Positions 1 through 64,000 of a DNA stretch of 64,000 nucleotides are shown here, piece by piece. The stretch spans positions 5,703,995-5,767,994 of the forward strand of contig NZ_HG322949.1 of the NCBI RefSeq assembly GCF_000723165.1, in the 5' to 3' direction. Numbering within the stretch: position 1 is the first letter of the stretch; every line of letters begins with the position of its first letter. The translations under genes and the position numbers were made by a program. Under the pieces are notes generated by a model, which worked only from the letters and a program-made list of their open reading frames with translations, was not told the origin of the DNA and did not search any database. This DNA is from Janthinobacterium agaricidamnosum NBRC 102515 = DSM 9628. GTDB lineage: Bacteria; Pseudomonadota; Gammaproteobacteria; Burkholderiales; Burkholderiaceae_D.

Positions 1-363
<363 letters not shown>

Positions 364-470
364 TTATCGCTGATAAGATTTGGCTCAAAAAGGTTCGGGC
401 AACGCTGATAAAAAAGCAAAATGATGGTACGAGGCTATCTTATCAGTGTCAAGATACTTATTTATGATAA
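364..470. promoter_or_regulatory. Candidate TetR operator region with TTATC/GATAA inverted repeats
   Basis: Between the divergent fadH-like and TetR genes there is a perfect inverted repeat TTATC-GCT-GATAA (364-376), a lone GATAA (407-411), and a second spaced pair TTATC (440-444) and GATAA (466-470). Repeats of one half-site between a regulator and its divergent neighbour are what a TetR protein that controls both genes would use. The sites are seen; the binding is inferred. Confidence 0.5.
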
Positions 471-499
471 GTTGTCTTTTTTCCTTTCATGTTTTTTAT

Positions 500-1123
500 A
501 TGACAATGAACACCGTGCGCGCCCGTGACACTTACCATGTGGGAAATCTCGCACCACAGTTGCTGAGCGCGGCACGTGACATGCTGGAGCAAGTGGGCCC
601 GACCAAGTTATCGCTGCGCGCCGTCGCCGAGCGCGTCAACGTCAGTTCCGCCGCCGCCTATCACCATTATGCCAACCGCGCGGAACTGATCGGCAATCTT
701 GCCGCACAAGGATTCGACGAGCTGGCCGATGCGATGGCCCGGCGCGACAAGCGTGACAGCGGCATGCAGAAACTGCGCGCCGCCAGCCTGATCTACTTCC
801 GTTTCGCGCGCGCCAATCCGGCCTTGTATCAACTGATGTTCGGTCCGGAATTCGCGACCGGCCAGACCATCGCCGCCTTGTTTACCGCGCGCGAACGGGC
901 GTTCGGAGAACTGAAGAACTCGATCGCCGAGGTGCTGCAGTGCGACCCCCAGGCCGTCGAGGTGCGCCGGGCCGCCCGCGCCGCCTGGTCGTACACGCAT
1001 GGCTTGGCGTCCCTGGTGATCCACGGCATGCTGCAGATCCCCGCGGGCGTCAGCGAAGAGCGCTTTCTTGACGGCACGTTACAAGGCTACGGCTATCTGT
1101 TCCAGCGTGGGGAGCACGAGTAA
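500..1123 (+). CDS. TetR/AcrR family transcriptional regulator
   Basis: A 207-residue regulator. The N-terminal helix-turn-helix is typical of TetR: LLSAARDMLEQVGPTKLSLR, then AVAERVNVSSAAAYHHYANR, with the tyrosine-rich recognition helix, followed by AELIGNLAAQGF. The C-terminal half (LIYFRFARANPALYQLMFGPE) matches the ligand-binding domain common in this family. The open frame extends upstream to 446, but that part would cover a putative operator half-site at 466 and encodes an odd hydrophobic string, so ATG 500 (or ATG 506) is preferred. It is divergent from the fadH-like gene, so it may sense a fatty acyl or enoate ligand; that is inference from position only. Confidence 0.85.
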   Translation: MTMNTVRARDTYHVGNLAPQLLSAARDMLEQVGPTKLSLRAVAERVNVSSAAAYHHYANRAELIGNLAAQGFDELADAMARRDKRDSGMQKLRAASLIYFRFARANPALYQLMFGPEFATGQTIAALFTARERAFGELKNSIAEVLQCDPQAVEVRRAARAAWSYTHGLASLVIHGMLQIPAGVSEERFLDGTLQGYGYLFQRGEHE

Positions 1124-1500
1124 ACGGATCCGCACAAGTCCGGCATTGACGACGCTATTGAACGAAAATATATCTCCCGGTCCCATGCGGTCCCTGGCTC
1201 CTGTCAAGCCGTCTTGATCGCAATCGATAGAGAGCGGATTACTGTTTCCAAGCGCGGTTGAGTCCGTTAATTGTGGACGATATGCCGGTCGGCGCATGGC
1301 GCGCCATGCGTCGACGAACCACGCAGGTCCACGTTGTCAGTGGGCGCTGTCCCTATCGGACAGGTTGTTAGCCAAAGTAAGTTTGTGTAAAGTATAATAA
1401 TTTGGCCTGTTGTTTTCCAGCGTGCCTGCGGCTGAAATGTGCGGCGCTGCCTTGCCGTTGCCTCGGTGCGCTTTCCCAACATGATAAGGGGTACTATTTC
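1124..1500. other. Intergenic region, no gene seen
   Basis: I see no convincing coding sequence on either strand. A TATAAT hexamer at 1393-1398 on the plus strand sits about 100 bases before the small ORF at 1501 and may be its -10 box, but no good -35 sequence lies at the right distance. The palindromic GGCGCATGGCGCGCCATGCG around 1291-1310 could form a hairpin. Confidence 0.3.
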
Positions 1501-1635
1501 ATGCAAATATCAAACCGATCGAAAGCGGGCGAGCACGCCAAAGTGGGCAAGCTGCTCACCGCAGGCGCCGGCAGCGGCGGCGCCCTCGCCCAGCAGCTCC
1601 CCATCCATGCATTCGAGATCCGCGGCTTCCCATGA
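1501..1635 (+). CDS. Possible small ORF (44 aa) overlapping the DUF2867 gene
   Basis: ATG 1501 follows a good ribosome-binding sequence (AAGGGG around 1485-1490) and opens a 44-codon frame beginning MQISNRSKAGEH. Its stop overlaps the ATG of the DUF2867 gene as ATGA at 1632-1635, so translation of the two could be coupled. The peptide, rich in Gly and Ala, has no recognisable domain. It may be a leader peptide, or simply the way ribosomes reach the next gene, which has no strong ribosome-binding site of its own. Low confidence that the peptide itself matters. Confidence 0.3.
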   Translation: MQISNRSKAGEHAKVGKLLTAGAGSGGALAQQLPIHAFEIRGFP

Positions 1636-2141
1636 AAGCCGCCATCAGCCTCATCGAGGTGCCGCCGGAAAGCAGGCTGGGCGTGTTTTTGCCAAACGCG
1701 TATTTCTACGACGCCTATGAACTGGAGCGCGAATACGACGCCCGACCCGTGCTGGAAATATATCTGGACGGATTATCGCGCACGCCCGGCTGGGTCCATC
1801 TGCTGATGAATCTGCGCAACCGGATCGTGGCACTGGCGGGTTTGAAAAATCTCGGCGGCCTGGCTGCGTTCGATCGCGCAAAGCCGGCAAGCGCCTACCG
1901 CGAAGGGGACCGGGTCGGCATTTTCTCGATATTGTACCTGAGCGACGATGAAATCATTTTCGGCGATTCCGACCGCCATCTCGATGTCCGGGTCTCGGTA
2001 TGCAAGCTGACGCGCCTGGATCGGCCCCGTATCGCGGTGTCCACCGTGGTGCACCTGAAAAATCTGTTGGGGCGCGTCTACATGGTGTTTGTGGCGCCAT
2101 TACACAAGCGTATCGTTCCGGCGATACTCGCCCGGTTTTGA
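1632..2141 (+). CDS. DUF2867 domain-containing protein
   Basis: A 169-residue protein that matches the DUF2867 pattern: a short strand ending at YFYDAYELE, the conserved TPGWVHLLMNLRNRIVALAGLK helix (about residues 51-72), a glycine-rich turn REGDRVGIFSILYLSDDEII, the motif GDSDRHLDVRVSV, and the C-terminal GRVYMVFVAPLHKRIVPAIL. DUF2867 proteins are small single-domain proteins, sometimes fused to NAD-binding SDR-like domains; their function is not established. There is no signal peptide or membrane segment. It is translated from an ATGA overlap with the small ORF upstream and is followed by a convergent gene at 2303. Confidence 0.75.
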   Translation: MKAAISLIEVPPESRLGVFLPNAYFYDAYELEREYDARPVLEIYLDGLSRTPGWVHLLMNLRNRIVALAGLKNLGGLAAFDRAKPASAYREGDRVGIFSILYLSDDEIIFGDSDRHLDVRVSVCKLTRLDRPRIAVSTVVHLKNLLGRVYMVFVAPLHKRIVPAILARF

Positions 2142-2302
2142 TGGCACGCTCCATCAGCCTGCTTGAGCAGGCCGGGGAAACCATGGAAAACCGCGCGTGC
2201 CGAAGGCGTGTCGGTTTTCAATGGCTGTCGCACGGCGTGCAGCGCTGAAGCAGTCCGGGCCCTGCCAGTCCAAGCAGGGCCGCCGGGCTGCCGCCGGTTT
2301 GT

Positions 2303-4501
2303 TTAGCGCGCCGCTGCCGTGTCCCGCGCCGCATGCAATTTCTTGTAGCTGTCGAGCAGGCGGGCATGCCGGTCCAGTCCTTCCAGTTGCATGCTGGTCG
2401 GCGTCAGTCCGAAGAAGCGCACGCTGCCGTCGACCGAGCCCATTACCGCATCCATCCGGGCGTTGCCATACATGCGGCGGAAATTGACGATGTAGTCGTC
2501 CATGTCCAGCTCGTCGTCGAGCAGTACTTCCAGCGCCACGTTCAAGGCTTGATAAAACAGTCTGCGTTCGACCGTGTTGTCGTTGTATTGCAGGAAGGCG
2601 CCGACCAGTTCATGCGCCTCTTCAAATTGCTGCAAGGCGAGCTGGATCAGCAGCTTCAATTCCAGGGTTGTCAGCTGGCCCCAGACCGTGTTTTCATCAA
2701 ATTCGATGCCGATCAGGGTGGCGATGTCGCCGTACTCGTCCAGCTCGCTGTTTTCCAGGCGATCAAGCAGCGCTTCCAGGCTGCTCTGGTCCAGGCGATG
2801 CAAGTTCAGGATATCGGCACGGAACAATAGCGCCTTGTTGGTGTTATCCCAGATCAAATCTTCGACCGGATACACTTCCGAATAACCGGGCACCAGGATA
2901 CGGCAGGCGGTCGCGCCCAGCTGGTCGTACACCGCCATATAGGCTTCCTTGCCCATGTCCTTGAGGATGCCGAACAGGGCCGCGGCTTCTTCGGCATTGG
3001 CGTTGTCGCCGTCGCTGGAAAAATCCCACTCGACAAAATCGAAGTCCGCCCTGGCGCTGAAAAAGCGCCACGAGACGATGCCGCTGGAATCGATGAAGTG
3101 TTCGACGAAGTTATTCGGTTCGGTCACGGCTTCGCTGGCAAAGGTGGGCTGGGGCAGATCGTTCAAGCCTTCAAAACTGCGGCCCTGCAGCAATTCCGTC
3201 AGGCTGCGTTCCAGCGCCACCTCAAGGCTCGGGTGCGCGCCGAACGACGCGAACACGCCGCCGGTGCGCGGGTTCATCAAGGTGACGCACATCACCGGGT
3301 ACGTCCCGCCCAACGACGCATCTTTCACCAGCACCGGAAAGCCCTGCTCTTCCAGGCCATGGATGCCGGCCAGGATGCCGGGGTATTTGGCCAGCACTTC
3401 CTGCGGCACATCGGGCAAGGCGATTTCGCCTTCCAGGATTTCGCGTTTGACCGCCCGTTCGAAAATTTCCGACAGACATTGCACCTGTGCTTCGGCCAGC
3501 GTATTGCCGGCACTCATGCCATTGCTGACGTACAGGTTTTCGATCAGGTTGGATGGGAAATACACGACTGCACCGTCCGACTGGCGCACATAGGGCAGTG
3601 AGCAGATGCCGCGCTGCGCATTGCCGGAGTTGGTGTCGATCAGGTGCGCGCCGCGCAACTCGTCATCGGGGTTGTAGATGTCCAGGCAGTAGTCATCGAG
3701 TATCTCCTTCGGCAGCGCATCCTTGCGGCCAGGCTTGAACCAGCGCTCGTTCGGGTAATGGACAAATGCCGCATTGGCGATGTCCTCTCCCCAGAACGCG
3801 CCGGCATAGAAATGGTTGTTGCTGATACGCTCGATGTACTCGCCCAAGGCCGACGCCAGCGCGCTTTCCTTGGTCGATCCCTTGCCATTGGTAAAACACA
3901 TCGGCGAGTGCGCATCGCGGATATGCAGCGACCACACATGGGGAATGATATTGCGCCACGACGCGATTTCAATCTTGATGCCCAGGCTCGCCAACAGCCC
4001 GGACATATTGGCGATGGTTTGCTCCAGCGGCAAGTCTTTGCCCGCAATATAGGTGCTCGCGCCAGGCGCCGGACTCAAGGTCAGCAAGGCTTGCGCATCG
4101 GCATCCAGGTTCTCGACCTCTTCAATCACAAACTCGGGACCGGCTTGCACCACTTTTTTCACCGTACAACGGTCGATGGAGCGCAGGATGCCCTGGCGGT
4201 CCTTGGCGGATATATCCGCCGGCAACTCGACCTGGATCTTGAAAATCTGCTGGTAGCGGTTTTCCGGATCAACAATATTGTTTTGCGACAGGCGGATGTT
4301 TTCGGTCGGAATATTGCGAGTTTCACAATACAACTTCACAAAATAAGCCGCGCACAAGGCCGATGAAGCGAGAAAGTAATCGAACGGACCCGGCGCCGAG
4401 CCATCGCCCTTATAGCGGATAGGCTGGTCGGCGATGACGGTGAAATCATCGAACTTGGCTTCAAGACGTAGCTTATCGAGAAAGTTGACCTTAATTTCCA
4501 T
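2303..4501 (-). CDS. ycaO: OsmC-YcaO fusion protein (stand-alone YcaO, E. coli YcaO type)
   Basis: A 732-residue protein with two parts. Residues about 1-135 are OsmC-like (GDGSAPGPFDYFLASSALCAAYFV, then RSIDRCTVKKV). Residues about 150-580 are a YcaO domain with the ATP/Mg-binding motifs GKGSTKESALASALGEYIER and SNGMSAGNTLAEAQVQCLSE followed by IFERAVKREIL. A helical, TPR-like tail follows. This is the architecture of E. coli YcaO, which has been linked to beta-methylthiolation of ribosomal protein S12 together with RimO. It is transcribed alone on the minus strand, convergent with DUF2867, and is not obviously part of the RiPP operon 6 kb away, whose YcaO has a different architecture. Function is by homology. 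Confidence 0.85.
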   Translation of the reverse strand: MEIKVNFLDKLRLEAKFDDFTVIADQPIRYKGDGSAPGPFDYFLASSALCAAYFVKLYCETRNIPTENIRLSQNNIVDPENRYQQIFKIQVELPADISAKDRQGILRSIDRCTVKKVVQAGPEFVIEEVENLDADAQALLTLSPAPGASTYIAGKDLPLEQTIANMSGLLASLGIKIEIASWRNIIPHVWSLHIRDAHSPMCFTNGKGSTKESALASALGEYIERISNNHFYAGAFWGEDIANAAFVHYPNERWFKPGRKDALPKEILDDYCLDIYNPDDELRGAHLIDTNSGNAQRGICSLPYVRQSDGAVVYFPSNLIENLYVSNGMSAGNTLAEAQVQCLSEIFERAVKREILEGEIALPDVPQEVLAKYPGILAGIHGLEEQGFPVLVKDASLGGTYPVMCVTLMNPRTGGVFASFGAHPSLEVALERSLTELLQGRSFEGLNDLPQPTFASEAVTEPNNFVEHFIDSSGIVSWRFFSARADFDFVEWDFSSDGDNANAEEAAALFGILKDMGKEAYMAVYDQLGATACRILVPGYSEVYPVEDLIWDNTNKALLFRADILNLHRLDQSSLEALLDRLENSELDEYGDIATLIGIEFDENTVWGQLTTLELKLLIQLALQQFEEAHELVGAFLQYNDNTVERRLFYQALNVALEVLLDDELDMDDYIVNFRRMYGNARMDAVMGSVDGSVRFFGLTPTSMQLEGLDRHARLLDSYKKLHAARDTAAAR

Positions 4502-4750
4502 GAGAATATTCCAGACGAGTGCTTAAAATGAATTAGCCGCTATTATCCGTTCTTTTCGCTGGCAGCGGTTCGAATGATCAGGGAAGCAGGGCCGGGCGTG
4601 CGCAACGTCAGTGACGGCATAATGTCAAAGACATAGGGGCCGATACTGTACAACGCCGGCCTGCTCCCTGACGCGTGCGATCGGGCCAGCGGCCCGGCAA
4701 ACAACTGCACCACGCTGGTCATATTCTGGCCGCCCAGCCCCCGCGCCATC

Positions 4751-4856
4751 GCTTGCCGGAAATTGCGCCTGTCTGGCGGGGCTGGGCATCGAGCAGTACC
4801 TGGCAGCGGGGCAACTGGTGCAGCTTTTTCCGGACTGGCCGGACCGGCGGCATTAG
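4751..4856 (+). pseudogene. Decayed 3' end of a LysR-type regulator gene
   Basis: On the plus strand a short frame reads LAGNCACLAGLGIEQYLAA, then GQLVQLFPDWPDRRH and a TAG at 4854-4856. The pattern A-x-x-A-G-x-G-I followed by GxLVxLxPDW is the classic C-terminal end of LysR-type effector domains. Nothing matching the rest of a LysR protein was seen upstream, and the remnant runs antiparallel into the last codons of the hydrolase at 4853. I infer a deleted regulator, perhaps of that hydrolase. It is short, so chance similarity cannot be excluded. Confidence 0.4.
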
Positions 4857-5788
4857 CGCCGGGCCGGACCCGCCGCGGCCGGCGCGAGCCGGTCCAGGAA
4901 GGCGCGGGTAAGCGCCGCCACGTCATCAAGCCTGGTATCCATTACAAAATGGCCGCCGTCGAGCACATGCACTTGCGCCGACGGGTTGTCGCGCCGGAAC
5001 GCGTACGCGCCTTCCGGCGTGAAGGCCAGGTCGTGCTTGCCCCACACCACCAGCGTCGGCAACTGGCGCTGCTTCAGCCATGCTTGCCACTGCGGATACG
5101 CGGCCAGGTTATGCTGGTAGTCGTAGATCAGGTCGGCCTGGATGCGCGCCTGGCCCGGCCGGTTCAGGTAGGCATATTCGTCCATCCACAGGTCGGGGTC
5201 ATACGCCTCGACATGCGGGTCGCTGCCGATGTGGCGCGCGCGTGTCGTCGCCACCGACTGGTGTCCCGCGACGACCTCTTTTTCGTGCGCCGCGCGGTCG
5301 GCCCAGAACGGCTTGCGCTTTTCCCAGATGGCGCCGAGTCCCTCGCTGTAGACGTTGGCGTTCTGGAATACCAGCGCCTGGATCGCATCGGGACGCTGCA
5401 GCGCCATGCGCATGCCGACCGGCGCGCCGTAATCCTGCATCAGCAGCACGTAGCGCTGCGCGCCGACGGCGTCGGTAAATTTCTGCATCACCTGGGCCAG
5501 GTGATCGAAGGTGTAGGCGAAGTTGGCCGGGTCCGGCGCATCGCTGTTGCCGAAACCGGGATAGTCGGGCGCCACCAGGTGATATTGATCGCCCAGCTTG
5601 CGCAGCAGGCCGTCGTACATGCGCGACGAGCTCGGCACGCCGTGCAGCAGCAGGAGCGTGGGTTTGCTGGCGTCGCCAGCCTCGCGGTAGGCGATGGTGA
5701 TGTCGTCCACCTTGACCGTGCGGTAGGCAATGGGAGCGGCTTGCGCGGCACTGGCGAGGACGAGGGTTGCTGCGGCCAAGAGTTTCAT
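4853..5788 (-). CDS. Exported alpha/beta hydrolase, epoxide hydrolase/dehalogenase type
   Basis: A 311-residue protein starting at MKLLAAATLVLASAAQAAPI, a clear signal peptide, preceded by a GGAGAA ribosome-binding site. The fold is shown by LLLLHGVPSSSRMYDGLL (oxyanion HGxP motif), the APDYPGFGNSD loop, and LLMQDYGAPVGMRMA, in which Asp rather than Ser occupies the nucleophile position, as in epoxide hydrolases and haloalkane dehalogenases. A late acid (VVWGKHDLAF) and the final histidine (LDGGHFVMDT) complete the triad. Likely periplasmic; substrate unknown. The open frame continues far upstream into the next gene's territory, but the signal peptide fixes the start. Downstream, its stop overlaps a LysR remnant on the other strand. 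Confidence 0.8.
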   Translation of the reverse strand: MKLLAAATLVLASAAQAAPIAYRTVKVDDITIAYREAGDASKPTLLLLHGVPSSSRMYDGLLRKLGDQYHLVAPDYPGFGNSDAPDPANFAYTFDHLAQVMQKFTDAVGAQRYVLLMQDYGAPVGMRMALQRPDAIQALVFQNANVYSEGLGAIWEKRKPFWADRAAHEKEVVAGHQSVATTRARHIGSDPHVEAYDPDLWMDEYAYLNRPGQARIQADLIYDYQHNLAAYPQWQAWLKQRQLPTLVVWGKHDLAFTPEGAYAFRRDNPSAQVHVLDGGHFVMDTRLDDVAALTRAFLDRLAPAAAGPARR

Positions 5789-5889
5789 TTTTTTCTCCGG
5801 TGAGTTGTGTATGGCATGACTGTATCGGGCATCGATCGATTCGGGAACGCCGCGCAGCGAAATGGTGTCTTGCGTTGCGCCGCCGTTGA

Positions 5890-6855
5890 TCACAATTCCA
5901 GCACCAGCCGGCCGGGCGCGGCGGCCCAGGAAACGCAGGTGCACATGCCTTCGGCCCGCATCGCCGGCGTCAGGCAGATATCGCGGTGCACAGGCTGGCC
6001 GTGCAGCACCGGGGTGTAGCAATTGCCGCACTCGCCACGCTGGCAATCGTAGGAAACGAAGACGCCGGCGGCGATCAACGCGTCCAGTATCGGCGTGCCT
6101 GGCGCCACCTGCACGGTGATGTGCGACAACGAGAGTTCGACCGTCAGCATCGTATCTTGCTGCTGCGCGCGGGCGCCGAAGCTTTCGACATGCAGCGCGC
6201 CGGCCGGCCATCCCAGCCGGGCGCCGGCTTGCGCCAGTCCCTGCATCAGCAGACCCGGTCCGCATGCGTAACAGCTGTCGCCCGCGCCGTAGCCGCCGAG
6301 CAACTGGGCCAGGTCGGCGCGCCCGGCCTGCTGCGACAAGTGCACATGCAGCGTCGCGTGTGGCATGCCGCGCAGCTGGTCCATCAGCGCCAGCCGCCCG
6401 GCATTGCGGGCAAGGTAATGCAGTTCGAAGGGCAGGCTCCGGGCGTTCAGCGCATGCGCCATCGAGAGCAGCGGCGTGATGCCGATGCCGCCGGCGATCA
6501 GCAGCACGCGCGCGGCCGGCGAGCGCTGGACCAGGTCCGGCGGGAAGCTGTTGAAAGGGCCGCTCAAGCCGACTGCGCTGCCGGTGGCGATCTCGTCGTG
6601 CAGGCAGCGCGAGCCGCCGTTGCCGTGCTCTTCGCGCTGCACGGCGATGCGGTAGCGGTGATGGGCAGTCGCCGCTGGCGCCATCCCGATCAGCGAATAG
6701 TGGTTCTCGAAGGTGCGTCCATCGCGCGATGCAAAGTGCAGCACGATGTGCGCGCCGGGCAGCCAGCCGGCGACGGCGGCGCCGTCCTGGCGGGCGATAT
6801 GGAATTCCTTGACGGCGCCGCCGTGCTCGATGATGTGGGTGATGACATGGCTCAT
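5890..6855 (-). CDS. Ferredoxin-NAD(P) reductase of the phthalate dioxygenase reductase type
   Basis: A 321-residue electron-transfer protein. The N-terminal flavin barrel carries the HYSLIG motif (about residue 52) and the NAD-binding domain has LLIAGGIGITPLLSMAHAL and CYACGPGLLMQGL. The C-terminus is a plant-type 2Fe-2S ferredoxin domain with CQRGECGNCYTPVL and a final Cys in GMCTCV. This domain order (FMN, NAD, 2Fe-2S) is that of phthalate dioxygenase or vanillate O-demethylase reductases, which pass electrons from NADH to a Rieske oxygenase. No oxygenase is adjacent; instead an FMN-barrel protein lies just upstream with a 9-base gap, so the two probably form one operon controlled by the divergent LysR gene at 7930. 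Confidence 0.85.
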   Translation of the reverse strand: MSHVITHIIEHGGAVKEFHIARQDGAAVAGWLPGAHIVLHFASRDGRTFENHYSLIGMAPAATAHHRYRIAVQREEHGNGGSRCLHDEIATGSAVGLSGPFNSFPPDLVQRSPAARVLLIAGGIGITPLLSMAHALNARSLPFELHYLARNAGRLALMDQLRGMPHATLHVHLSQQAGRADLAQLLGGYGAGDSCYACGPGLLMQGLAQAGARLGWPAGALHVESFGARAQQQDTMLTVELSLSHITVQVAPGTPILDALIAAGVFVSYDCQRGECGNCYTPVLHGQPVHRDICLTPAMRAEGMCTCVSWAAAPGRLVLEL

Positions 6856-6864
6856 GGTTTTGCC

Positions 6865-7794
6865 TCAGGAGCGCGCTGCGGGGTTGAAGGGGGAAGCGTC
6901 CAGGTATTCCCATGCGAGCGGCTGTGGCGTGTCGCGCAATATCCAGCGCTCGACCTTGAAGTCCCAGTAGCGCCGGGTGCCGCCGGTTTCATTGTCAGGA
7001 TCGTCCTGGTCCCAGCGGATCACGGCGCTGCCGCTCAGTTGCAGCAATTGGCCGTGCACGAAATCCGGAATGCACAGGCCGGCGCGCGGATCGATTGCGA
7101 AGTTGCCCAGGGTGTTGAACAGGCTGTTGCCGCTGAAATCGGGAATCCGCAGCGTGCTGTCGTCCAGCACCTTGACGAAGCCGGCGGCACCGCCCCGGTG
7201 CGACGCATCGGCGCCGCTGCCGGCGTGGCGGCTGGCGACGAACATGGTATCGGCCAGCCGGACGATGCCGGCCACCGTTCCGCGCAGTACCGTGCCGTGC
7301 GCGACTTGCACCGGCAGTTTTGGTTCGCCAGACTGGCGCAGGTGACGCCGCTGGATGTATTTCGGACAGTTCGGATAGGCCTCGCGTATCGCCACCTCGA
7401 CGCCCTGCGCGTCCAGCCGCCGTACCGTGCCGTTGACGCGATAGCGGCGCCGCGAGCCGAGCTCGATAAACAGCATGCCGAGCTCGGACTGCCTGCCGAG
7501 GTTGTCCCATAGCGGGTCGGACTGGTCGCGCTGATGGGCTGCCACATCGATCAGGATGGAACGGCCATCGCCGGTCTGCAGGAAGCCCGGTTTGCCGAAC
7601 AGCAGCGAAGTCCACACATCACCGGCCGCATCGACGCTGGCAAGAGCGACCATGGACTGCTTGGCGATGAAGGGCCGGGCGCCGGCAATCACGGTATCGC
7701 TGAGCAGGCCGATATTCCGGTCCGCCATCGCCGTTTCACCGGCCAATTGCTGTACCGCGCGTTCGCCGGCATGGAAGCTGTTACTGTTGTTCAT
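6865..7794 (-). CDS. Pyridoxamine 5'-phosphate oxidase-like FMN-binding split-barrel protein
   Basis: A 309-residue protein of the PNPOx-like superfamily. The pattern RPFIAKQSMVALASVDAAGDVWTSLLFGKPGF is the usual first strand pair of flavin-binding split barrels that act on or near a redox partner. A second barrel-like region follows around GNSLFNTLGNFAIDPRAGLCI. The start at MNNSNSF is supported by AAGGAGAG directly before ATG 7794; the longer frame to 7842 lacks that. With the ferredoxin reductase downstream it resembles the two-gene units in which a PNPOx-like protein pairs with a 2Fe-2S reductase. The substrate is unknown. Confidence 0.75.
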   Translation of the reverse strand: MNNSNSFHAGERAVQQLAGETAMADRNIGLLSDTVIAGARPFIAKQSMVALASVDAAGDVWTSLLFGKPGFLQTGDGRSILIDVAAHQRDQSDPLWDNLGRQSELGMLFIELGSRRRYRVNGTVRRLDAQGVEVAIREAYPNCPKYIQRRHLRQSGEPKLPVQVAHGTVLRGTVAGIVRLADTMFVASRHAGSGADASHRGGAAGFVKVLDDSTLRIPDFSGNSLFNTLGNFAIDPRAGLCIPDFVHGQLLQLSGSAVIRWDQDDPDNETGGTRRYWDFKVERWILRDTPQPLAWEYLDASPFNPAARS

Positions 7795-7886
7795 GGCACT
7801 CTCCTTGTCTGTGGCAGCGTGGCGGGCCGGGGCTGCCGGCATCGATTGCTGTTGACGCTATTTTGCGGAATAATGTCGCAAGCAAG

Positions 7887-7913
7887 AATAGGTGTTCAAA
7901 ACAAGTCACTATT
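7887..7913. promoter_or_regulatory. Candidate LysR-type operator between divergent genes
   Basis: The 135-base gap between the PNPOx-like gene (minus) and the LysR gene (plus) contains an interrupted dyad, AATAG-G-TG (7887-7894) and CACTATT (7907-7913), of the size expected for a LysR box. Seen as sequence symmetry only; binding is inferred. Confidence 0.3.
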
Positions 7914-7929
7914 TCGCCAAGGGTAATAA

Positions 7930-8865
7930 ATGGATCAGATCCACTTGATGCATGTCTTTGCCGCCGTCGGCGACGAGGAGAGTTTCGCCGCCGCCGCGCG
8001 GCGCCTGAACCTGTCGCCCGCCGCCGTGACGCGCGCCATTTCCGCACTGGAAGAGCAACTGGGCGTGAAGCTGTTGCTGCGCACCACCCGCAGCGTTCGG
8101 CTGACGGAAGCGGGACAGCGCTACCTGGACGATATCCGCAGCATCCTGGCCAGCATCGCGGAAGCGAATCAGGCGGCGGCGGGCGTGAACTCGACGCCCA
8201 AGGGGAATCTCTCGGTCACCGCGTCTGTACTTTTGGGCAAAAATTTCATCATGCCCAGCATCACCCGCTACCTGAAGGAATATCCGGAGGTCGATGTGTC
8301 GGCCTATTTCCTGGACCGGGTGGTCAATCTGGTCGACGAGGGCATCGACGTGGCGGTGCGCATCGGCCATTTGCCCGATTCCAGCCTGAAGGCGCTGCGC
8401 GTCGGCCAGGTGCGCCGGGTGGTGTGCGCGGCGCCGGAATACCTGGCGAAAAATGGCGTCCCGCAGCATCCGGCCGACCTGCTGCGCCATACGATCATTG
8501 CGGCCAGCGGGATTTCGCCGCGGGTCGAGTGGAAATTTGGCGGCGGGGACGATCCGACGATGGTGCGCATGAAGCCGCGCCTGACCGTCACCAGCAACGA
8601 CGCGGCGATCGACGCGGCGATCTCCGGTCTCGGCATCTGCCGGCTGCTGTCGTATCAGATCGCCGACGAGGTCGCGCAGGGGCGCCTGAAAATCGTGCTG
8701 GCCGACTATGAGGAGGCGCCGTGGCCGGTCCATGTGCTGCACCGGGAAAGTAAATTCGGTTCATCCAAGGTGCGCAATTTTATCGACCTGCTGGCAGCGA
8801 ATTTGCGTGCCCATCCCTCTTTGAATGAAGTCGTCAGTATTCCCCATGGCGAAACAATGAATTGA
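7930..8865 (+). CDS. LysR family transcriptional regulator
   Basis: A 311-residue LysR regulator. The winged helix-turn-helix fills residues 1-60 (FAAVGDEESFAAAARRLNLS, AAVTRAISALEEQLGVKLLL, RTTRSVRLTEAGQRYLDD), followed by a substrate-binding domain of the CrgA-like class common in Burkholderiales (VNLVDEGIDVAVRIGHLPDS). It is divergent from the reductase/FMN-barrel pair and most likely controls it, since LysR regulators usually act on the neighbouring divergent unit. The co-inducer is unknown. Confidence 0.9.
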   Translation: MDQIHLMHVFAAVGDEESFAAAARRLNLSPAAVTRAISALEEQLGVKLLLRTTRSVRLTEAGQRYLDDIRSILASIAEANQAAAGVNSTPKGNLSVTASVLLGKNFIMPSITRYLKEYPEVDVSAYFLDRVVNLVDEGIDVAVRIGHLPDSSLKALRVGQVRRVVCAAPEYLAKNGVPQHPADLLRHTIIAASGISPRVEWKFGGGDDPTMVRMKPRLTVTSNDAAIDAAISGLGICRLLSYQIADEVAQGRLKIVLADYEEAPWPVHVLHRESKFGSSKVRNFIDLLAANLRAHPSLNEVVSIPHGETMN

Positions 8866-8967
8866 GTCAGGCGTCATTCCTATCCCCTTTCGCAATACCT
8901 AGAATGGCCTGATCCGCTGCATGACGCAGCGGCACACCGCACTGACCATCCACTGAAAGGGAATACC

Positions 8968-9339
8968 ATGAAAGCAGCCATCATCATCCTGTCCGATCCA
9001 AAAGCCGGCGAAGAGGCGCTGGGCCGCATGTTTAACGGCCTGGCCGCCGCGTACGACTTCAAACAAAAAGGCGCCGACGTCGGCATTTATTTCCAGGGTA
9101 CCGGCACGCGCTGGCCGGGCGTGCTGGCCGAGGCCTCGCATCCGGTGCACGCGCTGTACCAAGCGGTGCAGGATAACGTGGTGGGTATTTCCTGCGGTTG
9201 CGCCGACGTGTTCGGCGCCCGGGAAGACGCCGAAAAAGCGGGCTTCGACCTGATCACCGACAACAGCGTGCCCGGCACGTCCGGCCTGCCCAGCATCGCG
9301 CGGATGGCGGCCGACGGCTACGCGGTGTTCACGTTCTAG
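8968..9339 (+). CDS. DsrE family protein
   Basis: A 123-residue cytoplasmic protein with the DsrE/F fold: MKAAIIILSDPKAGEEALGR at the N-terminus, an alternating strand-helix pattern, and a cysteine pair in VGISCGCADVFGAREDAE near the usual position of the conserved Cys loop. DsrE-like proteins often handle sulfur-transfer reactions, but many homologues have no known role. A Shine-Dalgarno-like GAAAGG precedes ATG 8968. It is a single-gene unit followed by non-coding sequence and a terminator at 9728. Confidence 0.75.
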   Translation: MKAAIIILSDPKAGEEALGRMFNGLAAAYDFKQKGADVGIYFQGTGTRWPGVLAEASHPVHALYQAVQDNVVGISCGCADVFGAREDAEKAGFDLITDNSVPGTSGLPSIARMAADGYAVFTF

Positions 9340-9727
9340 GGCGTGCTCATTTTCCAGCCTCTTGGCAGGTTCATCGCTGCAAGCGCGCCGCCACAAAGCG
9401 GCCTGGAATTGCCCGGCGTGAGCGCCGCCGAAGCGGACGATCCTGGCAAGTCGATACCAGCGGCCACCAACCAGGTGGTTCACCGCATTCTGCCGTTCTA
9501 TATCGGCTCGGCCGGCATCCTGCTGGCGCTGCATCCATGGCACATGCTGGCCACCAACGGCAGTTCGCACCAGTTTCAACGGAGATTGAAGAACCGTCCG
9601 GCCCGGTTGATGGCGCGGGACGGCACCATCGTTAGCCGCCTGTTCGTCGGCATCTGCCAAGCTCTGCGCAGGAGTGACTGTCGGTACTGCCGGGCGATCT
9701 GTTTCTGGCGCTGTCTGGAATGACTTG

Positions 9728-9751
9728 CCCACTGCCGCCGGGGGCAGTGGG
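9728..9751 (+). terminator. Rho-independent terminator-like hairpin
   Basis: A perfect nine-base stem CCCACTGCC (9728-9736) and GGCAGTGGG (9743-9751) with a six-base loop, followed by TTTCCGATTTATT. It separates the DsrE side from the RiPP operon and would stop read-through into the precursor region. Confidence 0.65.
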
Positions 9752-9964
9752 TTTCCGATTTATTGTGTTGCTAGTGCCACAATCAGTGACGTTGATGTCG
9801 TTGTAATAATGCAACGTTTAATAATCTTCATGCAAATAATCTTCATTTTCATGCCGCGATCTTCTTCGGGTTCTTTTTACTTGCAAATCGCGCTCATGAC
9901 TTGATTGCATAAGTAATTGTTTTTAATGGAGGTCGGTGGCACTGCAGTATTGATCTATATCAAA

Positions 9965-10037
9965 ATGTCCATAAGAAATCTCTCACAATCTCACTTTTTA
10001 AAATTATTGACATAATAAAAACTAATATGGACATGAT
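9965..10037 (+). promoter_or_regulatory. Candidate promoter and dyad operator of the RiPP operon
   Basis: A -35 consensus TTGACA lies at 10007-10012; the best -10 candidate is CATGAT at 10032-10037, with a rather long 19-base gap. Perfect inverted copies ATGTCCATA (9965-9973) and TATGGACAT (10026-10034) flank the -35 and overlap the putative -10, their starts 61 bases apart. This layout suits repression by a dimer that binds both sites, but no regulator gene lies in the operon. The repeats are seen; their function is inferred. Confidence 0.4.
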
Positions 10038-10101
10038 TTTTTATTGAGGTTATGATTTTTATGCACTGATTCAGGTGCCTATTTTTTAAAAGGGAGAGAA
10101 T

Positions 10102-10245
10102 ATGGAAGCTGTTATTAGCCAAGAATTTGATTTTGAAATCCTCGAAATGAGCGAAGCTACTGCAATGGAAGAAATGGGCGCATCGTCGACCATTTGCGCT
10201 GGCTCGACTTGCACCAAGGCCGTAGAGCAAGAAAGTTCCTGCTAA
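10102..10245 (+). CDS. RiPP precursor peptide, thiopeptide/TOMM-like (47 aa)
   Basis: A small gene with a strong ribosome-binding site (AGGGAGAG at 10090-10097) and ATG at 10102. The first 27 residues are an acidic leader (FDFEILEMSEATAMEEMGA at 9-27) containing the FDxEILEM-type helix used for leader recognition. The remaining 20 residues, SSTICAGSTC then TKAVEQESSC, hold five Ser, three Thr and three Cys, the substrates of YcaO and LanB enzymes. The Met-Gly-Ala end of the leader resembles that of thiocillin-type precursors, which are cut before a Ser that enters the pyridine ring. Unlike thiopeptide cores, Ser1 is followed by Ser, no Ser is preceded by Cys, and a charged KAVEQE stretch interrupts the core. 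It directly precedes the maturation genes. Cleavage site and modifications are inferred. Confidence 0.85.
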   Translation: MEAVISQEFDFEILEMSEATAMEEMGASSTICAGSTCTKAVEQESSC

Positions 10246-10302
10246 GAACCTGTCTTCGCAGGCAATATATTCCTGCTGAATAGGTTTTAAGTGCTTTACT
10301 TC

Positions 10303-10336
10303 CTGCAACGCCGGTCATTTACCGGCCGGTTTGCAG
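10303..10336 (+). terminator. Hairpin between precursor and maturation genes (attenuator or RNA-stability element)
   Basis: CTGCAA (10303-10308) pairs with TTGCAG (10331-10336) and GCCGGT (10310-10315) with ACCGGC (10321-10326), with a five-base loop and a small asymmetric bulge. No U-run follows directly. RiPP operons commonly have a partial terminator or processing hairpin here, so that far more precursor than enzyme is made. Structure is by eye; role inferred. Confidence 0.4.
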
Positions 10337-10409
10337 GCAGGTGCCGCTCCCCGGCCTGGAGTTCGATGGCAGGGGAGCCTCATATTTTTCCCCGAAATAA
10401 CGTGATGCC

Positions 10410-12032
10410 ATGCCGAAAATATTATTAGACGATATATATAACGTTCGGCCCGATATATTTATAAAAGGTGCGGAAGACAGATTGCATGTGCAATACGCCG
10501 GTAAAAACTTTATTCTGCGTTTACAGCATGATGTTATTAATTCGTTATATGACTGTCTCGGCCTGGTCGATGGTATACGTCCGATGGGGGAAGTATTAAC
10601 GGCGATACCGCCTCAGCACCATGCCAGCGCCCTGAAGTTTATGGATTTCCTGGCGAGCAAGCATGCCGCATTCCGCGTGACGAATGTCGATGACGAGCTT
10701 GAACTTGCCGCAGTGAAAGATACTCTGAACTATTTGCGTTTGTACAGCGACGATAGTTCCGCCACCTTCCGCCGCTTTGAACAGGGCCGCATTTTGATCG
10801 TCGCTGGCGGTTTTGCGCTAATGAGCGCGGTGAAAACCTTTGCCCGCCTCGGCACGCGCATGCTGACCGTGATCGATACCGCCGTCGACGGCCAGCCTCG
10901 CTGGAGCGTAGCCGAGCTGCAGCGGTGCTTTGCCGAATTGCGCCGCTGGCCCGATGCCGAGCTGCATGTCATATCGCCGGCGGGGCTGGCGCCGATGCCC
11001 TCTTTCGACCATGTGTTGCACGTGGTTCGGGACGCCGTCGCCGTGCACCAGCGCATATTGACGCAGTGCGCCGCTACCGAGCAATTGATCGCCGTCTACG
11101 TGAATGGCAATCTGTGCCTGCTGCGCAGTGACGATTACCTGCGTGTCGGGGGGCATCCTGGCGAGGGCGGCGCCGTGTCCCAGCCCGGTGAGCTGGTTGC
11201 TGGAGCGACCGCTTCGCTGTTTTTCTTCGATAACCTGTGCAATATTCGCCGCGTCGATGCCGGACGCTATCAGTATTACAAGCTGAACGGTGAAAATGCC
11301 ACGCGCTTCGGCCACCTGTATCGCTTGCTGCCGCTACTGGATGGTCTGACCGGCGATGCTGCGCCCGCAGTGGCTCGCCCATCGTCCGCACCGGCGGTTG
11401 CGGTGGAATTGGAGCGCCTGCTGCATCAACCATTGTTCCCGCTACAGCCGTTGCTTGAACGCACCGATCCAGCGAGCCACATCAAGCTGTATTCCACGGT
11501 ATTGTCCTGGCACGATGGGCGTACCCTGGTTGCGGCCGGCCGTCATAGACGGCAATGCGAGGCCAATCTGTTGGCGCAGCTAGTGTCACTGCATGGTCTC
11601 TGGTTCGATCAAGGCTGCGCCGTCGAGGCGCAAGCCGCATCCGAGTTGCGCGCCAAACAACTGCAGGCTGAGCAGGTGGTGCAGCCGCTGCGCTCCGGCC
11701 AAGCCGCGCAACGGCGGCCATGCACTGTGGAACTTGGGGCGTACGAAACGTATATCGAGTTCTGCATCAACGCCGTCTTTGGCCAGCGCGTGCGCTGGTT
11801 CGTGCTGCCGACCGCCGACGCACGGTTCAGCGCCTGCACCGTATTGTGCGCCGGTCACACGACGCTGTTCCTGCCGCATGGCGGTGAATTGCCGCCGGAC
11901 TTGCGCGAGGCCGCCTTGCTGGCCTTGTACGCGGCGTTGTGGCAACAGCGCAATGGCATCGCGCCGATCCAGGATGTGCTGGTCGCTGCGAGCCCGTTCC
12001 TGGCGCTGACCGAACCTGTCGCCGCCGCATGA
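10410..12032 (+). CDS. TOMM/thiopeptide ThiF-like partner protein with N-terminal leader-binding domain
   Basis: A 540-residue protein, first enzyme gene of the operon. Residues about 15-95 look like a RiPP recognition element: a strand-rich section (GAEDRLHVQYAGKNFILRL) followed by helices around LYDCLGLVDGIRPMGEVLTA. Residues about 128-160 carry a Rossmann-like GRILIVAGGFALMSAVKTFA, and LGTRMLTVID, the pattern of ThiF/E1-like (ocin-ThiF) proteins that bind the leader and hand the core to the YcaO enzyme. No adenylation or cysteine pair of true E1 enzymes is evident, as usual for partner proteins. Its stop overlaps the YcaO start (ATGA at 12029). In thiocillin clusters the counterpart is TclI. 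Assignment rests on context plus these patterns. Confidence 0.65.
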   Translation: MPKILLDDIYNVRPDIFIKGAEDRLHVQYAGKNFILRLQHDVINSLYDCLGLVDGIRPMGEVLTAIPPQHHASALKFMDFLASKHAAFRVTNVDDELELAAVKDTLNYLRLYSDDSSATFRRFEQGRILIVAGGFALMSAVKTFARLGTRMLTVIDTAVDGQPRWSVAELQRCFAELRRWPDAELHVISPAGLAPMPSFDHVLHVVRDAVAVHQRILTQCAATEQLIAVYVNGNLCLLRSDDYLRVGGHPGEGGAVSQPGELVAGATASLFFFDNLCNIRRVDAGRYQYYKLNGENATRFGHLYRLLPLLDGLTGDAAPAVARPSSAPAVAVELERLLHQPLFPLQPLLERTDPASHIKLYSTVLSWHDGRTLVAAGRHRRQCEANLLAQLVSLHGLWFDQGCAVEAQAASELRAKQLQAEQVVQPLRSGQAAQRRPCTVELGAYETYIEFCINAVFGQRVRWFVLPTADARFSACTVLCAGHTTLFLPHGGELPPDLREAALLALYAALWQQRNGIAPIQDVLVAASPFLALTEPVAAA

Positions 12033-13729
12033 GCGCCGCGTTACCGTTAGCCGACTACCTTGCGCGCAGCCCGCTGCGCCGGCGGCTGGTGCTGGTGGCG
12101 AACCTGCAGGCCGCCGCTACGGCCGTCGCTCCGGAGCTGCCGCATATTGTCATCATCGCCACCGGCGATACGCTGGCGCTGTTGCCGCTGCGCGGGGCCC
12201 GCTTGCCCGAGTTGCAGGCGGTGCGCGCCTTTTCCAGCGATTTCGCCACATTCCCGCGCTTCCAACGCCGCTGGCGTTGGACTGCCGTGCTGCAGATCCA
12301 GCTTGACGTACTGTTGGGCGAGCTGCTGGCGGCGCTCGACAGCGGCGTTGGCGCTGGCATGTACCTGTATCTGAATGGCGCCTTCAGCCGCAAGTATTTT
12401 CCATCGTCCCAGCCAGCCACGACGGCGCACGCCGCGGCGTTGCCGGCGCCCGATAACGAATCGTGCCGCGCCGGCAATGCTCGCCTGGAAGACATCCTGG
12501 CAGCCTTCGGCAACGCCTCGCTGCACGGCACATCGCTGCATGCCACTCCGGGGCATGACAGTTACCACTGCTATTCGCAGCAGCATCGCATGCTGGGCAT
12601 CGGGCGCGGCGGCACGGAGCGGCAGATGAGGTGCGGCGCGGTATTTGAATATTGCGAGCGCTGGGCCGGCCTGGCCAGGCCGGACAACTGCGTCACCGGC
12701 AGCCATGCCGGCTTGCGGCAGCAGGCGCTGGCGCCGGAGCAATTGCTGGGACTGAGCGAGGAGCAATGTCAGCGCCTGGTGCCGGGATTCCAGCGCGACC
12801 GTGCGATGGAATGGCTGCCCGCGCGCCTGGAAGACGATGGTGGTGCCGCGCTGGTGCCATTGGCCATGGTCAACTACTTGCTCGATCCTGGCGTACCGTT
12901 CAGCCGCTATCAGAACAGCAATGGCTGCGCGCTCGGCAACTCATTCGAAGAAGCCGCGCTGTTCGGGGCGCTCGAAGTGATCGAACGCGATGCGCTGCTC
13001 ACTATGTGGTACAGCCGGTCGACGCCGCCGCGCATCGATGTGGTGGCCACCACGTGCCAGCATACCGCCGGCTTGTTGATGCTGCTCGGGCTGGCCGGTT
13101 ACGACGTGTTGTGCTTTGACATCACGCTCGACTTGCCGGTGCCCAGTACGCTGGTGCTGATGCTCGGGCGCGACAGCGGCAGGTTGGCCGCGTTCGTTAC
13201 GGCGGCCAGCCATCCGCATGCTGCCGTCGCGCTGCGTTCGGCGCTGGCGGAAGCGCAATCGCTGATCGGATCGGCGGAGCGTAATTTCGCCCGCCACCAG
13301 CGGCGCCTGGAGCGCGATCCGGCCGAGCTGCAGCGACTGCGCAACGACAGCCAGGCCTTGTACTACGGCCACGCGGCACAGCGCCATTGTTTCGACTTTC
13401 TCGGCGGCGCCACGCCGTCGCTGGACTATGCCGATTTTATCGCGCGTCACCTGATCGAGCCATGTGCCGCGCCGGCGGCGTACCGGCGGCTGTGCGGGCA
13501 GGCCGCCGACGCAGGCTATCGCCTGGTCTCGGTCGACAATACGCCGGCCATGCTGCAACCGCTGGGACTGGCCAGCGCGCGCGTGTTCATACCCGGCACG
13601 ATACCGCTGGCCTTTGGAGACCATTGCGCCGCGGTGCCGGCGCAGCGGCTGCAACGCGCGGCGCGCCGCGCTCCCTGGGTGCGTCTCGACGCCGATTTGT
13701 CCGCTCCCCTGATCCACCCGCTAGGATAA
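12029..13729 (+). CDS. YcaO-domain azoline-forming cyclodehydratase
   Basis: A 566-residue YcaO protein, expected to use ATP to cyclise Cys (or Ser/Thr) of the precursor core to azolines. The two nucleotide-binding motifs are visible: IGRGGTERQMRCGAVFEYCERW (about residues 190-211) and SNGCALGNSFEEAALFGA, then LEVIERDALL (about 297-325). The start at 12029 is chosen from the ATGA overlap with the partner gene; the longer frame upstream is a shadow. The C-terminus reads APLIHPLG and lacks the PxPxP ending typical of many azoline-forming YcaO enzymes. Counterpart of TclJ in thiocillin biosynthesis. It is unrelated in architecture to the OsmC-YcaO fusion at 2303. Confidence 0.9.
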   Translation: MSAALPLADYLARSPLRRRLVLVANLQAAATAVAPELPHIVIIATGDTLALLPLRGARLPELQAVRAFSSDFATFPRFQRRWRWTAVLQIQLDVLLGELLAALDSGVGAGMYLYLNGAFSRKYFPSSQPATTAHAAALPAPDNESCRAGNARLEDILAAFGNASLHGTSLHATPGHDSYHCYSQQHRMLGIGRGGTERQMRCGAVFEYCERWAGLARPDNCVTGSHAGLRQQALAPEQLLGLSEEQCQRLVPGFQRDRAMEWLPARLEDDGGAALVPLAMVNYLLDPGVPFSRYQNSNGCALGNSFEEAALFGALEVIERDALLTMWYSRSTPPRIDVVATTCQHTAGLLMLLGLAGYDVLCFDITLDLPVPSTLVLMLGRDSGRLAAFVTAASHPHAAVALRSALAEAQSLIGSAERNFARHQRRLERDPAELQRLRNDSQALYYGHAAQRHCFDFLGGATPSLDYADFIARHLIEPCAAPAAYRRLCGQAADAGYRLVSVDNTPAMLQPLGLASARVFIPGTIPLAFGDHCAAVPAQRLQRAARRAPWVRLDADLSAPLIHPLG

Positions 13730-13736
13730 GTATCCC

Positions 13737-14975
13737 ATGATCACGCCGACCGGCCGCCTGGCCGAAGACGAATTCGCTTTCCGTTATTTGTCGCCCAGCG
13801 AGGCGATCACCCACGCCAGGGCGCCGGACCGGTTCGAGCAGAACCACCAGTTCGTTCGCGGCGCCGGCGGCCAGGGCCGCGACGTCGACTTGTCGGCCCT
13901 GTTCCGCGCGCTGGTGACCGGGCAGGAGGCGCCGCGGGGTGAATTGCGCCAGCGCTTGCTGACCGTGCTGCTGCAGGTACACTTGCCGGGCAGCGTGACG
14001 CCGCTGACCGGCTACGGCCTGCATGCGAGCTATCCTTCGCCGCGTGGCTACTATCCGATGCAGTTCCTGCTCGAGGAGCGGGCGCGGGAAGCGCTGTGGC
14101 ATGTGGACATGGATGCGCTCAGCATGCGTCATCTCGGCGCCGCGCCGGCCGGCATCGGCGACGACGCGCCGTATGCCTTGTGTATTAAAACCGATTTCGA
14201 CATCTACGCGCCGCTCTACAATTTGTTCCGCAAGTCGCTGTTTGCACTTGAATGCGGACATTTCTTGTCCGAATTCCTGCTGCTGGCGGGGCAACTGGGC
14301 ATCGGCGTCGCTCCGCAGGTGGCCGCCGGCGCGATCAAGCTGCTGCTGCGCGAGGATGGCTCCACCGAGCCCGTGTCCGACCCGCTGGCGGCGCACCGCC
14401 ACTTCGCGCGCGAGCGCAACAGCGGCCGCTTTTTCCGCGGCTTCTTTCCCGCGCCATCGACATTCTGCCAGCAGCATCTGGCACAGCTCACGGCCGCCAT
14501 CGGTGACGCGGTGCGCGAGGCCGTGCGCCTCTTCCCCGGTGCGCAGCGGCTGAAGCTGACCGCCAAGCTGTGCCTGCGCGCCAGCCCGGGGGTAGCCGCA
14601 GGCATCTATCGGGTCGACCCGGACGGCCTGGCCTGCCTGACGCCGGACGATCCGATCGACCACTGCGAACGTCTGTATAACTATCCCTCATTCAACTTCC
14701 GCTTCGTCCCCGCGATGGTGTTCTGGTGTATCGATGAACTCGCCTATGCATGTGCCGACGACGCTTTCCTGGAAATGAACCTGGTGCTCGGCTTTCTTAA
14801 CCAGCAGTTGATCCGCGTGATCCTGGACGGCGAAATGCTGGGCCGCCCCTTCCGCAGCTACGACCAGCTCGGCATCGACCGCTTGCTGCGCAACGCCGAC
14901 GATGGGGTGCGCACCTACTATGGCTTGATGGTGGTGCGCAACCGCTGCGGCGACGCGCTCGGTGTGCTGCGATGA
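13737..14975 (+). CDS. SagB/McbC-type azoline dehydrogenase (nitroreductase fold)
   Basis: A 412-residue protein that most likely oxidises azolines to azoles with FMN. The N-terminal half has LTGYGLHASYPSPRGYYPMQ, the position where SagB proteins carry their Ser-Gly-Gly/Tyr-Pro loop, followed by strand LWHVDMDALSMRHLG. The core helix FALECGHFLSEFLLLAGQLG (about residues 173-192) matches the flavin-binding helix of nitroreductases (A-x-x-x-G-x-x-x-x-N/E-x-x-L-x-A-x-x-L-G). The second half is less conserved. It starts 8 bases after the YcaO gene and ends overlapping the LanB gene (ATGA at 14972). Counterpart of TclN. Confidence 0.7.
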   Translation: MITPTGRLAEDEFAFRYLSPSEAITHARAPDRFEQNHQFVRGAGGQGRDVDLSALFRALVTGQEAPRGELRQRLLTVLLQVHLPGSVTPLTGYGLHASYPSPRGYYPMQFLLEERAREALWHVDMDALSMRHLGAAPAGIGDDAPYALCIKTDFDIYAPLYNLFRKSLFALECGHFLSEFLLLAGQLGIGVAPQVAAGAIKLLLREDGSTEPVSDPLAAHRHFARERNSGRFFRGFFPAPSTFCQQHLAQLTAAIGDAVREAVRLFPGAQRLKLTAKLCLRASPGVAAGIYRVDPDGLACLTPDDPIDHCERLYNYPSFNFRFVPAMVFWCIDELAYACADDAFLEMNLVLGFLNQQLIRVILDGEMLGRPFRSYDQLGIDRLLRNADDGVRTYYGLMVVRNRCGDALGVLR

Positions 14976-17464
14976 GTACATCCTCGACGCTGGTGCCGTA
15001 CGTGGTGGTGCGCGCCAATAATCTGCCGCTCGACAGCCTGTCCGCGCTGATGGGGGCGCAGCAATCGGAACAGCGGCTGGCCGCGCTGCACACGGCCAGG
15101 GAGCGGCTCGACGCCATGCGCGGGCAGGTGTGCGCGCTGCTGTTCGAGCTGGCGTCCACCGGCTGCGCCGAGTATCGCCTGATGATCGCTGCCAAGCGCG
15201 CCATCTTCAGCCGCGCCGCCATCGCGTCGGTGCTGGCGCGCTTCGGCAAGTTACTGGCAAGCCATGACGCGCTGCTGCCCTGGCTGCGCCAGGCACAGGC
15301 GGTGCAGCAGCAGGAAGCGGCGCTGCTGGCGCTGTTCGATCGCGCCACGGAGGATGCGCGCGCCGCCGCGCGCGTCCTGGTGCGCCAGCCCAGCTTCCTG
15401 CAAGGACTGGCGATGACGCGCGGCCAGGTCTATCGCGCCGCGCTGGCCTACGCCGGCAGCGTCAGCGTGCAGGGCAAGAAAGCGCTGAACGACGAGGAAA
15501 CGCTGTTTCGCTACCTGACCCGCGGCATTGCCAAGGTCAGTCCATTCTCGTCGTTCACCTCGGTGGGCTTCGCGCCCTTGCAGGCAGGTGCCGAGGAACG
15601 CGCCACGCTGCTTCGCTCGCGCCGCAGCGAGGATCGTTTCAGCCTGGATCGGGCGACCTTGATGAAGCTGTTCGAGCGGTTTCTGCTGCGCCATTACGCG
15701 CACTGGCGTTTCCGCCTGACAGAAAACTGCCGCGAGGTCGATGGCGAACAGCACTATTACCTGTTCGGTGATCGTGCCGATGTCTATCCTTACCGTACCT
15801 CGTTCAGCAAGACGCGCTTTCCGAACGTGGCCTTGTTCGCCGCCGAGGACGGCCAACCGGGCTGGCTGTCCTGGAATACCATTGCGCAGCGGCTGCCGGC
15901 GGGCGCCGATCCCGCCGCGGTGCTGCAAAAATGGCTGATGGCGGGGGTGTTGAACTTTCAGCCCCGCCTCGACGAGGAAAGTGCCCACCTGCTGCAGGAC
16001 TTTCTGGCCATCGCCCGCAGCGTCGCCGCAACTGATGCGTCGGCGGCGCCGGTGGCAGAGGTACTGGCGGAGATGGACACGGCATACAGACAATTTCCAG
16101 GCGCCGATCCGGCCACGCTGTTCGAGCGGGTCGACGCCTTGCACGGCGGGCTGCAAACCCTGTCCGCGCTGCTCGGCTGGCCGCTGGTCAAAACCGGCGG
16201 CCTGGTATATCACGACAGCTACCTGCCCGAGCTGGCCCCGCTGTCGGAGGCGATGGTGGGCAATTACGGCGCGCAGATCCGCGAATTCGTCGCGCACTAC
16301 CTCGGCTACAACTTCAACAGCGGCTATTCGGATGCGATGCTGGCCACGCTGCGCGCGGCGCTGGCCGGCGGCCGCACGATGAAGGTGTTCGACTTCTATG
16401 AACTGGTACAGCAGACCGTGGCGCGCCATGCTGCCGACCGGGTGCAACCCGAGAGCAAGACGCTGCGCCTGATCGGCTTGTACGAGCAGATCTGGGCGCG
16501 CCGCGGCGCCGCCGAGATCGTGCTCGACGCCGTGCCCGCCGCGCCGGCGCGCGGCATCTCCTTCGCCGCTTACGGCCACCTGATGGACGGCTGCTTTGTG
16601 CTCAATAATATCGATAGCGGCTACTTGCGCTGTTATTCGCGTTTCTTCACCTTCGGCGCGTCCGGCGACGTGCTGGAGCAGTGCCGCGCCGCCTATGGCG
16701 CCGAGCTCGAGGAGGCCTACGATATTTATGACACCTTCGGCTTCAACACCGCCTTCCGGCCGCGCATCTGCGGCCGCCGCATCTGGCTCGATGGCGCGCC
16801 GGACAGCGGCGGCGCCGATGTCCGGCTCTCCGAGCTAAGTGTGCACTGGCCCGAGCAAGCGGCTTATCCGGTGTTGAGCGCCGGGCCCGGCGGCCGGCCG
16901 GTACACCTGCGCCAGACCGGCCTGTTCGTCAAGGAACTGTACCCGCGCCTGCTGGAGATGCTGATGCGTTTCAGCATGGCCGACGCGCCGTGCTATTTCG
17001 CCTTCCGTTTCGGACTGCACAAGATGGTGGCCGATGCCGGCCAGCGCGGCGTCATCCGGATTCCGCGCATCCGCTACCGCGATGTGGTGCTGTCGCGCCA
17101 GCAGTGGTGGGTCGACCGGGACAGCCTGCCGCAGCGCGCCGCCGGCGAAGAGGCGGCCCGCTATCTGCTGCGCCTCGACGCCTGGCGCCGCGCGCATGGC
17201 TTGCCGCAGCGCGTGTTCCTGCGGCGTCACCTGGCCGCCAAGGTGCTCGACCGCGACGTTTCCAACGGCAAGAAACCGGTGCTGCTGGACTTCGCGGCGC
17301 CGATCATGGCGCGCATGACTGGCCGTATGTTCTCCAGCGCGTTCGACCTGGCCTCGCTCGAGGAAGTGCTGCCCGACAGCGACAACGCGTATGCATCCCA
17401 TGGCGGCCAGCGCTACGCCAGCGAAATCATCTTTGAAGTAACCCCGGGTACGCCCACCTTGTGA
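14972..17464 (+). CDS. Lantibiotic dehydratase N-terminal (glutamylation) protein, thiopeptide type
   Basis: An 830-residue protein of the LanB N-terminal family. Such enzymes use glutamyl-tRNA to esterify Ser/Thr side chains, which are later eliminated to dehydroamino acids. The N-terminal pattern PYVVVRANNLPLDSLSAL and the stretch LFRYLTRGIAKVSPFSSFTS (about residues 174-193) are hallmarks, as are FTFGASGDVLEQC, and DIYDTFGFNTAFRPRICGRR, near the middle and the RFGLHKMVADAGQR segment late. There is no elimination domain at its C-terminus; that function is on separate genes at 21108 and 21980, the split typical of thiopeptide rather than nisin-type systems (TclK counterpart). Overlaps the dehydrogenase by four bases. 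Confidence 0.85.
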   Translation: MSTSSTLVPYVVVRANNLPLDSLSALMGAQQSEQRLAALHTARERLDAMRGQVCALLFELASTGCAEYRLMIAAKRAIFSRAAIASVLARFGKLLASHDALLPWLRQAQAVQQQEAALLALFDRATEDARAAARVLVRQPSFLQGLAMTRGQVYRAALAYAGSVSVQGKKALNDEETLFRYLTRGIAKVSPFSSFTSVGFAPLQAGAEERATLLRSRRSEDRFSLDRATLMKLFERFLLRHYAHWRFRLTENCREVDGEQHYYLFGDRADVYPYRTSFSKTRFPNVALFAAEDGQPGWLSWNTIAQRLPAGADPAAVLQKWLMAGVLNFQPRLDEESAHLLQDFLAIARSVAATDASAAPVAEVLAEMDTAYRQFPGADPATLFERVDALHGGLQTLSALLGWPLVKTGGLVYHDSYLPELAPLSEAMVGNYGAQIREFVAHYLGYNFNSGYSDAMLATLRAALAGGRTMKVFDFYELVQQTVARHAADRVQPESKTLRLIGLYEQIWARRGAAEIVLDAVPAAPARGISFAAYGHLMDGCFVLNNIDSGYLRCYSRFFTFGASGDVLEQCRAAYGAELEEAYDIYDTFGFNTAFRPRICGRRIWLDGAPDSGGADVRLSELSVHWPEQAAYPVLSAGPGGRPVHLRQTGLFVKELYPRLLEMLMRFSMADAPCYFAFRFGLHKMVADAGQRGVIRIPRIRYRDVVLSRQQWWVDRDSLPQRAAGEEAARYLLRLDAWRRAHGLPQRVFLRRHLAAKVLDRDVSNGKKPVLLDFAAPIMARMTGRMFSSAFDLASLEEVLPDSDNAYASHGGQRYASEIIFEVTPGTPTL

Positions 17465-17474
17465 CAGAAACGCT

Positions 17475-18890
17475 ATGACCAACATCGATTTCACCGACGA
17501 CGACGTACGTAAATCCCTGCTCCGCTTTTCATTGCCGATGATGCTGTTGGCGTTGATGGATTACGCCGGCATGTTCATCAACCTGGGCTGGCTGATGGCG
17601 CTCACCGACGAGAGCGACTTGCCCGCGACCTTGCGCATCTCGGTGGCGGTGGTGGGCCTGCTCGAGGCGGTGCTTGGCGGCCTGCTGGCTGCGATATACA
17701 TCTACGCTAACCAGGCATTCGGCCGTAAAGACCATGCCACGGCGCGCTACCTGATCAACTTCGGCTTCGGTTGCAGCCTGGTCATCTCCGTTCTGATCGC
17801 CGCCAGCGGCGGCGTTTGGGCTGCGGGCCTGATATCGATGTTCGGCGTCGACGCGGATATCAAGCAGCAGGTGCTGCGCTACCTGCAAGTCTACTGGTTC
17901 GGCTACGTCATCATCATGCTGCATATGTACGCAGGCCTGCTGGCGCGCATGGCGGGCGCGGTGGTGGTGATTCGCCGCTTCAAGATCACCAGTTTCATGA
18001 GCGCGCTGGTGCTGAGTCCGTGCCTGATCTGGCTGGCGGTGCGCCACGAATACGATCCGATGCAGGCTGCTGCCCTGGCGTTGATCGGCTCGCGCGCGTG
18101 CGGCCTGCTGGTATTGGCGTACGACATGGGCAAGCGCGCCGTCTTCCCTTTCCGGCTGGGCGTGGAATTGCGCGTGCTGCCGCTATTTAGCGAATGGAAG
18201 CCGATGATCAAGCTGGGCGGCGCCGAAACCCTGAACGCGTTTTCGCTCAAGCTGTCGTTCTACCTGCTGTACCTGATGCTGTCCTACTTCGAGGCCGGTA
18301 CGCTGGAAGCGGTCACCATCTCGCAGTATTTCACCGGTTTTGTGCAGACCGTGCTGATGGGCGCGATCACGTCGATGATTCCGTTTGCCGCGCAAAACGG
18401 CGGTTGCGGCAAGATTGCCCATATCGGTACTGGCGTGCGCTGGATGGCGATGCGCGTGTTCGTGCTGTGCGTGCTCCTGATGCTGCCGTTCATCCTGCTG
18501 GCGCCGCTGTTCATGCATGTCTTTATTCCCGACCCTGCGGTGGCCGCCAAGGCGCTGGACTATATCCGCATCACCTCGCTGCCCTGGGCGTGCCTGATGG
18601 CGTCGTTCCCATTCCTGTTTGCCATTATCGGCCTGGGCGATACGCGCGGCACCCTGGCACTGACCATCTGGTCCATGTACATCTGCACGCTGCTGCCGGT
18701 GCTGGCGGTACGGCTGCTGATCGGCGGCAGCGTGCAGGCCGCGGCCTGGGCCGAGGCGGTGGCCGCGGTGCTGACCTTCCTTGGCTGCTATCTGTACTAT
18801 GTCGGCAAGGAACGCCAATTGTTGCGACAGGCCCCGGCCGCCCCGGCCTCCAGCGGCGCTTCCGCACCGGTCTCCGCGGAGGCCGCGTGA
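17475..18890 (+). CDS. MATE family efflux transporter
   Basis: A 471-residue inner-membrane protein with about twelve hydrophobic segments and two pseudo-symmetrical halves, as in Na+- or H+-driven MATE exporters. Recognisable are the first helix LLRFSLPMMLLALMDYAGMF, the second-helix pattern VGLLEAVLGGLLAAIYIYAN with QAFGRKDHA, and late in the protein FAIIGLGDTRGTLALTIWSM. It lies in the middle of the RiPP operon, 10 bases after the LanB gene and overlapping the next gene by four bases, so export of the mature peptide (and self-protection) is the natural reading. MATE export from the cytoplasm to the periplasm would still leave the outer membrane to cross. Confidence 0.9.
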   Translation: MTNIDFTDDDVRKSLLRFSLPMMLLALMDYAGMFINLGWLMALTDESDLPATLRISVAVVGLLEAVLGGLLAAIYIYANQAFGRKDHATARYLINFGFGCSLVISVLIAASGGVWAAGLISMFGVDADIKQQVLRYLQVYWFGYVIIMLHMYAGLLARMAGAVVVIRRFKITSFMSALVLSPCLIWLAVRHEYDPMQAAALALIGSRACGLLVLAYDMGKRAVFPFRLGVELRVLPLFSEWKPMIKLGGAETLNAFSLKLSFYLLYLMLSYFEAGTLEAVTISQYFTGFVQTVLMGAITSMIPFAAQNGGCGKIAHIGTGVRWMAMRVFVLCVLLMLPFILLAPLFMHVFIPDPAVAAKALDYIRITSLPWACLMASFPFLFAIIGLGDTRGTLALTIWSMYICTLLPVLAVRLLIGGSVQAAAWAEAVAAVLTFLGCYLYYVGKERQLLRQAPAAPASSGASAPVSAEAA

Positions 18891-20017
18891 AATGCTTCGT
18901 GGTGATGACGCCGCAAAGCGCCGGCCGGTTGCCGGTGCGCGAATCGTGCCGCAGCGTCATGCATGGCACGCCGGTTGACTTTGCCGTCATCGAGAAAGAC
19001 GACATCGATTTCGACGCCGGCGACGAGCGGCATGCGCACCATGTGCTGATACGCGTGCATGCGTTTTCGTGCAACTACCGCGAGCAGGCGCGCTTCCTGA
19101 ACGTGGCGCGCCAGGACGATGGCAAGGGCTACCTGGTGCTCGGCTCGGAGTTTGCCGCCACGGTAGTCAAGACGGGGCCGCTGGTGCAGGGCTTCAAGCC
19201 GGGCGACCGGGTGTTTGGCAACGGTTCGGTCGACGACAGCGCCGGCCATCTGGGGCTGACCACCCAGCGCGGTTCGGCCGAGCTGCAGATCTGCCATGAA
19301 GCCAAACTGATGCGTTTCCCCGATAGCATGCCGCTGGCCGAAGCCGCCGCCTTCAGCGTCGGCGCGCAGACCGCGTATGCGCTGGTGCGCCGGCTTGAGC
19401 TGCGTCCGGAGCACCATGTGCTGGTGACGGCCGCGGCATCGAATACCGCGCAGTTCGCGATCCACGCCTTGCTGGCCAAGGGGCACCGGGTGCACGCGCT
19501 GACCACTTCGCCGCACATGCGCGCCCACCTCGCCGAACTCGGCGTCGAGGGCTGCTGCGTGCTGGACCGCAAGCAGCCTCCCCATGATGCGCTGGCCGCC
19601 TACCTGGCGCAGCATGGCATGGCCAAGTTCGACGCGGTGATCGATCCGTTCATGGATGTCTATCTGCGCAAGCTGGTGCCGCATCTGCAGCGTGGCGGCA
19701 AGTACATTACCTGCGGCGTGTACGAACAGTTCAGCGCGCCCCATGACCCGTTCGCTTATCGCGGCCTGTCGCTGGACGAGATGTTCAGCCTGATCATCCG
19801 CAAGAACCTGCATGTAATCGGCAACAACCTCGGCGACCGCGCCGACCTAGAGGCGGCCTTGGCCGATTACAGCGCCGGGCGCCTGCCGGTGGCGCTGGAC
19901 GCCGTATTCGGCGCCGGCCAGCTGGAGCCGTTTATTGCCCGTTCCTACCTGGCCGGCGACCGGCTCGGCAAAGTCGTCTTCGATTACCGCACCACCCACA
20001 CAGGAATCCATTCATGA
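18887..20017 (+). CDS. Medium-chain dehydrogenase/reductase, enoyl (crotonyl-CoA) reductase-like
   Basis: A 376-residue protein starting at GTG 18887, which overlaps the MATE stop (GTGA). It has the MDR fold: an N-terminal GroES-like domain with HVLIRVHAFSCNYREQARF, the GDRVFGNGSV turn, and a Rossmann domain around LVTAAASNTAQFAIHALLAK with GHRVHAL. The Cys-His zinc pattern of alcohol dehydrogenases is absent; the SCNYRE motif is more like that of zinc-free crotonyl-/acrylyl-CoA reductases that hydrogenate activated double bonds. In a cluster making dehydroalanine this suggests reduction of Dha/Dhb to D-Ala/D-Abu, as MDR-type LanJ enzymes do in some lanthipeptides. The family is clear; the role is inferred. 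Confidence 0.75.
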   Translation: MKCFVVMTPQSAGRLPVRESCRSVMHGTPVDFAVIEKDDIDFDAGDERHAHHVLIRVHAFSCNYREQARFLNVARQDDGKGYLVLGSEFAATVVKTGPLVQGFKPGDRVFGNGSVDDSAGHLGLTTQRGSAELQICHEAKLMRFPDSMPLAEAAAFSVGAQTAYALVRRLELRPEHHVLVTAAASNTAQFAIHALLAKGHRVHALTTSPHMRAHLAELGVEGCCVLDRKQPPHDALAAYLAQHGMAKFDAVIDPFMDVYLRKLVPHLQRGGKYITCGVYEQFSAPHDPFAYRGLSLDEMFSLIIRKNLHVIGNNLGDRADLEAALADYSAGRLPVALDAVFGAGQLEPFIARSYLAGDRLGKVVFDYRTTHTGIHS

Positions 20018-20535
20018 TCAAAGCCCTCCTTACGCTGGCGCTCGGCGCCAGTACGGCCGCCGCCGCCGCCGCCCCGTCGCCGCTCCAGCATATCCGCATC
20101 GATGCCGGCGGCGTCGACGTGGAATTAATCGACGTGCCGCCTGATACGCCGCCTGAACTGAGCTACCGTGCCCAGGGAACCTGCCAGCCGGAAGTGGAAA
20201 TCACCACCGTCGGCGAAGTGCTGCAGGCGCGCCATCTGAAAAGCTGCCATGGCAAGGGCGATCACGAAGGAACCGTATTCACGCTCAGGCTGTCTGCCCA
20301 ATCGAGTTTCTCGCTGGAGCTGGGCGCCGGCGGTGTGCGCATCAGCGGCGGGATGGCGCAATACAAGCGCATCGACCTGGCGGTCAAGGTCGGCGGCATC
20401 CATAACCACCGGCGCGACCTGGCGCTCGAGCGGCGTCGCCCGTTCCTGGTCGGCGCGGCGGCCAGCCTGCAGCGCGACACGGGCGAACAGGCGATGCAGG
20501 TGGCGCTCACATATGGCGGCATCAGCCTGTATTAA
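20014..20535 (+). CDS. Exported beta-rich protein of the RiPP operon (paralogue A), unknown function
   Basis: A 173-residue protein with a signal peptide (MIKALLTLALGASTAAAAAA). The mature part is rich in short strands ending in G-x-I turns: FSLELGAGGVRISGG, then RIDLAVKVGGIHNH, and a C-terminal MQVALTYGGISLY. This is reminiscent of DUF4097-like putative adhesin repeats. It contains two cysteines (in TCQPE and SCHGK). The next gene encodes a protein of the same size and layout, so the two appear to be paralogues. It is translationally coupled to the reductase (ATGA at 20014). Perhaps a periplasmic immunity or carrier protein; I do not recognise the family securely. Confidence 0.7.
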   Translation: MIKALLTLALGASTAAAAAAPSPLQHIRIDAGGVDVELIDVPPDTPPELSYRAQGTCQPEVEITTVGEVLQARHLKSCHGKGDHEGTVFTLRLSAQSSFSLELGAGGVRISGGMAQYKRIDLAVKVGGIHNHRRDLALERRRPFLVGAAASLQRDTGEQAMQVALTYGGISLY

Positions 20536-20574
20536 ATTCACCTGCCCAGTTAACCGATCCCAAGGAAATACGCG

Positions 20575-21111
20575 ATGCAAAAACATATCATAGGCGGCTT
20601 GCTGCACCTGGCCGCGGCGTGCTCGGCGCCGGCGGCGCTGGCCGAAGAAACCACGCTCGACCTGAGCCGCGGGCACTTCCTGGTGCGCATGGACGCCGGC
20701 GTCGAGTCGTACGCGCTGCGCGCCCTGCCGCAGCCGCACGCCTGCCTGCCCGCGCTGGCGCTGGAACGGCAGGCCGGCGGGGCTTATCGCGTGGTCAGCA
20801 GCGATCCTGATTGCCAGACTGAGCCCTACGCCGAATTGCTGCTCAATCCGGACTGGAGCCCGGCGCTGCATATTCAGCTCAGCGGCGGGCAGATCGACTT
20901 CGCCTCGTCGCTGTGGGACAGCCTGTCGACGCTGCAGGCCAGCGTCTCGATGGGCGACATTTTCGGGCCCGACGGCGTGCAGCGCTATCGCTTGCTGGGC
21001 GCCAGGCTGGCGCTCGACCGGCAACGCGTGGGAATCCGTTTGCGGGTGTCGGTGGGCGCCGGCCAGATCACGCTGGACATGCCGCCGCGGCAAAGCTTGT
21101 CGAGCCGATGA
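20575..21111 (+). CDS. Exported beta-rich protein of the RiPP operon (paralogue B), unknown function
   Basis: A 178-residue protein with an N-terminal signal sequence ending near CSAPAALAEE. The mature protein repeats the plan of its neighbour: two cysteines in the first half (HACLPA, DPDCQT), then LHIQLSGGQIDFASSLWDSL, an LQASVSMGDIFG segment, and a C-terminal IRLRVSVGAGQITLDMP. The G-x-I endings align with those in paralogue A, so I take the pair as an ancient duplication. Predicted periplasmic or outer-membrane associated. Its stop overlaps the SpaB_C gene (ATGA at 21108), which ties it to the maturation genes. Confidence 0.7.
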   Translation: MQKHIIGGLLHLAAACSAPAALAEETTLDLSRGHFLVRMDAGVESYALRALPQPHACLPALALERQAGGAYRVVSSDPDCQTEPYAELLLNPDWSPALHIQLSGGQIDFASSLWDSLSTLQASVSMGDIFGPDGVQRYRLLGARLALDRQRVGIRLRVSVGAGQITLDMPPRQSLSSR

Positions 21112-21983
21112 ACGCGGCGCTGCCCGAGCAGGATGGCCGCGGCTGGAGTTCGCTGCATGTCTTCATTCACGATTTTTCCCGGCTGACCCATTTCATCCAG
21201 ACCTGTCTGGCCGGATTGCCGGCGTCGTTGCGCGAGCATTGTTTTTTCGTGCGCTACTGGCTGGGCGGCCCGCACCTGCGTATCCGCTTCCGCGACGCGG
21301 CCCTGTTGCCCACGCTCGAAGCGGCGGTCAGCCGTTACTGGGAAGAACATCGGTTTGTCGCCGCGCTCGACCCCGAGCTGTTTTACCGCGGCTACGCCAG
21401 CCACCTGGAGACGGAAAAGGAACGCTATTGGCACGCCAATGGCAGCATGCACCTGATTGCCTACCAGCCCGAGACGGCGCGCTACGGCGGTCCTGCCGGT
21501 CTGGCCCTGTGCGAAGACGAATTTATCAGCGATAGCCGGGTGATGCTGGCCATGCTGCGGCAGGAAGCGCCGGCGCAACTGGAAAAGATCCTGTTCGGTT
21601 ACTGCCTGATCCATGGCCACATCCTTGCCCGGCATGGACTGCACCGCGATTATCTGCGTTTCACGTGCGGCAGCGCGCAGGCGGACGCGGTGCGGCGCCA
21701 CGTCGCCCTGCGTTCGGCCGGCAAGATCCCGCCATTGCATGCATCGCTGCTCGCGCAGCATGACAGCGTGCTGCGCGGAGCGTACTTCCCCGAGTATCTG
21801 CTGCCGCTGGGGCAGCGCCTGGGCACGCTGGTGGCCCGGCTGGCCGACAGCGGCTGCACCGGCATCCCGGCGATTTGCACGTCACTGCTGCATATGTCGT
21901 TCAACCGCGCCGGCGTCACGCCGGCCAAGGAAGCGAATATCCGGCTGTTCTCCTTTTACGTCCTGAATGAGGCCTATCAATGA
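21108..21983 (+). CDS. Thiopeptide-type SpaB_C domain protein (candidate glutamate-elimination enzyme)
   Basis: A 291-residue stand-alone SpaB_C (lantibiotic dehydratase C-terminal) domain. Diagnostic stretches are CFFVRYWLGGPHLRIRFRDA (about residues 45-64), IAYQPETARYGGPAGLALCE (about 120-139), FISDSRVMLAML, and the C-terminal SLLHMSFNRAGVTPAKEANI. In nisin-type LanB this domain removes glutamate to give dehydroamino acids; in thiopeptides it is a separate protein (TclL type). The ATG at 21108 overlaps the previous stop, and the longer frame from 20913 is a shadow. Because two SpaB_C-like proteins sit in tandem, which one eliminates and which one cyclises cannot be told from sequence; this one is closer to the ordinary family pattern. 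Confidence 0.85.
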   Translation: MNAALPEQDGRGWSSLHVFIHDFSRLTHFIQTCLAGLPASLREHCFFVRYWLGGPHLRIRFRDAALLPTLEAAVSRYWEEHRFVAALDPELFYRGYASHLETEKERYWHANGSMHLIAYQPETARYGGPAGLALCEDEFISDSRVMLAMLRQEAPAQLEKILFGYCLIHGHILARHGLHRDYLRFTCGSAQADAVRRHVALRSAGKIPPLHASLLAQHDSVLRGAYFPEYLLPLGQRLGTLVARLADSGCTGIPAICTSLLHMSFNRAGVTPAKEANIRLFSFYVLNEAYQ

Positions 21984-23101
21984 AGTTCATGCAGCTGCGG
22001 ATCAACTACACGGAAAACCATGGCCGCTTTTACCATGAATTGCTAGTGCCGCTGCAGCGCTGGCTGGCGGAGCGCTATTTCTATCGCTGGAACATCGCGC
22101 GCGGCTGGCAAAACGGCCCGCATTATCTGCTGACGCTGGACGCCGGCGCACCGTTCTACCGCGATGCGTGGCAGGCGGCGCTGCTCGAGCGCAGCAATAC
22201 CTTCCTGCAGCGCTGTCCATCGTCTCCGCTCGACGCCGCCGCTCACCGGGCGCTGCAAGTCCGGCTCAATACGCTGGAGGCGGCCGGTATCGATCCGGAT
22301 GTGATTGAACCGAATAATACGGCGAGTGTGCACATGACGACGCTGGAGCAACTGGCGGCGAAGTACGAGTCGCCGCAGCAATGGCGCAGCGTATTCGACA
22401 CGCAGATCCGCCTGCACAAGGCCGTGGTGGCGCATTGGTCCGGCGCCGATGGCGGCATCAACGAGCGCTTCGCATTCGAATTGATGGTCATGCTGGCCTG
22501 CGTTTATCCGCCCGCGCCATCCGACGATCCCGAGGTGTTTGAGTATAACGGCTTCCTGTCGTATCACTCGAACTATGTGTTCTGGCGCCACGGTCTCAAA
22601 CCCGAACAGCAAGCCATCATCGATCGCCGTTTCAGCGATGGGTATGGCGCCGCGCACGGCAGCTATCTGTGCTGGCTGGACGCGCTGGAAGCGGACCTGG
22701 CGCAAGCGGGCCACCGCAGCAGCGAATTGGCGCAGGCGCTGGTGGCGAGCTTCCTTGAGCATTGCCAGCTGGCCCGGGATGGCGTGATCCATGCGCGCTC
22801 GCCGTTTGCGCGCGAACGCCTGGCGGACCAGCAGCAGGTGTCCGCCTTCCACCAGCGCTATTTTTATGACGAGGATGGCGGCGCCAGGGCATTCGGCCTG
22901 GAATTCAGCGCCTATCGCTGGCTGCTCAACATTGTTTACCGTACTTTGCCGCTGCTGAATATTTCGCCGATGACGCGCCAGATGCTGAACTACGCGCTGA
23001 ACCGGCTGCAGCAGGAACAGGCGCCGGCGATCGGCCGTATTCGCGTCGCCATGCTGACAAGCGGCACGCCGGCCGCCCCTATCATGAAAGCGGCCGCCTG
23101 A
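21980..23101 (+). CDS. Second, divergent SpaB_C-like protein (candidate [4+2] cyclase or second lyase)
   Basis: A 373-residue protein. The N-terminus LRINYTENHGRFYHELLVPL, then YFYRWNIARGWQNGPHYLLTLDAG, matches the beginning of SpaB_C-like proteins, with QNGPHYLLTL in place of the common GGPHLRIRF. Further in are YESPQQWRSVFD and a helical C-terminal part with NIVYRTLPLLNISPMTRQML. Its length and divergence fit the TclM role in thiocillin-type pathways, where a SpaB_C relative joins two dehydroalanines into a pyridine and releases the leader. Overlaps its neighbour by four bases. The fold assignment is moderate and the cyclase role is inferred from gene-set completeness, not from catalytic residues. 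Confidence 0.65.
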   Translation: MKFMQLRINYTENHGRFYHELLVPLQRWLAERYFYRWNIARGWQNGPHYLLTLDAGAPFYRDAWQAALLERSNTFLQRCPSSPLDAAAHRALQVRLNTLEAAGIDPDVIEPNNTASVHMTTLEQLAAKYESPQQWRSVFDTQIRLHKAVVAHWSGADGGINERFAFELMVMLACVYPPAPSDDPEVFEYNGFLSYHSNYVFWRHGLKPEQQAIIDRRFSDGYGAAHGSYLCWLDALEADLAQAGHRSSELAQALVASFLEHCQLARDGVIHARSPFARERLADQQQVSAFHQRYFYDEDGGARAFGLEFSAYRWLLNIVYRTLPLLNISPMTRQMLNYALNRLQQEQAPAIGRIRVAMLTSGTPAAPIMKAAA

Positions 23102-23138
23102 CAGGCGCCGCGCCCACTCCTGAAAGACGAGGAATCTC

Positions 23139-23831
23139 ATGCGCATGACCAAACTGAACCTCCTGATTGCCTGCCTGCTGCTGCTGGCGGGCCTGGCCGC
23201 CGCCTGGAGCGTGTACTTCTCGACGGTGCGCGAGCAGCAGCCGGCCTATCTGGAATTGCCCAAGCCGGCAACGCCGGCATCCGCCGGCAAGATCGAAGTG
23301 ATCGAATTTTTCTGGTATGGCTGTCCGCATTGCTATAAATATAATGATGTGCTGGATGCGTGGGTTGCAAAGCATGCCGACCGTATCACCCTGCGCCGGG
23401 TGCCGTTCGCCGTGCGCGACAAGCAGATTCCCCAGCAAAAAATGTACTATGCCTTCGATGCGCTGGGTAAACTGGATGACATGCATGCGCTGATCTTTGA
23501 GAAAATCCATCTCGGCCACAAGCCCTTGAACACCGACGACAGCATCAGCGTTTTCGCGCAAGAGCAGCGCATCAGCAAGGAGCAATGGCAGGCCGCCTAC
23601 CAATCGCCGCAAGTGCAGGAAAAGATACAAGAGGCCGACAGGCTGCAGCACGATTACAAGGTGGAGCGGGTGCCGTCGGTGGTCATCGGGGGACGCTATC
23701 TGACCTCGCCCGGCATGGCTGGCATGAAGCTGCCTTACTGGGGGCAGACCGACGAAATGCGCTACAGCGCGGCGGAGAAGATCATGGATGAATTGCTCGC
23801 CAGGGTAGAGCAGGAAGGGCGTTTGCGCTGA
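23139..23831 (+). CDS. DsbA/DsbL-like thiol:disulfide oxidoreductase
   Basis: A 230-residue exported protein: an N-terminal hydrophobic segment (LLIACLLLLAGLAAAWSVYF), then a DsbA-like thioredoxin fold with IEVIEFFWYGCPHCYKYN carrying the C-P-H-C active site and, near the end, VERVPSVVIGGRYLTSPGM with the cis-proline loop (VPS) and the G-x-Y-x-T/S pattern of DsbA. The helical insert lies between. The classic housekeeping DsbA would not be expected inside a RiPP operon, so this copy may oxidise or protect cysteines of the two paired exported proteins or of the TonB receptor plug. 37 bases after the SpaB_C gene; its stop shares a base with the next start. Confidence 0.85.
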   Translation: MRMTKLNLLIACLLLLAGLAAAWSVYFSTVREQQPAYLELPKPATPASAGKIEVIEFFWYGCPHCYKYNDVLDAWVAKHADRITLRRVPFAVRDKQIPQQKMYYAFDALGKLDDMHALIFEKIHLGHKPLNTDDSISVFAQEQRISKEQWQAAYQSPQVQEKIQEADRLQHDYKVERVPSVVIGGRYLTSPGMAGMKLPYWGQTDEMRYSAAEKIMDELLARVEQEGRLR

Positions 23832-25993
23832 TGCCGTTCCGAACGCAGCGATGCCGCCTGCTGCTGCTGCTGCTTGCCGGCACGATGTGCGCCGCCACGG
23901 CCCGCCATGCCGCCGCTGCCGGGCCGGTCAAGATGGAAACCGTCGAAGTGCGCGCCGATACCTCGGGCTATGACGCGCGGCGCGACGACACCGCCAACAA
24001 GGTAGTGGTCCAGCATGACGAAATCATGAAATTTGGCGACACCATGGTGAGCGATGTGCTCAAGCGGCTGCCCGGTATCACCGTTAGCGGCGCGCCCGGG
24101 CGCGGCGGGGAAATCCGCATGCGTGGATTGGGCAGCGGTTATACCCAGATCCTGCTCAACGGCGAACGGGCCCCGGCCGGCTTCTCGATCGACTCGCTGG
24201 CGCCGGGCGTCATCGAGCGCATCGAAGTGCAGCGCGCGGCCAGCGCGGAGTTTTCCACCGAGGCCATTGCCGGCACCATCAACATCGTGCTGAAAAAGGC
24301 CATCGGCACGGCGCAGCGCGAATTCAAGCCCGCTGTTGGCGGCGGTGGCGGCTATTTCATGCCGGGTTTTAACCTGCAGTTGTCCGACCGCAAGGATGAC
24401 ATGTCGTATTCGCTGGCGGTCAACGGCGTCTACAATCATATCCGGCGCGACAATCCGTCCTGGGACGAGGCCGACGACGAGACTGGAACGGCCACGCTGC
24501 GGCGCGCCAGCGGCAACCGCAGCGACGGCATCTTCCGTGGCCTGTTTCTGGTGCCGCGGGTGAGCTGGACGCTGGCCGGCGGCGATACCCTGACGCTGCA
24601 GGCCTTCGTCAACGCGACCCGCTTCAGCCAGGACAGCGCCATCCACACCGCGACCACCCTGGGGGCGCCGCCGCCCTATCCCGGCAGCGACGACACAATA
24701 CGCGACAGCGGCGCACTGCTGCGAACGGACTTGAGCTGGATGCACAAGCTGGGCGGCGGCGCCAAGCTCGATAGCAAAGCCGGCTTCACCGTGTCCGGCA
24801 ACGACAGCGATCTCGATCAGACCGGCTTCTTCACCCCGGCCGTGCCGACGCTGCGCCGCCGTGTCGGCATCCACTCCGTCGAGCGCGGCTTGAGCTGGAC
24901 CGGGAAATATCTCAGCACCGCGGTGAACGCCCACGCGCTGTCGCTGGGCTGGGACAGCAGTTACAGCCGCCGTGCCGAGGATCGCAGCCAGCGCGACAGC
25001 GTCCCGTCCGGCTGGGTCGAGGCCGGCAATGAAGACAGCGCGGCTCAAGTGTCGAGGCTGGCGTTGTACGCGCAGGACGAGTGGGATGTCAGTCCGGCTT
25101 ACGCGCTCTATATGGGGGCGCGCTGGGAAGGTATCCGCGTGCGCAGCGATGTGAACGGCTACGCCGGCACCAGCAGCAGCCATGTCTGGAGCCCGTTGCT
25201 GCAGATGCTGTACAAGATACCCGGCACCAAGTCGGATCAGTTGCGGCTGGCGCTGACGCGTACTTACAAGGCGCCCGCCGCCGCCAACCTGACGCCGCGC
25301 CGCTTGCTGTCGATCAATAACAGCCCGACCGAGCCTGACCGCCAGGGCAATCCCGGGCTGCGTCCCGAACTGGCGCTGGGGATCGATGCTTCTTATCAGC
25401 ATTATTGGGCTGAGCGGGCCTTGTTCTCGGCCAGCGTATCGGGCCGCGGCATCAGCAACTACACCCGCACGGCATTGTCGCTCAGCGATGGGCGCTGGAT
25501 GGCGATGCCTGTCAACGATGGCGGCGCGCGTACCTACAGCGTCGAACTGGAGGTGAAGTTCCCGCTGCGCACGCTGTGGCGGGCGGCGCCCGCGCTGGAT
25601 GTGCGCGCCAGCGCCAGCCGCAATTGGTCGCGGGTTGAATCGGTGCCGGGGCCGGACAACCGCCTGGACCAGCAGACTCCGCTGTCCGCCATGCTGGGCG
25701 CGGATTACCGGATCGGCCAGGTCTCCGTGGGCAGCAGCCTGACGTTCAAGAACGGCGGTCCGGTACGCATCTCCGACACGCAAGCGGCTTACCAGTCTGT
25801 GCGGCGCGACCTGGATGCGTATGTGCTGTGGAAGGTGAGGCCGAAAGATCATCTGCGATTCGGGCTGTCGAATATTTTGCGGCAGGACCAGGTCTCGGAG
25901 AAAATCTACCTGGACCAGGGGGGGGTACTACGCCGCATTTCGCTTGCTCCGGGCACGCTGCAGGCGCGCCTGACATGGGAGATGGTTTTCTAG
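23831..25993 (+). CDS. TonB-dependent outer-membrane receptor
   Basis: A 720-residue receptor. After a signal peptide comes a TonB-box-like METVEVRAD (about residues 36-44), then the plug domain with VSDVLKRLPGITVSGAPGRGGEIRMRG split over about 73-100, LLNGERAPAG, and VIERIEVQRAASAEFSTEAIAGTINIVLKKA. The remainder is a repetitive beta-barrel, ending in a C-terminal Phe (WEMVF) as outer-membrane proteins do. It lacks an N-terminal signalling (STN) domain, so it is a transporter, not a FecA-type sensor. As last gene of the RiPP operon it could bring the peptide, or its metal complex, back in, or be the uptake route of a metallophore. Start TGATG overlap with dsbA-like gene. Confidence 0.85.
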   Translation: MPFRTQRCRLLLLLLAGTMCAATARHAAAAGPVKMETVEVRADTSGYDARRDDTANKVVVQHDEIMKFGDTMVSDVLKRLPGITVSGAPGRGGEIRMRGLGSGYTQILLNGERAPAGFSIDSLAPGVIERIEVQRAASAEFSTEAIAGTINIVLKKAIGTAQREFKPAVGGGGGYFMPGFNLQLSDRKDDMSYSLAVNGVYNHIRRDNPSWDEADDETGTATLRRASGNRSDGIFRGLFLVPRVSWTLAGGDTLTLQAFVNATRFSQDSAIHTATTLGAPPPYPGSDDTIRDSGALLRTDLSWMHKLGGGAKLDSKAGFTVSGNDSDLDQTGFFTPAVPTLRRRVGIHSVERGLSWTGKYLSTAVNAHALSLGWDSSYSRRAEDRSQRDSVPSGWVEAGNEDSAAQVSRLALYAQDEWDVSPAYALYMGARWEGIRVRSDVNGYAGTSSSHVWSPLLQMLYKIPGTKSDQLRLALTRTYKAPAAANLTPRRLLSINNSPTEPDRQGNPGLRPELALGIDASYQHYWAERALFSASVSGRGISNYTRTALSLSDGRWMAMPVNDGGARTYSVELEVKFPLRTLWRAAPALDVRASASRNWSRVESVPGPDNRLDQQTPLSAMLGADYRIGQVSVGSSLTFKNGGPVRISDTQAAYQSVRRDLDAYVLWKVRPKDHLRFGLSNILRQDQVSEKIYLDQGGVLRRISLAPGTLQARLTWEMVF

Positions 25994-26219
25994 GCCGGAC
26001 TGCGGCGCATTTCTCGGCATTCCCCTTCTCACCTCCCTCCGGCGACAGCCTTCCCTTCGATCCGTAGCGGCGCCACGCGCCGTACGGCCGTCACTATCCG
26101 ATCGATCGCCACGCGGCGCGAACCCGTTAAAAGATTCCTAAAAAGATTGATCCAGAATGGCGACACACCCGCCGGGCAGGATTTTCCTGCTTTCCACATC
26201 TCATCCACAGGAGTGACAG

Positions 26220-27071
26220 ATGTCGCACACAGCATTATTCAGTGACCGTTTGAGCGTCGTAGCGCAAGCAGGCCGGCGACTGCCTTTTTTGATCGGCGCC
26301 ACGCGGCGTCCGGGCATGCTGTGCGCGGCGCTGGCCGCGCTGCTGGGCTGTTTGCCGGCCGCCGCGCAGGAAGCCCCCGCCAGCGCATCGGCCAGCGTCG
26401 CGCAATGGGGCCTGGGCTTCAGCGCCGGCAGCCTGCGCAAGCCCTACAAGGGCGTCGCCAATCAAACGGTGGGAGTGCCGATCGTGCTGTACGAAAACCG
26501 CTGGCTCAGCGCCGCCGGGCCGCTGGTCGATCTCAAGTTGCCAGTCACGGGGCCGGTTTCCTTCCGCCTGCGGGCCCGCTATGAACCGGGCGCCGGCTAC
26601 GATGCCGGCGACTCGGCCGCCCTGTCCGGCATGGAACACCGGAAAACCGGCTTGTGGCTGGGCGGCGCCGTGCTGTGGCGCAGCGCCATCGCCGACGTCG
26701 GCGCAGAATGGCTGGCCGACGCGTCCGGCTACAGCAAGGGACAGCGCGCCACATTCAGCGTGCAGCGCCGTTTTCCGATGGGGAATTTCTCTGTTACGCC
26801 ACGCCTCGAAGCCAGCTGGCTCGATCATAAGAATGCGAGCTACTATTATGGCGTACGGACCGGAGAAGCCGTGGCCGGCCGCCCGTTCTACGAAGCGGGC
26901 AGCACCGTCAATACGCGGCTGGGAGTTCGGCTTGACTATCGCATCATGCCACGCCACGCAGTGTTTTTCGATGTCAGTGCAACACGCCTGGGCAGCGAGA
27001 TCAAGGACAGTCCGATCGTCGACCGCGCCAGTGCGTCATCGGCCTTCGTGGGCTATACGTATCTGTTTTGA
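26220..27071 (+). CDS. MipA/OmpV family outer-membrane protein
   Basis: A 283-residue protein with a long N-terminal stretch leading to a signal sequence (MLCAALAALLGCLPAAAQEA) and a MipA/OmpV barrel: WGLGFSAGSLRKPYKGVANQ, the VPIVLYENRWLSAAGPLVDLK segment with pieces typical of MipA, and a C-terminal aromatic ending VGYTYLF. MipA-like proteins are scaffolds for murein synthesis or barrels induced through two-component systems. It starts after a GGAG box and is followed 23 bases later by a response regulator, so the three genes look like an operon and the kinase may sense an envelope or metal stress that alters MipA level. Confidence 0.85.
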   Translation: MSHTALFSDRLSVVAQAGRRLPFLIGATRRPGMLCAALAALLGCLPAAAQEAPASASASVAQWGLGFSAGSLRKPYKGVANQTVGVPIVLYENRWLSAAGPLVDLKLPVTGPVSFRLRARYEPGAGYDAGDSAALSGMEHRKTGLWLGGAVLWRSAIADVGAEWLADASGYSKGQRATFSVQRRFPMGNFSVTPRLEASWLDHKNASYYYGVRTGEAVAGRPFYEAGSTVNTRLGVRLDYRIMPRHAVFFDVSATRLGSEIKDSPIVDRASASSAFVGYTYLF

Positions 27072-27094
27072 GATAGTCTATCCGGGGTAAATAC

Positions 27095-27760
27095 ATGAAC
27101 ATCCTGCTGGTCGAAGATGACGCCTTGCTGGCCGACGCGATCTGCGACGGCGTGCGCCAGCAAGAGTGGGCCATCGAACACGCCGCCAACGCGGACACGG
27201 CCAAGGCCGCGCTGCTGAACCACGCCTACTCGGTGATCGTGCTCGATATCGGTCTTCCCGGCGCGTCCGGCTTGTCGGTGCTGCGCTGGATGCGCGAGCG
27301 CTACGATGCGACGCCGGTGCTGATCATCACCGCGCGCGGCCAGCTCAGCGAACGCATCAAGGGACTCGACGACGGCGCCGACGACTATCTGATCAAGCCG
27401 TTCGAGTTCGATGAGTTGCTGGCCCGCCTGCGGGCGCTGATCCGGCGCAGCAAGGGGCATGTGGTCGGCTGCCTGTCGTGCGGCGAGGTGCGGGTCGATC
27501 CGGAAAAGCGCATCGTCACGCGCGGCGGCGAGCGGGTGGTGCTCAGCGCGCACGAATACCGCACGCTGCTGGTGCTGATCGAACGGCCTGGCCGGGTGGT
27601 CACCCGCGACTACCTGCAGCAAGCCGTGTATGGCAATCACATGTCGGTCGAGAGCAACACCATCGCCGTGTTCATCCATCAGCTGCGGCGCAAGCTGGGC
27701 GACCATATCGTCGTGACGGTGCACGGTCATGGCTACATGATCGGGGAGCCGCAGGCATGA
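27095..27760 (+). CDS. OmpR-family response regulator (QseB/PmrA-like)
   Basis: A 221-residue response regulator. The receiver domain has the acidic pair in LLVEDDALLADAI, the phosphorylated Asp in VIVLDIGLPGASGL (residue 51), Thr in LIITARG and Lys in YLIKPFEF. The C-terminal winged helix (LSAHEYRTLLVLIERPGRVV, and NTIAVFIHQLRRKLGD) binds DNA. Its stop overlaps the start of the sensor kinase gene (ATGA at 27757), which marks them as partners. The target sites cannot be read here. Confidence 0.92.
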   Translation: MNILLVEDDALLADAICDGVRQQEWAIEHAANADTAKAALLNHAYSVIVLDIGLPGASGLSVLRWMRERYDATPVLIITARGQLSERIKGLDDGADDYLIKPFEFDELLARLRALIRRSKGHVVGCLSCGEVRVDPEKRIVTRGGERVVLSAHEYRTLLVLIERPGRVVTRDYLQQAVYGNHMSVESNTIAVFIHQLRRKLGDHIVVTVHGHGYMIGEPQA

Positions 27761-29121
27761 CCGGTTCGCTGAAGGGACGCATGATACGGGCGCTGGTCTG
27801 GTGGGTGCTGTGCGCATGGAGTATTTCGCTGGGCACCACCTACATCATCACGACCAATAGCCAGACCAGCAACTGGGACGACAAGCTGCAATCGATCGCC
27901 ATCAAGCTGTTGCAGATGACGCCGGCCGATGCCCATGCCAACGGCGCCGCCTTGCAGGCGCGGCCCGAAGTGGTGGCCAGCAACGATGAACTGACGTTCC
28001 AGGTATGGGGCGACGGCAAGCGCCTGCTGGCCAGCACGCCGGGCGCGCCGCGCACGCCGTTGCGGGCCGATTTCCACGACGGGTTTTCGAATGTCGGCAT
28101 CGGCGGCCAGAACTGGCGCGTGTATGCGGTATCGGACCGCAGCGGCCGGTTCCAGGTCCAGGTCGGCCACGACCGCAGCATGATCAATACGGACTTCCAG
28201 AAGCATTCGCTGAAGGCGGTATCCCTTGCGGCGCTCGGCATGGCCTGCGCCGGACTGATGATGTGGTGGGCCGTCAGCCGGGCATTGAAGCCGCTCGCCA
28301 AGGTCGAGCAGGCGACCCGCGGCCGCTCGCGCTTCGACCTGACGCCGCTGCCGACCGGGTCGCTGCCGTCCGAGCTGCTGCCGCTGGTCGACTCCTTCAA
28401 TCATGTGCTGGCCCATCTGGACCAGGCCATCAACGCCGAGCGCCAGTTCATCAGCGACGCCGCGCATGAATTGCGCACGCCGCTGGCCGCGTTGCAGGCC
28501 CAGCTGGAAGTGGCGATGCGCGCCAGGACCGACGAGGACAGAAGCCAGGCGCTCAGGAAAGTACTGGTCGGCGTGCAGCGCAGCAGCCGGTTGTCGGACC
28601 AGTTGCTCGACATGGCCCGCCTCGAAGCGGGCAACCGCGCGCCGCTGCGCGCGCGCTGCGACTTGAAGGACATCGTGCGGCATGTGGCGAGCGAGTTCGA
28701 TTTCAGCGCCAGCCGCTTGCAGCGCTCGATCGAGCTGGCGCTCGAACCGTGTCCGGTCTGGTGCGATGTCGACGAGATCGGGATCCTGCTCAGGAACCTG
28801 GTCGATAACGCGCTGCGCTACACGTTTCCAGGCGGCCGGGTGCGCATCAGTTGCGGCCTGCGCGGCGACGGCGACGCAGGCAAGGCGTTTCTCGAAGTCG
28901 CCGACGACGGCCCGGGCGTGCCGGCCGCGGAACAGGACGCCATCTTCATCCGCTTTTACCGCGTGGCCGGCAATGGCAATGTGCGCGGCAGCGGCATCGG
29001 CCTGTCGCTGGTCGGGCGCATCGCCAGCACGCATCATGCGTGGATCGAAACCGGCGCCGGCTTCGGCGATCCGGGATTCAGCGTGCGGCTGCTGTTTCCG
29101 CCATGCGGCGCGCCGGCTTGA
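27757..29121 (+). CDS. Sensor histidine kinase, partner of the 27095 regulator
   Basis: A 454-residue membrane kinase. Two hydrophobic segments (about residues 8-30 and 158-175) enclose a periplasmic sensor of about 125 residues. A HAMP-like linker precedes the dimerisation helix with FISDAAHELRTPLAALQAQL, whose His is phosphorylated. The ATPase domain shows the N box NLVDNALRYTFPGG, the G1 box DDGPGVP and the G2 box RGSGIGLSLVG. The start at 27757 overlaps the regulator stop; the longer frame back to 27478 is read through the regulator gene. Sensor domain is of the QseC-like two-helix type; the signal is unknown. Confidence 0.9.
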   Translation: MTGSLKGRMIRALVWWVLCAWSISLGTTYIITTNSQTSNWDDKLQSIAIKLLQMTPADAHANGAALQARPEVVASNDELTFQVWGDGKRLLASTPGAPRTPLRADFHDGFSNVGIGGQNWRVYAVSDRSGRFQVQVGHDRSMINTDFQKHSLKAVSLAALGMACAGLMMWWAVSRALKPLAKVEQATRGRSRFDLTPLPTGSLPSELLPLVDSFNHVLAHLDQAINAERQFISDAAHELRTPLAALQAQLEVAMRARTDEDRSQALRKVLVGVQRSSRLSDQLLDMARLEAGNRAPLRARCDLKDIVRHVASEFDFSASRLQRSIELALEPCPVWCDVDEIGILLRNLVDNALRYTFPGGRVRISCGLRGDGDAGKAFLEVADDGPGVPAAEQDAIFIRFYRVAGNGNVRGSGIGLSLVGRIASTHHAWIETGAGFGDPGFSVRLLFPPCGAPA

Positions 29122-29172
29122 TTGTCATTCATTTCATCATTCATTTTAATCTTCATGTCAGGAACATCCACC

Positions 29173-30150
29173 ATGATGCACTGGTTTAAACGAGCATTCA
29201 TCTCATTCATCGCCGCCGTGTCGGCCAGTACGCCACTGAGTGCGGCGGCGACCGAACAACTGGACGACGCCGCGCGCCAGGAGCTGCTGCAAAGCGGATC
29301 GGCGCAACAGTTCGTCAAGCTGCCGCTGGGTATCATGCATGTGCGCGCCGACGGTCCGCTGGACGGGCCTGTGGTACTGCTGGTGCATGGCGGCGTAGTC
29401 GGCGGATTCGGTTTCGAGAAATGGCGCAAGCCATTGGCCGACGCGGGCTTCCGGGTGCTGGTGCCGGACCTGTTCGGCTACGGCTATTCCGACCGGCCCA
29501 AGCTGCCCTATACCCGGCAGTTTTACGTCGACCAGATCAGGCAGCTGCTCGACGCGCTGGAGATCAGGGAACCGGTGGCGATTGTCGGCGCATCGCTGGG
29601 CGGCGCCATCGTCACGGCCTTCACCGCGCAAGCGCCGGCCCGCGTCAGGTCGGTGGTGCTGATGGCGCCGGCCGGCGGCGGCCGGGTGCCGGTGGTCAAT
29701 CCGGTGCTGCTGTGGCCGGTGGTCGGCGATACGGTATTCCACTTTTTCGGCGCCAGCAATATGCGCACGCTGATGGACAAGGCGTATGCGGATTCGCCGG
29801 ACCGGGCCAGCATGGCGCAATGGATGGCGTCGCAGACCCGCTACCGGGGCTTTGCCGAAGGCGTGCTGAACACGCTGCGCAACTACGACGCGGCCTGGCA
29901 GCCGGACGATTATGCGGCGCTCGGCCAGACCGGCATCCCGGTGCTGGCGCTGTGGGGCACGGCCGATACCGTCAATCCCTACGCGCAAGCGCAGGTATTG
30001 GCGCGCGCGGTGCCGCAGATGAAAATCGTGCCGCTTGAGGGCAAGGGGCATGCGATTACCTTCGGCGCATCGGAGCAGGTGCTCGATGCGGTGCTGCCAT
30101 TCCTGAAGACCGCCACGGCGCAGCGCAGCGCCGACTGGCTGTCCCGCTAG
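29173..30150 (+). CDS. Exported alpha/beta hydrolase (serine type)
   Basis: A 325-residue protein. ATG 29173 follows an AGGAAC box and gives a signal peptide (KRAFISFIAAVSASTPLSAA); the TTG at 29122 would add 17 unlikely residues. Hydrolase motifs: VVLLVHGGVVGGFGFEKW with the oxyanion HGG, VPDLFGYGYSDRP, the nucleophile elbow VGASLGGAIVTAF, the acid in LALWGTADTVNPY and the final His in LEGKGHAITFG. Predicted periplasmic esterase or lipase-like enzyme of unknown substrate. It lies 51 bases after the kinase gene, in the same direction, so it may be the last gene of that operon. Confidence 0.8.
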   Translation: MMHWFKRAFISFIAAVSASTPLSAAATEQLDDAARQELLQSGSAQQFVKLPLGIMHVRADGPLDGPVVLLVHGGVVGGFGFEKWRKPLADAGFRVLVPDLFGYGYSDRPKLPYTRQFYVDQIRQLLDALEIREPVAIVGASLGGAIVTAFTAQAPARVRSVVLMAPAGGGRVPVVNPVLLWPVVGDTVFHFFGASNMRTLMDKAYADSPDRASMAQWMASQTRYRGFAEGVLNTLRNYDAAWQPDDYAALGQTGIPVLALWGTADTVNPYAQAQVLARAVPQMKIVPLEGKGHAITFGASEQVLDAVLPFLKTATAQRSADWLSR

Positions 30151-30298
30151 GGCATTAGCAGGCGTATCTGCCGGCAGCATGCGTGGTTGCTTTACTTGTA
30201 ACATTTTCTGATGCAACCTTATTGGCCATAATACGATATCATCTTCCTGGGCGTGACTGGATTGCCAGTGTAAACGCTAACTTTTTGCTACCAGGATT

Positions 30299-31342
30299 AT
30301 GACTATCTACAGTTTTCTTGACGACTACAGCGAAGGCGCGCATCCACACATCCTGCAGGCGCTGGTTGCCAGCAATATGGTGCAACAGGCGCCGTATGGC
30401 GAGGACGCCTATTCATACGAAGCGAAGGCACGGATTCGGGCGCATCTCGGGAATCCGGAGAGCCAGGTCTTTTTTGTCGCCGGCGGCACGCTGGCCAACC
30501 TGGCGATGATCGCCAGTTTGCTGCGTCCGCATGAGGCGGTGATCGCGGCGGCGTCGGGGCATATCGTCCTGCGCGAAACGGGCGCCATCGAAGCGACCGG
30601 CCACAAGATCATTACCGTCCCGCCAGTCAATGGCAAGCTGACGCCGGACAGCATCCGCGCCGCCTTTGACGCGAACCAGCAGTTCCCGCACATGGCCAGG
30701 CCGCGGCTGGTGTATATCTCGAACGCCAGCGAGATCGGCACGCTGTACACCAAGGCCGAACTGCAAGCCATTTCCCAGCTGTGCCGCGAGCGCGGCCTGC
30801 TGCTGCTGCTCGATGGCGCGCGTCTCGGCGCGGCGCTCAGCGCCGACCTGAATGACCTGACGCTGGCCGATATCGCCCGCTTGACCGACGCGTTCTGGAT
30901 CGGCGGCACCAAGGTCGGCGCGCTGCTGGGCGAGGCGATCGTGATCCCCGATCCGGCGCTGGCGCAAGACTTTTCGTTTCACATCAAGCAGCGCGGCGGG
31001 CTGATGGCCAAGGGACGATTGCTTGGCCTGCAGTTTCATGAGTTGTTCGGACCGGAGCAGCTGTTTTTCACGCTGGCGCGGCACTCGACCGTGATGGCGA
31101 AAAAACTCGGCGACGGCATTGTCGCGGCGGGATACCGGATGTCTGCCAATATCGAGACCAATCAGATTTTCCCCATCTTGCCGAATGACTTGATCGCCTT
31201 CCTGAAGACCTCATTCTCCTTCTATGTGTGGGAAAAACACAGCGAAGAGGAATCGGTGGTCAGGCTGGTGACATCCTGGGCGACCGAGGAACAACAGGTC
31301 GAGCGTCTGATCGCAGCGATCAGCGGCTGGACCGCGACCTGA
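30299..31342 (+). CDS. Threonine aldolase / beta-eliminating lyase family PLP enzyme
   Basis: A 347-residue enzyme of the low-specificity L-threonine aldolase family, which splits threonine or similar beta-hydroxy amino acids into glycine and an aldehyde using pyridoxal phosphate. Visible are the N-terminal DDYSEGAHPHILQAL, the cofactor-binding FFVAGGTLANLAMIASLL, the LLLLDGARLGAAL aspartate segment and FWIGGTKVGALLGEA, whose Lys is the expected Schiff-base residue. The length is normal. It appears to be a single-gene unit with a promoter in the 148 bases upstream. Confidence 0.85.
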   Translation: MTIYSFLDDYSEGAHPHILQALVASNMVQQAPYGEDAYSYEAKARIRAHLGNPESQVFFVAGGTLANLAMIASLLRPHEAVIAAASGHIVLRETGAIEATGHKIITVPPVNGKLTPDSIRAAFDANQQFPHMARPRLVYISNASEIGTLYTKAELQAISQLCRERGLLLLLDGARLGAALSADLNDLTLADIARLTDAFWIGGTKVGALLGEAIVIPDPALAQDFSFHIKQRGGLMAKGRLLGLQFHELFGPEQLFFTLARHSTVMAKKLGDGIVAAGYRMSANIETNQIFPILPNDLIAFLKTSFSFYVWEKHSEEESVVRLVTSWATEEQQVERLIAAISGWTAT

Positions 31343-31398
31343 TGCATCGTGATTGCATTCGATGAGCGCGCCATAAATCAACTATAAATCAGCCATTA

Positions 31399-33201
31399 AT
31401 GATAATGAAAAAGAGACAAAAACAATTGGCTGCATATGTCGTCATGGCATTATGTATTTCTCCGCTGGCGGCCAAGGCGCACACCAAACCGGAGGCGCAA
31501 GATCCATCCTGGGTGGCGAAATCAAACCGGTACACGGCATTGCTGATGAACCTGGATAAAAAATATTCACCGGAACATTGGTCCGCGGAAGGGGCCGCAC
31601 CCTATGACAGTGAAATATCGGTGCCCAGCCCGGCCAATCAGGCGACACAGAGAAAAGAAAAGCAGTTGCTGTTGAATAGTTATATCGCCAGCTTGCGTAC
31701 CGAACAGGATCTTGCAGTCAAACATGATCTGAATATTTTAATTAATAATATACAGCTGGATCTACGCCGGCATGATTTTGAAAAGGAACACATCGTTCCT
31801 TTCATGAATGCGGCGGCGATGATGTACGGTGGCCTGAGCGTATTACTGAATGATGAAATACCTGCGGCAAGACGTGACGCGGCTGTCATCAGAATGAGAA
31901 AATATGCGGGGATGGAAAAAGGTTATCGTCCATATGCCACGTTATTGCGCGAACGTACTGCACGGCAGATCGCCGGAAAGGATATGGTCTATCCACCCGT
32001 GCAACAGATAGAAGCGGGGTTGTCACGCAATGCGATTCTGATCGGCAGGATAGAAACACTCTGCAAGGAATATAAACTGAGCGGATGGGAAGAGCCGTAT
32101 CAGAAAATAAAAGCCCAGGTAGCGGAATACGATCTATGGGTGCGCCAGCATGTGCTGGTTAAAGCCCGCCAGGATGCACGCCTTCCGCCAGAGGAGTATG
32201 CGCTTGCACTCGAAGCATCCGGCATTGATATCCCGCCTGCTGAACTGGCCGCTTCGGCACATGCCGCATTTACCAGTATTCAGCATGACATGCAGCAGAT
32301 TGCAAAGCAGATCGCTGAACAGCGGCATTTGCCTTCTGCCGATTACCGTGATGTGATCGCCGAGCTTAAAAAGGAACAGATCCATGGCGATGCGATCCTT
32401 CCCTTGTATGAAGGGCATCTGAAAGAGATTGAAGAGATTATCCGCAAGCAGCAGCAGCTGACCCTTCCGGATCAACCGGCGATTGTCAGGATGGCTAGCG
32501 CGGCGGAAACCGCAAAAATGCCGGCGCCAAGCATCGTGCCGCCGTCTTTCCTGAATAATACAGGGCAGCGCGCCCAATTCATCTTGCCGTTCAATCCGCC
32601 TGTGGCGCCGGGAGGAAAAGAGACCATCAAGTATGATGATTTTACCTTTGATGCGATTTCCTGGGATCTTATTGCCCATGAAGCAAGGCCTGGCCATGAT
32701 CTCCAGATTGACAAGTTAATAGACAATAAAATGTCGCAGGCACGTTACCAGTATGCCGCCAATTCAACCAATGTCGAAGGATGGGGTATGTATGCACGGT
32801 ATATTATCGCGCCTTATATACCGCTCGAAGGCCAGCTGATGTCGCTGGATCAAAGATTGCTTTCTGCCGCCAGTGCTTTCCTGGAAGTGGAACTACAAGC
32901 TGGAAAGGTAACGCAGCAGCAAGCCGTCGAGATATTGACGAACGACGTGGTATTGTCAAAAGGCTTTGCGCAGAAGCAAGCGGCCGGCTATTTATCGATC
33001 ACGCCGGAACAATCCAATGCCGGCTATTTCCATGGTTTTAGCAAGTTGATCGATTTAAGGAAAGAAACAGCGGCCACTCTGGGCAATCAGTTTAATGTAC
33101 GGCGCTTCCATGACTTTATCCTTGCGCAGGGATTGCTGCCGCCAGCGCTGATACGGGACGCGGTCATGAAAGAATTTGTGCCGTCAGAAAAAAATAAATA
33201 A
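31399..33201 (+). CDS. DUF885 family exported protein (metallopeptidase-like)
   Basis: A 600-residue protein with signal peptide (residues about 1-25, ending at PLAAKAH). DUF885 members carry a zinc-like motif; here it is LIAHEARPGHDLQIDKLID (about residues 431-449), with the H-E-x-x-P-G-H core. Also typical are NVEGWGMYARY and the C-terminal NQFNVRRFHDFILAQGLLP. These proteins are thought to be peptidases, but few are characterised. The sequence is clearly richer in A and T than its neighbours and uses codons such as ATA and AAA more freely, which suggests later acquisition. A 57-base gap separates it from the aldolase, without a ribosome-binding site that would decide between ATG 31399 and ATG 31405. 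Confidence 0.8.
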   Translation: MIMKKRQKQLAAYVVMALCISPLAAKAHTKPEAQDPSWVAKSNRYTALLMNLDKKYSPEHWSAEGAAPYDSEISVPSPANQATQRKEKQLLLNSYIASLRTEQDLAVKHDLNILINNIQLDLRRHDFEKEHIVPFMNAAAMMYGGLSVLLNDEIPAARRDAAVIRMRKYAGMEKGYRPYATLLRERTARQIAGKDMVYPPVQQIEAGLSRNAILIGRIETLCKEYKLSGWEEPYQKIKAQVAEYDLWVRQHVLVKARQDARLPPEEYALALEASGIDIPPAELAASAHAAFTSIQHDMQQIAKQIAEQRHLPSADYRDVIAELKKEQIHGDAILPLYEGHLKEIEEIIRKQQQLTLPDQPAIVRMASAAETAKMPAPSIVPPSFLNNTGQRAQFILPFNPPVAPGGKETIKYDDFTFDAISWDLIAHEARPGHDLQIDKLIDNKMSQARYQYAANSTNVEGWGMYARYIIAPYIPLEGQLMSLDQRLLSAASAFLEVELQAGKVTQQQAVEILTNDVVLSKGFAQKQAAGYLSITPEQSNAGYFHGFSKLIDLRKETAATLGNQFNVRRFHDFILAQGLLPPALIRDAVMKEFVPSEKNK

Positions 33202-33210
33202 GTTAAAGCG

Positions 33211-33984
33211 TCATTTGGCGGCCAGTGCCGCCTCTTCTATGACCTTGGCCACGGCTTCCGGTTGCGAGATGTACAGCGCATGGCTGGCCTTGATTTCAGT
33301 GACCTTGCTGCCGGCGCGCTGATACATCCAGCGCTGCAATTCCGGCTTGACGATGCGGTCGTCGCTGGCCACGATGCCGTAACTGGGCGTGCCGCGCCAT
33401 GCCACCGTGCGCGACTGGCCGCCCAGCGCGGTGGTGGTCGCGTGCTGTTGCGACACCGCCATGTAGGCGCTGCTTGTTTCGGGCAGGTCGGCGGCGTAGT
33501 CGCGCCCAAAGTAGGCCGGGTTAATGAAGACAAAACCGTCGAAGGTGGTGCGCAGGCTGTCGTTCGCGGGCGGCATCGAGTTGGCCAGTTGCGACACGCT
33601 TTCGGACACGTCCGGCGCATAGCCGGCCACATACACCAGCGCCTTCACCTTTTTGTTGCTGCCGCCGATGGTGATCACGGAACCGCCGTAGCCGTGGCCG
33701 ACCAGTACCGCCGGCCCGTCGGCGTACATCAGCTGCTTGTCCAGCGCGACGGCGTCTTCCTGCAGCGAATGCAGGGTATTTTGCACCACGCTGACGTTAT
33801 AGCCCTTCTGGTACAGGATGTCATGCACCGCGCGCCAGCCCGAGCCGTCGACAAACGCATCGTGGACGATGATGACGTTCCTTGCGCCGGGCGGCCGGAT
33901 GCGTTCCTGCGCGCCGGCGCCGCTGGTGAAAGCGGCGCATGCGATGGCGCTGGCGATGACGGCGTAAGTTCTCTTCATGTACAT
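33211..33984 (-). CDS. Exported alpha/beta hydrolase homologue lacking the nucleophilic serine
   Basis: A 257-residue protein with a signal peptide (KRTYAVIASAIACAAFTSGA). It is a close relative of the hydrolase at 43752: both have FVDGSGWR-VHDIL, VKALVYVAG, SVSQL/SASQL blocks and an identical-looking SQPEAVAKVIEEAAL end. The nucleophile elbow reads VGHGYGGS: the Ser of GHSFGG is replaced by Gly (codon at 33691-33693), and the oxyanion HG is HD. The late His in KASHALYIS is kept. So it probably does not work as a Ser hydrolase, although the reading frame is intact and under the apparent control of a 22-bp repeat (34056-34099). It may bind a ligand or another protein, or be an early stage of decay. 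Confidence 0.85.
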   Translation of the reverse strand: MYMKRTYAVIASAIACAAFTSGAGAQERIRPPGARNVIIVHDAFVDGSGWRAVHDILYQKGYNVSVVQNTLHSLQEDAVALDKQLMYADGPAVLVGHGYGGSVITIGGSNKKVKALVYVAGYAPDVSESVSQLANSMPPANDSLRTTFDGFVFINPAYFGRDYAADLPETSSAYMAVSQQHATTTALGGQSRTVAWRGTPSYGIVASDDRIVKPELQRWMYQRAGSKVTEIKASHALYISQPEAVAKVIEEAALAAK

Positions 33985-34305
33985 TTCCTTGCTGGTGAGG
34001 GTGGTGGTCGACAGGGGCTGCGCGAGCCCGAAAGAAGCGTCGCCAGTATGGCAAGGCCATGTATCTGTTGTATGTCTGCCATGTATCTGTTGTGTGTCGG
34101 GATACGTTGCGCCGACAGCGCAGATCGATACCCTGGCCTTGACCGGGGAATGAGGTGATGCGGTATTGACCGTTGTCGGCGGAGGGCGCCGCTGGCAGCC
34201 GATGGGGCAGGATGCGCAACTGTTTTTTGCAGCTGCGGCCTGTCTTGGCCGCGCTGCTGAACCGATCCCCGGCAGCGGCGATGCATTTCCTGCCCGGATC
34301 GGTAT
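33985..34305. other. Intergenic region holding a 22-bp tandem repeat
   Basis: About 320 bases between the serine-less hydrolase and the MBL-fold gene, both on the minus strand. Besides the regulatory repeat at 34056-34099 I see no gene. Several frames run through from the MBL gene but have no support. Confidence 0.4.
34056..34099 (-). promoter_or_regulatory. 22-bp tandem repeat with TGTATC-N5-TRTGTC half-sites (candidate response-regulator site)
   Basis: Two adjacent units of 22 bases (34056-34077, 34078-34099) that differ at two positions. Each holds TGTATC, five bases, then TRTGTC (TATGTC in the first, TGTGTC in the second), i.e. two half-sites 11 bases apart. The repeat lies 72 bases before the start of the serine-less hydrolase. 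The same TGTATC-N5-TGTGTC arrangement occurs upstream of ccdA (48323-48339, opposite strand). Spaced direct half-sites are how OmpR-type regulators bind, so I infer a site for the regulator at 47293. Confidence 0.45.
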
Positions 34306-35571
34306 TTAAAGCTGGGCGCTGCTTTGCCGGGTGCAGGGCGCCAGTTCGACCCGTTCGGACGGCGCCCCGTGCGCGGTGGCCAGTACCGGCTGGGCGGCGG
34401 CGCTCTGCCATGCGATGCGCGGCCACCACGGCGTCATGCTGGCGCTGTCCGACGGTTCGACGCTTTCGCCGGGACGCGGCAGCAGCACCGGCACGCCGCG
34501 GCAATCGGCGGCGGCCAGCACCCGTTCGGCCGGTTCGGTCCACGCATGCTTGGCCAGCTTCAGCAGCGCCCAGTGCACCGGGATCAGGTACTTGCCGCGC
34601 ACCAGGCGGTGCGCCTCGACCGCCTGTTCCGGTCCCAGATGGGTATCCGGCCAGTTGGCGTCGTATTGACCGGCCTCGATCAGAGTGACGTCGAACGGGC
34701 CCAGGCGCTCTCCTATCTTGCCCAGCTCGTTGTGAAAACCGGTGTCGCCGGAATACCAGGCGCGGTGCCGCGCGCCGATGATGGCGTAGCCGGCCCACAG
34801 GGTTTGATTGCTGCCTGGCGAAGTCCGCCCGGACGCATGGCGCGACGGCGTCGCCACGATTTCCAGGCCGCCAACATGGGCCGATTGCCACCAGTCCAGT
34901 TCGACGATGCGGTCTGGCGGGATGCCCCAGCGCAGCAGGTGCGCGCCGACGCCCAGCGGCACGACGAAGATATTGCTCCACTCCTTCATCGCGACGATGC
35001 TGGCCTGGTCCAGGTGATCGTAATGGTCATGCGAAATGACGACTGCGTCGATCTTCGGCAAGTCCTTCAGCGCCACCGGCGACGGATACCAGCGCTGCGG
35101 GCCGATCCAGCCGAACGGCGACGCGCGCTGGCTGTCGAACGGGTCGATCAGCACCTTGTCGCCATCGATTTCCAGCAAGGCGTAGGAATGCCCGAACCAG
35201 GTGACGCGCAATCCCGACGCGGGCGCCTGGGCGAAGCTGGCCGCCGTGTCGTGCACCACCGGCAGCGGCGCGTCCGGCGTCTGGCCGGCCGGCGACGGAC
35301 CGAACACCAGTCGTGTCAGCGCGCCGCGCAGATTGGCCCAGATCGGTTGCGGATTGTCGAAGTGGTCGCCATGCCATTGCGGCGACTGGCGCAGTTCGGC
35401 CAGCCGCGCGCCGTCCGGCGTCGCGCCGATGGCGGCGCAGCCATTCAGCGCCAGCGCCGCCAGCACACCGGCCGCGCATAACAAGGCGGGCGCGGCCCAG
35501 AGCAGGGAGCGCCGGGAGCGCCGCCGTGCCGGCTGCGGCTTGGGGGGAAAGAGAGGTATCGGCTGGCTCAA
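34306..35571 (-). CDS. Metallo-beta-lactamase-fold hydrolase, probable lipoprotein
   Basis: A 421-residue protein. After a positively charged start (about residues 12-22) comes one hydrophobic segment ending in LALNGCAAIG, a possible lipobox with Cys 46. The metal-binding motif is VVISHDHYDHLD (HxHxDH), followed by the later ligands in WYSGDTGFH and IPVHWAL. The arrangement VTWFGHSYALLEIDGDKVLIDP is that of the UlaG/NAPE-PLD-like branch of the superfamily. It would hydrolyse an ester, lactone or phosphodiester in the periplasm. There is no obvious partner gene. Confidence 0.8.
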   Translation of the reverse strand: MSQPIPLFPPKPQPARRRSRRSLLWAAPALLCAAGVLAALALNGCAAIGATPDGARLAELRQSPQWHGDHFDNPQPIWANLRGALTRLVFGPSPAGQTPDAPLPVVHDTAASFAQAPASGLRVTWFGHSYALLEIDGDKVLIDPFDSQRASPFGWIGPQRWYPSPVALKDLPKIDAVVISHDHYDHLDQASIVAMKEWSNIFVVPLGVGAHLLRWGIPPDRIVELDWWQSAHVGGLEIVATPSRHASGRTSPGSNQTLWAGYAIIGARHRAWYSGDTGFHNELGKIGERLGPFDVTLIEAGQYDANWPDTHLGPEQAVEAHRLVRGKYLIPVHWALLKLAKHAWTEPAERVLAAADCRGVPVLLPRPGESVEPSDSASMTPWWPRIAWQSAAAQPVLATAHGAPSERVELAPCTRQSSAQL

Positions 35572-36175
35572 GTCGGGCTTTCTGGTCGGGCAAGGTTATA
35601 AAAAGTTGCAGGTCCGGCATCGACGCCGCAGCCCGAGTCTAGCGCCGGCAAGCCGGCGCGGGAATACTTGCCCATCCGTATTACTTGCGTGTGCGTACGG
35701 AATTCTCGCCGCATGGCATGGCCAGCAAGACTTGCCTCGCGACAGCTGTGGTGGCTTGAATTGATGGAAATCAATTGTGCGAGTGCCGGCTTATAGTATA
35801 TTAATGAAAAAACATGCTTGTGCGGCCTCGACCGCCAGCGGTTTTTCCCGATAGCGATTGCGCCCAGCGCAAAAAGGCGAGCACGGCAAATTGCCGGCTG
35901 GTCTTTATTCGGTTGCCTGCCCCCTCCTTTTCCTATTTTCTTTGCCATGTTTGCCTGCCTTGATGGCGGGCCAGCCGCATGCCTGCTACATATTGCTTTT
36001 CTGAATATCGTATATATGGAAAATAAATTGCCGCATGGAATTTTGATATGCTATTTTCACATCTAATTTAGTTAACATTACGCTGCAGTAATTGGCGTGA
36101 TGGCCGGCCGGATCCGGAGAAAATCCTGTGGTTCGGGGGGGAGCTTGAACGTTGTACGCCAATCTGGGAATCCAC
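35572..36175. other. Divergent intergenic region, no gene seen
   Basis: About 600 bases between the divergent MBL-fold and patatin-like genes. The right half (35960-36080) is AT-rich and probably holds the promoter of the patatin-like gene; the frames open here lack ribosome-binding sites and recognisable domains. Confidence 0.4.
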
Positions 36176-37231
36176 ATGAAAGTAGTGAATACGCCATACC
36201 CTTCCGCGTTGCCCAAGATCGGTTTAGTACTGGGCGGCGGCGCGCCGAATTCGACCTTGATCGCTGGCGCGCTGGCCGCTTTTGTCGACCAGCAAATCGA
36301 GTTCGACGTGATTTCCGCGTCCGGCGCCGGCGTCTTGATGGGCCTGCTTTATACCGCACCGAAGGATGGCGCGCCGCGCCAGGCCTTGCAGCGCTGGGCC
36401 GATACCGGCGTGGCCGACAGCATTTACAAGATGCTCCCGATCAATTACAAGATATTCCAGAAGCCGGGCACGCAGGCCGATGTCTTCCGCGGCATGTTCC
36501 CGTTTTCCAGCGTGCCGGGGGTCTGGGCGGACTGGACCCAGTTGATGATGTCCTCGCTATCGCCGTCGGACCTGTCGATGAACAGCCTGGGCCTGTGCGC
36601 GCACCTGCCGCAGCTGGAACAGTCGGTCGACTTTTCCGCCGTGCCATCGATGCGGCCGGCGTTTTACATCAACGCCTATAACCTGACGCAGCAGCGCATG
36701 CAGATCTGGGGCAAGCACGAGATCAAGGCCGTGCACGTGCGGGCGGCGCTGTCGTTCCCCTTCCTGTATGCGCCGACCGAGATCGGCGGCGACGACTACA
36801 TCGAAGGCGCGGCGCTCGATACGCTCAATTTCGATCCCTTTATCGAAGGCAAGGGTGAGCATGCCGATACCGACACCCTGGTGATCCTCGACATCCTCGG
36901 CGACGAGCGGCTGCTGCGCAAGCCGCGCAACCTGTACGACGCGTGGGTGCGCTCGATCATCACGCCGCTGGTGAAGATCGCCAAGACCGAGCAGCGGCTG
37001 TTCGAACTGGAGCACAACACCGATGCGGCCACCGGACGCGCCAAGCGGCGCATCCTGAAGCTGGACTTGATGGGCGGCATCCCCGAGGAGCACTGGCCCG
37101 ACACGCTGGACTGGTCGACGTCGAACATGCAATTGCTGTTCGATGTGGGTTACCAGGCCGGCGTACGGCTTTGCCACGAGCATGGCGATGTGCTGCGGCG
37201 CATTGTCGCGCAAGCCCCGCTGGCTGCGTGA
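36176..37231 (+). CDS. Patatin-like phospholipase family protein with altered catalytic dyad
   Basis: A 351-residue protein with the patatin start LPKIGLVLGGGAPNSTLIAG (oxyanion GGGxxG loop) and the elbow VISASGAGVLMGLLY, in which the usual GxSxG is S-A-S-G-A, so the nucleophilic Ser is present but the flanking glycines are shifted. The second dyad motif, normally Asp-Gly-Gly/Ala, reads YIEGAALDTLNF, with Glu in place of Asp. Such proteins are normally lipid acyl hydrolases; activity here is uncertain. ATG 36176 follows GGGAAT and is preferred to TTG 36152. No signal peptide. A stand-alone gene, followed 115 bases later by a chemoreceptor. Confidence 0.75.
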   Translation: MKVVNTPYPSALPKIGLVLGGGAPNSTLIAGALAAFVDQQIEFDVISASGAGVLMGLLYTAPKDGAPRQALQRWADTGVADSIYKMLPINYKIFQKPGTQADVFRGMFPFSSVPGVWADWTQLMMSSLSPSDLSMNSLGLCAHLPQLEQSVDFSAVPSMRPAFYINAYNLTQQRMQIWGKHEIKAVHVRAALSFPFLYAPTEIGGDDYIEGAALDTLNFDPFIEGKGEHADTDTLVILDILGDERLLRKPRNLYDAWVRSIITPLVKIAKTEQRLFELEHNTDAATGRAKRRILKLDLMGGIPEEHWPDTLDWSTSNMQLLFDVGYQAGVRLCHEHGDVLRRIVAQAPLAA

Positions 37232-37346
37232 CGATCGCTCGGCCAGCGCCTGACGTTTTTTTCTTTCCTGTTCCGCCTGGCAGCGGCTGGCTGCGGCATC
37301 CACCGCAGCCAGACCACCGGCCGCCTTCTTTCAGCAAGCCATCCAT

Positions 37347-38978
37347 ATGAAAATTACCAAGCAACTGATCCTGACCCTCTCCATCGCCCTGCTCGCCCTG
37401 ATTTGCCTGGGCGCCGGCGGCGCGTGGCAACTGCAACGCGCCCAGCAGCGTTTCGACACGGTGCAGAGCCGTATCATTCCCAGCATCCAGGGCTTGAATG
37501 AAGCCAAGGCCGCGCTGACCGACAGCCGGCTGGCCGGCTACCGCCTGTCGGTGTTCTCGAATCTGGAAGACAAGACGGCGCTGAATAAATCGCTGGCCGA
37601 CGCCAACCAGGCGTTCGACTCGATCGTCGAAAAATATCGCGCGGAACGCATCTATGACGAGACCGACCGCAAGATGCTGGACGCCGACAAGGCCGCGATG
37701 GATGTTTACCGGCAAGCGCTGGCGCCGTTCTTTACCGCCGCGTATGCGGGCGACATGGATGGCGTGCGCGCCACCTTGCTGGCAGGTACGCCGCTGGCGC
37801 TGGCCGCCGCCGCCGCCAAGAAAAGCATGGATGACCACCTGGCCTATAACAACAAGCTGATCGACGACGTCAAGCAGGAAAGCCTGGACGCCTACGACAC
37901 CGCGCTGTACGGCATGCTGGCGGTGCTGGCCGGCGTGCTGCTGCTGACGGGCGCGATGGCGCTGCATATCTACCGCGTCATCAGCGGCGGACTGGGCAAT
38001 ATTCAGCACACGCTGGAGCGGGTCGGCGAATCGCTCGACCTGTCGGCGCCGATGCCGGTCGCGCGGATGGATGAAGTGGGCCTGACGGCGACCGCGTTCA
38101 ACAAGTTATTGGCGCGCATCGTCGAAGTGATCGCCACCGTGCGCATGTCGGCCGATACGGTCAGCGTCGCCGCGCGGCAAATTACGGCCGGCAATGCCGA
38201 CTTGTCTGTGCGTACCGAACAGCAAGCGTCGTCGCTGGAAGAAACCGCCGCCAGCCTGGAACAGCTGACCGCCGCCGTCAGGCAGAATACCGAGCATGCG
38301 CAGCAAGCCAACGGCCTGGCGCTGTCGGCGTCGGCGGTAGCCGTCAAGGGCGGCGCGGTGGTGGCGCAAGTGGTCGACACGATGGGATCGATCAATGAAT
38401 CGGCCAAGAAAATTGCCGACATCATCGGCGTGATCGACGGGATTGCGTTCCAGACCAATATCCTGGCCTTGAACGCGGCGGTCGAAGCGGCCCGCGCCGG
38501 CGAGCAGGGACGCGGCTTTGCCGTGGTCGCCACCGAAGTGCGCAACCTGGCGCAGCGCAGCGCGGCGGCGGCCAAGGAAATCAAGTCGCTGATCGGCGAT
38601 TCGGTCGATAAAGTCGCGGCCGGCAGCGTGCTGGTCGACCAGGCCGGCGCCACGATGGAAGAGATCGTTTCCAGCATCAAGCGCGTGACCGACATCATGG
38701 GCGAAATTTCTTCCGCCAGCCACGAGCAAAGCGCCGGCATCGAGCAAGTCAACCAGGCGATTGCCCAGATGGACCAGGTGACCCAGCAAAACGCCGCGCT
38801 GGTCGAGGAAGCGGCCGCCGCGGCGGAAGCGCTGCAAGAGCGGGCCACCAGCCTGGTCGGCGTGGTGGCGGTATTTACGTTGCGCGACGATCACGCGGGC
38901 GCGCTGCTGCGGCCGGTCGAGACCACGCTGCTGCCGGCCCCGGCCCATCAACAACTGCCATACCGCCGCGCAGCATAA
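37347..38978 (+). CDS. Methyl-accepting chemotaxis protein
   Basis: A 543-residue chemoreceptor. Transmembrane helix 1 covers about residues 8-28 and helix 2 about 188-208; between them is a helical periplasmic sensor of the four-helix-bundle type (MCP_signal / 4HB). A HAMP domain follows, then the signalling domain with the hairpin tip [20 protein letters not shown], the best conserved sequence of all MCPs, and [20 protein letters not shown]. Candidate methylation helices flank it ([19 protein letters not shown], and [16 protein letters not shown]). The ligand is unknown. There is no C-terminal CheR-docking pentapeptide of the NWETF type. Confidence 0.95.
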
Positions 38979-38985
38979 TACGCCG

Positions 38986-39402
38986 TTACACCAGATTAAT
39001 GACGACGTCGATATTGCCGCGCGTCGCTTTCGAATACGGGCAAGTCTGGTGCGCCGCGTCGGTCAGCGCGCGCGCGGTGTCCGGCGCGATGCCCGGCAGG
39101 CTGACATTCAGGCGCGCTTGCAGGAAGTAGGCGCCGTCCGCCGTGACCAGGTCGACTTCGGCGTCGACCGCCACATCTTGCGGCAGCGCGATATGCAGCG
39201 CGCGCGCCGCCAATCCCATCGCACCGATAAAGCAGGCCGACCAGCCAGCGGCGAACAACTGCTCCGGATTGGTGCCCTCGCCGGCCGTGCCTGGCGACGA
39301 CAGCTTGACGGCCAGCCGGCTGTCCGAGCTGTGCGAGGCGCCGTCGCGGCCGCCGGTGGTATGGGTTTTACCTGTGTACAGTACTTTTGCGCTGGAAGTC
39401 AT
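38986..39402 (-). CDS. ohr: Organic hydroperoxide resistance protein Ohr
   Basis: A 138-residue Ohr peroxidase, which reduces organic hydroperoxides using two cysteines with lipoyl-protein partners. Both reactive cysteines are seen: GTNPEQLFAAGWSACF (peroxidatic) and HQTCPYSKATRGNIDVV (resolving); the start MTSSAKVLYTGKTHTTGGRD is standard. The upstream frame extends further, but ATG 39402 gives the normal length. It is divergent from ohrR with a 164-base control region. This is the usual ohr/ohrR organisation, where OhrR represses ohr until its cysteine is oxidised. Confidence 0.95.
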   Translation of the reverse strand: MTSSAKVLYTGKTHTTGGRDGASHSSDSRLAVKLSSPGTAGEGTNPEQLFAAGWSACFIGAMGLAARALHIALPQDVAVDAEVDLVTADGAYFLQARLNVSLPGIAPDTARALTDAAHQTCPYSKATRGNIDVVINLV

Positions 39403-39433
39403 GATGGGTCCTTGATCAATGTAATAGGGTTTA

Positions 39434-39523
39434 TATCGTATCCGATTGAATCGGGTAAGTCGAATAATACGCGAACGGCAGGATATGTCAATACTTTCGA
39501 CTAAATCGCATCCGATATATAAT
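39434..39523. promoter_or_regulatory. ohr/ohrR control region with two operator boxes and divergent promoters
   Basis: On the minus strand TTGACA (39486-39491) and TATTAT (39464-39469) form a strong promoter with 16-base spacing for ohr. It is flanked by an inverted repeat ATCCGATT-G-AATCGGGT (39440-39456) just downstream of the -10 and by CGACT-A-AATCG (39498-39508) just upstream of the -35. A plus-strand -10 TATAAT at 39518-39523, with a weak -35 TTTCGA at 39495-39500, can serve ohrR and overlaps the second box. Nearly the same arrangement is found at 45840-45925. Sequence features are seen; OhrR binding is inferred from the position. Confidence 0.7.
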
Positions 39524-39566
39524 GCTAGCACGATCAGAAGCTGTTTTGATGCCTAGAAGGAAACAA

Positions 39567-40037
39567 ATGAAAACCACCGACCCGGCCGACCAAGCCGACC
39601 CGCGCAGCGCGAAACTCGCCGACTTCCTGTGCTTTGCGATTTATTCCGCCAACCTTGCCTTTGGCAGGGCCTACAAGCCCATCCTTGACGAGCTGGGCCT
39701 GACCTATACCCAGTACATCGCGATCATCGCCTTGTGGGAAGAGGACAACCAGACCGTCGGCGGCCTGGGCGAGAAGCTGTTTTTGGAGTCAAACACCTTG
39801 ACCCCGATCCTGAAGAAGCTGGAAGTGATGGGTTATCTGCGCCGCCAGCGCGACCCTGCCGACGAGCGCCAGGTGCTGGTCAGCCTGACCGATACCGGCC
39901 GCGACTTGCGTGAAAAGGGATTTGGCATGAACCTGGTGGCGGCGTGCGGTTTGACGGCGGAGGAATTTCCGAAGCTGCAGAAAGCGGTGGTCAAGCTGCG
40001 TAACAACCTGGTCAAGGATACCCAGCAAAATAAGTGA
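39567..40037 (+). CDS. ohrR: MarR-family redox regulator OhrR
   Basis: A 156-residue MarR-type repressor. Near the N-terminus LADFLCFAIYSANLAFGRAY contains the reactive cysteine in the LCFAIY motif typical of OhrR, with the two Tyr of the dimer partner in GLTYTQYIAIIALWEED. The winged helix (LGEKLFLESNTLTPILKKLE, GYLRRQRDPADERQVLVSLT) binds DNA. AGAAGG before ATG 39567 supports this start over ATG 39549. It is divergent from ohr and, by the repeated operator, probably also controls the bufferin operon at 45686. Confidence 0.9.
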   Translation: MKTTDPADQADPRSAKLADFLCFAIYSANLAFGRAYKPILDELGLTYTQYIAIIALWEEDNQTVGGLGEKLFLESNTLTPILKKLEVMGYLRRQRDPADERQVLVSLTDTGRDLREKGFGMNLVAACGLTAEEFPKLQKAVVKLRNNLVKDTQQNK

Positions 40038-40182
40038 GGTAAATAAGCGAGGTAAAAAAACCGGGAACCCGGAACCCCTGGCAAACGTCCACGGCAAGGT
40101 GCATTGCCGCCATGGCCGTTTTGTCAGGCGCTCTTCGCCCCCGGTGAAGAGGAGACAAGTAAGAACTTGCCTTGGACACTGG

Positions 40183-40536
40183 TCAAACGCTGATATTGAT
40201 CCTGGCCGGCCTGGCGGCGCTTTGCTGCTGTTGCAGCTCGATTTGCTGCTTGGTGAGTTCGGCGATCTTCCCCTCCAGCGCTTCTTGGTCCTGCGGCGAC
40301 ATCTGCGCCACCTGCTCCTCCGTCAACCCCAGGCGGTTCAGGATATCGGCGCGCATGCGCTGTGCCGGCGTCATCTTGACGTAGGCTTCCAACTCGTCGG
40401 CCGCCGATTTTTTCGGAACCTTGGGGCCATTCACGGCCTCTTGCAGCACGGCGTCAAAACTCTTGCCGTCGGTTTTCTTGCCGGCGCCGGCAGGCGCCGC
40501 TGCGCCGGACACGGGATTGATCGGTGCGATACTCAT
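40183..40536 (-). CDS. Hypothetical protein, helical and Gln-rich
   Basis: A 117-residue protein I do not recognise. The first 35 residues are flexible (Ala, Gly, Pro, Lys); the rest is predicted to be helical with KMTPAQRMRADILNRLGLTE followed by EQVAQMSPQDQEALEGKIAE and a Gln-rich end. This part recalls small hypothetical proteins of Burkholderiales with a MTPAxxxRxxxLxxLGLTExxLxxM pattern. A GAAAGG box precedes the ATG (minus strand, 40536). It follows the bufferin operon in the same direction with an 85-base gap and could be its last gene, though it is probably independent. Confidence 0.65.
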   Translation of the reverse strand: MSIAPINPVSGAAAPAGAGKKTDGKSFDAVLQEAVNGPKVPKKSAADELEAYVKMTPAQRMRADILNRLGLTEEQVAQMSPQDQEALEGKIAELTKQQIELQQQQSAARPARINISV

Positions 40537-40599
40537 GGTTGATCCTTTCTGCGTTGGTTAGTAACAGTTTAACGAAGCCGGGGGCCATGGTAAATCAGA

Positions 40600-40626
40600 T
40601 GCGTCAGGTGCGTCAGGTGCGTCAGG
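40600..40626. repeat. Three 9-bp tandem repeats (TGCGTCAGG)
   Basis: TGCGTCAGG is repeated three times without gaps at 40600-40626, covering the last codons and stop of the hydrolase gene on the minus strand. Short tandem repeats of this kind vary by slippage; no role is evident. Confidence 0.6.
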
Positions 40627-41665
40627 TGCGCCATTTGCCGTTGCGTACCAGTTCGGCGACTGCATCGGCGAACGCCTGCGGCGCTTCCTGCGGCAGGTTG
40701 TGGCCGGCGCCCGGAATTTTACGATGGCTGCGCGGACCGCTGAAACGGGCCGCCGATGCGCTGCCGTCGGTGGCCGCGATGACGCCGTCGTCGATGCCGT
40801 CGAGGGTAATCGACGGCACGCTGATGGCCGGCAGCAGCGCGAGCTTTTTCTCGGCCGCTTCATAGTCCGGATAACCGGGCGCCAGGCCGAGCCGGTGGCG
40901 GTAGGAATGGATCACGATGTCGACATAATCGGGGTTGTCGAAGGCCTGGGCGGCGCGCTCGAAGGTGGCGTCGTCGAAATGCCAGCTGGGCGAATTGTTT
41001 TTCCACAGGATACGCGCCAGGTCGCGGCGGTGCGCTTCCAGCCCGGCCCGGCCGCGCTCGGTCTGGAAATAATACTGGTACCACAGGCCCCACTCGACGT
41101 GCGTCGGCGCCGGCGCGGCGGCCCTGGCGATGTCCTGGATCAGGTAGCTGTTGACCGACACCAGGCCGACGCAGCGGGTCGGCCGCAACGCCGCCGCGAC
41201 GCAGGCCGCGCGGCCGCCCCAGTCGTAGCCGGCCAGCACCGCTTCCGGAATGTGCAGCGCATCCATCAGCGCGATCACGTCGGCGCCGAGGGCCGCCTGC
41301 TGGCCCGAACGGGGCGTGTCCTTGTCGAGGAAACGGGTGCTGCCGTGGCCGCGCAAGTGCGGCACGACGACCCGGTAGCCCTGCGCCGCCAGCATCGGCG
41401 CGACGTCGACATAGCTGTGCATATCGTACGGAAAACCGTGCAGCAGAATCACCGGGCGGCCCTCTTCCGGCCCCACTTCGTGGTAGCCGATATCGAGCAG
41501 TTCGGTCTGCACCTGGCGTACGGGCATTACCTGGCTGGCGCTGCTTTTCCGGCCGGCCGGGGCGGGTGCGGCGAGCGCGGAAGCCATGCCGCCCAGCGTC
41601 AGGCCGGCCGCGCCAGTGGCGGCGGACAGCAGGAAACGGCGGCGCAATAACAGATGGTCTGACAT
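40622..41665 (-). CDS. Tat-exported epoxide hydrolase-type alpha/beta hydrolase
   Basis: A 347-residue protein with a twin-arginine-like signal (LLRRRFLLSAATGAAGLTLG). Motifs: VILLHGFPYDMHSYVDVAPM (HGFP oxyanion), VVPHLRGHGSTRF, and LAGYDWGGRAACVAA with Asp as the nucleophile, as in epoxide hydrolases; the acid/His end is seen in GAGHNLPQEAPQAFADAV. The protein at 49735 is a close paralogue with the same order of motifs. It lies 56 bases after bufC in the same direction, so it may belong to the bufferin operon. A Tat signal suggests it folds, perhaps with help, before export. Confidence 0.8.
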   Translation of the reverse strand: MSDHLLLRRRFLLSAATGAAGLTLGGMASALAAPAPAGRKSSASQVMPVRQVQTELLDIGYHEVGPEEGRPVILLHGFPYDMHSYVDVAPMLAAQGYRVVVPHLRGHGSTRFLDKDTPRSGQQAALGADVIALMDALHIPEAVLAGYDWGGRAACVAAALRPTRCVGLVSVNSYLIQDIARAAAPAPTHVEWGLWYQYYFQTERGRAGLEAHRRDLARILWKNNSPSWHFDDATFERAAQAFDNPDYVDIVIHSYRHRLGLAPGYPDYEAAEKKLALLPAISVPSITLDGIDDGVIAATDGSASAARFSGPRSHRKIPGAGHNLPQEAPQAFADAVAELVRNGKWRT

Positions 41666-41721
41666 GATTTTTTCCTTTGATATCGATGAATATGCTTGAG
41701 TAGGGGGCGCTTACGCCGTGT

Positions 41722-42492
41722 TTATGCGATGCCGGTGATCAGTTCGCCGGCCAGCCAGCCGGCCAGCAGCGCGCCAGCCCTGGCGATGCCCGCTTCGTCG
41801 CCGAGGCGTTCGACCAGCCAGTCGCACAGCGCGGCGAAGCTGCCGTCTTGCCGCAATTGCAGCAGCGCCTGGTATTCCAGCAGATCGACCTGTTTCAGGC
41901 ACGACTGATAGCCGCGGCGCCACACCAGCAAGCCGCCCGGCTGTTCCAGCATGGCGCTTTCCGGCACCGCTTCCTGCTGCCACAGCGCCGACCAGATCTG
42001 TTCCGCGTTGGTGGTCGCGGCATGGCTGGCCAGCGACGGCGCCAGCCGCAGCCGGACGCTATCCCAGTCGACCGCGGCCAGCGCATCGAGCGCCAGCGGC
42101 GCGGCGTCGGGCGCGACGAAGGCCTCGGCCAGCGCCTGTTCGATCCAGGCCAGTTCATGCACGTCCGGATTGTCCGGGAAGTGCGCGTTCAGGGTCCGGT
42201 GAAAGTCGACCGCGTAGGCGTCCAGCGTCCACGAATGCGGCGGGTGCGTGTCGATATGCTCGATCGCCGCGGCCAGGAAGGCGTCCGCGCCGATCCAGCC
42301 GCGCACCTGCGGGAACGACGCTTCCAGGCAGCCGACCAGCTGGGCGCGGTAATTATTCTGGTACACCGCCAGTCCCGGCGACGCGCCGCAATCCGGGCAG
42401 GAACCCGAGTTGACGCTGAGGCGCTGCGCCGCGTCGGCCGATGCGCTGACCAGGAAGGACTGGAAATCGCGCTGCAATTGGGCCAGTGTCAT
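41722..42492 (-). CDS. bufC: BufC-like DUF2063 protein (bufferin maturation partner)
   Basis: A 256-residue protein of the DUF2063 (putative DNA-binding domain) family: LAQLQRDFQSFLVSASADAA, the pattern GLAVYQNNYRAQLVGCLEAS, FPQVRGWIGADAFLAAA, and HPPHSWTLDAYAVDFHRTL are characteristic. Despite its name, this domain accompanies DUF692 enzymes (as MbnC-like partners do) and helps present the precursor peptide. Its start overlaps the end of bufB (ATGA), which is usual for this pair. Confidence 0.85.
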   Translation of the reverse strand: MTLAQLQRDFQSFLVSASADAAQRLSVNSGSCPDCGASPGLAVYQNNYRAQLVGCLEASFPQVRGWIGADAFLAAAIEHIDTHPPHSWTLDAYAVDFHRTLNAHFPDNPDVHELAWIEQALAEAFVAPDAAPLALDALAAVDWDSVRLRLAPSLASHAATTNAEQIWSALWQQEAVPESAMLEQPGGLLVWRRGYQSCLKQVDLLEYQALLQLRQDGSFAALCDWLVERLGDEAGIARAGALLAGWLAGELITGIA

Positions 42493-43343
42493 ACCGTTTC
42501 CTCCATCCGCGCGCGCGCATCCAGCGTGCCCAGCGTGCGCGCCACCGACAGCTCGGCCATCAGATCGGGCAGCGGCGGAATGTCGGCGTCGCGTTCGATC
42601 ATCGTGGCGACCGGGCCGAGCAGCGAAATCGCCCGGGCGTACAGTGACCAGACATCGCCGCACACCGGGCTGTCATGGGTATCGATCAGCAAGTCCGGGC
42701 CTTTGCTGTGGCCGGCCAGGTGGATCTGGCGCACCCGCTCCGCCGGGATGCCGTCGAGGAAGGCAGCGGCGTCGAAACCGTGGTTGCTGGCGCTGACGAA
42801 CACATTGTTCACGTCCAGCAGCAGGTAGCAGCCGGTGCGCTTCGACATCTGCGCCAGGAATTCCCACTCGCTCATCGACGCGCCGTCGAAGGCCAGGTAG
42901 CTCGATGGATTTTCAAACAGCATCGCCCGGCCCAGGGTGTCTTGCGCCAGCGCGATATTGGCGCAGACGATATCCAGCGCTTCCTTGGTATACGACACCG
43001 GCAGCAGGTCGTGCGAGTTGAAGCCGCCGAAACGCGACCAGCTCAGGTGGTCCGAAACGAACAGCGGTTCGACCTCGTCGGCCAGCGCTTTCAGGCGCCG
43101 CAGATAGTTGCGGTCCAATCCATCCGCCGAGCCGATCGACATCGACACGCCATGCAGCGCGACCGGATGGCGCTCGCGGATCTGGCGCAGGATATGGCGC
43201 GGCTGGCCGCCTTCGACCATGAAATTCTCGGAGATGACTTCGACAAAATCGACTGGCACCGAAGTCTCCAGGAAGTCGCGGTAATGCTCTTTGCGCAGGC
43301 CAAGGCCGTAGCCTGAAAATGGGGGGATGGATGCGGACATCAT
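42489..43343 (-). CDS. bufB: BufB-like DUF692 iron enzyme (peptide-cysteine modification)
   Basis: A 284-residue DUF692 (MbnB/TglH family) TIM-barrel enzyme. It has GLGLRKEHYRDFLETSVPVD, FVEVISENFMVEGG, HGVSMSIGSADGLD, FVSDHLSW, ENPSSYLAFDGASMSEWEFL, LLLDVNNVFVSASNHG, and HLAGHSKGPDLLIDTHDSPV, in which His, Asp and Glu residues bind iron. Family members use oxygen to alter cysteines of short peptides; in bufferin systems they turn core Cys into thiooxazoles that bind copper. The start ATG-ATG at 43343/43340 lacks a strong ribosome-binding site. It is preceded by bufA2 copy 2 and overlaps bufC by four bases. Confidence 0.9.
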   Translation of the reverse strand: MMSASIPPFSGYGLGLRKEHYRDFLETSVPVDFVEVISENFMVEGGQPRHILRQIRERHPVALHGVSMSIGSADGLDRNYLRRLKALADEVEPLFVSDHLSWSRFGGFNSHDLLPVSYTKEALDIVCANIALAQDTLGRAMLFENPSSYLAFDGASMSEWEFLAQMSKRTGCYLLLDVNNVFVSASNHGFDAAAFLDGIPAERVRQIHLAGHSKGPDLLIDTHDSPVCGDVWSLYARAISLLGPVATMIERDADIPPLPDLMAELSVARTLGTLDARARMEETV

Positions 43344-43404
43344 GCGTACTCGGTTAAAAGGAAAAAGGTGGGGCCCGGCCTGGAGCACAGGCCGGGCCGG
43401 GCGG

Positions 43405-43678
43405 CGCTTATTTCGGTTCGGTCAGGGTGCCGCCGGCGGCCAGGCATTCGGTCTTGGTCTTGACGATGACGCCTTCGCCCTTGCAGGTGTTCAAGCCCTT
43501 GCAATCGTTCTTGGCGGTGGCGCACAGGCTGGTGCCCTTGCAGGTGTTGACGCCGTAGCAGCGGCCTGGCTGTTCCTTGTCGGCGGCGTGGGCGGCCGGC
43601 GCGGCGATGGTGGCGCTGGCCATGGCGATCAGGGCTGCTGCGGCGGCGAGGCTGACGCGGGAAGTGATGTGGTTCATG
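43405..43678. repeat. 274-bp direct repeat, copy 1 (bufA2 gene)
   Basis: Matches 44845-45118 at all but two positions (43417 T/C and 43537 C/T), both silent. The identity covers precisely the coding sequence plus three bases before the stop side and one base past the start codon, and ends sharply there, which suggests recent duplication or gene conversion. Confidence 0.9.
43408..43677 (-). CDS. BufA2-type bufferin precursor, copy 2
   Basis: An 89-residue exported peptide with signal sequence ([20 protein letters not shown]) and a mature part of about 55 residues containing six cysteines: [31 protein letters not shown], and [10 protein letters not shown]. This is the pattern of BufA2-family bufferin metallophore precursors, which unlike most RiPPs use the signal peptide as leader. 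The protein is identical to the copy at 44848. It directly precedes bufB, the enzyme expected to modify its cysteines. Lacks a strong ribosome-binding site (ATGTTCTTTC region before it), unlike copy 1. Confidence 0.85.
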   Translation of the reverse strand: MNHITSRVSLAAAAALIAMASATIAAPAAHAADKEQPGRCYGVNTCKGTSLCATAKNDCKGLNTCKGEGVIVKTKTECLAAGGTLTEPK

Positions 43679-43751
43679 ATGTTCTTTCAATCTCTGTAAC
43701 AGGTGGATACGGCTCGATATTGCCCGGTGCGGCGCACCGGGCGCGGCTGGT

Positions 43752-44525
43752 TTACTTGACGCTCAAGGCGGCTTCCTCGATCACTTTCGCGACCGCTTCC
43801 GGCTGAGAAATGTAGATCACATGGCTGCCCTTGATTTCAGTGACCTTGGCGCCGGCGCGCTTGAACATCCAGCGCTGCAGGTCGGGGCTCAGCGCCCGGT
43901 CTTCGGTCGGCAGGATGGCGTAGCTCGGCTTGTTGCGCCAGGCGGCGACCCAGTTCTGGGTGCCCAGCGCCGCAGTGGTGATCGACACTTGCGACACCGC
44001 CATGAAGTCGCTGCGGTTGGTGCTCAGGTCGCCGGCGAAATCGACGCCGAACCTGGTCTTGTCGACGAACAGGTGGCCGTCGCGGGTCGGATGCACGTCG
44101 TTGCTTGCCAGCGGCATCGACGCCAGCAATTGCGACGCGCTTTCGCCGACGTCCGGCATCAGGCCGGCGACATACACCAGCGCCTTCACTTTGCCGCGCT
44201 CGCCGGCCACGGTGATCACCGAGCCGCCGAAGCTGTGGCCGACCAATACCACCGGACCGACTTGCTGGTCGAGGATTTCGCGGGTCGCGGCGACGTCGTC
44301 GTCGAGCGAGTTGTGCGATGGCTGCACCACGGTGACCTTGTAGCCCTTGTGGAACAGGATGTCGTGCACCACGCGCCAGCCGGAGCCGTCGACGAAGGCG
44401 CCGGGCACGATGACGATGCTCTTGGCGGCGCCGGAAGTGGCGGCGTCAGCCGCCTCGGCGCCGAACGATGGTGCGCTGAACGCCGCAGCGACGGCGATGG
44501 CCAGCAAAGGCAGTACTTTTTTCAT
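43752..44525 (-). CDS. Exported alpha/beta hydrolase (serine type) inside the bufferin operon
   Basis: A 257-residue protein with signal peptide (KKVLPLLAIAVAAAFSAPSF). The nucleophile elbow VGHSFGGSVITVAGERGKVK, preceded by IVIVPGAFVDGSGWRVVHDI and followed by VKALVYVAGLMPDVGES, matches the family of small exported hydrolases found also at 53250. The His is in KGSHVIYIS. The start at MKKVLP is chosen because the extra upstream residues of the frame lie in the bufA1 region and are not signal-like. It is 9 bases from bufA1 and 74 from bufA2 copy 2, so it is in the operon; its job there is unknown. Confidence 0.85.
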   Translation of the reverse strand: MKKVLPLLAIAVAAAFSAPSFGAEAADAATSGAAKSIVIVPGAFVDGSGWRVVHDILFHKGYKVTVVQPSHNSLDDDVAATREILDQQVGPVVLVGHSFGGSVITVAGERGKVKALVYVAGLMPDVGESASQLLASMPLASNDVHPTRDGHLFVDKTRFGVDFAGDLSTNRSDFMAVSQVSITTAALGTQNWVAAWRNKPSYAILPTEDRALSPDLQRWMFKRAGAKVTEIKGSHVIYISQPEAVAKVIEEAALSVK

Positions 44526-44533
44526 GGCGATTC

Positions 44534-44809
44534 TCACGAGGTGGCTTTCAAGGTGCCATAACCCTTCGGCGTTTTGATCTTGGTGCACGTGCCTTTTTCA
44601 ACCAGGGTCCAGGCGTCGCCCTGGTAATCGGCCTTGGCGGTGCCGGCACAGGAAGTGCCCGCGCCGGCGGCGCAATCGTTGTGGCCGGCCAGCGATACGC
44701 CGAAGCATTTTTCCATCGGCTTGGCCGCATCGGCGGCGTGTGCGCCGGTGGCCAGCGTCGCCAGCGAGAGTGCCAGGGTGGCCGCTACGGCCGCGTATTT
44801 GGTTTTCAT
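44534..44809 (-). CDS. bufA1: BufA1-type (DUF2282) bufferin precursor
   Basis: A 91-residue exported peptide. Signal: [20 protein letters not shown]. The mature part has the DUF2282 signature [20 protein letters not shown], then [20 protein letters not shown] and GTCTKIKT, with four cysteines. DUF2282 peptides are substrates of DUF692/DUF2063 enzymes and bind copper or similar metals in the periplasm after modification. It sits between bufA2 copy 1 and the hydrolase, with 38- and 8-base gaps. Start at ATG 44809; the longer frame to 44965 overlaps bufA2 copy 1 and is rejected. Confidence 0.9.
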
Positions 44810-44844
44810 GATTGATCCTGTTTTAAAAAAAGTGAAGGTTAAAA

Positions 44845-45118
44845 CGCTTATTTCGGCTCGGTCAGGGTGCCGCCGGCGGCCAGGCATTCGGTCTTGGTCT
44901 TGACGATGACGCCTTCGCCCTTGCAGGTGTTCAAGCCCTTGCAATCGTTCTTGGCGGTGGCGCACAGGCTGGTGCCTTTGCAGGTGTTGACGCCGTAGCA
45001 GCGGCCTGGCTGTTCCTTGTCGGCGGCGTGGGCGGCCGGCGCGGCGATGGTGGCGCTGGCCATGGCGATCAGGGCTGCTGCGGCGGCGAGGCTGACGCGG
45101 GAAGTGATGTGGTTCATG
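44845..45118. repeat. 274-bp direct repeat, copy 2 (bufA2 gene)
   Basis: The other member of the pair with 43405-43678, offset by 1440 bases in direct orientation. Recombination between the copies would delete bufA1 and the hydrolase. Confidence 0.9.
44848..45117 (-). CDS. BufA2-type bufferin precursor, copy 1
   Basis: An 89-residue exported peptide with exactly the same protein sequence as the copy at 43408: signal peptide, then six cysteines in the spacing C-x6-C-x5-C-x6-C-x6-C-x12-C. AAGGAGAAAC stands before the ATG at 45117, a good ribosome-binding site, so this copy is probably the more strongly expressed. It follows DoxX in the operon. Cys residues are the expected sites of thiooxazole formation by BufB. 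Confidence 0.85.
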
Positions 45119-45191
45119 CTTGTTTCTCCTTGCTTGGTGGTTGAAAGGGCACTGCTAAATGGGTGAATCGAACAATCGGTACGGCAAAAAA

Positions 45192-45686
45192 TTACGCGGC
45201 CTTGCGGCGCCACAGCTGGTCCAGCGACCACTTGCCGCCGCCGTGGGCGACCAGCGGCAGCAGCAAGCCGGCCCAGGTCAGGTGCGTCGGCCAGGCGTCG
45301 GGATAGACGAAGATCTCGATCACCACGGTCATGCCGAGCAGCGCGGCGGCGGCCGAGCGGGTAAACAGTCCCAGCACCAGCAAGACCGGGAACAGGTGTT
45401 CCGAACAGGTCGCCAGTTGCGCGGCCAATCCCGGCGGCAGCAGCGGCAGCATGTATTCCGAGCGGAACAGTTCGTAGGTCGATGGCTTGATGGTCATGAA
45501 GCCTTCGACCTTGGTGCGTCCCGACAGGAAGAACACGGCGGCGATGCCGGCCCGCGCCACCAGCAGTTGCAGCGATGCCGGTATCAGGCGGTTCAGCAAT
45601 GCGCCCGGATTCCAGCCGCCGGCCGGCTGGCGGTCTTGCGCGTTTTGCGCCGCTGGAAAGATCAGTTGGTCGTAGGGTGGTTTCAT
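45192..45686 (-). CDS. DoxX family membrane protein, first gene of the bufferin operon
   Basis: A 164-residue inner-membrane protein with four hydrophobic helices: [57 protein letters not shown] and [20 protein letters not shown]. These are the marks of the DoxX/DoxD family; the patterns ARxxxAxxFFxSGRTK and HGGGKWSLD are frequent in DoxX proteins that accompany DUF692 operons. Such proteins may pass electrons or protons during oxidative stress. It is the promoter-proximal gene, 183 bases downstream of the -10 at 45869. Confidence 0.85.
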
Positions 45687-45839
45687 GATGTCGCCTTCAA
45701 CGATGCGAGGGGGGCTGTAACAGCCGGGTAGATATGTTGGATGGTCATTTTCTGGTTTCCTGTGCTGATGCCGCCAAGGGCTGGTTTCCTGATTGCTTTT
45801 TGCCGTTTCCGGGTGATTGAACCGGGTTCGTCTTTTTAA

Positions 45840-45925
45840 TTCGCATCCGATTCAATCGGATGAGTTGGATAATACGGGGTGAATTTCAGCATGTCAAGCA
45901 TTTCCGATTAAATCGTATCCGAGTT
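45840..45925 (-). promoter_or_regulatory. Promoter of the bufferin operon with OhrR-like operators
   Basis: On the minus strand TTGACA (45892-45897) and TATTAT (45869-45874) have ideal 17-base spacing. Downstream of the -10 lies the perfect palindrome ATCCGATT-C-AATCGGAT (45845-45861); upstream of the -35 lies CGATT-A-AATCG (45905-45915). Order, spacing and sequence are almost the same as in the ohr control region at 39434-39523, including shared bases in the spacer such as AATAATACG. The most economical reading is that OhrR, or a paralogue, represses the bufferin operon. Confidence 0.75.
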
Positions 45926-45979
45926 GTTTATATTTGCACTCATGGGCCGCCGGGCTGGCGTGCTGCGGCGCTGTGGGAT

Positions 45980-47296
45980 TTAGCTGTCCGGGGCCAGTGT
46001 CAGGCGCGCTTCGAGGCCGCCGCCGGGGCGGTTGTGCAGCGCCAGCGTGGCGTTCATCGCCAGCGCCAGCTGGCGCGCGATGGCCAGTCCGAGGCCGGTG
46101 CCGCCGCTTTCGCGGTTGCGCGACGCTTCCAGCCGGTAGAACGGCTGGAACACCGCTTCCAGCTGGTCTTGCGGGATGCCGGCGCCGCGATCGAGCACCG
46201 AGATCGTCACCTGCCCGCCGGGGCCGGCTTGCAGCGTCACTTCGGCCGCGCCGGCATACTTCAGCGCGTTGTCGATCAGGTTGGTCATGATGCGCCGCAG
46301 CGCCTGCGGCCGTCCCGTCAGCGCCCTGCCTATGCGGCCTTGCAGCGCCACGTCCTGGCCGGCGTCGAGATAGTCGAAGGCCAGGCTTTCGAGCAGCGCA
46401 TCCGGGTCGATCCGCAGCGGCACCTCGGCCGCCGCGTGCAAGGTGCGGGCATAGGTCAGCCCCTCGCGCACCAGCGCCTGCATCTCCGCCAGGTCGCGCT
46501 GCAGCGATTCGCTGTGCGGACCCTGCTCCATGGTGTCGGCGCGCAGCCGCATGCGGGTGATCGGGGTTTGCAAGTCGTGCGAAATGGCCGCCAGGATTTG
46601 CATCCGCTCATGCATGTAGGTGGCGATCCGGTCCTGCATGGCGTTGAAGGCGCTCGCCGCATGGGCCACTTCGGTCGGGCCGTCTTCCGGCAGGCGCGCC
46701 GGGTTCAGGTCCGGCCCCAGCGTGTCGGCCGCCTTGGCCAGTTGCGCCAGCGGACGGGTGGCCAGCCGCACGCCGAGCCAGGTACAGGCGGCGATCAGCG
46801 CCAGCTGCACCAGCAGCAGCAGCGGCACCCACGGCGCCAGCGGCATGCTGTTCAGGCGCAGGTCGATGGTCAGCGGGCTGCCGTCGCTCAATTGCAGGTG
46901 CACTTGCAGGCGGTTGCCGAAACCCGGCAGCAGGTTGGCGTGCACCGGATAGCGGGTGCCGACGGCGTTGGCGATGGCCTGCGCGACCAGGCTGCCGTGT
47001 TGATCGTCGGTTTCCGGACCGCTGACGCCCGGCCCCAGGATGAACTGGTAATTCATGCGTTCCAGGCGCGCCAGCCAGTCGCCGCGCTCGGCGGCCGGCA
47101 AGCGTTCCAGCAAGGCCACCGAGCTGACGATGTCGCGCTCCAGGTAGCCCAGCATCAGCTTGGTGGTCGCTTGCGAACGCTCATAGGCCACCAGGCTGAA
47201 CGACAGCGCGTGGGCCAGCACCAGGCCGGCGAACAGAATCAGCGTCAGCCGCGCAAACAGCGAGCGCGGCCATAAACTCCAGGACCGGCGGCTCAT
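45980..47296 (-). CDS. Sensor histidine kinase, EnvZ-like
   Basis: A 438-residue membrane kinase. Transmembrane helices at about residues 15-35 and 150-170 enclose a periplasmic sensor of about 115 residues. A HAMP domain (RLATRPLAQLAKAADTLGPD) leads to the His box ILAAISHDLQTPITRMRLRA (EnvZ-like). The ATPase domain has NLIDNALKYAG, SVLDRGAGIP and GGTGLGLAIARQL. The start at 47296 overlaps the regulator's stop (ATGA); longer versions of the frame run through the regulator. Located directly upstream of the bufferin promoter but transcribed toward it, with the stop 55 bases from the operator. Confidence 0.9.
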   Translation of the reverse strand: MSRRSWSLWPRSLFARLTLILFAGLVLAHALSFSLVAYERSQATTKLMLGYLERDIVSSVALLERLPAAERGDWLARLERMNYQFILGPGVSGPETDDQHGSLVAQAIANAVGTRYPVHANLLPGFGNRLQVHLQLSDGSPLTIDLRLNSMPLAPWVPLLLLVQLALIAACTWLGVRLATRPLAQLAKAADTLGPDLNPARLPEDGPTEVAHAASAFNAMQDRIATYMHERMQILAAISHDLQTPITRMRLRADTMEQGPHSESLQRDLAEMQALVREGLTYARTLHAAAEVPLRIDPDALLESLAFDYLDAGQDVALQGRIGRALTGRPQALRRIMTNLIDNALKYAGAAEVTLQAGPGGQVTISVLDRGAGIPQDQLEAVFQPFYRLEASRNRESGGTGLGLAIARQLALAMNATLALHNRPGGGLEARLTLAPDS

Positions 47297-48039
47297 CGGA
47301 ATGTCTCGCGGATTTCGACCTTGGCCGAGAAAATATACCCTTCGCTGCGCAGCGTCTTGATATAGCGCGGTTCGCGCGCATCGTCGCGCAGGCGCTGGCG
47401 CAGCCGGCTGATCAGCAGGTCGATCGAGCGGTCGTACTGGTCGGCGTCGCGGCCCTGGGTCAGGTTTAGCAGCTGGTCGCGCGTCAGCACCCGCTGCGGA
47501 TGGTCGAGCAAGACCCGCAGCAGGCGGTATTCGGCGCCGCTCAAGGCCACCATGGTGCCGTTGGCGTCGAGCAGGTGGCGCGCGGTGGTATCGAGCTGCC
47601 AGTCGCCGAAGCCGAGCAGTTGCACCGCCTCGGTCTGCTGCAAATTGGGCGGCAGCATGCGCGCGCGGCGCAGTACCGAGCGGATCCGCGCCAGCAGTTC
47701 GCGCACCGCGAACGGCTTGGCCAGGTAATCGTCGGCGCCCATTTCGAGGCCGACGATGCGGTCGGTTTCCTCGCCCAGCGCGGTCAGCATCAATACCGGC
47801 ACGTTGCGCCATTTGCCGGCGCGCAGGTCGCGGCACAGCGTCAGGCCGTCTTCGCCGGGCAGCATGCGGTCCAGGATGATCAGGTCGACCGGACCCTGTT
47901 CCAGGATAGCGCGCATCTGGCGCCCGCTGGCGGCCACCGAGGCCAGCATGCCGTTCTTTTCCAGATAGGCCGCCACCAGGGTGCGGATTTCGCGGTCGTC
48001 GTCGACGATCAGCACATGGTCATTGGTTTCCATCGACAT
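47293..48039 (-). CDS. OmpR-family response regulator, partner of the 45980 kinase
   Basis: A 248-residue regulator. The receiver has VLIVDDDREIRTLVAAYLEK, the phosphorylated Asp in LIILDRMLPGEDGL, Thr in MLTALGEE, and Lys in YLAKPFAVREL. The winged helix (LSGAEYRLLRVLLDHPQRVL, then YDRSIDLLISRLRQRLRDDA) matches OmpR/RstA-type proteins. ATG 48039 lies one base after the stop of the small ORF 48041-48166; GTG 48051 is an alternative. The direct repeats TGTATC at 48260-48275 and 48323-48339 lie upstream and probably are its sites. Likely autoregulated. Confidence 0.92.
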   Translation of the reverse strand: MSMETNDHVLIVDDDREIRTLVAAYLEKNGMLASVAASGRQMRAILEQGPVDLIILDRMLPGEDGLTLCRDLRAGKWRNVPVLMLTALGEETDRIVGLEMGADDYLAKPFAVRELLARIRSVLRRARMLPPNLQQTEAVQLLGFGDWQLDTTARHLLDANGTMVALSGAEYRLLRVLLDHPQRVLTRDQLLNLTQGRDADQYDRSIDLLISRLRQRLRDDAREPRYIKTLRSEGYIFSAKVEIRETFR

Positions 48040-48040
48040 A

Positions 48041-48166
48041 TCATAACTCACGGCGTTTGCTCCATGAACGGCTGCTGGAAATCAGATTGCACTGGGCCAG
48101 CGGCTTGCTTAATTCGGCGCACAAACCGCCGCCCAGTATGGCGAGAATCGCGAGCAGGCGTTTCAT
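48041..48166 (-). CDS. Small ORF (41 aa) in front of the two-component genes
   Basis: A minus-strand frame from ATG 48166, preceded by GAGGGAGC, encodes MKRLLAILAILGGGLCAELS and 21 more residues with a second Cys and a basic end (SRSWSKRREL). The first half looks like a signal or membrane segment. Its stop (48041-48043) is next to the regulator start, so translation may be coupled. It could be a small sensor or leader peptide. Not supported by homology. Confidence 0.35.
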   Translation of the reverse strand: MKRLLAILAILGGGLCAELSKPLAQCNLISSSRSWSKRREL

Positions 48167-48259
48167 GCGGGCTCCCTCATCAAGGTGATCAAAAAAGTGT
48201 GCGACATGGTCTTGTCCTGATAGTCAATGGCGTAGTTATAGCCGATGCCGCGAGCGCTT

Positions 48260-48339
48260 TGTATCACCGTGTATCTGGACCCGTCCCTGATACAAAAGAT
48301 TGCAGTTTTTTATATTCAAATGGACACAAAGCGGATACA
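48260..48339. promoter_or_regulatory. Direct-repeat sites (TGTATC) between divergent two-component and ccdA operons
   Basis: TGTATC occurs at 48260-48265 and 48270-48275, ten bases apart, as OmpR-type half-sites do. A lone GATACA (same site on the other strand) is at 48289-48294. Closer to ccdA, GACACA-N5-GATACA (48323-48339) is the reverse complement of TGTATC-N5-TGTGTC, exactly as in the second 22-bp unit at 34078-34099. The likely binder is the regulator encoded next to it. Confidence 0.5.
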
Positions 48340-48383
48340 TCGGCGGGTTGTAATGCTCACATCTTCTTTTCCGGAGCTGTGCC

Positions 48384-49097
48384 ATGCTGATGCATAACCT
48401 GATCGAAGCGCCGCTAGCGTTGCTGGCCGGCGTCTTCACCATCGCCTCGCCCTGCGTGCTGCCGATCCTGCCGATCCTGCTCGGCACGGCTGTCGCGCAA
48501 TCGAGCCGCAAGCGGCCGCTGTTCGTGGTGGCCGGCTTTGTGCTGGCCTTCGCCGCGCTGGGCATGCTGCTCGGCGTGGTGTCGAGCACGGTCGAACTGG
48601 CCCAGGACGCGCTGCGCAATACCGCGCTGGCCCTGCTGGCGCTGTCCGGCCTGTTCCAGTTATGGCCGCGTCCCTACCGCTGGCTGGCCGCCCGTTTCGA
48701 AGGCCCGCTGCAGCGCATAGGCGCATTCGGCGGCAACGCCGGTTCGGGCAATGCCGGCGGCTTCGTGCTCGGCGTGTCGCTGGGCGCCGTGTGGACCCCG
48801 TGCGCCGGGCCGGTGCTGGCGTCTATCCTGTCGCTGGTGGCCCGCGCGCAAGACGTGCAATGGTCGGCCCTGCTGCTGATCCTGTATGCGCTGGGCGCCG
48901 GCGTCCCGATGCTGGCCATCGCCTACGGCGGCCAGTTCATGCGCGGCCGGGTGCGCCAGCTGGCGCGCCACACGGTCCGCTTGCAGCAAGTGTTCGGCGC
49001 GCTGGTGCTGCTGACCGCTTGCGCGATTTATTTTCATTACGATGTCCAGGCCTATGCCTGGCTGACGGATTTCTCGATTAACCTGAAAGGTCTTTGA
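48384..49097 (+). CDS. ccdA: CcdA/DsbD-type transmembrane thiol reductase
   Basis: A 237-residue inner-membrane protein with six hydrophobic helices. It carries electrons from cytoplasmic thioredoxin to the periplasm through two cysteines, here in FTIASPCVLPILPILLGTAV and LGAVWTPCAGPVLASILSLV. It has the half-size CcdA form without the periplasmic domains of DsbD. The next gene encodes a thioredoxin-like periplasmic protein, the natural acceptor, 1 base after its stop. Together they are the split equivalent of DipZ. They are probably induced through the TGTATC sites in front. Confidence 0.85.
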   Translation: MLMHNLIEAPLALLAGVFTIASPCVLPILPILLGTAVAQSSRKRPLFVVAGFVLAFAALGMLLGVVSSTVELAQDALRNTALALLALSGLFQLWPRPYRWLAARFEGPLQRIGAFGGNAGSGNAGGFVLGVSLGAVWTPCAGPVLASILSLVARAQDVQWSALLLILYALGAGVPMLAIAYGGQFMRGRVRQLARHTVRLQQVFGALVLLTACAIYFHYDVQAYAWLTDFSINLKGL

Positions 49098-49098
49098 T

Positions 49099-49647
49099 AT
49101 GCACTCCCCACTGAAAAAACTGCTGTCCGCCGCCGCCGTCTCGCTCACCGTCTTGTTCGGCGCCTTGCTGGCTTCCGGGCCGGGCCATGCCGACGCGCTG
49201 GCCAAGCCGATCCCGGCGCCGGCCTTCACCGGCCTCGACACCTGGCTCAATTCGGCGCCGCTGACCATCGAACAATTGCGCGGCAAGGTGGTGCTGGTCG
49301 ATTTCTGGACCTACACCTGCATCAATTGCATCCACACGCTGCCGTATGTCAAAGCCTGGTACGACAAATACAAGGACCAGGGCCTGGTGGTGGTCGGCGT
49401 GCATACCCCGGAATATCCGTTCGAGCGCTCCACCGCGAACGTCAAGGATGCGCTGAAGCGCTTCGATATCCGCTATCCGGTCGCGCAAGACAACCGTTAT
49501 GCGACATGGGAGGCATACAACAACCAGTTCTGGCCGGCGTTTTACCTGATCGACAAGAGCGGCCGTATCGTCTACACCCATTTTGGCGAAGGCAAGTATG
49601 ATGAAACCGAGGCCACCATCCGTCGCCTGCTGGCGCAGCCAGGTTGA
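49099..49647 (+). CDS. Exported thioredoxin-like protein (DipZ/TlpA type)
   Basis: A 182-residue protein. After a signal peptide (LLSAAAVSLTVLFGALLASG) comes a thioredoxin fold with VVLVDFWTYTCINCIHTLPY (active site C-I-N-C), VVGVHTPEYPFERS, and a cis-proline segment in NQFWPAFYLIDKSGRIVYTH. The T-C-I-N-C and HTPEFxFE patterns are typical of the C-terminal domain of DipZ. It likely receives electrons from the CcdA protein and reduces or protects periplasmic thiols, possibly including the bufferin cysteines nearby. Same operon as ccdA. Confidence 0.88.
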   Translation: MHSPLKKLLSAAAVSLTVLFGALLASGPGHADALAKPIPAPAFTGLDTWLNSAPLTIEQLRGKVVLVDFWTYTCINCIHTLPYVKAWYDKYKDQGLVVVGVHTPEYPFERSTANVKDALKRFDIRYPVAQDNRYATWEAYNNQFWPAFYLIDKSGRIVYTHFGEGKYDETEATIRRLLAQPG

Positions 49648-49734
49648 ATCGACACATGCCAGAATCGACACATTCCAGATACATCAGACCCTTACGATGG
49701 GGCCATCTGTTGTCAACTTTATCAAGGAGCTTGT

Positions 49735-50772
49735 ATGTCTGAAGTCAATCTGAAGCGCCGGCGCCTGCTGGGCAGCGCCAGCGCCGGGATCGCCGCCACC
49801 GGACTGGTCCTGATGGGCATGCAGGCCGGCCCGGCCCGCGCCGCCATGACGCCGGCCGATGGGCCTGACCCGCTGGCGCCGCTGAAATACATCGACGCCG
49901 GCGTGCTCAACGTCGCCTACTACGAGGCCGGTCCGGCCGACGGTCCGGCGGTGCTGCTGCTGCATGGCTTTCCCTACGATATGCACTCGTATGTCGACGT
50001 CGCGCCGATCCTGGCGGCGCGCGGCTGCCGCGTCATCGTGCCGCATTTGCGCGGCCACGGCGAAACCCGTTTCCTCGATCCGGCCACGCCGCGCAGCGGC
50101 CAGCAGGCGGCCGTCGCGGCCGACATGCTCGAATTGATGAATGCGCTGAAGATCGAGCGCGCGGTGGTGGCCGGCTACGACTGGGGCGCGCGCACCGCCT
50201 GCGCGATGGCGGCGCTGTGGCCGCAGCGCTGCATCGGCATCGTCTCGGTGAACGGCTACCTGGTGCAGGACATCGCCCATGCGGCGCAGCCGATCCCGGC
50301 CAGGATCGAGGCCGGCCTGTGGTACCAGTATTATTTTGCGACCGAACGCGGTCGCACGGCGCTGCAAGCCAACCGGCGCGATATCGCGCGCGTGATCTGG
50401 AGCTACAACTCGCCGTCGTGGCACTACGACGAAGCGACCTTCCAGCGCAGCATGGCCTCGCTCGACAATCCCGATTATGTCGCTGTGGTGATCCATAATT
50501 ACCGCTTCCGCCTGGGTTTGCTGCCCGGTTATCCGGAATACCAGGATCTGGAGCGCGTGCTGGCCACGCTGCCGGTGATCACGGTGCCGGCGGTGACGCT
50601 GGACGGCCAGGCCGACGGCGTGGTGCCGGCCAACGACGGCACCGGGTATGCGGCAAAATTCAGCGGACCACGCACGCATCACATCGTGCCGGACGCCGGC
50701 CATAACCTGCCGCAGGAAGCGCCGCAGGCGTTTGCCGACGCGGTGCTGGAATTGCTGCCGGCGCGGCGCTGA
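49735..50772 (+). CDS. Tat-exported epoxide hydrolase-type alpha/beta hydrolase (paralogue)
   Basis: A 345-residue protein with a twin-arginine type start (LKRRRLLGSASAGIAATGLV) and the motifs VLLLHGFPYDMHSYVDVAPI, VPHLRGHGETRFL, VVAGYDWGARTACAMAALWP (Asp nucleophile), and DAGHNLPQEAPQAFADAV. It is a close paralogue of the protein at 40622; long stretches such as HGFPYDMHSYVDVAP are the same in both. AAGGAG precedes ATG 49735. It continues the ccdA-thioredoxin operon (87-base gap) and is followed by a small exported protein. The substrate is unknown, but the association of this hydrolase type with both RiPP-like and thiol genes is notable. Confidence 0.8.
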   Translation: MSEVNLKRRRLLGSASAGIAATGLVLMGMQAGPARAAMTPADGPDPLAPLKYIDAGVLNVAYYEAGPADGPAVLLLHGFPYDMHSYVDVAPILAARGCRVIVPHLRGHGETRFLDPATPRSGQQAAVAADMLELMNALKIERAVVAGYDWGARTACAMAALWPQRCIGIVSVNGYLVQDIAHAAQPIPARIEAGLWYQYYFATERGRTALQANRRDIARVIWSYNSPSWHYDEATFQRSMASLDNPDYVAVVIHNYRFRLGLLPGYPEYQDLERVLATLPVITVPAVTLDGQADGVVPANDGTGYAAKFSGPRTHHIVPDAGHNLPQEAPQAFADAVLELLPARR

Positions 50773-50773
50773 G

Positions 50774-51124
50774 ATGAAAGCATCGTGGATGCTTGGCGCC
50801 GTGCTGCTGGTCGCCGCCGCGTCGAGCGGCACGGCGTGGGCGCAGTCGGCTGCCGCGCCGGCCGCCAGGCCGTTCGCCTGCGCCGACGCGCTGTGCGGCG
50901 CCGGCGGCCATTTGCGCGGTATCGACCTGGGCGATCTGCGGCCGGCCGCCAGGCCGGCGCAGCAATTCAAGCGTACCGGTGGCGGCCAGCCGGCGCCGTC
51001 AATGAGCTTGCGCGACCATGCCGAAACCTTCGATTGCCCGGTCAGCTTTGCCTTTGGCGGCGAGCTGGGCGCGAAGGGGAGCAAGGCCGCGAAAGTGCTG
51101 GGCCAGACAACGACCTGGCCATAG
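50774..51124 (+). CDS. Small exported protein, unknown function
   Basis: A 116-residue protein with a signal peptide (LGAVLLVAAASSGTAWAQSA). The mature part has three cysteines (RPFACADALCGAGGH and ETFDCPVSF) and a glycine/alanine-rich end; no family is recognised. The paired Cys in ACADALC could bind metal or be oxidised by the nearby thiol system. It begins one base after the hydrolase stop, so it belongs to that operon. The longer frame from 50648 overlaps the hydrolase and is rejected. Confidence 0.65.
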   Translation: MKASWMLGAVLLVAAASSGTAWAQSAAAPAARPFACADALCGAGGHLRGIDLGDLRPAARPAQQFKRTGGGQPAPSMSLRDHAETFDCPVSFAFGGELGAKGSKAAKVLGQTTTWP

Positions 51125-51145
51125 CCGGCTTGGCTTGAATTGGGC

Positions 51146-52105
51146 TTAATTAAGCGGTATCCAGGTATACGACTTGCCTGTCTTGCGCAGATGCCCAATG
51201 CCGGGGAAGGGAATATGCGCCGCCGCGATCAGCGCGCCGCTTTTTTCCGCCGCCGAGAATATGCGGTCGCGGCTGGCGCTGGCGGCCTTGGAATCGGTAT
51301 CGGCGCTGATCGTCACTTCGGGATGCGGGAATTGCACCGGGCCGACATGGATTGTGTCGCCGACGATGTACATCGTCGCGCCGTCGCTTTCGACCACATA
51401 CACGGTGTGGCCGGGCGTATGGCCGTAGGCCGCGTCCGCTCGCACGCCCGGGTAAAACTCGGTGCTGCCCTGGAATGGCAGGAACCGCGAGGCGGCGGCA
51501 TATGGCGGAAACGCGATGCCGGCCTGTTCAAACCACGGTTGCATCTCCTTGGCCACCGATGCCGCGTTGGCCGGGTTGAGCCAGTAATCCGCGTCATGCT
51601 GGTCGACGTGGATTTTCGCGTTAGGAAAACGCATTTTTCCGTCGGCGATCAAGCCGCCGAAATGGTCCGGATGCAGGTGCGTGATAAAAATATCATCGAC
51701 CTGTTCCGGCTTGTAGCCGGACGCTTCCAGGTTGGCGACGAAGCGGCCCAGCGTCGGCCCGACGAAGGCGCCGGCCCCGGCGTCGATCAGGATCAGCTTG
51801 TCGCCGGTGTTCACCACATACGCGTTAAACGACATGTCATACGGCAGCTTGATAAACGACCGGGCCAGTTCGCGGCGGGTCTTTTCGGGCGCTTGCGATA
51901 AAAAGGCGTCGACCGGCAGCGCCAGCGTACCGTCGCTGATCGCGGTAATTTCGAAGCTGCCCAGCATGGTACGGTAAAAACCGGGAGCGGCCGTCTTTGC
52001 CATCGGCGCCGCCGCCGATGCCGGATGGGGGGCCAGGACGCCTGACAGCAGGGTCGACAACAGCAGCATCAGCGCCGCTACCTTACTTTTTTTAGTGTTG
52101 TGCAT
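51146..52105 (-). CDS. Exported metallo-beta-lactamase-fold hydrolase
   Basis: A 319-residue protein. ATG 52105 gives a signal sequence (KVAALMLLLSTLLSGVLAPH); the longer frame is not preferred. Metal-binding residues are seen in IFITHLHPDHFGGLIADGKM (HxHxDH), YGHTPGHTVYVV, YIVGDTIHVG and AAHIPFPGIGHL. The pattern LIDAGAGAFVGPTLGRFVAN is that of lactonase-like or quorum-quenching-like MBL enzymes with MBL-fold glyoxalase relatives. It is convergent with the small exported protein and divergent from the LysR gene at 52243, which may regulate it. Confidence 0.85.
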   Translation of the reverse strand: MHNTKKSKVAALMLLLSTLLSGVLAPHPASAAAPMAKTAAPGFYRTMLGSFEITAISDGTLALPVDAFLSQAPEKTRRELARSFIKLPYDMSFNAYVVNTGDKLILIDAGAGAFVGPTLGRFVANLEASGYKPEQVDDIFITHLHPDHFGGLIADGKMRFPNAKIHVDQHDADYWLNPANAASVAKEMQPWFEQAGIAFPPYAAASRFLPFQGSTEFYPGVRADAAYGHTPGHTVYVVESDGATMYIVGDTIHVGPVQFPHPEVTISADTDSKAASASRDRIFSAAEKSGALIAAAHIPFPGIGHLRKTGKSYTWIPLN

Positions 52106-52242
52106 GGGGACTTTATTTTCAGTGATGGGCCGGCGCCGATCGCCGGGTCCAGGATGGAATTCAGGTCCCAGTGTCGGCCATGCAGGGCAGGATGACAATC
52201 ATATAAAATGCATTTCAGGCATACAAAAAAGCATGAGTGAAC

Positions 52243-53094
52243 ATGGACTGGGATGACGTGAGAATATTTTTGGCAATCGCCAGGAATGGATCGCTGGGCG
52301 GCGCCGCGCGGCAACTGGGCCAGACCCAGCCGACCATGGGCCGCCGCCTGAGTGCGCTGGAAGACGAGGTCGGGCACAAACTGTTCCAGCGCACGGCGCA
52401 CGGTTTCATGCTGAGCGACGAGGGCGCGTCGGTGTTCAATCATGCCGAGCGCGCCGAAGAGGAAATGCTGCGCTTCGAACGGGTGCTGGCCGGCGCCGAC
52501 GACCAGGTCAGCGGCTTGTTGCGGGTGTCGTCGTCCGACTGGTTCGGCACCTACATGCTGACGCCGATCCTGGTGGAACTCGGCATGCTGCATCCGCAGG
52601 TCGTGACCGAACTGCTGACCGATACGCGGCTGTACAACTTGTCCCGGCGCGAGGCCGATATCGCATTCCGCATCGTGCCGTTTACCGAGCAGGACGTGGT
52701 GTCGAAACGCCTGCTGACGATGCCGTACGGACTGTATGCAAAAAAGGGATCGGCGCCGCGCATCGCCGCCGATGGCGAGGGCGCGCGCGTGGTCACCATG
52801 CATCTGGCGTTCGAGGACTTGCCGGATGCCAGATGGCTGCGTGAAACGCTGCCCAGGGCGACCATCGCATTTCGCAGCAATAACCGTCTATCGCAGGCAC
52901 AACTGTGCGCGCAGGGCGGCTGCCTGGCGGTCTTGCCGAAACCGCTGGCAACCGCGCTGGGCACGCTGGAAGAAGTGCCGATGCCTGTTGCGCCGCCGAG
53001 CCGCGATACCTATGTCGGCTATCACCGCGACTTGCGCAGCGTCGCGCGCCTGCGCGCGCTGCTCGACCTGGTGTTTGCGCGCTTGCATAATTGA
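52243..53094 (+). CDS. LysR family transcriptional regulator
   Basis: A 283-residue LysR regulator with MDWDDVRIFLAIARNGSLGG, AARQLGQTQPTMGRRLSALE, DEVGHKLFQRTAHGFMLSDE as DNA-binding domain and a typical effector domain after residue 90. ATG 52243 gives the usual start MDWDD; GTG 52237 would add two residues. It is divergent from the MBL-fold gene (gap 138 bases), where ATGCATTTCAGGCAT around 52207-52221 may be its box. The effector is unknown. Confidence 0.88.
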   Translation: MDWDDVRIFLAIARNGSLGGAARQLGQTQPTMGRRLSALEDEVGHKLFQRTAHGFMLSDEGASVFNHAERAEEEMLRFERVLAGADDQVSGLLRVSSSDWFGTYMLTPILVELGMLHPQVVTELLTDTRLYNLSRREADIAFRIVPFTEQDVVSKRLLTMPYGLYAKKGSAPRIAADGEGARVVTMHLAFEDLPDARWLRETLPRATIAFRSNNRLSQAQLCAQGGCLAVLPKPLATALGTLEEVPMPVAPPSRDTYVGYHRDLRSVARLRALLDLVFARLHN

Positions 53095-53143
53095 CGGGCA
53101 TCGGCGCATGGCGTGATACCGGCGCCAATTTAAGCATAGCTTA

Positions 53144-53166
53144 ATTTAAATCGCTTGCTATTTAAT
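53144..53166 (+). promoter_or_regulatory. AT-rich repeat ATTTAA-N9-ATTTAA in front of the exported hydrolase
   Basis: ATTTAA at 53144-53149 and again at 53160-53165 lie about 85 bases before the hydrolase ATG, in an AT-rich stretch that differs sharply from its GC-rich surroundings. It resembles operator or promoter DNA for a MarR-type regulator, but this is weak evidence. Confidence 0.25.
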
Positions 53167-53249
53167 AGTTCTCTATGTATAGTGCGCTCATCAATCGCAC
53201 ACTACCCATTAATATTGAACTGAACCACTCACTTGACAAGGACCCGACC

Positions 53250-54047
53250 ATGAAACAACTGCACCAATTTGCCCTCGCCGCCGCCGCGGCCCTGACCCTG
53301 AATGGCGCCGCGATGCTGCCGTCCCAGGCCGCCGAAGCCGCCGCCAAGCCGACCATCGTGCTGGTGCACGGCGCGTTTGCCGATTCGTCGAGCTGGGATG
53401 GCGTGACCGCCAAGTTGCTGGCCGATGGCTACAGCGTGGTCGGCGCCGCCAATCCGCTGCGCAGCGTCAAGGGCGACGCGGTGACCGTGTCGGGCATCGT
53501 GAAAGGCATCAAAGGCCCGGTCGTGCTGGTTGGCCACTCGTACGGCGGCTCGGTCATTTCGGCGGCGGCGAACGGCAATGGCAACGTCAAGAGCCTGGTG
53601 TATGTCGCCGCGTTTGCGCCGGAAGCCGGTGAAAATGCGATCGGACTGTCCGGCCGCTTCCCGGGCAGCACGCTGGGACCGACGCTGGCGCCGCCCGTGA
53701 TCCTGGCCGACGGCAGCAAGGACCTGTATATCCAGCAAGCGCAATTTCCGCAGCAATTCGCCGCCGACGTGCCGCTGGCGCAGGCGCAGCTGATGGCCGC
53801 CGGACAGCGCCCGATCGCCGAAGCCGCGCTGACCGAAGCGGCCGGCGCGCCAGCCTGGAAAACCGTGCCCTCCTATTTTGTGTATGGCAGCGCGGACAAG
53901 AACATTCCCGCCGCGGCGCTCGGTTTCATGGCGCAGCGCGCCAAGTCGGTCAAGACACTGGTGATTCCCGGTGCTTCGCACGTGGTGATGACGTCGCATC
54001 CAGCCGAAGTGGCCGGCCTGATCGAAGAAGCCGCCAAGGCCCGATAA
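53250..54047 (+). CDS. Exported alpha/beta hydrolase (serine type)
   Basis: A 265-residue protein with a signal peptide (FALAAAAALTLNGAAMLPSQ). Motifs: IVLVHGAFADSSSWDGVTAK (oxyanion HGA), VVLVGHSYGGSVISAAANGN (nucleophile Ser), LVYVAAFAPEAGEN, the acid in YGSADKNIP, and the histidine in PGASHVVMTSHPAEVAGLIE. It belongs to the same broad group as 33211 and 43752 but has intact residues. Probably co-transcribed with the hydrolase at 54120 (72-base gap). Substrate not predictable. Confidence 0.85.
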   Translation: MKQLHQFALAAAAALTLNGAAMLPSQAAEAAAKPTIVLVHGAFADSSSWDGVTAKLLADGYSVVGAANPLRSVKGDAVTVSGIVKGIKGPVVLVGHSYGGSVISAAANGNGNVKSLVYVAAFAPEAGENAIGLSGRFPGSTLGPTLAPPVILADGSKDLYIQQAQFPQQFAADVPLAQAQLMAAGQRPIAEAALTEAAGAPAWKTVPSYFVYGSADKNIPAAALGFMAQRAKSVKTLVIPGASHVVMTSHPAEVAGLIEEAAKAR

Positions 54048-54119
54048 ACCCGACAGGCGGCACTGATAATTAGTGCGCTAAACAATAGCCAATTATTCAA
54101 AATGAACAGGAATACCATC

Positions 54120-55124
54120 ATGAGCAACGATCTTCACAACGCCGCCCCGCTCAACCGCGCGCGCCGTTCGGCGCTGTTCGGCGGCGCCGGCCTGGCTGCC
54201 GTGGCGGCGGCCATCGCCGCGCCGCTGGCCGGCCTGAGCGGTTCGGCGCAAGCCGCATCGTCGTACGACCATCTGCCCGAGGCGCCGCTGCGCAAGACCG
54301 CCAGCACCTTCACCACCCGCGACGGGGTGGACATTTATTACAAGGATTGGGGCCATGGCCAGCCCATCGTGTTTTGCCACGGCTGGCCGCTCAATTCGGA
54401 TAGCTGGGAATCGCAAATGTTCCATCTGGCTAATAACGGTTTCCGCGTCATCGCCCATGACCGGCGCGGCCACGGCCGTTCCAGCCAGCCGTGGGACGGC
54501 AACGACATGGACCATTACGCCGACGACCTGGCCCAATTGATCGACGTGCTGAACTTGAAGAACGTCATCCTGCTCGGTTTCTCGACCGGCGGCGGCGAAG
54601 TGGCGCGTTATGTCGGCCGCCACGGCACCAGACGGGTCGCCAAGCTGGGCCTGATTTCCGCCGTGCCGCCGCTGATGCTGAAAACCGCCGACAATCCGGA
54701 CGGCTTGCCGCTGTCGGTGTTCGACGGCATCCGCGCCGCGTCGCAGGCGAATCGTTCGCAGCTCTACCTGGACCTCGCCTCCGGTCCGTTCTACGGCTAC
54801 AACCGCCCCGGCGCCAAGCCGTCGCAAGGCATCATCCAGTCGTGGTGGATGCAGGGCATGATGGGCGGCCACAAGAATACCTATGACTCGATCAAGGCAT
54901 TCTCGGAAACCGACTTCCGCGCCGACTTGCAGAAATTCGACAAGCCGACGCTGATCATCCACGGCGACGACGACCAGATCGTGCCGATCGGCGCGGCCGG
55001 CAAGGCGTCCGCCGCGATCGTCAAGCACGCCAGGCTGCTGGTGTATGCGGGCGCGCCGCACGGCCTGACCGATACCCACAAGGACAAGGTCAACGCCGAC
55101 CTGCTGGCGTTCGCCAGGTCTTGA
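54120..55124 (+). CDS. Tat-exported alpha/beta hydrolase of the non-heme chloroperoxidase type
   Basis: A 334-residue protein. The N-terminus has a Tat-like signal ([20 protein letters not shown]). The catalytic domain is that of cofactor-free haloperoxidases: [72 protein letters not shown] (Ser nucleophile in GFSTGGGE), [10 protein letters not shown], and [20 protein letters not shown] (His). AGGAAT before ATG 54120 supports this start over ATG 54102. These enzymes are perhydrolases or esterases with peracid as intermediate, which would fit the oxidant-related genes nearby. Confidence 0.85.
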
Positions 55125-55235
55125 GCGCAGGCCGGCCCGATGCAAAAGGGCGCTGATACACTGGCGTTTGCCGTACAGTGTGGTATCCGGGAGTAATCGG
55201 CCCGGATTGAATCAGCGTACCCTTACACCTAGCCG

Positions 55236-57686
55236 ATGGCCTACATGTTTTCCAGATCAAGCTCCTCCAACTCCTCATTCTCCGCTGGCGCGCTGCTGCG
55301 CGCCATCCTGCTGTCGCTGCTGCTGGCGCTGTCGTTTGCGCCCGGCGCGGCCTGGTCGCAGATCGACGCCGCCAGCGCCGACGCCACGCTCGATGGCTTG
55401 CGCAAGCAAATCACCGCCATCCAGACCGCGCTCAAGGGCGACGACGATCTCGACGAAGCGACGCTGACGCGCATGAAGGCCGATGCGCTGGCGGCCGGCG
55501 CCGACGCGTCCAAGGTGGCCACCGCACTGGCGCCGCTGCTGGCCAGCGTGCAGGCGCGGCTGGCCGAGCTGGGCACGCCCGCCGCCGGCATCAAGGAAGC
55601 GCCCGACGTGGCGGCCCAGCGCGCCCAGCTGGACCGCGACGGCGGCGCGCTCGACACCCAGGTCAAACTGGCGCGGCTGCTGGCGGTCGAAGCCGACCAG
55701 GCCACCGAACAGGTGGCCACGGTGCGCCGCGCCCAATTGCAGGCGCGCCTCGGCGAACGCACCGCGTCGATCCTGGCCGGCTCGTTCTGGACCCAGCTGC
55801 ATGCGGAATTGCCGCAAAACGTGCAGCGCCTGCGCAACCTGGGGAGCGAGATCGGCAATTCGGCGCGCAACACGCCGTGGCAAGTGTGGACCGGCCTGGC
55901 GCTGGCGATGCTGGCGCTGGGCCTGGCCGGCATGCGCGCCGAGCGCTACCTGCTGCTGCTGACCTCGACCCGCGTGCCGCACGGCCGCCTGCGGCGCTCG
56001 CTGCATGCGCTGGTGGTGATCTTGCTGGCGCTGGCCGTGCCGGCGCTGATCGCCGAATTGCTGGCGCTCGGCGTGCGCTGGGACACCACGCTGTCCGACA
56101 AGACCTCGGCCTTCCTCAGCGGCGCGGTCGGCATCATCTGCTTCGCCGGCTATATCGCCGGCCTGGGCCATGCGCTGCTGTCGCCGAAGCGGCCGTCGTG
56201 GCGGCTGCTGCCGCTGGCCGATGCGCTGGCGCACCGCATGCGCCAGTTCCCCGCCGTGTTCGCGGTGGTGGTGGTGCTGGTCTGGACCGCCGAGCGCATG
56301 TCGGCGGTGGTCAACGCCGGCCTGTCGACGGCGGTGGCGGTCAATTGCATCGTCGCGCTGGTGTTGAGCGTCACCGTGGCGCTCGGCCTGCTGCGCGCCG
56401 AGCGCTGCTGGCGCCAGGTGCGCGCCGCCGACCCGCAGTCGCCGTCGACGCCGTTCTGGCTGCGCTGCGTGGTGGTGGTGCTGTGGCTGGTGCTGGCGAC
56501 TTCCCTGATCAGCCTGCTGGTTGGCTATGTCGCATTCGGCAGTTTCATCGCCAAGCAAGTCAGCTGGGTGCTGGTGGTGGTGTGCAGCACCTATCTGCTG
56601 ACGGTGCTGGTGGACGATCTCTGCATGCTGCTGTCGTCGACCGCGCCCGACCCGGACGCCGCCAATCCGGTGCTGGCCACGCCGAAGGCGCGCGACCAGG
56701 CGGCGGTGCTGCTGTCCGGCGTCGGCCGCGCCATCGTCGTGATGCTGGCGGCGATGATCTTGCTGGCGCCGTTCGGCGAAGGGCCGGGCGAATTGTTCCA
56801 CCGGGTCGGCCAGATCCAGGATGGCCTGGCGGTCGGCGAAATCAAGATCCGCCCGGCCGCCGTGATCCAGGCGCTGAGCGTGCTGGTGCTGGGTTTCCTC
56901 GGCCTGGGCCTGTTCAAGCGCTGGCTGAAAACCAGCTACCTGCCGACCACCAACCTCGACGCCGGCATGCAAGTGTCGGCGCTGACGCTGTTCGGCTACG
57001 CCGGCGGCATCATCGCCGTGGCGATGGCGCTGTCGGCCGCCGGCATCGGCCTGGAACGCATCGCATGGGTCGCCAGCGCGCTGTCGGTCGGTATCGGTTT
57101 CGGCTTGCAGGCGGTGGTGCAAAACTTCGTGTCGGGCCTGATCCTGCTGGCCGAGCGGCCGGTCAAGGTCGGCGACTGGGTCTCGCTGGGCGGGGTCGAG
57201 GGCGATATCCGGCGCATCAACGTGCGCGCCACCGAAATCCAGATGGGCGACCGTTCGACGGTGATCGTGCCGAACTCGGAATTCATCACCAAGACGGTGC
57301 GCAACGTGACCCACGCCAGCCCGCTGGGGCTGGTGCAGATCAAGTTGCCGCTGCCGCTGTCGACCGACGCCGAACAGGCCCGCGCGCTGATCCTGGCGGC
57401 CTTCGTCGACAGCGCCGACGTGCTCGATACGCCGGCGCCGAACGTGCAGCTGGACGGCATCGACAACGGCTTCCTGATGTTCAACGCGACCGGTTTTGTG
57501 CCGTCGCCGCGGCTGGCCTACGGCGTGCGCAGCAGCTTGCTGTTCGACTTGCTGAAACGCTTGCGCGCGGCCGACATGCCGATTTCGAAACCGAGCACGA
57601 TGATCCTCAGCAGCGCGCCGGCGCCGGCCGCCCAGCCGGCCATGCCGGGCCTGGTGGCCGCGGCGGCGCCGCCCGGCACGGCTTGA
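55236..57686 (+). CDS. DUF3772/MscS family mechanosensitive channel protein
   Basis: An 816-residue membrane protein. After a hydrophobic N-terminal segment comes a helical periplasmic part of about 200 residues (DUF3772 type, DATLDGLRKQITAIQTALKG), then about eleven transmembrane helices (from around residue 210 to 640) and an MscS domain. The pore-lining and vestibule motifs are clear: SVGIGFGLQAVVQNFVSGLI, LLAERPVKVGDWVSLGGVEG, and STVIVPNSEFITKTVRNVTH. It releases solutes upon osmotic down-shock or membrane tension. It is a single gene, with a bidirectional terminator at 57701. Confidence 0.88.
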   Translation: MAYMFSRSSSSNSSFSAGALLRAILLSLLLALSFAPGAAWSQIDAASADATLDGLRKQITAIQTALKGDDDLDEATLTRMKADALAAGADASKVATALAPLLASVQARLAELGTPAAGIKEAPDVAAQRAQLDRDGGALDTQVKLARLLAVEADQATEQVATVRRAQLQARLGERTASILAGSFWTQLHAELPQNVQRLRNLGSEIGNSARNTPWQVWTGLALAMLALGLAGMRAERYLLLLTSTRVPHGRLRRSLHALVVILLALAVPALIAELLALGVRWDTTLSDKTSAFLSGAVGIICFAGYIAGLGHALLSPKRPSWRLLPLADALAHRMRQFPAVFAVVVVLVWTAERMSAVVNAGLSTAVAVNCIVALVLSVTVALGLLRAERCWRQVRAADPQSPSTPFWLRCVVVVLWLVLATSLISLLVGYVAFGSFIAKQVSWVLVVVCSTYLLTVLVDDLCMLLSSTAPDPDAANPVLATPKARDQAAVLLSGVGRAIVVMLAAMILLAPFGEGPGELFHRVGQIQDGLAVGEIKIRPAAVIQALSVLVLGFLGLGLFKRWLKTSYLPTTNLDAGMQVSALTLFGYAGGIIAVAMALSAAGIGLERIAWVASALSVGIGFGLQAVVQNFVSGLILLAERPVKVGDWVSLGGVEGDIRRINVRATEIQMGDRSTVIVPNSEFITKTVRNVTHASPLGLVQIKLPLPLSTDAEQARALILAAFVDSADVLDTPAPNVQLDGIDNGFLMFNATGFVPSPRLAYGVRSSLLFDLLKRLRAADMPISKPSTMILSSAPAPAAQPAMPGLVAAAAPPGTA

Positions 57687-57700
57687 GAGGCGGCAAACTG

Positions 57701-57720
57701 CAACGCCGCCATCGGCGTTG
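57701..57720. terminator. Bidirectional terminator-like hairpin
   Basis: Perfect eight-base stem CAACGCCG (57701-57708) and CGGCGTTG (57713-57720) with a four-base loop, exactly between the convergent stops of the channel (57686) and LysR (57723) genes. Confidence 0.55.
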
Positions 57721-57722
57721 TG

Positions 57723-58631
57723 TCAGGCGCTCCCGCTGCAGCCGGGATTGCAGGCGCGCAGGTTGTCGCTCAAATAGTCGATGAACGCCATCGCCCTGCG
57801 GCTGGGATTTTCCTTCGGATAGACGGCGTACAGGTCGATGTGGCTGGAGACAAAATCTTCCAGCGCCGTTTCCAGCCTGCCGTCGGCCAGTTCGGCGCGG
57901 ATGTCCCATTCATTCTTCAGCATCACCCCTTTTCCGCCGATCGCCCACTGGCGCAGCACGGCGCCGTCGCTGGCGTTGCGGTCGCCGCCGACCTTGACCG
58001 GCGTGCGCTTGCCGTCGACCACGAACGGCCATGCCGACAGCGGCGCGCTATGCCGCGTCAGCACCAGGCAGTTATGGCTGGCCAGTTCGGATGGATGGCG
58101 CGGCTTGCCATGCTCGCGCCAATAGGACGGCGCGGCGCACACCAGGTGCCTGCCGCGCACCAGCAAGCGGGCCTTCAGGTTCGAATCCTGCAGCGGCCCG
58201 CTGCGGACCGCGATATCGAGCTGCTGCTCCAGCAGGTTTTCCAGCGAATCGCTGAGCACCAGGCCGATCTTGACGCCGGGATGCAGCAGCATGAAACGGT
58301 CGATCAGCGGCAGCAGGCTGTTGCGCCCGAAATCGTTGCTGGCGGCGATGCGTATCGGTCCCTGCAGCACGCCGTCCTGGGCAATCTCGCCCAGCGTCGC
58401 TTCCCACGCGTCGAGCATCCTGCGCGCGCCGGCCAGCAGCAGGTCGCCTTCATGCGTCAGCGCCAGCCTGCGCGTCGAGCGCGTGACGAGGCGCACGCCG
58501 ACCTCGTTTTCAAGCTGCTGCAGCGCCAGCGTGACGGTCGACGTCGCCTTGCCACGCAAGCGGGCCGCCGCCGAAAAGCTGCCGGTGTCGGTGATATCGA
58601 TCAGCAGGTGCAAGGTAGCCAGTGTGTCCAT
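57723..58631 (-). CDS. LysR family transcriptional regulator
   Basis: A 302-residue LysR regulator with DNA-binding domain LLIDITDTGSFSAAARLRGK, ATSTVTLALQQLENEVGVRL, VTRSTRRLALTHEGDLLLAG, and a CrgA-like effector domain. It is divergent from the SDR gene at 58761. In the 129-base gap, CTAGT (58664-58668) and ACTAG (58693-58697) form a spaced dyad that may be its operator. It probably controls the SDR and nitroreductase genes. Confidence 0.88.
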   Translation of the reverse strand: MDTLATLHLLIDITDTGSFSAAARLRGKATSTVTLALQQLENEVGVRLVTRSTRRLALTHEGDLLLAGARRMLDAWEATLGEIAQDGVLQGPIRIAASNDFGRNSLLPLIDRFMLLHPGVKIGLVLSDSLENLLEQQLDIAVRSGPLQDSNLKARLLVRGRHLVCAAPSYWREHGKPRHPSELASHNCLVLTRHSAPLSAWPFVVDGKRTPVKVGGDRNASDGAVLRQWAIGGKGVMLKNEWDIRAELADGRLETALEDFVSSHIDLYAVYPKENPSRRAMAFIDYLSDNLRACNPGCSGSA

Positions 58632-58760
58632 TATTCATGATAGTCGAAAGATGATTTCACATTCTAGTGGATTATCAACGAGATTGTTGAGGACTAGGAT
58701 GAAGCCATAGTTCAGGGACTGGTTTTTCTTTCTTCCCTCGTTTAACCGACAGGAATCATC

Positions 58761-59549
58761 ATGCATATCAATTTGAGCGGCAAGACCGCCATCGTCACCG
58801 GCTCCACCCGCGGCATCGGCCGCGCCATCGCACTGGGCCTGGCCGGCGCCGGCGCCAGCGTGGTCGTCACGGGCCGCCAGCAGGCCGACGTCGAGCGCGC
58901 GGTGGCCGGCATCCGCCAGGCGGTGCCCGGCGCCGACGTGCGCGGCGTGGCCGCCGACCTCGGCACCGCGGCCGGCTTCCAGCTGCTGCAGGATGCCGAG
59001 CCGCGCGCCGACATCCTGGTCAACAATATCGGCATCTTCGGACCGCAGCCGTTCGCCGACATCGCCGACCAGGAATGGACCCGCTTCTTCGAGCTGAACA
59101 TCATGTCCGGCGTGCGCGCCAGCCGCGCCTACCTGCCCGGCATGCAGCGGCGGGACTGGGGCCGCATCGTCTTCATCTCGTCCGAATCAGCGTTGAACAT
59201 CCCGGCCGACATGATCCATTACGGCTTCACCAAGACCGGCAACCTGGCCATTTCGCGCGGCCTGGCCAAGAGCCTGGCCGGCACCGGCATCACCGTCAAC
59301 GCGGTATTGCCGGGACCGACCTTGTCCGAAGGCGTGCACCACATGGTGGCGCCCGGCGCCGACCACGCCACCGCCGTCGGCGTGGCCAATGCCTTCGTCA
59401 GGGAACACCGCAGTTCGTCGATCCTCCAGCGCGTCGCCACGCCGGAAGAAGTGGCGAACATGGTGGTCTACGTGTGCTCGCCGCAAGCATCGGCCACCAC
59501 CGGCGCCGCGCTGCGCGTCGATGGCGGCGTGGTCGACAGCATCGCCTGA
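58761..59549 (+). CDS. Short-chain dehydrogenase/reductase
   Basis: A 262-residue SDR of the classical type. NAD(P)-binding loop: AIVTGSTRGIGRAIALGLAG (TGxxxGIG). NNIGIFGPQP is the NNxG motif; the catalytic residues are Ser in VFISSESALNIPADM, and Tyr and Lys in YGFTKTGNLA. The C-terminal end has GAALRVDGGVVDSIA, typical of 3-oxoacyl-ACP reductase-like SDRs. The substrate is unknown. It is followed 40 bases later by a nitroreductase, and both are likely under control of the divergent LysR regulator. Confidence 0.92.
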   Translation: MHINLSGKTAIVTGSTRGIGRAIALGLAGAGASVVVTGRQQADVERAVAGIRQAVPGADVRGVAADLGTAAGFQLLQDAEPRADILVNNIGIFGPQPFADIADQEWTRFFELNIMSGVRASRAYLPGMQRRDWGRIVFISSESALNIPADMIHYGFTKTGNLAISRGLAKSLAGTGITVNAVLPGPTLSEGVHHMVAPGADHATAVGVANAFVREHRSSSILQRVATPEEVANMVVYVCSPQASATTGAALRVDGGVVDSIA

Positions 59550-59589
59550 TGCGGTTTTCATTTCCTCTCACTCTTTGAAAGACACAATA

Positions 59590-60228
59590 ATGAGCAATCT
59601 GATCAACAAGCTGGAATGGCGCTACGCCACTAAAAAATTCGACCCGAGCAAGGTCGTGCCGCGCGAAAAGCTCGACCGCATCCTGGAAGCGGTGCGCCTG
59701 TCGGCCAGTTCCAGCGGCTTGCAGCCATACGAAGTGCTGGTGGTGACCAATCCGGCGATTCGCGCACAGATCAAGCCGATCGCCAACCACCAGTCGCAAA
59801 TCACCGACAGCAGCTATCTGCTGGTGTTCGCCGCGTGGGACGACGTGACGGCCGGGCGCATCAACATGATGTTCGACCTGATCAACAAGGAGCGCGGCCT
59901 GGCCGCCGATGCATCGCAAGACTACCGGCAATACCTGCTGACGACCTACGCCGCGGCGGGCGCCGAAGCGAACTTCCAGCACGCGGCCGGCCAGGCCTAT
60001 ATCGGTCTCGGCTCGGGGCTGATCGCCGCCGCGTTCGAAGAAGTCGACTCGACGCCGATGGGCGGTTTCGATCCGGCCGCGCTGGACCGTATCCTCGGCC
60101 TGCGCGAAAAAAACCTGCGCAGCGTGGCGCTGCTGGCGGTCGGCTACCGTGAAACGGGCGCCGACTGGCTGGAGCCGCTGAAAAAAGTGCGCCGCAGCCG
60201 CGAGGACTTCATCACGGAAGTGAACTAG
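59590..60228 (+). CDS. NAD(P)H-dependent nitroreductase (NfsB-like)
   Basis: A 212-residue flavin reductase. The start MSNLINKLEWRYATKKFDPS is that of NfsB-like enzymes; SASSSGLQPYEVLVVTN binds FMN, FQHAAGQAYIGLGSGLIAAA is the conserved helix and ALLAVGYRETGADW is the C-terminal strand. It reduces nitroaromatics or quinones by two electrons. ATG 59590 is the start; the open frame that reaches back to 59389 overlaps the SDR gene. A hairpin terminator follows at 60239. Confidence 0.92.
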   Translation: MSNLINKLEWRYATKKFDPSKVVPREKLDRILEAVRLSASSSGLQPYEVLVVTNPAIRAQIKPIANHQSQITDSSYLLVFAAWDDVTAGRINMMFDLINKERGLAADASQDYRQYLLTTYAAAGAEANFQHAAGQAYIGLGSGLIAAAFEEVDSTPMGGFDPAALDRILGLREKNLRSVALLAVGYRETGADWLEPLKKVRRSREDFITEVN

Positions 60229-60238
60229 GCAGTAGCCG

Positions 60239-60265
60239 GGCCAGCCGCCTGCACGGCGGCTGGCC
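60239..60265 (+). terminator. Strong hairpin after the nitroreductase gene
   Basis: Perfect eleven-base stem GGCCAGCCGCC (60239-60249) and GGCGGCTGGCC (60255-60265), five-base loop. The U-tract is poor (TGTCTGTGG), but the location right after the stop supports a terminator. Confidence 0.6.
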
Positions 60266-60407
60266 TGTCTGTGGCATCGGCGCCCATGTCGGCCGATTGC
60301 GGCCTTGGGCGCCGCGATTTCAGCGATAATAGGCGGCTTGCCAGAACGGCATAGGCAAGCACGCCAGGTCAGCCATCGTCACGAAAGCCCGCCTTTGTCA
60401 TCACGGG

Positions 60408-60953
60408 ATGCCGCATCCCCCCTATTTTGCACACATCGTGGTCGCTCGTTATTACCGAGAACTGTTGAACTTCCTGGCCCGCGCGCTGAATGACCGCGAC
60501 GCCGCCGCCGACCTGGCGCAGGAGAGCTACGCCCGGGTATTGGAAGTGCAGCGGTCGGGCGCCGCCATCGCCGAACCGCGCGCGCTGCTGTACCGCACCG
60601 CGCGCAACCTGGTGATCGACCGCCACCGGCGCAACGCAGTGCGCGGCGCGGCGCACCACGCCGAGGCCGGGCCGGCGGATCGGCAGATCGATGCGCTGGC
60701 CGCGCCCAGCGCGTCGGAACCGGAAGCCGTCGCCGCGTCGGCGCAGGCGGTCGAGGCGATCCTGGCCGCCATCGGCGCATTGCCGCTGCGTTGCCGCCAG
60801 GCGTTCATCCTGCATAAATTCGACGGCCTGTCGCAAGCCGAGGTGGCGCGCAGCATGGGCATTTCCATCAAAATGGTCGAACGCCATATCAAGCTGGGGC
60901 TGGAGGCATGCCGCCGCTGCCGCGACCGGCTCGACGGCGCGGCCCAGGAATGA
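60408..60953 (+). CDS. ECF sigma factor, FecI-like
   Basis: A 181-residue sigma-70 family ECF factor. Region 2 shows LLNFLARALNDRDAAADLAQ, ESYARVLEVQ and RALLYRTARNLVIDRHRR; region 4 shows LPLRCRQAFILHKFDGLSQA, EVARSMGISIKMVERHIKLG. These match the iron-starvation group (FecI/PvdS/FpvI-like). Its stop overlaps the FecR gene start (ATGA at 60950), and a siderophore receptor with STN domain follows, so this is a standard cell-surface signalling set. A Fur-controlled promoter would be expected in the 142 bases between the hairpin and the start, but I could not recognise a Fur box. Confidence 0.9.
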   Translation: MPHPPYFAHIVVARYYRELLNFLARALNDRDAAADLAQESYARVLEVQRSGAAIAEPRALLYRTARNLVIDRHRRNAVRGAAHHAEAGPADRQIDALAAPSASEPEAVAASAQAVEAILAAIGALPLRCRQAFILHKFDGLSQAEVARSMGISIKMVERHIKLGLEACRRCRDRLDGAAQE

Positions 60954-61996
60954 CTGCCATGAATTCACTCCCATCCCGATCCGCCGACAGCCAGGCGCTG
61001 GACTGGTTCGTGCGCCGCGGCGCCGGCCTGGACGCCGCCGAGGAGGCGTTATTCCAGGATTGGCTGGCCGCCGATGCCACGCACCAGGCCGCGTTGGCCC
61101 GCCGCCAGCACGACTGGGATGCGCTCGACGCCTTGCCGGCCGCTGGCGTCGAGCGCCTGCGGCGCCAGCTGGCCGCCGACCTGCGTGCTGAAAAACCTGA
61201 GGTAGCGTCGTCGCGGCGCGCGTGGTTCGGCATGCTGGCCGGCCTGGCCCCCCGCGCCGCGCTGGTCCTGGCGGTCCTGTGCGCGGCTGGCGGCGGCTAC
61301 CTGGCCTGGGATTACCAGCAAGGCCAGCCGCTCTACACCGGACAGTTTGCCACCCGGCGCGGCGAACAGCTCGATGTCGCGCTGCCGGACGGCAGCCGCT
61401 TGCGGCTCGACACCGGCACCCACATCGCGGTGGCGCTGTACCGCCAGCGCCGCGAAGTGCGGCTGGCCGAAGGCCAGGCCGTCTTCCAGGTGCGGGGCGA
61501 CCGCACGCGTCCGTTCGAAGTGCTGGCCGGGCCGCTGCGCGTGACGGTGGTCGGCACCAGGTTTGCGGTGCGCCACACGCCGGCGATGGCCGGCGCGGAT
61601 GGCGTGCGGGTGGCGGTCGAACATGGCCGGGTGCGGGTCGCGGCTCCCGCTACGGCCCCCGCCACGGCGGTCATCGCACTGGGCGCCGGCCAGCAAGTCG
61701 TCAGCGACGCCGCCGGCAAGCTCGGTCCGGTGACGGCGCTCGGTGCGGCCGGCATCGCGCCGTGGCGCGACGGCCGCGTCAGCTTCGACAACCAGCCGTT
61801 GTCGGTCGTGCTGGCCGAATTCGAACGCTATGGCGCCAGCGGCGTGACGCTGGCCGACCCGCGCACGGCGGCGTTGCGCATCACCGGCACGTTCGACCCG
61901 CGCCGGCCCGATAATTTCTTGCGCATCGTGCCGCAAGTGCTGCCGGTGCGGCTGCGCCGGCAAAACGGCGTGACCGAGATCGCCGCCATGCGCTAG
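60950..61996 (+). CDS. FecR-family anti-sigma factor
   Basis: A 348-residue inner-membrane regulator. The N-terminal DUF4880-like cytoplasmic domain has ALDWFVRRGAGLDAAEEALF, QDWLAADATHQAALARRQHD, WDALDALPA; one transmembrane helix (APRAALVLAVLCAAGGGYLA, about residues 96-115) follows; then the periplasmic FecR domain with YTGQFATRRGEQLDVALPDG, SRLRLDTGTHIAVALY, and a C-terminal STN-like portion FDNQPLSVVLAEFERYG. It holds the sigma factor inactive until the loaded receptor signals through its STN domain. Confidence 0.9.
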   Translation: MTAMNSLPSRSADSQALDWFVRRGAGLDAAEEALFQDWLAADATHQAALARRQHDWDALDALPAAGVERLRRQLAADLRAEKPEVASSRRAWFGMLAGLAPRAALVLAVLCAAGGGYLAWDYQQGQPLYTGQFATRRGEQLDVALPDGSRLRLDTGTHIAVALYRQRREVRLAEGQAVFQVRGDRTRPFEVLAGPLRVTVVGTRFAVRHTPAMAGADGVRVAVEHGRVRVAAPATAPATAVIALGAGQQVVSDAAGKLGPVTALGAAGIAPWRDGRVSFDNQPLSVVLAEFERYGASGVTLADPRTAALRITGTFDPRRPDNFLRIVPQVLPVRLRRQNGVTEIAAMR

Positions 61997-62098
61997 CCGT
62001 CGGCGTCAAAACTCATTGCTGCGAGGGGTAGGGTTTTTGCGCTGCCGTGCGTCTACCTGAGAAGGATTCCCATTTACACCTTCCCGGAGATTGTACGC

Positions 62099-64000
62099 AT
62101 GCCCCGTTTTTCCTTGCATCCCGCCCCACTCGCCATCCGCATGGCCATCGCGCTCGCTTCCGGCGCCGTCACGGCGCAGGCCGAAGGGCCGGCCCGGCCG
62201 GTCGCGATCCAGCTGGAGCGCCAGCCGCTGGCCCAGGCGCTCAATGCGCTGGCCCTGCAAACCCGGCTCGAACTGATCGTCCAGCCGGCACTGGTGGCCG
62301 GGCGCATGGCGCCGGCGGTGGCGGGCCAGATGACGCCGCGCCAGGCGCTCGGGCGCCTGCTCGACGGCAGCGGCCTGGTGGCGCGCCTCGACGGCACGGC
62401 GGTGACGGTGCAGGCGGCGCCGCCGCCTTCGGCCGACGTGACCATGGCGCCGGTGACCGTGACGGCGCTGGGCGAGCGCAGCGCCGTCACCGAACAGACC
62501 GGTTCTTATACCAGCCGCGAACTGAGCATCGGCAAGCTGCGCTTATCGGTACGCGAAACGCCGCAATCGGTCAGCGCGGTGACGCAGCAGCAAATGGAAG
62601 ACCAGCACCTGGTCACGCTGGAACAAGTGCTGGGCCAAGCCACCGGCGTCACCAGGACCACCCGCAATTTCGGCGACCACCGCTTTTCGGTGCGCGGCTT
62701 CGTGATCCAGGATGACAACCAGCTGGTCGACGGCGTGCCCGGCATGCTGTATTCGGCCACCGGCTGGCTGCCGGTCGACATGGCGATCTACGACCGGGTC
62801 GAGGTATTGCGCGGCGCCGGCGGCCTGATCGTCGGCGCCGGCGATCCCAGCGGCGCGGTGAACCTGGTGCGCAAGCGTCCGCGCGCGCAGGCGCATGCCG
62901 ACGTCAGCGTGTCGGCCGGCTCGTGGCACAATTACCGCACCGAGCTCGACGCCGGCATGCCGCTCAATGCCGAAGGCACGCTGCGCGGCCGGGTGGTGGC
63001 CGGGTATGAGGACCGCCGGTATTTTTATGACCTGGCCCATGCGCGCCAGCCGCTGCTGTACGGCGTGGTCGAGGCCGACCTGGGCCGCGACACCAGGCTG
63101 ACCATCGGTGCGCGCCACCAGGAAAAGGATATCGGCGCGTATTGGCTGTTCGGCCTGCCGCGCTACAGCGACGGCGGCGCGCTCGATGTGCCCCGTTCGA
63201 CATCGCTGGCGCAAGACTGGAACCGCCACGATGCGAGCGTCAACGAAGTCTTCGGCGAACTGGAACGGCGTTTCGGCGACGACTGGAAAGCCAGGCTGAC
63301 CGTCAACCGCAGCAACGGCGGCTTCGACCAGAAGCTGGCGCTGGCGCGCGGCGTGGTCGAGCGCGGCACGTTGGCCGGCCCGCGCCTGTACAGCCTGTAC
63401 TTCAAGAACCTGGACGTGGTCACCACCGGCATCGACGCCAGCCTGGCCGGCAGCTTCCAGGCGCTGGGCGGCACGCACCAGTTTTTAGCGGGCGCCAACT
63501 GGTCGCGCCGCAGCGAGGATGACAAGGGCGCGGCGATCGATGACGGCAGCCCGATCGACCCGTTCCATCCCGACCATTTCGCGGTCGCCGAACCGGTCCG
63601 TCCAGCCTGGACCTCGGCGCTCGACGTGCGCGACCAGCGCGCCGGCCTGTACGCCAGCGCGCGGCTGGAACTGGCGCAGCCGCTGCACCTGCTGCTGGGC
63701 GGGCGGGTCAGCTGGCTCAACTATCGTTCGGCCGACCGGATCAGCGGCGACCAGGTCGCCGGCTATGACCAGAACCGCGAGTTCACGCCGTACGCCGGGC
63801 TGGTCTACGACGTGGGCCGCTTGTGGTCGTGGTATGCCAGTTATGCCGACACCTTTCAGCCGCAAAGCAAGTACTTCACGGCCGGCGGCCAGCCGCTGAA
63901 ACCGGCCATCGGCGCCAACTATGAAACCGGCCTGAAGGGCGAACTGTATGACGGCCGCCTGAACGCCACGCTGGCGCTGTTCCAGGTCAGGAAGACCGGC
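62099..64000 (+). CDS. TonB-dependent siderophore receptor with signalling domain, 3' end outside window
   Basis: The first 634 residues of a FecA/FpvA-type receptor; the frame is still open at the right edge. After the signal peptide (ending near GAVTAQAEGP) an STN domain follows (VAIQLERQPLAQALNALALQ, then TRLELIVQPALVAGR), which transmits binding to FecR. The plug has SVRETPQSVSAVTQQQMEDQ, QVLGQATGVTRTTRNFGDHR, and VEVLRGAGGLIVGAGDPSGA followed by VNLVRKRP, all typical of siderophore receptors; the barrel begins about residue 270. The gene starts 103 bases after FecR and completes the signalling trio. Confidence 0.92.
   Translation, partial: MPRFSLHPAPLAIRMAIALASGAVTAQAEGPARPVAIQLERQPLAQALNALALQTRLELIVQPALVAGRMAPAVAGQMTPRQALGRLLDGSGLVARLDGTAVTVQAAPPPSADVTMAPVTVTALGERSAVTEQTGSYTSRELSIGKLRLSVRETPQSVSAVTQQQMEDQHLVTLEQVLGQATGVTRTTRNFGDHRFSVRGFVIQDDNQLVDGVPGMLYSATGWLPVDMAIYDRVEVLRGAGGLIVGAGDPSGAVNLVRKRPRAQAHADVSVSAGSWHNYRTELDAGMPLNAEGTLRGRVVAGYEDRRYFYDLAHARQPLLYGVVEADLGRDTRLTIGARHQEKDIGAYWLFGLPRYSDGGALDVPRSTSLAQDWNRHDASVNEVFGELERRFGDDWKARLTVNRSNGGFDQKLALARGVVERGTLAGPRLYSLYFKNLDVVTTGIDASLAGSFQALGGTHQFLAGANWSRRSEDDKGAAIDDGSPIDPFHPDHFAVAEPVRPAWTSALDVRDQRAGLYASARLELAQPLHLLLGGRVSWLNYRSADRISGDQVAGYDQNREFTPYAGLVYDVGRLWSWYASYADTFQPQSKYFTAGGQPLKPAIGANYETGLKGELYDGRLNATLALFQVRKTG

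Follow-up and report, generated by a model that had tools for sequence, protein, structure and literature searches.

A Candidate Operon in Janthinobacterium agaricidamnosum for a Thiazole-bearing Pyridine Peptide with a Small Ring

Most carriers of thiopeptide clusters are actinobacteria or bacilli (PMC10128021), and known thiopeptide rings comprise 26–35 atoms (PMC7210931). The thiomuracin and GE2270 clusters (tbt and pbt) combine a thiopeptide-type precursor, a YcaO protein, a split LanB with a separate elimination enzyme and a TbtD/PbtD-like pyridine synthase, all of which have counterparts in the operon described here. The operon differs from them in its Gram-negative host, in a core with a single invariant Cys where theirs have several, in a predicted ring of 20 rather than 26 or more members, and in its MATE, MDR and exported proteins. 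The pyritides (mro, Micromonospora rosaria) share a leader that ends GA before Ser, a second Ser after Gly (in MroA1), a small ring (here predicted), and a split LanB with an MroD-type cyclase. By contrast, the mro cluster has no azole genes and its precursors no Cys; with a YcaO gene and an invariant Cys10, the present operon falls, on its sequence, outside the pyritides in the narrow sense. A thiazole-bearing pyritide has previously been made artificially. Lactazole (laz) shares a low Cys/Ser/Thr content and a compact cluster but has a 32-membered ring, a Ser10-Ser11-Ser12-Cys13 motif and a Streptomyces producer. Goadsporin carries azoles and dehydroalanines (PMC10676384), as predicted for the product here. 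Its LanB-type protein is matched by the product of gene E. We know of no pyridine synthase for goadsporin, whereas gene K is the candidate here.

The window, a stretch of 64,000 nucleotides from J. agaricidamnosum (contig NZ_HG322949.1), was analyzed. This Gram-negative bacterium rots mushrooms. Genes A–M lie on one strand (Table 1) with overlaps of 1–4 bases or gaps of 7–39 bases, the sole exception being 164 bases after the precursor. The starts listed for C, G (a GTG) and J are the likelier ones, and the Pfam and NCBIfam scans of these genes used longer mechanical starts. A promoter scan found one promoter-like site against a mean of 2.0 in shuffles and so gave no support for a promoter. 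Every gene named in the original prediction of a continuous operon is present where it was placed; the MATE exporter and MDR reductase had been left out of its inventory. The enzyme complement is that of a thiopeptide set, as had been proposed, and the label "thiocillin-type" is too narrow for a core that lacks the multi-Cys pattern and a ring predicted to be 20-membered. We consider it likely that the operon encodes the full route to a thiazole-bearing pyridine peptide with a small ring, which would count as a thiopeptide in the broad sense.

Table 1. Features of the operon, in window coordinates.
Feature	Position	Strand	Basis
A, precursor	10102..10245	+	Thiopep_pre PF19409
Precursor-enzyme gap with strong RNA hairpins	10246..10409	+	folding versus shuffles
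B, probable RRE/ocin-ThiF-like leader-binding partner	10410..12032	+	weak profile matches and position
C, YcaO cyclodehydratase (azoline formation)	12029..13729	+	PF02624
D, probable azoline dehydrogenase, nitroreductase fold	13737..14975	+	predicted fold
E, TbtB-like glutamylation enzyme of LanB type, lacking an elimination domain	14972..17464	+	PF04738, no Lant_dehydr_C
F, MATE-family exporter	17475..18890	+	PF01554
G, MDR/quinone-reductase-like enzyme	18887..20017	+	PF08240, TIGR02823
H, small, probably exported protein	20014..20535	+	signal-like N terminus; related to I
I, small, probably exported protein	20575..21111	+	translation; related to H
J, glutamate-elimination enzyme, TbtC-like SpaB_C domain	21108..21983	+	PF14028, TIGR03891, NisB match
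K, predicted pyridine synthase, TbtD-like [4+2] macrocyclase	21980..23101	+	profile and predicted fold
L, DsbA-like thiol oxidoreductase	23139..23831	+	PF01323
M, TonB-dependent receptor	23831..25993	+	PF00593, Plug

The 47-residue precursor has a leader ending in EEMGA and the core SSTICAGSTCTKAVEQESSC. It scored 43.1 bits against PF19409 (cut-off 23.5), which was matched by all 11 aligned members of its family (E values up to 1), and 25.8 against the NCBIfam model thiazolyl_B, below the cut-off of 30; the GetA precursor model (NCBIfam) was reached by only two of the 11, at best with 0.48. By its Pfam profile, A is thus a precursor of the thiopeptide type, the NCBIfam models being approached but with none over its cut-off. 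Across 65 cores, Ser1 and Ser8 were invariant and never replaced by Thr, and Cys occupied position 10 in 65/65, a count that overstates constraint because these sequences are related to one another and only relatives sharing five-residue words with the queries are retrieved. Gly directly preceded the second Ser in 52 cores, Ser occurred at position 12 in eight and at position 13 in one, position 5 within the ring was hypervariable and the tail variable. One precursor (P0100) departs from the pattern with Ser9-Cys-Cys.

Given the invariance of Ser1 and Ser8, a 20-membered ring is predicted, smaller than in known thiazole-bearing members. Here, K would perform a [4+2] cycloaddition between dehydroalanines 1 and 8 and expel the leader as an amide, leaving a pyridine that closes the ring, with residue 9 onward as tail. 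In lactazole the cycloaddition Ser12 stands directly before Cys13, whereas here Ser8 precedes Thr/Ser9, and Gly/Ser7 is not necessarily an azole, so that the ring register may differ. The same chemistry could join Ser2 to Ser8 (17-membered), given adjacent serines at positions 1 and 2, or close at residue 9, the counterpart of the lactazole Ser that directly precedes Cys, or at residue 11 (29-membered), which is Ser in 49 of the cores. Such a register is unlikely: Thr stands at position 2 in 3/65, at position 9 in 56/65 and at position 11 in 12/65 (the window among them), position 11 is Cys, Gln or Lys in the other four, and Ser1 and Ser8 alone among these sites never give way to Thr. To our knowledge, no pyridine of this kind incorporates dehydrobutyrine.

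Gene B gave no Pfam match. Among 19 members of its family, three matched TIGR03693 (best 0.0013) and four the ThiF model TIGR02356 (best 0.0052), the window's copy being in neither group, and residues 12–85 of B aligned with PbtF in a PDB search at an E value of 0.23, which two unrelated chains equaled or bettered. With its position, these weak matches make B a probable RRE/ocin-ThiF-like partner that would present the leader to C and D. The predicted YcaO protein was found in C (PF02624, 2e-56), which scored 198.5 bits over nearly the full SagD-type model TIGR03604, under the cut-off of 219, and matched TruD and LynD in the PDB. For D, the best Pfam value was 0.058, with no sequence match beyond that; its profile matched nothing in the PDB, and 0/8 family members matched NCBIfam. 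The predicted fold of D (pLDDT only 61) matches nitroreductases, ThcOx and one McbBCD chain, and D is probably an azoline dehydrogenase of nitroreductase fold. For the earlier ThiF-like and dehydrogenase assignments, then, the evidence is weak. Together, C and D would convert Cys10, and perhaps also Thr9, Ser2 and Cys5, to azoles.

A separate OsmC-YcaO gene lies at 2303–4501 of the window. Gene C has no OsmC match in Pfam, and a housekeeping-YcaO false positive was rejected because the operon is another, fuller gene set. In a published "thiopeptide" cluster of Massilia antibiotica, the core genes are those for NTF2-family and OsmC/YcaO proteins. In 2016, a "thiopeptide-lantipeptides" antiSMASH call for J. 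agaricidamnosum appeared in print; its source could be either this operon or the OsmC-YcaO gene.

The LanB protein without an elimination domain claimed for this DNA was recovered in E, which matched Lant_dehydr_N (PF04738, 2.8e-15) but not Lant_dehydr_C in Pfam. Its profile had as top PDB match 6ec7 (6e-35), listed as a lantibiotic dehydratase domain protein and which we take to be TbtB, and also matched the goadsporin protein 9jhq (2e-16). J matched Lant_dehydr_C (PF14028, 6e-30) and TIGR03891 (78.5 bits, cut-off 48.45), and its profile matched NisB (7e-13). Arg58, Arg60, Arg125 and His262 of J, identical in 9/9 sequences, align with Arg784, Arg786, Arg826 and His961 of NisB, residues with roles in glutamate elimination. 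By these profiles, E and J are a split LanB, a glutamylation protein with a separate elimination protein. E would glutamylate Ser1 and Ser8, and perhaps Thr3 and Thr11, and J would eliminate glutamate to give dehydroalanines. Pfam detected no LANC family among genes B–M, which places the operon outside the class I lanthipeptides.

Of the two SpaB_C-like proteins originally proposed, J is one by Pfam; K has no Lant_dehydr_C or other Pfam dehydratase match, and its case is made by profile and fold. K reached 52.8 bits against the NCBIfam TbtD_PbtD equivalog, whose cut-off is 325. The best matches to its predicted structure were the pyridine synthases TbtD and PbtD (15–20% identity in structure alignments), the match to TbtD clearly exceeding those to NisB, MibB and MadB, and the catalytic Tyr was aligned and kept in 28/28. 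Profile and modeled fold together identify K as a TbtD-type pyridine synthase, below the equivalog cut-off. None of the three proteins therefore has its best match outside the peptide-modifying families, as judged by predicted structure for K and by profiles for E and J. The distance of K from the cut-off, its low identity to TbtD/PbtD and the likeness of E to the goadsporin protein would suit a K that is not a pyridine synthase and a linear or differently crosslinked azole/dehydroalanine peptide resembling goadsporin; given the adjacent elimination-type and TbtD-type proteins, the constant Tyr and the fold preference, this is very unlikely. Two weak K matches were rejected as relatives: one (G113) comes from another cluster, whose LanB has 1274 residues and whose YcaO has 610, and around the other (G276) no operon gene was found.

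G matched PF08240 (2.7e-09) and TIGR02823 (2.4e-15, under the cut-off) and may reduce a dehydro residue. A six-membered ring left reduced as in thiostrepton (piperidine or dehydropiperidine), with G as reductase and a host protease removing the leader, is highly improbable, given that TbtD and PbtD outscore TsrL in the fold comparison of K, that G is interrupted as assembled in two relatives (L017 and L029) and that Pfam scans of the operon turned up no protease family. Under the preferred pyridine pathway, the product would leave through F (PF01554, 3e-16), and a MATE exporter is present in all eight clusters with the region covered, the window included. H aligns with I, and their family is matched in Pfam only weakly, in two of 15 members (0.0049 and 0.13).

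The TonB receptor, DsbA-like protein and two exported proteins noted previously are present here, but neither the receptor nor DsbA is a constant member of the cluster. L matched DsbA (PF01323, 8.5e-13), and a DsbA gene is linked to six of the eight covered clusters, in four cases lying divergently upstream of the precursor. M matched PF00593 (4e-22) and Plug (1.6e-17); a receptor adjoins two of the eight, a close copy (64%) lying beside the cluster, besides the window, only in L013/L026 (tblastn, 1e-3 or 1e-2), and other receptor matches show 24–31% identity over short stretches. In this host the receptor may take back a related peptide.

The operon recurs in other genera, with enzymes mostly 31–74% identical (24% for Veronia gene B) and some genes interrupted as assembled. 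Over the 20 residues of leader end and core, four of eight relatives compared differ from the window by only 5–9 synonymous bases, and the other four carry residue changes too. This recurrence, together with the purely synonymous differences in the first four, argues that the operon is not a chance arrangement. The precursor family, 61 database proteins including A, is already named in databases, in Pseudoduganella, Massilia, Veronia, Rheinheimera and Pseudoalteromonas. Among the matches listed, no product of this family was found in the open-access literature. Given the database entries and the 2016 call, the suggested new family is uncharacterized rather than unseen.

We somewhat favor the view that pyridine macrocycles with azoles are natural products of a lineage in Beta- and Gammaproteobacteria and form a size class between pyritides and thiopeptides, with a 20-membered Ser1-Ser8 ring, one obligatory thiazole, a naturally diversified scaffold (position 5 and tail) and periplasmic/outer-membrane handling in two-membrane cells. 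If so, this branch of Gram-negative hosts, whose operon is compact and whose core requires one Cys, would bridge the two groups, offer simpler enzymes for cyclic peptide production and raise the question of the peptide's role, exit and entry in such cells. The Ser1/Ser8/Cys10 rule is open to direct test with purified enzymes and synthetic peptides.

The MipA-type gene downstream was matched in only three of 40 genomes of the genus, its own included, so that no empty insertion site could be read. In the gap after the precursor, the first 150 bases folded better than 200/200 shuffles (z = −3.72), and the corresponding gap of one relative (L013) gave z = −3.15, with one of 200 shuffles as good; the hairpins are a possible attenuator or processing site.

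The gene coordinates bore out the original prediction of a continuous operon with overlapping or closely spaced genes. The order is precursor A, B (probable RRE partner), YcaO C, D, LanB glutamylation enzyme E, MATE F, MDR G, H and I (mutually related small proteins, probably exported), glutamate-elimination enzyme J, putative TbtD-like pyridine synthase K, DsbA L and TonB receptor M. Overlaps of 1-4 bases were found at B/C, D/E, F/G, G/H, I/J, J/K and L/M, and gaps of 7 (C-D), 10 (E-F), 39 (H-I) and 37 bases (K-L). The exception is a gap of 164 bases 3' of A, the first 150 bases of which exceeded all 200 shuffles in folding stability (z -3.72); in the gap of the related locus L013 (z -3.15), 1 of 200 shuffles was equally stable. 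Given this stability relative to shuffles, the gap would suit an attenuator that keeps precursor output above enzyme output.

Features and their coordinates
Feature	Sequence	Positions	Strand
Window (genome 5.95 Mb, single contig)	G000:C1	5703995-5767994	
Operon A to M (gene calls)	window	10102-25993	plus
H and I	window	20014-21111	plus
OsmC-YcaO gene (OsmC, YcaO, YcaO_C domains)	window	2303-4501	minus
MipA-family protein, then response regulator and sensor kinase, directly downstream of operon	window	26220-29121	
Tandem precursor genes, Veronia nyctiphanis	L038	1-400	
Two precursor genes, G304	L022	6000-6800	
HlyD-type protein, MacB-like exporter ORFs and sigma-54 activator adjoining J and K, Chitinimonas	L028	3331-9133	
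Other LanB (full-length, 1274 aa) and YcaO (610 aa) cluster, G113	L020	10726-14547 and 16608-18437	

Precursor A matched Pfam Thiopep_pre at 43.1 bits (cut-off 23.5) and scored 25.8 against NCBIfam thiazolyl_B (cut-off 30), with 11 of 11 members matching at E up to 1. A protein database search returned 61 precursors, the window's own included, and five from loci brought the set to 66 distinct peptides; the search finds only relatives with 5-residue words common to the queries and is biased toward conserved letters. The core was placed by the string EMGAS, present in 66/66, and is numbered from the first residue after EMGA. One deviating precursor, P0100 (core STSGATGGSCC...), was set aside.

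Residues at aligned core positions (n = 65; variability is greater beyond position 11)
Position	Residues
1	Ser 65
2	Ser 62, Thr 3
3	Thr 60, Gly 5
4	Ile 51, Val 14
5	Cys 21, Gly 15, Ala 14, Ser 8, Asp 4, Met 1, Phe 1, Asn 1
6	Ala 61, Ser 4
7	Gly 52, Ser 13
8	Ser 65
9	Thr 56, Ser 9
10	Cys 65
11	Ser 49, Thr 12, Cys 2, Gln 1, Lys 1

A leader motif, F-x2-L-E (F 64/66, L 62/66, E 66/66), is a candidate RRE-binding motif; an Lx4F leader motif is reported for Actinomycetota in passages of PMC12710340. Over 60 bases of leader end and core, the window differed from loci L013, L014, L024 and L022 by 5, 8, 9 and 8 synonymous changes, respectively, with 0 amino-acid changes, and from L035, L036, L038 and L019 by 7-10 synonymous changes plus amino-acid changes. 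Since the differences in the first four are wholly synonymous, the precursor peptide is, judging from these substitutions, under selection. The two tandem genes of V. nyctiphanis differ at position 5 and in their tails, and the database has three precursors on contigs of the same length as the one carrying them. The two precursor genes of G304 (SSTICAGSTC, Cys5; SSTIAAGSTC, Ala5) precede one enzyme set.

Formation of a pyridine by [4+2] cycloaddition consumes two dehydroalanines, hence two Ser residues. Since positions 1 and 8 are the only ones occupied by Ser in every aligned core (n = 65), a ring closed between Ser1 and Ser8 is predicted. Ring atoms were counted as 3 x (residues between) + 2, which fits lactazole (Ser1-Ser12, 32-membered; passages of PMC7210931) and pyritides A1 (14-membered) and A2 (17-membered; passages of PMC9247985). 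The predicted product ring would thus have 20 atoms, and that of P0100 23; known thiopeptide rings spanned 26 to 35 as of 2020, according to passages of PMC7210931. The Ser1-Ser8 register has two points against it. Cys stands immediately after the cycloaddition Ser in lactazole, and closure at Ser11, which is found in 49/65 cores and absent from that of the window, would give 29 ring atoms. The layout EMGA|SSTICAGSTC is that of MroA1 from the Micromonospora rosaria pyritide system, EVGA|SGWLGSWVI, whose enzymes MroBCD form 14- to 23-membered rings; a thiazole-bearing pyritide was obtained by mixed pathways (all from passages of PMC9247985). By analogy, the window operon looks like a natural counterpart of that artificial compound.

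That a new family was likely stands in part: as far as checked, the pathway had apparently not been assigned before, nor had the Ser1/Ser8/Cys10 rule or the prediction of a 20-membered ring been described, but the thiopeptide label was already known, because 'thiopeptide-type bacteriocin' is NCBI's name for precursors of Pseudoduganella, Massilia, Veronia, Rheinheimera and Pseudoalteromonas and genome mining had called uncharacterised 'thiopeptide' clusters in Pseudoalteromonas strains (passages of PMC12819058 and PMC7333567). For J. agaricidamnosum, 'one bacteriocin' is listed among the orphan clusters of DSM 9628 (PMC4400430) and a cluster for 'linaridin and thiopeptide-lantipeptides' is mentioned in PMC5080296; PMC4400430 and the passages of PMC5080296 held no analysis of it. 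Among the matches listed, mainly open-access literature, no paper concerned a Gram-negative pyridine-forming thiopeptide operon, its product or its enzymes. The OsmC-YcaO protein encoded ∼6 kb from the real cluster is of the type that gave rise to the 'thiopeptide' cluster published for Massilia antibiotica.

Relatives with the cluster include Oxalobacteraceae sp. CFBP 13730, Pseudoduganella buxea, Chitinimonas prasina and V. nyctiphanis (4 of 59 pattern stretches confirmed). K was matched in 10/392 genomes of the family sample, 8 of them, own included, over most of its length; the other two matches were weak, at unrelated loci, and were not counted as relatives. Only the genome itself was found in the genus sample (K, 1/40), the phylum sample (K profile, 1/398) and the class sample (precursor profile, 1/369). 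The operon thus looks rare and sporadic, a pattern that would fit horizontal spread. F, G and H were present in 8/8 and I in 7/8 clusters with the region covered (the window, G363, G106, G304, G373, P. buxea split on two contigs, Chitinimonas and Veronia); G361 (L019) and G308 (L018) carry partial clusters. The TonB receptor and DsbA, held to accompany the set, are both in the window, but a close receptor was found in 2/8 and linked DsbA in 6/8. The assemblies show an interrupted G in G373, interrupted G and D in Veronia, and one TGA in the K frame of P. buxea; not every copy need therefore be active.

Pfam scans of the operon genes gave no match to families suggesting self-protection at the customary targets of thiopeptides (ribosomal-protein, rRNA-methylase, EF-Tu), and MATE export may serve this purpose. 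Lactazole A is without antibacterial activity (passages of PMC7210931). The product is tentatively taken to be an exported peptide used in competition or signalling. Because thiostrepton, thiocillin and micrococcin enter Pseudomonas aeruginosa via TonB-dependent siderophore receptors (passages of PMC10128021), receptor M may, speculatively, import such a peptide. A MacB/FtsX permease (Pfam) lies between I and J in G106, and G304 has a similar ORF. Chitinimonas also carries MacB-like exporter ORFs (ABC ATPase and permease, judged by ORF appearance), and its extra genes suggest regulated tripartite export. The G113 cluster, from the same bacterial family, maybe makes another azole/dehydro peptide. 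The MipA-type gene downstream of the window operon was matched in 3/40 genomes of the genus.
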